This document shows positions 1-27,986 of a stretch of 27,986 nt of DNA, one piece after another. The stretch comes from a virus, in the IMG/VR virus record IMGVR_UViG_3300032246_001112, positions 1 through 27,986 of that record; one strand, 5' to 3'. The position numbers and the translations under genes are program-made. A model generated the notes under the pieces. It did no database searches. It was not told the DNA's origin and saw nothing but the letters and a program-made list of their open reading frames with translations. How positions within the stretch are numbered: position 1 is the stretch's first letter; every line of letters begins with the position of its first letter.

Positions 1-1614
1 CAAACAGATCTTATTCAAGCAAACATAAAAGATCAAACAGAAACTCTTACTGCTGCAAGTGATGCTCAGTTTACTGCATTATATGGAAAAACAAAAGATG
101 AAGCAGATTTAATAATTAGAAAGAATCAAGTAGTTATTGATCAATATCAAAAACAAATTGATGCAATTCAAGAAAAGAATTCTCTCGCCCAACATGAAGT
201 TGAACTTCTTGATCATAGCAAGAAAAAATATCAAGATCAAATTGATGCAATTCAAAGAATAATTGATGGATATCAACGTCAAATTGATTTAATACAACAT
301 GAGATGGACTTAAGAAATCATACATCAGAACTTATTAATCATCAATTAGATCTTATGAGCAGACAAGAAAAAAATATTTCTGATGCCTATGACAAGAGAA
401 TACAAGCCCTTGATCAAATTTCTTCTATAAATCAACACCTTATTGATCAACAAAAACAACAAATTGGTCTTTCTCAAGCATTTAATCAAGGAGATGTGTT
501 TGCTGCTGCTCAGGCTGCAAATGACATGCAAAATTCTAGTGCTCAATACGCTAGCGATCAAATGAGAGGTTCTCTTGAGCAGGGCAAACAAAATGCTATA
601 AATGGTCTTACAAGTGAAAATGGAATGACAAGGGTTCAATTAGAAGAACAATTGCAAGCAATAAGCGATCAAAATTTCCAATCACAGCAACAAATATGGG
701 ATCTTAATCAAAAGATTTATGCAAATCAACAAGACATTCTTCCATTAAAGAAATCAATATCAGATGTTGACGCTTCCATTGCTGTTTATAATGATCAAAT
801 TTGGAAGAATAATCAGGCGATCTATGACATTCAAACTAATTCAATAAAGCCGTTGCAAGATCAAAATAAGGAATGGCAATCAAGACTTCAACTATCTTCT
901 GGTAATTTAGAAATTGCAATTAAAGAAGCAACACTAAATGAGGCTGCTCAACTTAGAAGTTTAGAATTAGCAACAGCACACATTGAGGCAATTAAAAAAT
1001 CACAAGAATCAACACAAGGATTGAGACAAGAGTGGGAACTTGTAGGAAATCAAATAGCAGATGTTAACAAACTTCTTTCTGACAGAACAAAAATGGTAGC
1101 CCTTAATCAAAAAGATATTCCATTAGCAGTATACAAACCAGATGGAAAAATAGATGTAAATGCTACATTAGCAGCACTTGGTCAGCAATATGATAAAGAA
1201 ATCAAAGATATCCTTGCAGCAGCACCACAATCTTTGGCACAGAAAAAATATGCTGGAGGACTAGTAAGAGGTTACGCCTTGGGTGGTCACATAGGTATGG
1301 ATTCTGTTCCAGCAATGCTTACCCCAGGAGAATTTGTTATGCGTAAGGATTCTGTTGATAAGTATGGTGCAGCAATGCTTTCAAGTATGAATATGGGAGC
1401 ATTTGAACTTCCAAAGTACAAAGTTTCTGGAACATCACAAAAGGTTAACGGTGCAACATCTTCTGCAAGATCAATCAATGCTCCCATGTATAATACATAT
1501 AGCGTGAATGTAAATGCAAGTACCAATGCTTCTGCTGATGACATTGCAAATGTTGTTATCACTAAAATTAGAAACATTGATAATAGCAGTATTAGGAGAA
1601 TAAATGGATATTAA
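1..1614 (+). CDS. Tail tape measure protein, C-terminal part (5' end outside window)
   Basis: The frame is open from base 1, so the true start lies upstream; 537 codons are visible. The first ~400 residues are Gln/Asp/Ile-rich and look like a long coiled coil, with near-repeats of Y-Q-x-Q-I-D-x-I-Q around residues 50-100. Near residues 415-460 there is a Gly-rich stretch followed by DSVPAMLTPGEFVMR, a motif typical of the C-terminal region of phage tape measure proteins. In that family the protein sets tail length inside the tube and takes part in DNA ejection. It is followed directly by a Dit-position gene and a very large hub-like gene, the usual siphophage order. The identification rests on the C-terminal motif, the coiled coil and the position. 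The N-terminal part and total length cannot be judged. Confidence 0.85.
   Translation, partial: QTDLIQANIKDQTETLTAASDAQFTALYGKTKDEADLIIRKNQVVIDQYQKQIDAIQEKNSLAQHEVELLDHSKKKYQDQIDAIQRIIDGYQRQIDLIQHEMDLRNHTSELINHQLDLMSRQEKNISDAYDKRIQALDQISSINQHLIDQQKQQIGLSQAFNQGDVFAAAQAANDMQNSSAQYASDQMRGSLEQGKQNAINGLTSENGMTRVQLEEQLQAISDQNFQSQQQIWDLNQKIYANQQDILPLKKSISDVDASIAVYNDQIWKNNQAIYDIQTNSIKPLQDQNKEWQSRLQLSSGNLEIAIKEATLNEAAQLRSLELATAHIEAIKKSQESTQGLRQEWELVGNQIADVNKLLSDRTKMVALNQKDIPLAVYKPDGKIDVNATLAALGQQYDKEIKDILAAAPQSLAQKKYAGGLVRGYALGGHIGMDSVPAMLTPGEFVMRKDSVDKYGAAMLSSMNMGAFELPKYKVSGTSQKVNGATSSARSINAPMYNTYSVNVNASTNASADDIANVVITKIRNIDNSSIRRINGY
154..300 (+). repeat. In-frame heptad-type repeats in tape measure gene
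   Basis: An 18-base string (CAAATTGATGCAATTCAA) occurs at 154-171 and again at 238-255, exactly 84 bases (28 codons, four heptads) apart. A degenerate third copy begins at 280, 42 bases (14 codons) later. The protein copies are YQKQIDAIQ, YQDQIDAIQ and YQRQIDLIQ. The spacing in multiples of seven residues fits a coiled-coil rod built by internal duplication. Confidence 0.7.
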
Positions 1615-2242
1615 TCCTAGCAATCCAACAGCAACCTCAACTTATATTTCTGGTAGGAAAAAGTATGCTAGACCACAAGCAATGCTTTGGTCAGATAATT
1701 CAGGCACCATTTCCAATGGAGTAAGATTTCCAAATGGAAGAGAAAAAGAAGACTTTATTATATGTTCTGATCATAATAGAAAAGAAATTCAAATTTCTCA
1801 ACAAAGAATTGAAACTCGTCAAAGAATGATTAATGGAACAATGCGCTCTTATCATATTGCAGATAAAATAACATTATCTTTAAGTTGGGACATGCTTCCA
1901 TCTAGATCATTTTCTAGAAATGTTCTTTTCAGTTCTTCTGGTGCAGCAATACTGAATACTGGAGATAGTTCATATACTGTTGATGGAGGGGCAGGCGGGG
2001 TAGAACTTCTTGATTGGTATGAAAATCATTCAGGACCATTCTATGTTTATCTTGGATATGATAAGTTTAATAGTCCATCAACTCAAGTTGCAAATCAAGT
2101 AACAGACGCATCATTTAACTATCTTGGAATATATAACGATGTAAGGCAAATGTATTTTTCTAGTTTTCAGCACACCATTCAAAAGCGTGGCGCGAACAAT
2201 CATGATTTCTGGTCTATTTCAGTATCGTTGGAAGAAGTATAA
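1604..2242 (+). CDS. Tail protein, distal-tail (Dit) position
   Basis: 212 aa, beginning inside the tape measure gene (11-base overlap) with AGGAG at 1594-1598 as ribosome site. It ends in a TAATG overlap with the next gene. The sequence is rich in beta-strand-type residues (for example KITLSLSWDM and the C-terminal FWSISVSLEEV) with no signal peptide or membrane segment. I recognise no catalytic motif. Between a tape measure protein and a giant hub protein, siphophages usually encode the distal tail protein that joins tube to tip, so a Dit or tail-tip adaptor role is the best inference. It could also be another minor tail protein. Confidence 0.6.
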   Translation: MDINPSNPTATSTYISGRKKYARPQAMLWSDNSGTISNGVRFPNGREKEDFIICSDHNRKEIQISQQRIETRQRMINGTMRSYHIADKITLSLSWDMLPSRSFSRNVLFSSSGAAILNTGDSSYTVDGGAGGVELLDWYENHSGPFYVYLGYDKFNSPSTQVANQVTDASFNYLGIYNDVRQMYFSSFQHTIQKRGANNHDFWSISVSLEEV

Positions 2243-5200
2243 TGTTTCAATCAACTACTCTAAAAAATACATTAGAGCAATCACACACAATTGATAATCA
2301 ACAAGAAGTGTGGATTGAGTGGAATATGAATCAGTCATACAATATTTCAAAGGTGGGGAACTATAGATATAGGCCTGGATCAGCAAATCCACTATATGGA
2401 TCAATTTATCAATCGTATGATAATTCAGACTCTGGTAATTATTACACAGGAGCCACAGATTCAGATACCGTTATTGATGCTGGATTTGACGACAACAATA
2501 CTCCAATAAAGTTTACAACATCAAAACAAAAAATTAAATTAATGTATTCTTTGGAAGATTGTTTTAAACAAAATAGACCAAGATCTGGAATAAACAAACT
2601 TCTTTACTTAGGGATTTCTGGTGCAGCATATGGATCTAATCAGTATATAGATAGTCTTACTTCTGGTCAAAACGGTACGGTAAATTATGCTCGTAGACCA
2701 AGATATTATATGTCATCAAGATATGATGATTTTAAATATTGGACTTCATACAGAACAGAAGTTTTTGATGAAAAAACAAATGAGTTTGGTATATCTCTTA
2801 ATCAAAGTACTGGAACTACAAATAAATCATATTATATATATGATGCTGCTCCCTTTGTTATATATAAAGATCCAGTTCCAGCAAATAGGGTCGCTGTCAA
2901 AATGCAAACAAATGTTGGAGAAGTTGACAATGGACCATATAGAATTGGAAACAATGCAAATGTTGCAGATCCACTGTATGGTTTAGCAAATAGAACTGTT
3001 CCTAGAATTTGGAGAATTCAGGCTCTTAATGGTAATAATAACTGGGTGGAGTTAATATCTTTTTCCGAATCACAAACACGTTATGATGGAAGTCCAATCA
3101 TAGCGTCAGATGGTCAAGTAGAAATTGAATATGGATTAACAATTCCAAGCCTATATCAAGACAATTATACTTTTGCTGGAGAGATTTCCACACTATCTAT
3201 GCTCCCAGATTTGGCACCATACGGATATGCTTATTTGTATAAAACTTCAGATACTGATAAAGGAATTTTATATATTAGTGACGGCTCAAACTGGCAAACA
3301 TATGAAGCAAACTATTCTTGGTCATTGTCTTCAACAGACATAACAAAAAATACTAAAGTGGTTAAACAATTTACTAACCCAGAATATTTTATTTCGGGTG
3401 GCAATAAAAAATATAGAGAATTTGAGTTTATTTATGGATTAAGAATAGTTGTTGACACAATGAATAAGCCCAACTGTACCTTCGACCTTATTGAATTGTC
3501 TCCAAGACTTGTAGGAAATGTTACCAATAAAGTGCAATCTTTTTCAATAAAAAAGACATTATCTGATTTAGGAACATATTCTTTACCAACAGGATCGCTA
3601 CTAGCATCTACTGGTAGCGTGTCGCTTTTTGATGACGATCTTTCTTTTAATGAAAATAATTCATTTGATCTTGAAACATCTACTGGAAGCATTATAAGCA
3701 ACTATTCAAATAGCAGAATGAAATTTTTGTTTTATGATATTGTTAAAAACATAAATGGTTATGATTATTATATTCCAATAAAAACGATGTATTCAGAAAA
3801 AATTCCTCAAATAAATGATGGTCCAGCACAACTTACAGTAGATTTAAGAGACTTGTTCTTTTTATTAGAATCTAAAAAATCACCAGAAATGTTATTAACA
3901 AATGTTTCTCTAAGTTATGCAATAACGGTTTTGCTTGACAGCATTGGGTTTAGTAACTATGTATTTAAAAGAACAATAGAAGATGAAGAACTTATTATTC
4001 CATTTTTCTTTGTTGGTCCAAATCAAAATATTGCAGAGACTTTGCAACAATTAGCAATGTCTTCTCAAGCAGCAATATTTTTTGATGAATACAATAATTT
4101 AGTTATAATGTCAAAAAACTATCTTCTTCCATCAGAAAGTGCAAGGCAGACTGATGCAACGCTATATGGTCAAGAAATTGTTGTTGGTCAAAATACTTTG
4201 CTACCAAACATTATTAATATTGCTTCTCAAGAAAAGAAATCTTTTAATGGTGGAGAGATTAATTACACAACTAGATATATTCAAAAATCAATTGGATCAA
4301 TTGCTCAGGCTCCATATACCGCAGAATATCAAACTTATATTTATAAACCAGTACTTTTATGGGAAGTTGCTGGACAGGAAATGGCTAGAACAATAAATGA
4401 GTCAGCACAACAATCTTCTGGATATTCTTTAGCCGCTATGCCACTTAAAACAACTTTATCTTCTAATGTTCCACAATATTCTGGCGGAACAATAATAAAT
4501 AATATTATGGATTTTGGAGAAAATGTTTATTGGTTAGGAAATTATTCTGGATATTTTTATGCTAATGGAGAGATTATAAGATATGATGCTGTTGAATATT
4601 CTGTAGCAGGAGTAGGAAATGTTTGGATTGAAAATAATCAGCAGTATCAAGACTATTTTAGTAAATTAATATTTAATGGAAAAATGTATCCTACTGGAAA
4701 CGTAAGAATTTATACTAATCTTCAAGGTACTCAAATTAAAGAACATGGTCGTGGACAATTTGGAACAGAAGTTGTTGAACATAGTTCTGGAATTACAGAA
4801 TCATCATCTTGGATTAGTGATAGCAACGTTCGCGGATCTATACAAAATGCAAAAGACTATCTTTTTAATACCAATGTCACTTTAACATATCCAGATGATT
4901 TAGGTATAGAGGAAGCAGGAAATGTAAAGAATATTGGATTTAATACTTACAGTTCACAATCATATGCTATTAAGTCAACAAGAAATAGTGTTATAAAAAA
5001 CTTTATGGCAAATACAAATCTTACGGAAAATACGGTTAACTATTATAAGAGTGCTCTATCTGGATCAGTGCAATCATCTGCATTAGTATTTAATGGTCCA
5101 GTAGTACCATCAGAAATTGATCCAGCAGACTTTGTTTCCTATGTTTATCAGCCCTTGGAAAAACCATATAAGCATTTTGGTACAAGAATGAGAATCATTG

Positions 5201-7116
5201 GAAAAATTGAATCTGCAACAAATTCTAGTCAAACTCCAATAGGAGCATTTAATATATACTCTCCTAGTGATTTAGTTTCAACAGACCCTTCAAAACAAGT
5301 TTCTATAACTGGCGGTAGTGGAGGAATAGCATTTGGATTGAACAAAGATACTAACGTTGGTTACTATTTTGAAATAGCAGCATTATCTCAAAATTCAGTT
5401 TCTTCATATAAAAATAATTCAAATTCATTGTCTTATACTATTGTTGATAGCCCTATAACAACTTGTAATTCAGGAATAGTTACTGTAACTCTTTCTACAC
5501 AACATTTTTTTGATGTTGGTAATTTAGTTACAATATCTGGATTAATTGATGATAATAATAAAACTGCAACAACAACCCCACTTAATGGTCAGTATACAGT
5601 TACAGAAATATCTTCAGATAGAAAACAATTTAAATACAATATTGGAACATCTCTTACGACAACATGTTCAACTGGAGGAACTGTTAGTCAAACTCTTCCA
5701 TCAAACACTCTTATATCAGATGTATTTTTCTATAAAGTTGTTTCTGGATCAAACACAGCAGACATTATTAAAAAAGCAAAATCTTCTAATATAGTGACTT
5801 TAACAACATTAAGGCAGCACTCTCTTGTGGTGGGAGAAAGCATAGTTGTTTCTATTGGAGACTCCGCATTTGATGGAACATATAAAATAACTGCTGTAGA
5901 TAGCAAATCAATTAGTTATGAAAAATCTGGGGCAAATGTTTCTCAAACAGATTTGAGCACTATTGGCTTAGTTACAGGAGTTAATAAACTTGCCATACCA
6001 GAAATTTTATGGAGAGGGTTTACTGAAATTTTAGTTGATGATGGTAAATTTACTTCACAGTCAAGACTTTCATCCACAGAAAAAACAACAGTATATGATT
6101 TATCAGCAGAATATATTGATATTGGATCAACAAGAACATTTTACCTTTACATAAACAATACTCAGGTGGCGACAGTAAGCGATTCAAACCCAATACCAAC
6201 ATATAATAACTTAGCGTTATTTGTTCGTGGATCATCACGAATAATGTTTGAAAATGTATATGCTTTATCAGATAATTTTGCTGAAAATACAGCAAAGGCG
6301 TTGCAGTTACCAATTTCTAAATTATTTAGCGATGAAGCAATAACAGAAAAGAATGCATTAGAAAGATATGGACTTAGTGGAATTGTACAAAATACATATT
6401 TAAGTGGAATCAGTTCTCAAGCAGACCCCAAATATGATTTGTACTATGAAGAGTTTGGAACTATTATGAGAGAGGTGGCATATTTTAATATTAAATATGA
6501 TCGCGCCTTCCCAGCATTGTATGCTCAACTAGCAAAAACAATTAATCGTGTTAAAGGATATACCGTTTCAGGATTTTATGCGGGTGCATATGGAGCAGAA
6601 TTTTTAATCTTTAACGCTATTGACAAAAATCTCAATTTAGACGATACTACTGGAAACTACTTAAGAATATTGGGAATATCATTTACTCAAAATACTACTC
6701 ACTCATTAAAGGTTGACGACTTCTTTAAAAAGAATAGCAATTTTGCAGAATCTGTTTATTCTGGATCAAATAATGCAGAACAATATCAACAACTTTATTC
6801 AGATGTTGTTAATAGTAGAAACAAATACGGAAGAAATGATTTTTCAATTGATGCACAATATGTACAAACTACTGCCGCCGCTGAATCAATGATGGATTGG
6901 ACAATTAAAAGAGTTATATATCCAAAAAGAACTATTGGTGTTACTACATTTGCCACTCCTCATTTGCAATTAGGGGATATTGTTAAAATATCATATAAAG
7001 ATTCTAGTCAAATACCTTACGTTGCTTCAGATTCTACTAGATTTGTAATCTATAATATTGAATATCAAAAGGGTGCAGGGTCTTCATCAATGACTCTTCA
7101 TTTAGCGGAGGTATAA
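2242..7116 (+). CDS. Giant tail hub / receptor-binding protein
   Basis: 1624 aa, by far the largest gene here, translationally coupled to its neighbour by a TAATG overlap. The N-terminal ~450 residues are Tyr/Asn/Ser-rich and beta-like. Residues ~550-640 (around LLDSIGF, then AETLQQLAMSSQAAIFFDEY) resemble the hub domain of tail-associated proteins. Residues ~973-1053 and ~1253-1336 look like two halves of a concanavalin/laminin-G-type jelly roll, separated by two copies of a small beta domain (~1073-1152 and ~1175-1245). The last ~90 residues (LQLGDIVKI, then FVIYNIEYQKG) match the hub-like C-termini of siphophage tail proteins. I infer a baseplate hub carrying host-binding modules. The fold assignments come from pattern recognition only, and I see no peptidase or lysozyme motif. 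Confidence 0.7.
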   Translation: MFQSTTLKNTLEQSHTIDNQQEVWIEWNMNQSYNISKVGNYRYRPGSANPLYGSIYQSYDNSDSGNYYTGATDSDTVIDAGFDDNNTPIKFTTSKQKIKLMYSLEDCFKQNRPRSGINKLLYLGISGAAYGSNQYIDSLTSGQNGTVNYARRPRYYMSSRYDDFKYWTSYRTEVFDEKTNEFGISLNQSTGTTNKSYYIYDAAPFVIYKDPVPANRVAVKMQTNVGEVDNGPYRIGNNANVADPLYGLANRTVPRIWRIQALNGNNNWVELISFSESQTRYDGSPIIASDGQVEIEYGLTIPSLYQDNYTFAGEISTLSMLPDLAPYGYAYLYKTSDTDKGILYISDGSNWQTYEANYSWSLSSTDITKNTKVVKQFTNPEYFISGGNKKYREFEFIYGLRIVVDTMNKPNCTFDLIELSPRLVGNVTNKVQSFSIKKTLSDLGTYSLPTGSLLASTGSVSLFDDDLSFNENNSFDLETSTGSIISNYSNSRMKFLFYDIVKNINGYDYYIPIKTMYSEKIPQINDGPAQLTVDLRDLFFLLESKKSPEMLLTNVSLSYAITVLLDSIGFSNYVFKRTIEDEELIIPFFFVGPNQNIAETLQQLAMSSQAAIFFDEYNNLVIMSKNYLLPSESARQTDATLYGQEIVVGQNTLLPNIINIASQEKKSFNGGEINYTTRYIQKSIGSIAQAPYTAEYQTYIYKPVLLWEVAGQEMARTINESAQQSSGYSLAAMPLKTTLSSNVPQYSGGTIINNIMDFGENVYWLGNYSGYFYANGEIIRYDAVEYSVAGVGNVWIENNQQYQDYFSKLIFNGKMYPTGNVRIYTNLQGTQIKEHGRGQFGTEVVEHSSGITESSSWISDSNVRGSIQNAKDYLFNTNVTLTYPDDLGIEEAGNVKNIGFNTYSSQSYAIKSTRNSVIKNFMANTNLTENTVNYYKSALSGSVQSSALVFNGPVVPSEIDPADFVSYVYQPLEKPYKHFGTRMRIIGKIESATNSSQTPIGAFNIYSPSDLVSTDPSKQVSITGGSGGIAFGLNKDTNVGYYFEIAALSQNSVSSYKNNSNSLSYTIVDSPITTCNSGIVTVTLSTQHFFDVGNLVTISGLIDDNNKTATTTPLNGQYTVTEISSDRKQFKYNIGTSLTTTCSTGGTVSQTLPSNTLISDVFFYKVVSGSNTADIIKKAKSSNIVTLTTLRQHSLVVGESIVVSIGDSAFDGTYKITAVDSKSISYEKSGANVSQTDLSTIGLVTGVNKLAIPEILWRGFTEILVDDGKFTSQSRLSSTEKTTVYDLSAEYIDIGSTRTFYLYINNTQVATVSDSNPIPTYNNLALFVRGSSRIMFENVYALSDNFAENTAKALQLPISKLFSDEAITEKNALERYGLSGIVQNTYLSGISSQADPKYDLYYEEFGTIMREVAYFNIKYDRAFPALYAQLAKTINRVKGYTVSGFYAGAYGAEFLIFNAIDKNLNLDDTTGNYLRILGISFTQNTTHSLKVDDFFKKNSNFAESVYSGSNNAEQYQQLYSDVVNSRNKYGRNDFSIDAQYVQTTAAAESMMDWTIKRVIYPKRTIGVTTFATPHLQLGDIVKISYKDSSQIPYVASDSTRFVIYNIEYQKGAGSSSMTLHLAEV

Positions 7117-7117
7117 A

Positions 7118-7747
7118 ATGGGAGACTTTAATAACTATGCAGATGTTCAGGCTGCCTTAGATGAAGAATATCGCGCTTGGCGAGATCATGAAATTACTGG
7201 ATTTAGTCAAAAGGGACAAGAGGCAAGAGATTGGTGGGCAAATCAAGGATCATCTGAGTCAGCCCCAGCCCCAGTAAATAGCACTCCTCCTCCTCCACCT
7301 GAACCAGCACCACTGCTACCAACATTTATCCCCATGTCAAATGTTGACAAAAACTTTAAAGTGGCACCAAGCGACATTATTAAGTTTAATAACGATGCTG
7401 TTGGTATTGCACAAATACAACAATTATTGTTTGAAGATATTGGTGCAATAGAATTAGCCAATATATCTAGATCGGATCTTATTGATGGTCAGCCTGTTAC
7501 ATATGCGCCAATCGCCAATTTATCTTCAGTAAATAGACAATTTAATCCAAACAATATAATTGCTACTTCAAGTTCAATGGATTACTTTTCAAGATTTGGA
7601 TTAGATATCTTTTCTAGAGGAATCCATCAACCATATTTTGACGATAATGGAGACTTGATTATAGAAGTAGACACAATAAATGGCGAGGAAGAAATACAAG
7701 TAGAAATCCTCATAAATGGTACAATTAATACGGTAGGCGAAGCATGA
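7118..7747 (+). CDS. Minor tail/baseplate protein with proline-rich linker, function unknown
   Basis: 209 aa with a clear GGAGG ribosome site at 7107-7111, six bases before ATG. It has an acidic, Trp-containing N-terminal helix region (residues ~1-42), then an Ala/Pro/Ser linker (~45-68) with a run of prolines, then a less repetitive domain. The C-terminus is acidic and beta-like (EEEIQVEILINGT). It ends in an ATGA overlap with the next fibre-like gene, so it belongs to the tail operon. The linker suggests two modules joined flexibly, as in adaptor or fibre-base proteins. I do not recognise the family. Confidence 0.6.
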   Translation: MGDFNNYADVQAALDEEYRAWRDHEITGFSQKGQEARDWWANQGSSESAPAPVNSTPPPPPEPAPLLPTFIPMSNVDKNFKVAPSDIIKFNNDAVGIAQIQQLLFEDIGAIELANISRSDLIDGQPVTYAPIANLSSVNRQFNPNNIIATSSSMDYFSRFGLDIFSRGIHQPYFDDNGDLIIEVDTINGEEEIQVEILINGTINTVGEA

Positions 7748-9204
7748 TAACTAATGATGGAAAAGAAATTATCTCAAAATATCTTTTGGGACAAGTGCCT
7801 TCTTTTGCTACCTATTTATCAATAGGTTGTGGGGCAAAGCCATTGCTTTCTAATGAATCTATCCCAAATTCCATATATGCAAAACAACGTATGGATTTTG
7901 AAATGACTCGTGTACCAATATCATCAAAAGGTTTTGTTGATGACTCAGTTACATATATAATAACAAATAAAACACTTTCTTCCAATATTGCAACATTGAC
8001 AACATCGGCAACACATGATATTGTCGCAGGAGAAACTGTTATAATTTCTGGCGTTGATGCGACATTTAATGGTCAATACAGAGTTTCTTCTGTTACCTCA
8101 AACACGTTTAGTTATTCCTTAATAGCATCAAATGTTACATCTGCCGCAGTCAGCCCAAATGGATCTGTTATCGTTTCTAGGACAAAAGTTTCTTTAACAG
8201 CAGAATTGCCTTCAGGAAACAAATATGATATAACAGAAGTAGGAATATGGTCAACTGCAAATAATAATCTTGTTAGTCAATATGACAGTAGAATGATTTT
8301 TAATTTTTCTCAATCATGGCAATATCATGGAAATAATATAACCCCATCTTCATCAACTGTTTCTATTGGAGATCCACCTTTAAGAACTTTAGGTTCTTCT
8401 ACTGTAACTGATATCGGTGTATCAGATGTAACATTTTATTCTGAAACAACTGATCCATTGTTTCAACTAAATACAAGAAAACTAAGAAAAGAAGGACCAA
8501 GACATTTAAATAGAACATTGCTTGTTCGCGGAGACATGTCAACTATTAGTCCAGCAAGCGGAACTGCATGGACAACATCTAATATTTTAAGCAACTGGGT
8601 AGCATCTGGAACACATATTCATTTAAATAATATTAGTTTTGATATATCTGGAAACAATAGTGCTGATTTACTTAAGTTAGCATTCTCTGTTATTGATAAA
8701 ACTGCCGTTGGATCTTCAATTACAGATGCAAAAATATTAATGGAATTTTTTAAAGATGAATCAAATACTACTAGCGCATATGCAAAAGCACAAATATATG
8801 TTCCTGGGGCGGCAAATAATGGAAACCAGTATCTTAACGACAATAAATATTATGTAGCCGCATGGCAGTTGTCTCAGAATATTGATTATTCAAATTATTC
8901 AGGTTCATCAGCAGTAACGCTATCTAAGCCATACGTTAGATTTTATTCTTCAACAGATTTTAGCCCATCAGAAATCAGAGTTTGTAGAATATGGGTAATG
9001 ATTAACGTTGGTTCTGCTTCATCTCCATCAGCATCCACAAATAACTATATTTCTTTTGATGGTTTTAGAATTGACAATACCTTAGAAAATCCAATATATA
9101 AAATGTCTGGTTATTCAATAATTAAAGGAACTGGAACTCCAATTTCAAAATTAGCAAATACAAATAACTATATTGATTTTAGATTTTCTTTAGGTGTTTC
9201 ATAA
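7744..9204 (+). CDS. Tail fibre / adhesin-like protein
   Basis: 486 aa, overlapping both neighbours (ATGA upstream, TAATG downstream). The N-terminal ~65 residues (TNDGKEIISKYLLGQ and following) resemble the beginning of phage tail-fibre or collar proteins. Residues ~78-142 are a third copy of the small beta domain seen twice in the hub protein, with the pattern T-L-T-T, then G-E-T-V-I-I-S-G-V, then F-N-G-Q-Y-R-V. The remaining ~300 residues are Ser/Thr/Asn-rich and beta-like, ending in ISFDGFRIDNTLE, which fits a carbohydrate-binding jelly-roll or fibre head. I infer a host-recognition role. There is no enzymatic motif. Confidence 0.6.
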   Translation: MITNDGKEIISKYLLGQVPSFATYLSIGCGAKPLLSNESIPNSIYAKQRMDFEMTRVPISSKGFVDDSVTYIITNKTLSSNIATLTTSATHDIVAGETVIISGVDATFNGQYRVSSVTSNTFSYSLIASNVTSAAVSPNGSVIVSRTKVSLTAELPSGNKYDITEVGIWSTANNNLVSQYDSRMIFNFSQSWQYHGNNITPSSSTVSIGDPPLRTLGSSTVTDIGVSDVTFYSETTDPLFQLNTRKLRKEGPRHLNRTLLVRGDMSTISPASGTAWTTSNILSNWVASGTHIHLNNISFDISGNNSADLLKLAFSVIDKTAVGSSITDAKILMEFFKDESNTTSAYAKAQIYVPGAANNGNQYLNDNKYYVAAWQLSQNIDYSNYSGSSAVTLSKPYVRFYSSTDFSPSEIRVCRIWVMINVGSASSPSASTNNYISFDGFRIDNTLENPIYKMSGYSIIKGTGTPISKLANTNNYIDFRFSLGVS

Positions 9205-9728
9205 TGTCAAAAAAAATAACTATATCTAAAGATAATTTTTCGGAAATGGATATTTATGATCCAAATTATAAAATTAGATTTAGAATAGTTTCTGAAGACA
9301 GAAATAGATTTTCTGCTTGGTCACCAATTTTTTCGGTAAACCAAAATGTAAATTTTGTTGCTGGCACAACTTCCATACCAGGAGCAATTAAATTAAACAA
9401 AGGAAACGGATATGTATCAGCAGTATGGGACAGCGTTTCTATTTATAAAACTGTAAATAGTCAACAAACAAAAATATCTTCACTTCCGTATTATGACGTA
9501 TGGATTCAATTATTAGGTAGTGGTGGAACAAATCCAAGCGATTGGATATATAAAGGAAGACTTGCTTCAACATCTTTAGATATAAATTATGATTCTACAT
9601 ATCCATATACTGGAGGTACTGGAACAACTGGGCAAATGAAGGTAGAAATTTATAGACCTGGTAGACCAGTGGTTCAAAATAGTTCTAGCAGTTTTCTTAT
9701 GTATAACGCAATAATTACAAACCTATAA
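9204..9728 (+). CDS. Minor structural protein, fibronectin-III-like N-terminus
   Basis: 174 aa, coupled to the previous gene by TAATG. Residues ~20-45 (YKIRFRIVSEDRNRFSAWSP) resemble a fibronectin type III strand pattern, common in phage tail and baseplate proteins. The rest is beta-like and Tyr/Ser/Gly-rich, with no signal peptide or membrane segment. It lies at the end of the tail block and is probably a virion decoration or baseplate component. Its isoleucine codons are 8 ATA, 8 ATT and 0 ATC by hand count, which matters for the tRNA encoded downstream. Confidence 0.55.
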   Translation: MSKKITISKDNFSEMDIYDPNYKIRFRIVSEDRNRFSAWSPIFSVNQNVNFVAGTTSIPGAIKLNKGNGYVSAVWDSVSIYKTVNSQQTKISSLPYYDVWIQLLGSGGTNPSDWIYKGRLASTSLDINYDSTYPYTGGTGTTGQMKVEIYRPGRPVVQNSSSSFLMYNAIITNL

Positions 9729-9744
9729 TGGTATAATTTTCTCA
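9729..9744 (+). promoter_or_regulatory. Extended -10 promoter, leaderless-type start
   Basis: TGG at 9729-9731 followed by TATAAT at 9732-9737, then six bases (TTTCTC), then the ATG at 9744. A -10 box at this distance puts the transcription start on the A of the start codon. No Shine-Dalgarno sequence is present. A second TATAAT overlaps the previous stop codon at 9724-9729. Confidence 0.6.
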
Positions 9745-10187
9745 TGGCAAAAATCCCTCTCCCTGACCGTGGTCAGCCTCTTGATGTTACCTATATTTAT
9801 CAAATTGCAGATGCAATTAATCAGGTATCAAATGAAGTATCATCTGCAACATATAACTATACAACTGTTTCTACAAGAGATGCTGGAGATCAGATAATTC
9901 AAACAAGAGCAGCAAAAATTCTTGCTGGCTATATAGACATTACTAATAACGAATCTGTAACGGCGGGAACAACAAAACCATTTACATTTTCTTATAATGC
10001 AGACTTCAAGTACCCACCAATTGCTACCGCAACCGTAGTAAACCGTGGTACATCAGATATCGGTGATGACGTTACAGTAGTCATTAGATCAATTACTACT
10101 TCAAGAATTGAAGGAATTGTTAAGTTTAATTCTGCTGGACAGGTTACAACTACCGTAAATATTACGGCTATAGGCATCCCTACATGA
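9744..10187 (+). CDS. Putative virion protein, lectin-like beta C-terminal domain
   Basis: 147 aa, read from its own extended -10 promoter and probably leaderless. Residues ~1-40 are helical (LDVTYIYQIADAINQVSNEV) and could trimerise. The C-terminal ~90 residues are beta-rich (FTFSYNADFKYPPIATATVV, then IVKFNSAGQVTTTVN) and recall the short H-type-lectin-like domains at the ends of some phage fibres; that resemblance is weak. A separate promoter at the end of a structural operon suggests higher or differently timed expression, as for an abundant decoration or fibre protein. Function is otherwise unknown. Confidence 0.5.
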   Translation: MAKIPLPDRGQPLDVTYIYQIADAINQVSNEVSSATYNYTTVSTRDAGDQIIQTRAAKILAGYIDITNNESVTAGTTKPFTFSYNADFKYPPIATATVVNRGTSDIGDDVTVVIRSITTSRIEGIVKFNSAGQVTTTVNITAIGIPT

Positions 10188-10202
10188 TATAATTTCGCAC
10201 TA
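10185..10202 (+). promoter_or_regulatory. Extended -10 promoter, near-leaderless start
   Basis: TGA at 10185-10187 (also the stop codon of the previous gene) followed by TATAAT at 10188-10193, then eight bases without ribosome-site character, then ATG at 10202. The expected transcript has 0-2 leader bases. Confidence 0.6.
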
Positions 10203-10393
10203 TGATAAAATGCCCAAAATGTAAAGGAAGAATGTTCCTTGATCGTGCATTTTCAGAAGATAATCATATGGAAACATTTTGTATAAGATGTGGCAATAGA
10301 AAGTTTTATCACAATTTTAGTAAAACAGATGGAGAGTCTGCATGGTTGTGGCAAATGGAAAAAATGAGAATGAAACACTCAATCTGCCAGTAA
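10202..10393 (+). CDS. Small zinc-ribbon protein, putative regulator
   Basis: 63 aa with two CxxC knuckles, C4-x2-C7 and C27-x2-C30, spaced as in a zinc ribbon. The C-terminal 30 residues are basic and helical. It is read from a leaderless-type promoter and overlaps the following helix-turn-helix gene by 52 bases in another frame, so the two are co-transcribed. Small zinc ribbons of this kind are common in phage genomes next to regulatory genes and may bind DNA or RNA polymerase. No specific target can be named. Confidence 0.6.
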   Translation: MIKCPKCKGRMFLDRAFSEDNHMETFCIRCGNRKFYHNFSKTDGESAWLWQMEKMRMKHSICQ

Positions 10394-10884
10394 TTCAAAG
10401 ACCAAGAAGAAAGACTTGGTTTCTTGATGGAGACTTAGTTAGAATAACTCATATTAGCCGTGCATCTGGAATGGTAGTTTTATATAATTGCACCAAAGAT
10501 TGTAATATGACAATTACTATGGTAGAATTTAAAAGGAAGCGGAAGCGTGCTTACACAGTTATGGAAACCGCCAAACTTCTAAATTACCATAGGAAGAGTA
10601 TACCGAGATTAGTAAAACAAGGTTTTCTCCCCTCACCCGTAGGCGAACTCCCTGGTGGAGAAACCGCCTTTCATCACCTAAGTTACTACAGCGAGGACCA
10701 TATATGGGAGGCCAGAAACCTAATGGCTCAAACTCATCAGGGCAGAGCAAGAAAAGACGGACTAATAACGAACAATAAAACTCCAACAGAGCAGGAGTTA
10801 AGATATGCTATGGGGGACGGAATGCTCTATTATGTTAAAGATGAAAATGGAAGATTCATTCCAGTATTTTCTGAAACGGTATAA
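10342..10884 (+). CDS. Helix-turn-helix DNA-binding protein
   Basis: 180 aa. GGAGAG at 10331-10336 sits five bases before ATG, which supports this start. Residues ~73-100 (YTVMETAKLLNYHRKSIPRL) form an excisionase/MerR-like winged helix-turn-helix, preceded by a Lys/Arg-rich stretch. The C-terminal part contains RYAMGDGMLYYV and ends GRFIPVFSETV, features I recall from a widespread phage HTH family. It sits immediately before the promoter of the replication operon, whose spacer carries a palindrome, so it is the obvious candidate regulator; that link is inference. The middle of the gene (about 10520-10800) uses many C- or G-ending codons (CCC, CTC, GGC, TAC, GAG), unlike its neighbours. Confidence 0.65.
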   Translation: MVVANGKNENETLNLPVIQRPRRKTWFLDGDLVRITHISRASGMVVLYNCTKDCNMTITMVEFKRKRKRAYTVMETAKLLNYHRKSIPRLVKQGFLPSPVGELPGGETAFHHLSYYSEDHIWEARNLMAQTHQGRARKDGLITNNKTPTEQELRYAMGDGMLYYVKDENGRFIPVFSETV

Positions 10885-10888
10885 GGTA

Positions 10889-10918
10889 TTGACAAACCCG
10901 TACCAATAATGGTACCCT
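10889..10918 (+). promoter_or_regulatory. Replication-operon promoter (TTGACA, N18, TACCCT)
   Basis: A perfect -35 TTGACA lies at 10889-10894, then 18 bases, then TACCCT (TANNNT type) at 10913-10918 with TGG directly before it as an extended -10. The predicted start near 10925 leaves a leader of about 23 bases that contains AGAAAGGA before the GTG at 10948. It sits just after the HTH gene, at the border between tail and replication modules. Confidence 0.65.
10900..10915 (+). repeat. Perfect inverted repeat overlapping the promoter spacer and -10
   Basis: GTACCA (10900-10905), ATAA, TGGTAC (10910-10915) is a perfect 6-bp palindrome with a 4-base centre. It lies between -35 and -10 and covers the first three bases of the -10, where a bound dimer would block RNA polymerase. 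A candidate operator. Confidence 0.55.
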
Positions 10919-10947
10919 TATGACAACGACTACAGAAAGGACTCCTC

Positions 10948-11145
10948 GTGGAGCCAACAAAAATTCAATGGTCACTTGGTTACACCCTTAATACTGGAAA
11001 CTTCCAGTCATTGCGTTTAGATTGCCAAGTAACAGATTACAAGAAAGAAGATGAGAGTGCTAAGGAAGCATCTGATCGCGTTTATAAGTTTGTAGAAAAC
11101 CAACTCATTGAAAAGTTAAAGGAAGCAAAGGAAGAGTTATCATGA
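10948..11145 (+). CDS. Small conserved-type phage protein of unknown function
   Basis: 65 aa with a GTG start, chosen because AGAAAGGA lies 6 bases upstream and the reading frame begins there. The first half is beta-like (IQWSLGYTLNTGNFQSLRLD) and the second is an acidic/basic amphipathic helix. It is the first gene after the replication promoter and ends in an ATGA overlap with the next gene. Proteins of this general shape are frequent at the head of early operons in phages, but I can assign no role. Confidence 0.55.
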   Translation: MEPTKIQWSLGYTLNTGNFQSLRLDCQVTDYKKEDESAKEASDRVYKFVENQLIEKLKEAKEELS

Positions 11146-11372
11146 AGGCACTTCGTCTAAAGTTAACAAAGCAAAATGTTGCCCCTACATATGAAGCAAT
11201 TAATGAGAATCCTCGTATATTTGTAGCGTATGGTGAAACACCAGCACAAGTTCTTATTAATATGTCAAGTATTTTTGACAAGAATAATATTGATTGGTGG
11301 AGTTCGGCAACTGTTCAGGTATCACAATTTGATGATGATGATTATAAGTTTTATATGGTAGTGTATGTCTGA
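11142..11372 (+). CDS. Small hypothetical early protein
   Basis: 76 aa, starting inside the previous stop (ATGA) and overlapping the next gene by 8 bases, so clearly part of the same operon. It has alternating hydrophobic strands at both ends (ALRLKLT at the N-terminus, KFYMVVYV at the C-terminus) and an acidic FDDDDY patch. No domain, signal peptide or membrane helix is recognised. Confidence 0.5.
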   Translation: MKALRLKLTKQNVAPTYEAINENPRIFVAYGETPAQVLINMSSIFDKNNIDWWSSATVQVSQFDDDDYKFYMVVYV

Positions 11373-11682
11373 TCGTAAGAACAGGTTTGCCCTAATAGGT
11401 AGATTTGAAAAAAGATGCAAAGAGAATAGTATTCCATTGCCAATGCTAAATAAGCATAAAGAGCAGTGGGCGGCAGATGATCTTTTAGAATCTTTTGATG
11501 ATATAGATTTACATGAAGCGATGGACTATTACTTTTCTATAAATAATCGTCCTACATGGAAGGGCTATTGCACTAATGTGGAGCGTCTGATATTATCTCT
11601 TAGATCAAAAAGAGAAGATCAGGTATTTAGACAAGAAATGCGTCAGAAAGCAAAGGAGTGGTTAAGTGAATCTAGAGGCTAA
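11365..11682 (+). CDS. Putative helicase-loader-position protein
   Basis: 105 aa, mostly helical, with central aromatic motif YYFSINNRPTWKGYC and a charged C-terminal helix ending KAKEWLSE. It overlaps the DnaB-like helicase gene by 17 bases. In many phages a small helical protein directly upstream of the replicative helicase is its loader, or the matching replication accessory factor. That is the only basis for the role here. No ATPase motif is present, so it would not be a DnaC-type AAA+ loader. Confidence 0.5.
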   Translation: MSDRKNRFALIGRFEKRCKENSIPLPMLNKHKEQWAADDLLESFDDIDLHEAMDYYFSINNRPTWKGYCTNVERLILSLRSKREDQVFRQEMRQKAKEWLSESRG

Positions 11683-12877
11683 GGTTTTATCTGCTGCAAT
11701 AAATGATAAGCAAATCCATGTTTTGTTGCAGGCAAATGTAGATACACTATTGAGAACCCATAATGATATCTGGCAGTTTATGCGAGATTATTATGAGCAA
11801 AATCAAATTGCTCCCCCAGTAGATATTATTAAGGAAAAGTTTAATGATTTTGAATACTATGCTGATACTGGTGCAACAAAGTATCACCTTGATCAACTAA
11901 GATCGGATTTCTTAAATGACAACATTAAGATTATGTTGCGTTCTGCTGCAAATCAGGTGCAAGAGGATAAGGCTTCAGACGCACTCAACATTCTTATATC
12001 TGAAACGGCAAATCTCAAGCGCATCACTTCCACAGTACGAGATCTTGACGTATCAGATGTGGATGATGCGGTTGCGTATTTTGAAAACATTAAGAGACTA
12101 CAAGAAAGTGGAACGCATGGCATCTATACAGGACTCGCAGGATTTGATAATTACCTCCCAGCGGGTATCACGCCTGGGCAGTTGGGGGTACTTTTGGCTT
12201 ACCCTGCTATTGGTAAGTCTTGGATGGCTCTTTACCTCGCTGTTCAGGCTTGGAAGAATGGAAAGTCGCCGCTCATCGTATCCTTGGAAATGACTGAGGC
12301 AGAAGTAAGAAATCGCGTATTTACTATTATTGGTCAAGGAATATGGAGTCATAGAAAACTATCCAAGGGTGAAGTAGAAATGGATATGTTTAAGAAGTGG
12401 ATGGGTAAGACATTTGATGGAAAGCCAAGCATCCATATCATTTCTAATGATGGAATGGGAGAAGTATCTCCAAGTATTTTGCGTGGAAAGATTGATCAAT
12501 ATAAACCAGACATTGTTTTTGTTGATTACCTAAATCTTATGACTAGCAATTATCGTACTGATAATGAGGTTGTTAAGATGAAGAATCTTTCTCGTGAACT
12601 TAAACTACTTGCAATTTCAGAAGAGATTCCTATTGTCGCTATTTCTTCTGCAACACCAGATGATATTACAGATATGAATAGTGTTCCTACACTTGGTCAG
12701 ACCTCTTGGTCACGCCAGATTGCGTATGATGCTGACTGGCTTCTAGCCCTTGGTCGTGCTGCTAATAGCGATGTTCTTGAGGCGGTATTTAGAAAGAATA
12801 GAAATGGTTTTCTTGGAGAATTTGTTGTTCAGGTAGATTTTGACTCAGGTCGGTTTGTTTACAAGGACTTTGAATAA
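11666..12877 (+). CDS. dnaB: DnaB-like replicative DNA helicase
   Basis: 403 aa with a GTG start, AAGGAG at 11651-11656. Residues ~1-130 match the helical DnaB N-terminal region. The RecA-like ATPase domain begins near 155 with a fold like GFDNYLPAGITPGQLG. Walker A is AYPAIGKS at 178-185 (compare ARPSMGKT in E. coli DnaB), and Walker B is DIVFVDYLNLM with D287. A Q-S-R-type segment (WSRQIAYDADWLLAL) near 350 resembles the later DnaB motifs. The protein would unwind DNA 5' to 3' as a hexamer at the phage fork. It is shorter than the ~470-aa bacterial enzyme. The primase and polymerase in the same operon support the assignment. Confidence 0.88.
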   Translation: MNLEAKVLSAAINDKQIHVLLQANVDTLLRTHNDIWQFMRDYYEQNQIAPPVDIIKEKFNDFEYYADTGATKYHLDQLRSDFLNDNIKIMLRSAANQVQEDKASDALNILISETANLKRITSTVRDLDVSDVDDAVAYFENIKRLQESGTHGIYTGLAGFDNYLPAGITPGQLGVLLAYPAIGKSWMALYLAVQAWKNGKSPLIVSLEMTEAEVRNRVFTIIGQGIWSHRKLSKGEVEMDMFKKWMGKTFDGKPSIHIISNDGMGEVSPSILRGKIDQYKPDIVFVDYLNLMTSNYRTDNEVVKMKNLSRELKLLAISEEIPIVAISSATPDDITDMNSVPTLGQTSWSRQIAYDADWLLALGRAANSDVLEAVFRKNRNGFLGEFVVQVDFDSGRFVYKDFE

Positions 12878-12896
12878 ACAAAATAAGATAAGCCTG

Positions 12897-12909
12897 TATA
12901 ATTAAGGCA
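12897..12909 (+). promoter_or_regulatory. TATAAT box at leaderless distance
   Basis: TATAAT at 12897-12902, six bases, then ATG at 12909, the same spacing as at 9732. The preceding TG directly abuts the box rather than being one base away. The only Shine-Dalgarno-like bases (AAGG, 12904-12907) lie one base from the ATG, too close to work normally. This is an internal promoter in the replication module. Confidence 0.5.
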
Positions 12910-13232
12910 TGAACTTCATGCATAAAAGAATAAAAAGATTTTGTTTAGATGGTCAAATTACTGATGATCTTTTTATACCACGCATGAAACAAGAATATAT
13001 AAGACTACTTTCTGAATCTATGAGAGTTGATGGATATGTTATTAGACTTGACATAGAACCAGATTGGTCAATATCATATACTGGAAATCATTATAACTTT
13101 ATATTAAGCGTATACGGATCATATATTGGAAAGAAGAATGCTTTATGTATAATCGGTTTGGACAAGAACAGACCTATATATACTCCCCCGAACAAGTCAG
13201 AAGAGTTGTCACAGGTTCAGGAGTCAATGTAG
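12909..13232 (+). CDS. Hypothetical phage protein upstream of primase
   Basis: 107 aa from an ATG six bases after a TATAAT box. The basic N-terminus (HKRIKRF) is followed by a beta-like middle section (DGYVIRLDIEPDWSISYTGN, then YNFILSVYGSYIG). The last 88 bases also encode the start of the primase in another frame. The middle section reads like a real folded domain, which is why I keep it rather than treat it as a shadow. Function unknown; association with priming is suggested only by position. Confidence 0.5.
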   Translation: MNFMHKRIKRFCLDGQITDDLFIPRMKQEYIRLLSESMRVDGYVIRLDIEPDWSISYTGNHYNFILSVYGSYIGKKNALCIIGLDKNRPIYTPPNKSEELSQVQESM

Positions 13233-14089
13233 TAAATGAAGTACCAGATGGTTGGATAGTTTTCTGTCCTTTTCATAATAATTATAGAACTCCGTCTGGT
13301 GAAATAGATAAGGTTCGCGGAGTATTCAACTGCTTTTCTTGTGGTACATCGGTAAGTCTCATTAATTTTGTTATTAAGTTAACTAATAAGACATACTTTG
13401 AGGCTACTAGATTTATTGATCAGTATGAAGTAGAGACTAATATTTTTGATAATATTTCAGAATCTTTAGAAGAAAAGCAAGAATATGAAATATTTGATGA
13501 GTTTACAATTAAAAGACTTAATAAGCAGGCTCTAGAATCTTCTAGAGCAGCATCATATTTTGAAGGAAGAAAAATCACTAGGTCTTCAATGGAAAAGTTT
13601 TCCTTAGGATATAGTGAAAAAAGAGATATGATTACTATTCCAGTACAAACTCCAGACGGATCTTCATATGTTGGATTTGTAGGAAGAAGTATTGAAGGCA
13701 AAGATTTTAAGAATACACCTGGGCTTCCAAAATCTAAGGTTTTATTTAATCTTCATCGTGCAAAAATATATAGTGAAGTATATGTTGTTGAGTCGTCTTT
13801 TGATGCAATTAGATTAGATCAGTGTGGAATATCTGCGGTAGCAACATTAGGGTCAAAAGTATCAAAAACACAAACAGACCTCTTGACAAAATATTTCAAT
13901 TCTGTTATAGTTATTCCCGATAATGACGATGCTGGAAAAGAAATGGTAAAAAAGATAATTGACGCTGTTGGCAATAGAGCGGCATCAATTGGTATACCTC
14001 AAAGATTTAAAGATATTGGAGACATGACAGATTCCGATATTTATAAAATGATAGAAATTGTAAAAGATCCACTATTAGCAATGTATTAA
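13145..14089 (+). CDS. dnaG: DnaG-type DNA primase
   Basis: 314 aa. It carries a CHC2-type zinc-binding site: C41-x2-H44 (CPFH) and C63-x2-C66 (CFSC). The Toprim catalytic core shows VVESSFDAI with E216 and PDNDDAGK with D259, D261 and D262. It would make RNA primers for lagging-strand synthesis together with the DnaB-like helicase. It is about half the length of bacterial DnaG and lacks the C-terminal helicase-binding domain, as usual in compact phage primases. The start overlaps the previous gene by 88 bases; GGAAAG at 13129-13134 is the plausible ribosome site. A perfect 8-bp inverted repeat lies inside the gene. Confidence 0.85.
   Translation: MYNRFGQEQTYIYSPEQVRRVVTGSGVNVVNEVPDGWIVFCPFHNNYRTPSGEIDKVRGVFNCFSCGTSVSLINFVIKLTNKTYFEATRFIDQYEVETNIFDNISESLEEKQEYEIFDEFTIKRLNKQALESSRAASYFEGRKITRSSMEKFSLGYSEKRDMITIPVQTPDGSSYVGFVGRSIEGKDFKNTPGLPKSKVLFNLHRAKIYSEVYVVESSFDAIRLDQCGISAVATLGSKVSKTQTDLLTKYFNSVIVIPDNDDAGKEMVKKIIDAVGNRAASIGIPQRFKDIGDMTDSDIYKMIEIVKDPLLAMY
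13529..13548 (+). repeat. Perfect hairpin-forming inverted repeat inside primase gene
   Basis: GCTCTAGA (13529-13536), loop ATCT, TCTAGAGC (13541-13548). The stem is eight perfect pairs with a four-base loop and encodes Ala-Leu-Glu-Ser-Ser-Arg-Ala in the primase. It contains CTAG twice. It may be coincidental or an mRNA structure. Confidence 0.45.
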
Positions 14090-14113
14090 TTAAAATATAA
14101 GGAGAGTATTATT

Positions 14114-14773
14114 ATGAGTATTATGAAGGGTCTAAAGGAAATGGGAAAGGCACTTGATCGTCCTTCCGCTTCTTCAGAGGCAGGCTCAAAGGTTCGTTGG
14201 CTAAAGTTAGATGATGCACAAAGTGTCAAGGTTCGCTTTGTCAATGAACTTGATGAAGATTCACCCAACTACGATCAGTCAAGAGATCTTGCTATTGTAG
14301 TATCAGAACACACGAATCCAAAGGATTACAAGCGTAAGGCAGTTTGCACAATTGATTCTGAGGGCCGCTGCTTTGGATGTGAGATGGCTCGTAAGGAGCC
14401 TAAGGGTGGCTGGCGTGCTCGCTACCGCTTCTATACTAACCTGCTTGTAGATGATGGACTAGAAGATCCATATGTAGCAGTTTGGTCGCAGGGTGTAGGA
14501 AAGAACTCTTCCTTTAACACTCTAAAGGAATATGCAATTGAAACTGGTTCCATTAGCAATCGTATTTGGCGCATGAAGCGTCAGGGTAGTGGAATTGATA
14601 CAACTTACATTCTTCTTCCTGGAGATCCAGATAAGGATAAGTTTGATTGGAAGGATGTTGAGCCTTACAATCTAGAAAAGGTTGTTCGTGAAGTTCCATA
14701 TGCAGAACAGGAATCATTCTATCTTGGATTTGATTCTCCATCTTCTACAGATACAAAGAATCTAGACTGGTAG
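14114..14773 (+). CDS. Putative gp32-like single-stranded-DNA-binding protein
   Basis: 219 aa with AAGGAGA at 14099-14105, eight bases before ATG. A cysteine cluster (C-x7-C-x2-C near residues 77-90, in RCFGCEM) may bind zinc, and KVRFVNELDEDSPNYD precedes it. The C-terminus is mixed Ser/Asp/Thr and mildly acidic. The arrangement recalls T4 gp32-type SSBs with a zinc-containing core, and the place between primase and polymerase fits. It would coat ssDNA at the fork and assist RecA. Codon use is unlike the tail genes: 0 of its 8 isoleucines are ATA, and CGT/CGC arginine codons are common, which suggests high expression. A strong hairpin follows. The family call is moderate; no OB-fold motif can be proved by eye. 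Confidence 0.6.
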   Translation: MSIMKGLKEMGKALDRPSASSEAGSKVRWLKLDDAQSVKVRFVNELDEDSPNYDQSRDLAIVVSEHTNPKDYKRKAVCTIDSEGRCFGCEMARKEPKGGWRARYRFYTNLLVDDGLEDPYVAVWSQGVGKNSSFNTLKEYAIETGSISNRIWRMKRQGSGIDTTYILLPGDPDKDKFDWKDVEPYNLEKVVREVPYAEQESFYLGFDSPSSTDTKNLDW

Positions 14774-14780
14774 TTTTGAT

Positions 14781-14820
14781 AGCGGGGGGATGGGATCATA
14801 ACCATCCCCTCGCTCTATTT
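14781..14820 (+). terminator. Strong hairpin, probable transcription terminator or attenuator
   Basis: A 13-bp stem, 14781-14793 with 14802-14814, perfect except for one G-U pair, with an 8-base loop (GATCATAA). It is very GC-rich in an AT-rich genome. It is followed by CTATTT, a weak U tract. It begins eight bases after the SSB stop codon and ends 16 bases before the next ATG, so it could lower downstream transcription or protect the 3' end of the SSB mRNA. Confidence 0.7.
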
Positions 14821-14830
14821 AGAAGGAAAA

Positions 14831-15553
14831 ATGCCAAACATATATTTTGAAGAATTGTTTAGTGAATTAGGTTGTCCAAAGCCTACTCCAGCAGTCAATG
14901 CTATTCCAAAATGGTTTAAAGAAATGGATCGTTTTTATGGTAAAGATGATCGTGCTAGTATTCATGCTAGAGAAAATGGAACAATTCGTGATTGCCCAGC
15001 AGTAAATGACGCTTTATTTTCTGGATATACTCTTTATCTTCCAGCAGATATTTTTATAGATACAACAGGTACAGAAATAGAGTATGATATTGGTCATTTT
15101 GGAAAAGGCTCAAGAATAGAAGACGCTAATTTTAATTTTATTGAAATGCACAGTAAGTCATCAACAAAAGGATACAATACTTTATTTGATGTTCATGAGC
15201 AAACAATGAAGTGGCAAACTTACTGGGGAGTAAGAACAGATGAAGGATATAGTACATTGTTCATTCATCCAATACATAGAACAGATTTGCCATTTCATAT
15301 GGTTACTGCTATAGTTGATACAGATAAATTTGGTACTCGTGAACCTTATGGATTTTTCATAAAAAAGGGATTTAAAGGAATTATTCATCGTGGAACGCCA
15401 ATGCTTCAGGTCTTTCCTTTTAAAAGAGAAGAATGGAAAATGGAAATTGTTGAGCCAGATGGAAAAGATTATATTAGAAATAAACAGATGATATCAAGCG
15501 TATTTAACCAACCATACAAAAAGTTATTTTGGCAAAGAAAGAAGTATTCTTAA
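14831..15553 (+). CDS. DUF6065-like phage protein (copy 1)
   Basis: 240 aa, start supported by GAAGGAA just upstream. An N-terminal region with AIPKWFKEM is followed by IRDCPAVNDALFSGY, a beta-rich middle, and YSTLFIHPIHRTDLPF plus GIIHRGTPMLQVFPFKRE toward the C-terminus. The pattern (a CPA motif, an H-P motif, then a G-x-P-x-x-Q-x-x-P-F segment) matches what I recall of the DUF6065 family in phages, whose role is unknown. A second, diverged copy lies at 23465-24184. The gene ends in TAATG shared with the DNA polymerase start, so it is translated with the replisome. Confidence 0.5.
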   Translation: MPNIYFEELFSELGCPKPTPAVNAIPKWFKEMDRFYGKDDRASIHARENGTIRDCPAVNDALFSGYTLYLPADIFIDTTGTEIEYDIGHFGKGSRIEDANFNFIEMHSKSSTKGYNTLFDVHEQTMKWQTYWGVRTDEGYSTLFIHPIHRTDLPFHMVTAIVDTDKFGTREPYGFFIKKGFKGIIHRGTPMLQVFPFKREEWKMEIVEPDGKDYIRNKQMISSVFNQPYKKLFWQRKKYS

Positions 15554-18500
15554 TGCATAACTATGTTCCACTACATGTTCATACACACTACTCTCAAATG
15601 GACGGAGTAGCAACGCCAGAAGAATATGTAGGGCGTGCCAAAGAGAATGGCATGGATGCAATTGCCATTACAGATCATGGAACTCTTTCTGGTCATAGAC
15701 CAATGTATCGTGCAGCAAAGGTTGGGGGAATTAAGCCTATTTTGGGTGTAGAAGGCTATATTGCTGCTGATCGCTTTGATAAGAGAGATAAGTCAGAACG
15801 AACCACCCCACTTGATCTTGTATATAATCATATAGTTATTCTTGCTAAAAATGACAAAGGTCTAGAAAATCTTGGTAGGCTTAATGAGATTTCTTGGAAT
15901 GAAGGTTTTTATAGAAAGCCAAGAATTGATTTTGAGGTATTAGAAAAATATCGTGAAGGCCTTATTGTTTCTTCTGCATGTATGTCTGGTCTTATCAATA
16001 AGGCAATTGAAGTGGATGATTATGCAGTCGCCAAAGCACATCTTAAGTGGTTTGGTGATCGTTTTGGAGAAGACTTCTATGTTGAAGTAATGCCTCACAA
16101 TACTGCTGGAATGAATAAAGCACTTATTGAATTAGCAGATGCTGCTGGTCATAAGATTATCGTTACCCCAGATTGCCATCATGCGACGGTAGATCAGAAA
16201 GTAATTCAAGAAATCATGCTTATCAATAATACTCATGCTAAGTTTGAGAAGGATGTTAATTACGATAAGTCTCGTAAGATTGAAGATCCACTAAAAAGAT
16301 TAGATTACCTTTATGGTCAAGATAGAATGATGAGTTTTAATAAGTTTGATATTCATCTTCTTAGTGGAGATGAAATGCATAGGGCAATGGGTGAAGATTC
16401 TCGTCAAGATATGTTTGCCAACACCCTGGAGGTTGCTAATAAGATTGAAGATTATACAATCAGTAGAAACCTTAACCTTCTTCCTGTTGAGCATAAAGAC
16501 CCTGATGCACAGATTAGAAAATATGCAGAATCTTGGCTAAAGACTAATAATTTGCATACTAATCAAGAATATGTTGATAGGCTTAATGAGGAACTTGAAA
16601 TTATCAAGCAAAAGAAGTTTGCCTCGTACTTTATTGTTGTTCAGAACATGCTTAATTGGGCAAAGAAGAACGATATCATGGTTGGCCCAGGTCGTGGATC
16701 TAGTGCAGGATCTTTGGTTTGTTATGCCCTAGGTATTACAGAAATTGATCCAATTAAATATGGGCTTCTATTTTTTAGATTTATTGATATTGATCGTGAT
16801 GATTTTCCTGACGTAGATTCAGACATTCAGGACAGCCGTCGTGAAGAAGTAAAGGAATATTTAGAAAGGCAGTATAAGCATGTCGCTTCAATCGCAACCT
16901 TCCTACAATTTAAAGATAAGGGAGTCGTCAGAGATGTTGCTCGTTGTTTCAATGTTCCACTCGCTGATGTTAATCGTGCGCTTAAGACAGTGGATACATG
17001 GGAAGAATATATAAAATCTAAGAACACTCAATGGTTTCGTGAAAAGTATCCAGAAGTAGAACTTTACGGAGATCAACTCCGTGGTCGCATCCGTGGCACA
17101 GGAGTTCACGCAGCAGGAGTGGTTACATCTAAGTTACCTATTTCTCGTGTTGCTCCTATGGAGACTCGTAATGTTACGGGAAGCGATACGCGCCTTCCTG
17201 TCGTTGCTATAGACATGGAAGAGGCAGCAGATATTGGCCTTATTAAGATTGATGCCCTAGGTCTAAAGACTCTTACTGTAATCAATGATACTCTTAATAT
17301 TATTGAAGAGCGTACTGGAAAAAGACCAGATCTTAGCAATGTAGATTTGGAAGATGAAAATATATATTCTATGCTTTCTAATGGTCATACAAAGGGAGTA
17401 TTCCAATGTGAAGCGGCCCCATATACAAGCCTGCTTGTTAAAATGGGCGTTAATAAGTTTGATGAACTAGTTGCATCAAATGCTCTTGTTCGTCCTGGTG
17501 CTATGAATACAATTGGAAAAGAGTATATTGCTCGTAAGCAGGGCAGACAAGGAATTGTTTATCCTAGTCCAATAATGAAAGATTTTACTGAAGACACTTA
17601 CGGTACAATTCTTTATCAAGAACAGGTCATGCTTGCTTGCGTTCGCCTTGGCGGAATGACAATGGGCGAGGCAAATAAAGTTCGAAAGATTATTGGAAAG
17701 AAGAAGGATGCAAGAGAGTTTGACGAGTTCAAAGAGTTATTTGTTCGGAATGCGACTGGGCCACTTGGTGGGGCTGCTGCTGAAAAAATGTGGCATGACT
17801 TTGAGGCACACGCAGGGTATTCGTTCAATAAGTCCCATGCTGTGGCTTACTCAACAGTTTCGTTCTGGACCGCATGGTTAAAGTACTATTACCCACTAGA
17901 GTTTATTTTTGCTCTATTAAAAAATGAAAAAGATAAAGATGCTCGTACAGAATATTTGATTGAGGCAAAACGCATGGGAATTCCTATGCGACTTCCACAC
18001 ATTAATGATTCTGATATTGATTTTAAAATTGAAGGTAAGGGGATTCGTTTTGGGCTGGGGTCAATTAAGTTCATTTCTGATAAAATCGCTGATAGATATA
18101 TCTCTGCACGCCCTTTTTCTTCCTTTGCAGCCGTTCAAGAATTCACATTTACAAAAGGAAATGGAGTTAATTCAAGAGCATTGGAATCAATGAGATCTGT
18201 TGGAGCATTAACGTTTCCAGACAACCCTAGGAATGATGCTGAGATTAAAGAAAACATGTATGAATATCTTAATCTTCCTGAATTTAATATTCAGGTTCCA
18301 CAACATTATCATGCATACATTAGTTCTGTAGATGATTTTGATGAAAGGGGTGCCTATATTCTTATGGGTGTCATTCGTTCTATTAAACGAGGTAAGGGCT
18401 GGAGCCGTGTAGAAATTCTAGACGGTACGGGATCAGTTGGAGTATTTGATGAAGAAGAGACTAGCATCGAAGCAGGTAGGACTTATATTGTTCTTGTTGG

Positions 18501-18822
18501 ATCTAACAGAATTGTGGAAGCAGTTCCTATTGACCAACTACAAGAAAGCAAGTCTCCACTTGTCAGATTTTTAAATTACAAACAACTTCCATATAGCCAA
18601 GATGAGCATTATGTGCTATCCTTTAGACCTCGCATTACCAAGGCGGGTAAGAGAATGGCTAGCCTAGTTGTGGCTGATAGCGGAAGAGAACTTATGTCTA
18701 TGATTGTATTTCCATCGACATTTGCAATGGCATATACCCGAATCGAAGAGGGGAATGCATACAAAATTAATTATAGTATCTCAAAGGATGAGGACTTAGT
18801 GTTTCAGGAGGTAGTAGCATGA
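15553..18822 (+). CDS. dnaE: DNA polymerase III alpha subunit (DnaE type) with PHP domain
   Basis: 1089 aa from the ATG in the TAATG overlap; a TTG at 15529 is a weaker start. The PHP domain keeps its metal ligands: H8 and H10 (HVHTHYS), D17, H42 (ITDHGT), E67 (GVEGY), a Cys in SSACMSG and the D/H pair of TPDCHH. The polymerase core has VGPGRGSSAGS at 377-387, catalytic D422 and D424 in FPDVDSDIQD, and the third Asp D567 in IDALGLKTL. A helix-hairpin-helix region follows, then an OB-fold near 934-975 (YILMGVIRSIKRGKGW). It is the replicative polymerase of this phage. Because the PHP site looks intact and I see no separate epsilon exonuclease, proofreading may come from the PHP domain; that is inference. 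Slightly shorter than the 1160-aa E. coli protein. Confidence 0.93.
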   Translation: MHNYVPLHVHTHYSQMDGVATPEEYVGRAKENGMDAIAITDHGTLSGHRPMYRAAKVGGIKPILGVEGYIAADRFDKRDKSERTTPLDLVYNHIVILAKNDKGLENLGRLNEISWNEGFYRKPRIDFEVLEKYREGLIVSSACMSGLINKAIEVDDYAVAKAHLKWFGDRFGEDFYVEVMPHNTAGMNKALIELADAAGHKIIVTPDCHHATVDQKVIQEIMLINNTHAKFEKDVNYDKSRKIEDPLKRLDYLYGQDRMMSFNKFDIHLLSGDEMHRAMGEDSRQDMFANTLEVANKIEDYTISRNLNLLPVEHKDPDAQIRKYAESWLKTNNLHTNQEYVDRLNEELEIIKQKKFASYFIVVQNMLNWAKKNDIMVGPGRGSSAGSLVCYALGITEIDPIKYGLLFFRFIDIDRDDFPDVDSDIQDSRREEVKEYLERQYKHVASIATFLQFKDKGVVRDVARCFNVPLADVNRALKTVDTWEEYIKSKNTQWFREKYPEVELYGDQLRGRIRGTGVHAAGVVTSKLPISRVAPMETRNVTGSDTRLPVVAIDMEEAADIGLIKIDALGLKTLTVINDTLNIIEERTGKRPDLSNVDLEDENIYSMLSNGHTKGVFQCEAAPYTSLLVKMGVNKFDELVASNALVRPGAMNTIGKEYIARKQGRQGIVYPSPIMKDFTEDTYGTILYQEQVMLACVRLGGMTMGEANKVRKIIGKKKDAREFDEFKELFVRNATGPLGGAAAEKMWHDFEAHAGYSFNKSHAVAYSTVSFWTAWLKYYYPLEFIFALLKNEKDKDARTEYLIEAKRMGIPMRLPHINDSDIDFKIEGKGIRFGLGSIKFISDKIADRYISARPFSSFAAVQEFTFTKGNGVNSRALESMRSVGALTFPDNPRNDAEIKENMYEYLNLPEFNIQVPQHYHAYISSVDDFDERGAYILMGVIRSIKRGKGWSRVEILDGTGSVGVFDEEETSIEAGRTYIVLVGSNRIVEAVPIDQLQESKSPLVRFLNYKQLPYSQDEHYVLSFRPRITKAGKRMASLVVADSGRELMSMIVFPSTFAMAYTRIEEGNAYKINYSISKDEDLVFQEVVA

Positions 18823-19172
18823 AAACAATCAATTTAGATGCAACAGCAAAGGTTCTTCACGATACCGCTGTGGAAAAGGGATTCTGGGAGCCAAATAATG
18901 AAGATACGCATGTTATCTTTTATCTCAAGCAGATTGCAATGATTCATTCAGAAGCAAGCGAGACTCTTGAGGCAATTCGTAAAGAGCAGGGAGGACAAAA
19001 GATTGTAGAAGAAATGGCTGACATTATTATTCGTGTACTTGATCTTTATTGGGGTATGCGTAATGATCATGCCATTACTCAAGGATATGCAATTCCATCT
19101 CTTCACGATACTCTTGAGGCAAAAGCAAAGATTAATCAAGAGCGCCCAAGAATGCATGGGGTATTGGCGTGA
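18819..19172 (+). CDS. MazG-like nucleoside triphosphate pyrophosphohydrolase
   Basis: 117 aa, ATGA overlap with dnaE and a consensus AGGAGG at 18806-18811. The MazG metal-binding pattern is present: E45-x2-E48 (SEASE) and E65-x2-D68 (EEMAD), followed by a helix and KAKINQERPRMHG, typical of the C-terminal end of this fold. Such enzymes hydrolyse (d)NTPs to the monophosphate and pyrophosphate. In phages they are thought to clean nucleotide pools or lower ppGpp. Placement between polymerase and RecA fits a nucleotide-pool role. Confidence 0.8.
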   Translation: MKTINLDATAKVLHDTAVEKGFWEPNNEDTHVIFYLKQIAMIHSEASETLEAIRKEQGGQKIVEEMADIIIRVLDLYWGMRNDHAITQGYAIPSLHDTLEAKAKINQERPRMHGVLA

Positions 19173-20185
19173 CCAACATTGATGAAATTCTTGCTCAACT
19201 AAATCCAAAGTTACGCAAGAAGATCTCTCTTGGATCTGAAATGGCCCAAACAGAATTTGCCAAGACTCCAAGTTTTGGATTAAATAGGGCACTGAATGGA
19301 GGATTTCCATATGGTCGTCAAGTATTAGTATGGGGAAATAAGTCTTCTGGAAAATCCTCATTTTGCTTACAGTTAATTGCTGATGCTCAAAAGGAGGGCA
19401 AAGTATGTGCATGGGTAGACGCAGAGATGACATTCTCCCCAGAATGGGCTACACACTTAGGCGTAGACACCGAAAAGTTGATTGTCTCTACAGCACGAAC
19501 AATGAACGATATGGTGGATGTTGGTACAGATCTCATGAAGGCTGGAGTAGATTTAATTGTTGTAGATAGTATTTCAGCATTGCTCCCAGCAATTTACTTT
19601 GAAAAAGATTCTACAGATTTAAAGCAACTAGAAAATACTAAGCAAATTGGTGCAGAAGCAAGAGATATGACTAATGCAGTAAAAATGCTTAACTATGCAA
19701 ATAATCAAGAGAAGCCAACACTTCTTGTACTTATTAGTCAGGCTAGAAATAATATTGGACAGATGTATACTCAGCAACAACCAACTGGTGGCATGGCGGT
19801 GAAGTTTTATTCATCCACTATCGTTAAACTGTTTTCATCTGAATCAGAAAATCAAGCCATCAAGGGAAAGATTTATGTTGGAGATAAAATAATTGAAGAA
19901 AAAATTGGAAGGAAGGTTCGTTGGGATGTACAATTTTCAAAAACTAGTCCAGCGTTTCAAACAGGAGAATATGACTTCTACTTTAGGGGATCAGACCTTG
20001 GAGTGGATTCAATTGCAGACCTCGTTGATACAGCAGAAATACTTGGCTTCATTGATCGCGGTGGAGCATGGTATACAGTTGAAGGTGAAAGATATCAAGG
20101 AAGAGAAAAGTTGATTCTTGGTATAAAAGAAAATCTTGATATTCAGGAACTACTAATTAAAAAGGTAAACAATGAACAAGTTTAG
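19169..20185 (+). CDS. recA: RecA-like recombinase
   Basis: 338 aa with a GTG start in a GTGA overlap with the MazG-like gene. Walker A is GNKSSGKSS at 56-64 and Walker B is LIVVD at 129-133. An L2-like segment, QPTGGMAVKFYSS, corresponds to the GG-x-A-L-K-F-Y-(A/S)-S region of RecA. A short C-terminal domain with a winged or lid-like section (VDTAEILGFIDRGGAWY) follows, as in RecA. It would form filaments on ssDNA and promote strand exchange for recombination-dependent replication or repair. It is close to the usual RecA length (about 350) and nearer to RecA than to T4 UvsX by the L2 motif. Confidence 0.85.
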   Translation: MTNIDEILAQLNPKLRKKISLGSEMAQTEFAKTPSFGLNRALNGGFPYGRQVLVWGNKSSGKSSFCLQLIADAQKEGKVCAWVDAEMTFSPEWATHLGVDTEKLIVSTARTMNDMVDVGTDLMKAGVDLIVVDSISALLPAIYFEKDSTDLKQLENTKQIGAEARDMTNAVKMLNYANNQEKPTLLVLISQARNNIGQMYTQQQPTGGMAVKFYSSTIVKLFSSESENQAIKGKIYVGDKIIEEKIGRKVRWDVQFSKTSPAFQTGEYDFYFRGSDLGVDSIADLVDTAEILGFIDRGGAWYTVEGERYQGREKLILGIKENLDIQELLIKKVNNEQV

Positions 20186-20327
20186 TGTTTATGATGGTAT
20201 CTTTACTTGTCACAAGTGTAAAAAAAATGTGCCAAAAGCCCGTTTCTGGAAAGACACCTTTGACTTTACTTGGATGTGTGATTGTAAATATATATCCAAA
20301 GTAAATCTTTATGGCAGAGGATATTAA
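20172..20327 (+). CDS. 51-aa zinc-binding miniprotein
   Basis: ATG at 20172 inside the end of recA, stop TAA at 20325-20327 shared with the next ATG (TAATG). It has C13-x2-C16 (CHKC) and C36-x1-C38 (CDC), a possible zinc site, with the strong aromatic segment ARFWKDTFDFTW between them and KVNLYGRGY at the end. The coupling on both sides and the cysteine pattern argue it is translated. Similar tiny CxxC proteins occur beside recombination genes in other phages. Function unknown. Confidence 0.6.
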   Translation: MNKFSVYDGIFTCHKCKKNVPKARFWKDTFDFTWMCDCKYISKVNLYGRGY

Positions 20328-20623
20328 TGACTGAGCGTGGAGAAGCAAAAAGAATTGACGCAAAGTTGCAAAAGAATAGTGGCAGAGGAAGAATTCAAAA
20401 AGGAGATGCAACATGGAACAACTATGTTCTTGACTTTAAAGAATTTTCTAAATCATTTAGTATTACTCAAGATGTATGGGCAAAAATTGTTACTGATACA
20501 TTAAAGGTAGATAGAAAAAAGTCTCCAGCAATATGCTTGATATTAGATGGAAAGACGAGACTTGCTATAATTGAGTGGTCAGAATTCGAAAGATTGGTTG
20601 ACAATGACACAGACAACGCTTGA
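20327..20623 (+). CDS. PD-(D/E)XK Holliday-junction-resolvase-like protein
   Basis: 98 aa. A small nuclease fold is suggested by a basic Gly/Arg loop (SGRGRIQKGD) with D27, then a strand carrying D36-x-K38 (LDFKEFSKSF), then helix VWAKIVTDTL and strand PAICLILD. This spacing matches compact PD-(D/E)XK enzymes of the Hjc / phage resolvase type. In this family the D and (D/E)xK residues bind the metal for cleavage of branched DNA. It sits directly downstream of RecA, which supports a recombination role. The alternative is a general DNA-repair endonuclease. Confidence 0.6.
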   Translation: MTERGEAKRIDAKLQKNSGRGRIQKGDATWNNYVLDFKEFSKSFSITQDVWAKIVTDTLKVDRKKSPAICLILDGKTRLAIIEWSEFERLVDNDTDNA

Positions 20624-20906
20624 GCAAGTAAGTGATTTATACGAAATTGCTGAATACATGAATGATCCAGAACTTACGGTAGCCCTTGAATTTATAGCCA
20701 AGGTAATCTTTAAGCCAGACGTTCCTGTTCAGGTTGTTACGGTAGAATTGGTACGCTTGCAAGCAATTGCAGCAAAACTATCAATGAAGGCCACATGGAT
20801 GGCTAATGTTGATAAAACAGACAGAGCAAAAAAGAATCTATACTACACTGCGGCGGCTGAGATTGATAAGGTTTGCTCATCATTGAAGTATCTAACAAAG
20901 GGATAA
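20604..20906 (+). CDS. Hypothetical helical protein in recombination operon
   Basis: 100 aa from ATG 20604, preferred over an upstream GTG at 20571 because it limits the overlap to 20 bases; neither has a strong ribosome site. Mostly helical, with AAKLSMKATWMANVDKTDRA followed by a YYTAAAEIDKVC helix. No catalytic motif or membrane segment is seen. Located between the resolvase-like gene and the Cas4-like nuclease, it may be an accessory of either. Role unknown. Confidence 0.5.
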   Translation: MTQTTLEQVSDLYEIAEYMNDPELTVALEFIAKVIFKPDVPVQVVTVELVRLQAIAAKLSMKATWMANVDKTDRAKKNLYYTAAAEIDKVCSSLKYLTKG

Positions 20907-20908
20907 TA

Positions 20909-21676
20909 ATGGCTAAAAACTTTTTAAAGCAAATACTAGACAAGCAACCAGACGGCGCTATTGATACTAAGGCTTTTATTGAAAAGATTGAATCTGGATA
21001 TCTTGTAGGAAGAGAGCCACAGTTTAAGACTAAGAAAACATTTAGTCCATCAGCACTTGTATATGGTAATGGAGCCTGCCCACGTTATTGGTTCCTAGCA
21101 TTTTCTGGTACAGAATTTGTTGATGATGCAGATGCATATGCCGTAGCAAACATGGGTAGTGGCACACAGGCCCATGAACGCATTCAGGAGGCCATTGAAA
21201 AGGCTGGCATCATGGTAGAGAAAGAAAAGCGTATTGTCGCTCAGGACCCTCCTATCTTTGGTTTTGCCGATGCAGTTGTTCAATGGGGAGAAGATCAGCC
21301 CGTTGTAGAAATAAAAACTATGCGTGAAGAATCATTTGCTTATCGTAAACATGCAAAACCACCCTCATACCATCTTATGCAATTAGTTATTTATATGAAG
21401 GTTTTGGGTAAGCGTCTAGGAATCCTTCTTTATGAGAATAAGAATTCACATGAACTTCATGCTATTACAGTAGAGCCAAATCCAGAACTTATTGCTTGGG
21501 GAGACTATGCATTTAATTGGATGCGTACTGTTCGTAAGCAATGGGAAAGCAACGACATTCCCAAGAAGCCTTATCGCTCTAACTCTAAAGTTTGCAGTGG
21601 ATGCCCAATTAAAGATGCCTGTGCAAAGGCTGATAAGGGTACTGTTAAAATTGAACCCTTGGAGCATCTTGAATGA
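20909..21676 (+). CDS. Cas4/RecB-like PD-(D/E)XK exonuclease with iron-sulfur cysteines
   Basis: 255 aa from ATG 20909, with AAGGGA shortly upstream. The nuclease motifs are H89 (QAHE), D121 (GFADAV) and E134-x-K136 (VEIKT), then QLVIYM. Four cysteines, C57 and C229-x2-C232-x5-C238 (CSGCPIKDAC), form the Cas4/AddB-type 4Fe-4S cluster pattern. Members of this family resect DNA ends, and phages often carry free-standing ones without any CRISPR locus. None is present here, so a role with RecA and the resolvases in making 3' tails is the likely one. Start and stop overlap neighbours tightly. Confidence 0.75.
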   Translation: MAKNFLKQILDKQPDGAIDTKAFIEKIESGYLVGREPQFKTKKTFSPSALVYGNGACPRYWFLAFSGTEFVDDADAYAVANMGSGTQAHERIQEAIEKAGIMVEKEKRIVAQDPPIFGFADAVVQWGEDQPVVEIKTMREESFAYRKHAKPPSYHLMQLVIYMKVLGKRLGILLYENKNSHELHAITVEPNPELIAWGDYAFNWMRTVRKQWESNDIPKKPYRSNSKVCSGCPIKDACAKADKGTVKIEPLEHLE

Positions 21677-21969
21677 AAATTTGTGACTGGTGTTCTAACG
21701 AATTCCAGCCTAATGTAAGTTATCAAATTTACTGCTCTACGGAGTGTAGAGAATTTGCTACCAAAGAAAAAGTTGCTGAAAAATATAATGTAAAGCGTCT
21801 ACAAAGATTATCTAAAAAAGAACGCAGATGTTCGGGTGGATGTGGAACAGTCGTAAGCATATATAATTCAACTGGATTTTGTAGTGTCTGCATGATAGAT
21901 TCTAGGCAAGTAGACAAAGCATTAAAAGAACTTAAGGGACTAATAGAATATGAAAGACTTGATGAGTAG
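21673..21969 (+). CDS. Multi-cysteine zinc-finger protein
   Basis: 98 aa, ATGA overlap with the nuclease gene. It has three cysteine knuckles: C4-x2-C7 (CDWC) with C21-x3-C25 (CSTEC), then C53-x3-C57 (CSGGC), then C70-x2-C73 (CSVC). These could bind two zinc ions. The C-terminus is a charged helix (DKALKELKGLIEYE). Small proteins of this pattern beside Cas4-like nucleases and RuvC-like resolvases are familiar in phage genomes. I infer nucleic-acid binding. It overlaps the next gene by 20 bases. Confidence 0.6.
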   Translation: MKICDWCSNEFQPNVSYQIYCSTECREFATKEKVAEKYNVKRLQRLSKKERRCSGGCGTVVSIYNSTGFCSVCMIDSRQVDKALKELKGLIEYERLDE

Positions 21970-22516
21970 ACCATCATCTTTTTGTGCAATTGATGCAAGT
22001 ACAAATAGTCTTGCTTTTGCATATTTTAAAAATGATAATTTAGAAAAATATGGGAAAATAAAATTTTTTGGTAATGACATATATGAAAAAATTGCGGATA
22101 CAACACATAAAACTCAAGCATTTTTTAAACAGTTTAATTCGCTTGAACACATCATTATTGAGCAACCAATTTATCTTAACTCGCCAAAAACAGCAGCAAA
22201 TTTATCTATGAGTCATGGTGCTCTTGTTGGATCAGCATCTTTGGCTGGAGCAAGAAGAATGGCTAGTGTAAGTCCAATGCAATGGCAAAATTGGATTGGC
22301 AATAAAAAACTTACAAATGAAGAAAAAGATAAAATAAAACAGCAGTTTCCAGATAAATCTGCTACTTGGTATAAAGGAAAAGAAAGAGAATTTAGAAAAC
22401 AAAGAACAATTAAATTTGTAAATAATAAATTTAATATTCATGTAAGTGATGATGACGTTGCTGATGCCATTGCTATTGGAGCATGGGCACTTGACAATTG
22501 GGGAAAGGTGTTCTAG
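21950..22516 (+). CDS. RuvC-like Holliday junction resolvase
   Basis: 188 aa. RNase-H-fold acidic residues are in RuvC order: D15 (CAIDAST), E71 (IIIEQPIY), and D169 with D172 (SDDDVADAIAIGAW). The length is close to RuvC (about 173). The fold would cleave four-way junctions, removing branches before packaging. A second, unrelated resolvase-type fold is encoded at 20327-20623, so the phage may use the two on different substrates. A later in-frame ATG at 21962 is possible, but the first lies closer to the operon spacing. Confidence 0.75.
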   Translation: MKDLMSRPSSFCAIDASTNSLAFAYFKNDNLEKYGKIKFFGNDIYEKIADTTHKTQAFFKQFNSLEHIIIEQPIYLNSPKTAANLSMSHGALVGSASLAGARRMASVSPMQWQNWIGNKKLTNEEKDKIKQQFPDKSATWYKGKEREFRKQRTIKFVNNKFNIHVSDDDVADAIAIGAWALDNWGKVF

Positions 22517-22517
22517 A

Positions 22518-22823
22518 ATGAATAGTATGAATAAGTATAAATATATGCAGTGGTTTATTGCTTTAGAAACAATGTTTCACAGGCAGTACTGGAATAAACC
22601 AAATACAGTTGAGTTTCTTGCATTTATTACGAAGGCTTTAATTATCATTCCAGGTCTTCTATTTGATACACAAATTTGGTGGATTTATATAATTGCTCTA
22701 GTAACAAGTATTTCATTAATTTGGTCATCAACAGTAAAAACACTCCCAACTCTTATTTGGTTTAATTTTATTTGGACTGGTTTGGCTCTTGCCGCTATTA
22801 TCAAGCACTTTATTGGATGGTAA
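22518..22823 (+). CDS. Small membrane protein, three predicted TM helices
   Basis: 101 aa from ATG 22518, with GGAAAGG at 22502-22508 nine bases upstream. The basic/aromatic N-terminus (KYKYMQWF) is followed by hydrophobic stretches at ~32-48, ~52-71 and ~77-98. A short cytoplasmic or exposed loop carries Lys/Thr. It could be a holin-like pore, but it lies in the recombination block far from the endolysin, so another membrane role (for example superinfection exclusion) is equally possible. No family assigned. Confidence 0.55.
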   Translation: MNSMNKYKYMQWFIALETMFHRQYWNKPNTVEFLAFITKALIIIPGLLFDTQIWWIYIIALVTSISLIWSSTVKTLPTLIWFNFIWTGLALAAIIKHFIGW

Positions 22824-22826
22824 AAT

Positions 22827-22976
22827 ATGGCTAAGAATGCGGGTCTTCATCATAATGAAGCATATTTAAGAAAGCGTTTATATTTAGATAAAAAGACTCC
22901 AGAACAAATTGCAGTTGAATGTGGCGTAAGTCTACAAATTATTTATCGTCAAATGAAAAAGTTTGGATTAAAATGA
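22827..22976 (+). CDS. 49-aa helix-turn-helix miniprotein
   Basis: ATG at 22827 three bases after the previous stop; the stop TGA shares bases with the next ATG (ATGA). Residues ~13-47 (LRKRLYLDKKTPEQIAVECG, then a recognition helix VSLQIIYRQMKKFG) form a compact homeodomain-like HTH. Such isolated HTH units are common phage accessory regulators or DNA-binding partners. It was too short for ordinary ORF cut-offs. Confidence 0.6.
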   Translation: MAKNAGLHHNEAYLRKRLYLDKKTPEQIAVECGVSLQIIYRQMKKFGLK

Positions 22977-23209
22977 AAGATATGGTTAATCATCCCGCAC
23001 ACTATACGAGTGATCCTAGCGGGGTAGAATGTATTCAAATCGTTCGTCATCGCAATTACAATATTGGCAATGCCATTAAATATCTTTGGCGAGCGGGAAT
23101 TAAAAATGAAGATAAGCATATTGAAGATTTAAAGAAAGCAATATTCTATATCTCTGATGAGATAAAAAGACTAGAGGGCAAATATGAGTCGTCGCAAAAA
23201 GATAACTAG
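22973..23209 (+). CDS. DUF3310 protein (T7 gp1.7 nucleotide-kinase-like domain)
   Basis: 78 aa. The start at 22973 is chosen by the ATGA overlap; upstream in-frame starts would read through the HTH gene. The sequence VNHPAHYTSDPSGVECIQIV, then NIGNAIKYLWRAGIKNEDKH, then EDLKKAIFYI matches the DUF3310 pattern (HPxHY, GxE, KYxWRxGxK, DLKKAxxY). In T7 the protein with this domain (gp1.7) has thymidylate/nucleotide kinase activity. A nucleotide-metabolism role fits the MazG-like enzyme in the same operon. Confidence 0.75.
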   Translation: MKDMVNHPAHYTSDPSGVECIQIVRHRNYNIGNAIKYLWRAGIKNEDKHIEDLKKAIFYISDEIKRLEGKYESSQKDN

Positions 23210-23465
23210 TCCTAATTCAAATATTTATAGTAGAGCACCATACTATAAACTTCCAGATGGAAAGATGTTGGAAAGTGGAGACACGATTAAAATTGCTGGA
23301 GAAAGGGGCACACATTTTAAGTTTATTGAGCATGTAATAAAATTAGACTCTGGTGTAGAGTGGATTGATTGTTTCCAGATTGATCGCGGAGTTATGTGTG
23401 GATGGAGATCATTTAAGCCAGAAAGAATTAAGGTTATTCCTAAGAAAAGAAACAAGATGAAGTAA
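23184..23465 (+). CDS. Basic SH3-like hypothetical protein
   Basis: 93 aa, 26-base overlap with the DUF3310 gene. Very basic ends (SRRKK and KKRNKMK) flank a beta-rich core: SGDTIKIAGERGTHFKFI, then GVEWIDCFQID, then GWRSFKPERIKVI. The pattern resembles small SH3-like or KOW-like barrels that bind nucleic acids; that comparison is by eye only. It ends one base into the start of the next gene. Confidence 0.5.
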   Translation: MSRRKKITSPNSNIYSRAPYYKLPDGKMLESGDTIKIAGERGTHFKFIEHVIKLDSGVEWIDCFQIDRGVMCGWRSFKPERIKVIPKKRNKMK

Positions 23466-24184
23466 TGAGTAAAGATCTAGTTATTTATTGGTCAAATGTT
23501 CCAGATAATGATGTTGACTGGTCAATTATCTTTGAAGAACCAAAAAGTCTTCTACATGAATTATCTTTAAATAAAAATAAAAACAATCAAGAAAATAATT
23601 TATTGCGATGCCCAGCGGTAACTGATTTATGTAAAAATCTATTTGTTATTAAAAATCCTCTTTATACAAAAGCATCATTCATTATAAAAAATAATATGGT
23701 TTCTAATGAAATGAAGTCTGATGATGGCAAGTGGTTGGTTAATAGACCGCCAAGTTTTAATAATCAATTGCTTGCAATGTATATTCATCCAATAATATTT
23801 TTTGCTGAAGAAGATGTAGAAATTATGCTTACAAATCCATATTTCTCAAATATTCAGCATAGCAGTTGGGGTGCTATTGTTCCAGGTATATTTAATTGTG
23901 GTTCTTGGTTTAGACCAGTTCAAATGGAATTCAATGTCTGGGAAAACATAAAAGAAGTTGAATTATTAGAAAATGAACATATTGCTTATATAAAGTTTTT
24001 TACAGAAAAGCGTGTTGTTTTAAAAAGATTTACCATGAATGAAGATCTTATGAATCAAGCAAAAATTTGTAGCGGAGCAGGAAAATGGGAGCCAAAAGTT
24101 CCATTAATTAAAAGATATTTAAGATTTAAAAATTCAAAAAGAGATAAATTTATATTAAGTAAAATTAAAGAAAACATTGTGTGA
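23465..24184 (+). CDS. DUF6065-like phage protein (copy 2)
   Basis: 239 aa, almost the same length as the 14831-15553 protein, with equivalent landmarks in the same order: LLRCPAVTDLCKNLF (copy 1: IRDCPAVNDALFSGY), LLAMYIHPIIFFAEED (copy 1: STLFIHPIHRTDLPF), and a C-terminal basic region. Overall identity looks low, so this is a diverged paralogue or a separately acquired relative. It is the last gene before the lysis promoter. Role unknown. Confidence 0.5.
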   Translation: MSKDLVIYWSNVPDNDVDWSIIFEEPKSLLHELSLNKNKNNQENNLLRCPAVTDLCKNLFVIKNPLYTKASFIIKNNMVSNEMKSDDGKWLVNRPPSFNNQLLAMYIHPIIFFAEEDVEIMLTNPYFSNIQHSSWGAIVPGIFNCGSWFRPVQMEFNVWENIKEVELLENEHIAYIKFFTEKRVVLKRFTMNEDLMNQAKICSGAGKWEPKVPLIKRYLRFKNSKRDKFILSKIKENIV

Positions 24185-24218
24185 ACTTTATCACATTATT
24201 GTTTTCCCCATAAAAATA

Positions 24219-24247
24219 TTTACTACATACAAAAAGTATGTTAGTCT
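24219..24247 (+). promoter_or_regulatory. Endolysin promoter (TTTACT, N17, TAGTCT)
   Basis: -35 TTTACT at 24219-24224, spacer of exactly 17 bases, -10 TAGTCT (TANNNT type) at 24242-24247. Start near 24254 gives a ~26-base leader with the perfect ribosome site AAGGAGG at 24267-24273, six bases before ATG. It is one of only a few real intergenic gaps (95 bases) in the window. Confidence 0.6.
24225..24241 (+). repeat. Palindrome filling the promoter spacer
   Basis: ACATAC, AAAAA, GTATGT: a perfect 6-bp inverted repeat whose two ends coincide with the ends of the 17-base spacer between -35 and -10. Its position makes it a strong operator candidate. An A5 centre would also bend the spacer. Confidence 0.55.
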
Positions 24248-24279
24248 AGAACAATGTTGTCGCCGCAAGGAGGAAACAA

Positions 24280-24822
24280 ATGACGAAAACGAAACTGGTA
24301 GGAGGTATTATGGTGATGGTGTTGATGCTAAGTGGATCAACTGCTGTTGCCGCTACCAACGAACAGGTGTATGCTAAGTCAAATGCACCTATTGCGACGG
24401 AGGCTTTATCAAAGTCTGTCGTAAACGAAGCAAGGGCTAAGATAAAGCCAAACAGTACCTGTAAAAACTGGCTAGTAAAAGAATTAAAGAATGCTGGTTT
24501 TAAGGGTAGAGGATTGAGAATCGCATGGTCTATTGCCATGCGTGAAAGTGGAGGAAGGGCTAACGCTATTTCTTCCACTGGAGACTATGGAGTCTTCCAA
24601 TTCAACCGCGCAGCATGGAGTAAGGAGCCTTGGTGGAATACCGCTAAACTTCTTAACCGTGATTACAATATTATGATTGCGTATCGCATTTCCCAACATG
24701 GAAAAACATTTTATCCTTGGGATATTGACGGTGCTGGCAGATATAAGGGACTATATACTCCCAAATCTGTATATAAGAAATATAAGTCTTGGTATAACAA
24801 ATTTCCAAGTAATTGTAAATAG
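24280..24822 (+). CDS. Secreted lysozyme-like transglycosylase (endolysin)
   Basis: 180 aa with a consensus AAGGAGG ribosome site. A signal peptide is clear: KTK, hydrophobic residues ~6-18 (LVGGIMVMVLML), then AVAA with probable cleavage near 25. The mature domain has AWSIAMRESGG with catalytic E89, and STGDYGVFQFN, the SLT/lysozyme-like signature. The only two cysteines of the mature part (C61 and C179) could form a disulfide across the domain outside the cell. It would cut the glycan strands of peptidoglycan after Sec export. It therefore may not need a classical holin for transport, only for timing. It resembles Rpf/SLT enzymes in general form; exact subfamily not decided. Confidence 0.8.
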   Translation: MTKTKLVGGIMVMVLMLSGSTAVAATNEQVYAKSNAPIATEALSKSVVNEARAKIKPNSTCKNWLVKELKNAGFKGRGLRIAWSIAMRESGGRANAISSTGDYGVFQFNRAAWSKEPWWNTAKLLNRDYNIMIAYRISQHGKTFYPWDIDGAGRYKGLYTPKSVYKKYKSWYNKFPSNCK

Positions 24823-24829
24823 TTAGTGT

Positions 24830-24877
24830 GTGGGGTAGGAAACCGAATTCAACTAGGTGGCAACATTCCTACCCCAC
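24830..24877 (+). terminator. Hairpin after endolysin, probable terminator without U tract
   Basis: Perfect 12-bp stem, GTGGGGTAGGAA (24830-24841) with 24866-24877, and a 24-base loop. It starts eight bases after the endolysin stop. No T run follows; instead a TATAAT box begins seven bases later. U-less terminators are reported in actinobacteria, so termination is likely but not certain. It would separate lysis from packaging transcription. Confidence 0.55.
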
Positions 24878-24880
24878 CAC

Positions 24881-24900
24881 TGCTATAATAGGGGACACTA
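24881..24900 (+). promoter_or_regulatory. Extended -10 promoter before small terminase gene
   Basis: TGC at 24881-24883, TATAAT at 24884-24889, then ten bases and ATG at 24900. Expected leader is about 0-4 bases. AGGGG at 24890-24894 resembles a ribosome site but lies upstream of the expected transcript start, so it would serve only read-through mRNA. Confidence 0.55.
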
Positions 24901-25427
24901 TGACAACAGACATTCTTGTACATCTTGAAGAAGTAAATAAAGTTGCAGCAGAATACATTAAAGGGTTTAATGAATCTGAAATATCACAACAACTTGATAT
25001 ACCTCGTGCAAGAGTTTCATCTCTTTTAAGAGAGTGGAAGACTATGGCTTCAAATTCAGAAGCCGTAAGAGCAAGAGCAAGAGAGGCATTGTCATCAGCA
25101 GACACCCACTATTCCAGACTTATCAAGCAAGCATACGAAGTAATTGAAGATGCCACAACAACTGCAAACCTATCTGCTAAAACAGCAGCAATTAAATTAG
25201 TTCTTGATATTGAGTCAAAGAGAATTGATATGCTGCAAAAGGCTGGACTTTTAGAAAATAAAGAATTAGCAGATCAACTTCTTGAGACAGAAAGAAAACA
25301 AGAATTATTAATGAAGGTATTGACAGAAGTTTCTGGAACATGCAATAGATGTAAGCCAGAAGTATTAAAGCGTTTGTCGGAGGTATCTGGTCCCACAGGA
25401 GAGGCCGTAGTCATTCATGAGTCTTGA
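24900..25427 (+). CDS. Terminase small subunit (putative)
   Basis: 175 aa from ATG 24900, chosen over an upstream in-frame start at 24828 that would lie within the hairpin. Residues ~19-48 form a helix-turn-helix (YIKGFNESEISQQLDIPRAR, then recognition helix), the DNA-recognition module of small terminases. A long helical region follows (~60-130, with TAAIKLVLDIESKRID), as in oligomerisation domains. A CxxC (CNRC) lies near residue 146. It overlaps the large terminase gene by 11 bases. HTH plus helical body plus position make this assignment good, although small terminases vary widely. Confidence 0.7.
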   Translation: MTTDILVHLEEVNKVAAEYIKGFNESEISQQLDIPRARVSSLLREWKTMASNSEAVRARAREALSSADTHYSRLIKQAYEVIEDATTTANLSAKTAAIKLVLDIESKRIDMLQKAGLLENKELADQLLETERKQELLMKVLTEVSGTCNRCKPEVLKRLSEVSGPTGEAVVIHES

Positions 25428-27204
25428 TTTTTCAGAGTTTCTTGGCGCATTAGATGATTCTCCTTTTGAAGAAAATCCAGTAGATCTTGATACGTTTCTT
25501 CATGATCCCAACTTTTTAGATCAGCCAAAACTTTCTCAAATTCAGCGTGATCTAGTTGAGGCCATGAGTCAGATATACAAAGAAGAAGATCTGATTAGAT
25601 TCATGGGAGAAAAAGAAGGTAAAGAACACTATAAAAAATATACTAAAGCAGAGGTTCTTCTTCAACTTGGCAAGGGATCTGGAAAAGATCATACATCAAC
25701 TATTGGCTGTGCATACTTAGTATATAAATTAATGTGCTTAAAAGATCCAGCACGTTATTTTGGCAAACCACCTGGCGATGCTATTGACATTATCAATATT
25801 GCTATCAATGCTCAACAAGCAAAGAATGTATTCTTTAAGGGATTTAAAAATAAGATAACAAGATCTCCTTGGTTTGCTGGAAAGTACGATTCAAAAGTAG
25901 ACAGTGTGGAATTCGATAAGGCCATTACAGTTTACTCAGGACACTCAGAAAGAGAAAGTCATGAGGGACTTAACCTTATATTAGCAATTCTTGATGAGAT
26001 TTCTGGTTTTTCACAAGAGTCTCATTCTGGAAATGAAAATGCTAAAACTGGTGATGGTATCTATAAAGCCTTCCGTGCATCGGTTGATTCTCGTTTTCCA
26101 GATTTTGGTAAAGTTGTGCTTCTATCGTTCCCTCGTTACCCAGGAGATTTTATTTCTAAAAGATACGATGAAGTTGTTGCTGAAAAAGATGTTGAACATA
26201 AGTCACATACCTTTATTATTAATCCAGATCTTCCAGAAGATCAACAAGATAATAAATTTAGTGTTGAATGGACCGAAGATCATATCATTTCATATAAATA
26301 TCCTGGTGTTTATGCTATTAAACGTCCTACATGGGAAGCCAATCCTACAAGAACAATTGATGATTTTAAAATTGCTTTTATGACAGATTATGCAGATGCT
26401 ATGCAAAGATTTGCATGTATGCCATCATTTTCATCAGATGCCTTTTTTAAACAAAAAGAAAAATTAGAAAAGGCTATGTGTCTTCATAATCCTATTGATC
26501 AGTTTAAAAGAATTGAACCTGTGTGGGAACCACAAGAAGACATTAGATATTTTTTACATGCTGACCTTGCTCAGAAACATGACAAGTGTGCTATTGCAAT
26601 TGCTCACGTTGATAAGTGGGTTCAGGTTCGCACATTTAATGATTACACACAAATTGTTCCCTTTGTTATTGTTGATGCAGTTGTGTGGTGGGAGCCTAAA
26701 AAAGAGGGGCCAGTTGATCTTTCTGAAGTAAAGAATTGGATAGTTAATTTTAGGCGTAGTGGATTTAGACTTGGACTTGTAACGTTTGACCGTTGGCAAT
26801 CATTCGATATTCAACAGGAACTTCAGACTGTAGGCATAAAAACAGATACCCTTTCAGTAGCAAAAAAACATTATGAAGATTTGGCGATGCTTTATTATGA
26901 AGAAAGAGTTATGATGCCACATATTGATATTCTTTTGCAAGAAATGAGTGAGTTACGAATTGTTTCTGACAAGAAGGTAGACCACCCTAGAAAAGGCTCT
27001 AAAGACCTTTCTGACGCTGTAACTGGAGCAGTATATAACGCAATAGCACATACTCCTCGTAATGCTAATCAAGAAATTGAAATTCATGATTGGAAATCTA
27101 TTTCTAAAGAACATGAAAAAAAGATGCAAGATGGAATAATTTTTGCTCCACCTCCAATGCCAAGAGATGTTGAAAATTTTCTTGACTCTTTTGGTCTTCT
27201 TTGA
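25417..27204 (+). CDS. terL: Terminase large subunit
   Basis: 595 aa. The ATPase domain has Walker A GKGSGKDH at 85-92 and Walker B with catalytic Glu in LILAILDE (D193, E194). The RNase-H-like nuclease domain has D383 (LHADLAQKHD), D458 (LVTFDRW) and D533 (LSDAVTGA), the three acidic positions expected for the packaging nuclease. The protein translocates DNA into proheads and cuts the concatemer. It overlaps the small subunit gene. Length is typical of large terminases with extra N-terminal residues. The stop codon TGA is itself part of an extended -10 promoter for the next gene. Confidence 0.9.
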   Translation: MSLDFSEFLGALDDSPFEENPVDLDTFLHDPNFLDQPKLSQIQRDLVEAMSQIYKEEDLIRFMGEKEGKEHYKKYTKAEVLLQLGKGSGKDHTSTIGCAYLVYKLMCLKDPARYFGKPPGDAIDIINIAINAQQAKNVFFKGFKNKITRSPWFAGKYDSKVDSVEFDKAITVYSGHSERESHEGLNLILAILDEISGFSQESHSGNENAKTGDGIYKAFRASVDSRFPDFGKVVLLSFPRYPGDFISKRYDEVVAEKDVEHKSHTFIINPDLPEDQQDNKFSVEWTEDHIISYKYPGVYAIKRPTWEANPTRTIDDFKIAFMTDYADAMQRFACMPSFSSDAFFKQKEKLEKAMCLHNPIDQFKRIEPVWEPQEDIRYFLHADLAQKHDKCAIAIAHVDKWVQVRTFNDYTQIVPFVIVDAVVWWEPKKEGPVDLSEVKNWIVNFRRSGFRLGLVTFDRWQSFDIQQELQTVGIKTDTLSVAKKHYEDLAMLYYEERVMMPHIDILLQEMSELRIVSDKKVDHPRKGSKDLSDAVTGAVYNAIAHTPRNANQEIEIHDWKSISKEHEKKMQDGIIFAPPPMPRDVENFLDSFGLL

Positions 27205-27210
27205 TAAAAT
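27202..27210 (+). promoter_or_regulatory. Extended -10 promoter overlapping terL stop
   Basis: TGA (27202-27204, the terL stop codon) followed directly by TAAAAT at 27205-27210 gives a TGN extended -10. Predicted start near 27217, about 20 bases before the next ATG, with AAGGAAAGG at 27221-27229 in the leader. It could transcribe the membrane gene and the tRNA. Confidence 0.45.
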
Positions 27211-27236
27211 TTCCCCAACAAAGGAAAGGTATATAA

Positions 27237-27413
27237 ATGCTAATTTCATTTCTGTTAACCACACTCATTGTATTTATTATTAATATGCTTATTATTTTTG
27301 TATCAATAAACATATCAATAAAAAATCAAAATATTTCATGGATTCAAATTACAAGTTTAATATTTAATCTCGCTCTCATTACTTGGAATATATTGGTTAT
27401 TGCCTCTGTTTAA
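27237..27413 (+). CDS. 58-aa membrane protein, two TM helices
   Basis: ATG at 27237 with AAGGAAAGG upstream; stop TAA at 27411-27413. Two hydrophobic stretches, ~3-25 (LTTLIVFIINMLIIFVSINI) and ~36-57, are joined by a short polar turn (KNQN). Two-helix miniproteins of this size are common as holins or lysis timers in phages, but packaging-region neighbours do not prove that. It is coupled to no neighbour, seven bases before the tRNA. Confidence 0.6.
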   Translation: MLISFLLTTLIVFIINMLIIFVSINISIKNQNISWIQITSLIFNLALITWNILVIASV

Positions 27414-27419
27414 CAACAA

Positions 27420-27494
27420 GCGGCGGTAGCCTAGTCTGGTTTTGGCAGCGGTCTTATAAGCCGTCAATCGTGAGTTCAAATCTCACCCGCCGTA
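27420..27494 (+). tRNA. tRNA-Ile with UAU anticodon
   Basis: Cloverleaf by hand: 7-bp acceptor (27420-27426 with 27487-27493, first pair G-U), U8 A9, a three-pair D stem GCC/GGC with GG in the loop, anticodon stem 27448-27452 with 27460-27464, seven-base loop CTTATAA with U33 correct and anticodon TAT at 27455-27457, five-base variable loop, and T arm GTGAG-TTCAAAT-CTCAC (27470-27486). Discriminator is A73; CCA is not encoded. It should decode AUA isoleucine codons directly, without the lysidine needed by the usual CAU-type tRNA-Ile. Confidence 0.8.
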
Positions 27495-27506
27495 CTTATA
27501 TTAGTA

Positions 27507-27512
27507 TATAAT
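27507..27512 (+). promoter_or_regulatory. Possible -10 box before downstream gene
   Basis: TATAAT in an AT-rich stretch just after the tRNA, with start near 27519, a few bases before AAGGA at 27518-27522. No -35 or extended -10 is obvious, so this could be chance in AT-rich DNA. Confidence 0.3.
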
Positions 27513-27533
27513 TACATTAAGGATGTGATGCAA

Positions 27534-27899
27534 ATGCCTTGGAACGTACAAAGGTCTGGATCTAAATATGAAGTTGTCCAAAGTCAAACTGGAAGAGTTG
27601 TTGGGACACACCCCACAAAACAAGAGGCAAATGCACAACTTGCAGCACTTTATGCAAACGTAAAAGATACTAAAAAGTCAGATAGTATTACTGTTAATGA
27701 AAGCCCAGGGCGTGATGCAGCAAATGACGTTGCCTCAATAGCATATTCTGCTCCCAATGGCATTACAAATGTAGACTCAATTAATAGATATAAACAAATT
27801 ATTAATGGATCTAAAAATAAAAAACCTAAGAAAAAAGAAAAATCAGAAGAACCAACTGAAAATAGTTGGAACGGTATGTTTTTCCCAAGGAGAGATTAG
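27534..27899 (+). CDS. Basic protein of unknown function near terminase
   Basis: 121 aa from ATG 27534 (MPWNVQ); AAGGA at 27518-27522 aligns better with this start than with ATG 27528, which cannot be excluded. Residues ~1-40 (PWNVQRSGSKYEVVQSQTG, then a P-T-K-Q-E-A-N-A-Q-L-A-A-L-Y helix) resemble a small domain often seen at the start of phage capsid-related or protease proteins. The tail is Lys-rich (KNKKPKKKEK) and ends PRRD. It could be a head or scaffold accessory; this is a guess from place and charge. Confidence 0.5.
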   Translation: MPWNVQRSGSKYEVVQSQTGRVVGTHPTKQEANAQLAALYANVKDTKKSDSITVNESPGRDAANDVASIAYSAPNGITNVDSINRYKQIINGSKNKKPKKKEKSEEPTENSWNGMFFPRRD

Positions 27900-27901
27900 T
27901 T

Positions 27902-27986
27902 GTGTTAACCCTATTAGTTCTTATCCCTTGGATATTGACAGTAGGAGCCTTAGCCATTATAATTATGAAAAGAAATAATAGTGACG
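27902..27986 (+). CDS. Start of a membrane protein (truncated by window end)
   Basis: A GTG start at 27902, seven bases after AAGGAGA (27888-27894), opens a frame to the window end: 28 residues, beginning with a hydrophobic helix (LTLLVLIPWILTVGALAIII) and a basic flank (MKRNN). A single-pass membrane anchor of a short or longer protein. The strong ribosome site and tight spacing make it likely to be real. Confidence 0.5.
   Translation, partial: MLTLLVLIPWILTVGALAIIIMKRNNSD

Follow-up and report, generated by a model that had tools for sequence, protein, structure and literature searches.

The window (the whole stretch of DNA analysed, 27,986 nucleotides, positions 1-27,986 of IMG/VR record IMGVR_UViG_3300032246_001112; GC about 35%) raises the question of whether TATAAT boxes lying directly ahead of four of its start codons are promoters fused to those starts. 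The original prediction placed such boxes 6, 8, 6 and 10 bases ahead of the ATGs at 9744, 10202, 12909 and 24900, three of the four carrying a TGN, and we found both statements to be correct. All four boxes and their genes are on the plus strand. The first, TGGTATAAT (9729-9737; TATAAT at 9732-9737 behind TGG), is followed after a gap of 6 bases by gene 9744-10187, whose 147 aa product has no PHROG or Pfam match and is called fibre-like from its position. The second, TGATATAAT (10185-10193; TATAAT at 10188-10193 behind TGA), stands 8 bases before gene 10202-10393, which encodes a zinc-ribbon-like protein of 63 aa (phrog_12850). This gene had been taken for a regulator, a role for which the next gene, 10342, with a weak helix-turn-helix match, is the likelier candidate. 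The third TATAAT (12897-12902) is preceded by CTG and is the one box without TGN; it lies 6 bases before gene 12909-13232 (107 aa, phrog_17515), which is upstream of the primase gene and overlaps it. The fourth, TGCTATAAT (24881-24889; TATAAT at 24884-24889 behind TGC), lies 10 bases before terS, the terminase small subunit gene (24900-25427; 175 aa, phrog_9507). On the plus strand of the window TGNTATAAT occurs five times, including three of these start-linked boxes. TGCTATAAT is also found at 20563-20571, within the end of gene 20327 and 32 bases before ATG 20604, with a similar layout in the related record G001; this copy is probably a leadered promoter inside a gene.

TATAAT as such was not enriched in the window (43 occurrences vs 46.7 in shuffles), so it is position, not abundance, that is non-random. 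A generic -35/-10 promoter scan of the window stayed at shuffle level and was uninformative. Among 35 window starts, four had TATAAT at a gap of 6-10 bases where 0.15 were expected (Poisson p 2e-5), the class having been picked after the cases had been seen. For this reason the pattern was tested on independent sequence, by the scan of related phages against shuffled sequence that had been named beforehand. The relatives comprised 11 viral contigs with homologues, mostly read in large part (0.79 Mb; 0.82 Mb with the window), in which we counted cases of TATAAT-N6-ATG whose ATG heads an ORF of 40 or more codons. We found 81 such sites, window included, vs 1.5 in shuffles; these take in homologous genes of related phages, near-identical contigs being merged only in the family analyses, and so do not represent 81 independent events. 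In the same count gaps of 7, 9 and 10 gave 17, 16 and 12 sites, and the other short gaps were near background (3 at gap 5, 8 at gap 8). When hexamers at gap 6 were ranked upstream of genes called independently of the box, by simple gene calling, TATAAT came first of all hexamers, with 56 sites vs at most 5 for permutations of its letters. Start codons at gap 6 were ATG (79), GTG (5) and TTG (2). The pattern TGNTATAATN6-8ATG gave strand-specific matches in 12 of 12 relatives, and the reversed pattern nearly none. In 50 kb each of T4, HTVC008M and P-SSM2 (GC 34-36%) and of Karimac (GC 49%) there were no gap-6 cases, vs about 5 per 50 kb in this phage group; HTVC008M is a pelagiphage and P-SSM2 a cyanophage. 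Of 743 called genes, about 103 were classed as leaderless, a figure that rests on simple gene calls in fragmentary records. In one genome (G002), genes with a box at gap 5-11 were concentrated in a region that includes tail-fibre-like genes by PHROGs (5,000-37,000, loci L201-L202), making up 13/39 genes there vs 4/57 elsewhere (Fisher 0.002).

Of the 56 sites ahead of called genes, 95% had G at -14 and 73% had T at -15, and no -35 signal was seen. This is the profile of an extended -10, -35-less promoter, from which the window's 12909 box departs by lacking TGN. We consider it probable (about 0.88, judged from sequence evidence) that the boxes are promoters of this kind fused to start codons, giving mRNAs that would be leaderless or have leaders of 2-4 nt, with Shine-Dalgarno (SD) initiation elsewhere. 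The boxes would be read by a sigma factor of the vegetative type, most likely that of the host. No Sigma70_r2 domain was found in the 13 records, which points to the host's main sigma factor as the likely reader; as these records are fragmentary, a phage sigma factor may have been missed. RNA polymerase would begin 6-7 bases behind the box. An ATG at +1, as expected for 9744 and 12909, would then give a leaderless mRNA whose 5'-terminal AUG is engaged by the ribosome, while an ATG 2-4 bases further on, as at 10202 and 24900, would leave a leader too short for an SD site. Initiation on the A of the ATG, as originally proposed, is thus predicted for the first pair, and the second pair most likely has short leaders (about 2-3 nt for 10202; 3-4 nt for terS in this clade). 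Operon-internal genes, and promoter-proximal genes whose ATG is 15 or more bases from the box, would use SD sites, which in many cases would lie at the transcript's 5' end.

The distribution of SD sites is consistent with this arrangement. Their frequency in the leaderless class was 0.11-0.125, equal to the background of 0.10 at random ATGs. SD sites beginning at offset 6-7 behind TATAAT were found in 20/70 cases vs 31/402 behind permuted boxes (Fisher 4e-6), whereas those at offset 1-5 were rare (4/70 vs 87/402 permuted). Such a peak is expected if transcription begins 6-7 bases past the box, where the leaderless ATG sits; among the indirect lines of evidence on the position of the predicted transcript start, it is the best. 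Only 1% of leaderless-class genes abutted (5 nt or less) or overlapped the upstream gene, vs 36% of SD genes (Fisher 3e-15), a comparison in which the box itself needs some room and the unit-proximal position of leaderless genes follows from the definition. The claim that leaderless starts are reserved for first genes agrees with these figures but is right in one direction only, since boxes with SD leaders also head first genes, both in relatives and in the window. In the window example (plus strand, 27507-27523) TATAAT at 27507-27512 is followed by an SD-like AAGGA at 27519-27523, which begins 7 bases past the box, the start being 27525, 27528 or 27534. AAGGAGG at 24267, put forward as an operon-internal SD site, is real but a poor example, because gene 24280 lies 95 bases past the previous stop. 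The broader proposal of two initiation modes, one leaderless or nearly so behind an extended -10 and the other SD-led, is supported by the gap-6 excess and by the background level of SD sites.

For all four genes, the box and its spacing are retained in homologues, and the intervening bases up to the ATG drift. In the 9744 family, TGGTATAATT was invariant in 30/30 distinct gap-6 sites, and the five bases ahead of the ATG were mostly variable. The box was present in all 45 distinct proteins of the family. The gap was 5-9 in 37/45 rows, 36 of them without SD and one a weak exception, and 15-18 in the other 8/45, all eight with SD; there were no gaps in between. A tree of the family, quickly made from a short alignment, needs three gap/SD changes, at least two of which are forced by well-supported branches. 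The TGA that stops gene 9744 also supplies the TGN of the extended -10 box ahead of 10202 (10185-10193). Homologues of 10202 mostly had a gap of 9, often with A[C/T]T-ATG, and the box was absent from some of them (L188-L193). This 3 nt leader class was clear in the 10202 and terS families; genome-wide, at gaps 9-10, it was not sharp.

Gene 12909 had TATAAT 6-7 bases ahead of the ATG in 9/9 loci (six distinct sites, window included), and two loci (L082, L083) keep this box although their upstream sequence is unrelated. A perfect 7+1+7 palindrome, GCATGAACTTCATGC (12907-12921), spans the 12909 start right behind the box; it is not kept in all homologues and may be due to chance. The same gene offers a case for an account in which the boxes are real promoters but the transcript starts further on, within the gene, or translation begins at a different codon, since it has a second ATG at codon 4 in the window and is matched by its PHROG profile from residue 4 onwards. 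We regard this account as improbable. Homologues L086, L089 and L090 have Leu, Ala or His at codon 4 and keep the first ATG, which identifies the first ATG as the start of 12909; in the 9744 family the conserved N-terminus MA(K/I/R) reaches back to the ATG but no further; and a different start would give no reason for exactly 6 bases between TATAAT and ATG.

The dense gene order, mostly on one strand, might instead suggest that the genes are translated from upstream read-through transcripts, TATAAT being kept for a minor RNA or as a protein-binding site. Read-through is indeed likely at 10202, where the box overlaps the upstream stop codon. As a general explanation we give it little credence, because SD sites are not above background in these genes and the exact box-ATG gap is conserved in unrelated genes. 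Chance, or a compositional artefact of an AT-rich genome, to which the low GC and the unenriched TATAAT of the window might have pointed, is refuted by the gap-6 excess over shuffles and by its absence from the AT-rich control phages.

One set of terS homologues had gaps of 7-10, and another had gaps of 16-26, nearly always with SD. The L027 and L029 genes (gap 7, no SD) are nested in the SD group beside L023 (gap 19, AAGGAG). Together with the 9744 family, this indicates that leader and SD are altered under an unchanged promoter. The statement that no usable ribosome site lies between box and ATG was not quite clean at 24900, where AGGGG is found 5 bases before the ATG. It lies in the bases just behind the box, which should stay untranscribed if the predicted transcript start is correct. 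Several homologues have GGAG inside the gap, and on this ground an SD contribution at terS may be allowed for.

Downstream of the lysozyme-like gene and ahead of the terS box we found a covarying hairpin (24825-24882, plus strand; folding z -5.0 in the window), with 11-14 pairs in most homologues. Among 24 sequences, 10 of 12 pairs were changed on both sides, and 92% of cells pair vs 36-52% in slid controls. The 3' side of the loop holds a conserved sequence, GGTGGCAACA (24856-24865 in the window; GGTAACAACA in a few homologues). The hairpin is single-copy per genome, at terS, and three records (G001, G004, G009) are without it. When Rfam covariance models were run on the window (E up to 1), a tRNA was the sole match and the hairpin was unmatched. 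A T-box-like reading of GGTGGCAACA was dropped, as the bulge is on the opposite side from that of the T-box and Rfam gave no match. The location of the hairpin suggests that it may terminate the lysozyme unit or form a structure at that unit's 3' end, though it has no U tract.

Leaderless genes at a -10 box are already known in actinobacteria, as is wide use of leaderless mRNA in phage phiYS40; the phage group studied here would be a further case of this kind. The literature used also included PMC5312081 and PMC10202952. TA-led leaderless genes are reported from bacteria, and as frequent in Actinobacteria (Zheng et al. 2011, PMC3160421). They lack an SD, are unit-proximal and have a -10-like box that begins with a T some 12 bases ahead of the start; leaderless genes are also reported for Mycobacterium tuberculosis (PMC3898074) and Deinococcus (PMC12340547). 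The present genes resemble them in the first T at -12, above chance by both the gap-6 count and the hexamer ranking, in lacking an SD signal (weakly so at 24900, with its AGGGG) and in heading units, as predicted from sequence. They differ in being phage genes and in having full TATAAT plus TGN, a form that the 2011 paper expects for low-GC genomes. For phiYS40, a phage of Thermus, a review (PMC3594737) describes the majority of middle and late mRNAs as leaderless. That phage likewise has leaderless initiation on many genes, but its host is of another phylum, its transcripts were measured and changes in IF2 and IF3 are reported, whereas here the evidence is from DNA and concerns a minority of genes. 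Leaderless phage mRNAs are also known from lambda cI and comparable cases (PMC3160421, PMC9031893), which are described as single regulators; here many structural and replication genes are concerned. The SAS/ESAS elements of cluster K mycobacteriophages (PMC3203893) share with the hairpin an inverted repeat close upstream of actinophage gene starts. By that description SAS has an SD within it and is present in many copies per genome, unlike the single-copy, terS-tied hairpin with its co-varying arms; the 13 bp SAS motif GGGATAGGAGCCC had two matches in the window at 3 mismatches, where 2.0 were expected.

The actinobacterial host hinted at by leaderless starts gained support. Of 13 records, 9 carry a WhiB gene (the 28 kb window itself has none), and the window's TerL is 54% identical to that of Streptomyces phage Karimac, its TerS 40% identical to the Karimac gene just before terminase. 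Karimac and relatives (Stanwilliamsviridae) share the order DnaE, MazG, RecA, Cas4, RuvC, TerS, TerL with a nearby tRNA-Ile(tat); the homologous TerL, TerS and gene order amount to a likeness, not to formal taxonomic membership. The window has a tRNA-Ile with anticodon TAT at 27420-27495, and Karimac likewise has one near its terminase genes. WhiB, Karimac synteny and protein identity make an actinobacterial host likely, and the phage probably infects aquatic actinobacteria. Karimac differs in its higher GC and in its terS, which overlaps the preceding gene without such a promoter. It was considered as a cultured witness and set aside: at 49% GC TATAAT is too scarce, and TANNNT had no clear peak. 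Since Karimac, whose host is known, has no gap-6 TATAAT in the 50 kb scanned, the exact form is seen in no cultured relative. A search for the host through RecA in genome contigs gave four matches. The close ones belong to MAGs that bear cyanobacterium and Flavobacteriia labels; they are probably phage contigs binned along, and no host information came from them.

A likely consequence of promoter-fused starts is translational gating, by which a leaderless gene would depend on its own promoter for most of its translation, with little coming from read-through RNA. We tentatively suggest, at somewhat less than even odds, that the fixed module TGNTATAAT-N6-start serves as an expression cassette that is compact and portable, with a concentration of copies in the tail-fibre region in one genome or more, and that small indels repeatedly switch the leader of one and the same gene between 0, 2-4 and 9-15 nt, the last with SD at or near the 5' end, and leave the promoter untouched. 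If this is true, leaderless genes would be shielded from translation on read-through RNA. Start codons can, on the reading preferred here, be fused to promoters genome-wide in uncultured, apparently common aquatic actinophages, and such starts would help gene-start annotation and host assignment from sequence alone. Orthologues with the same promoter but a different leader and SD would serve as natural matched pairs on the gains or costs of leaderless translation.
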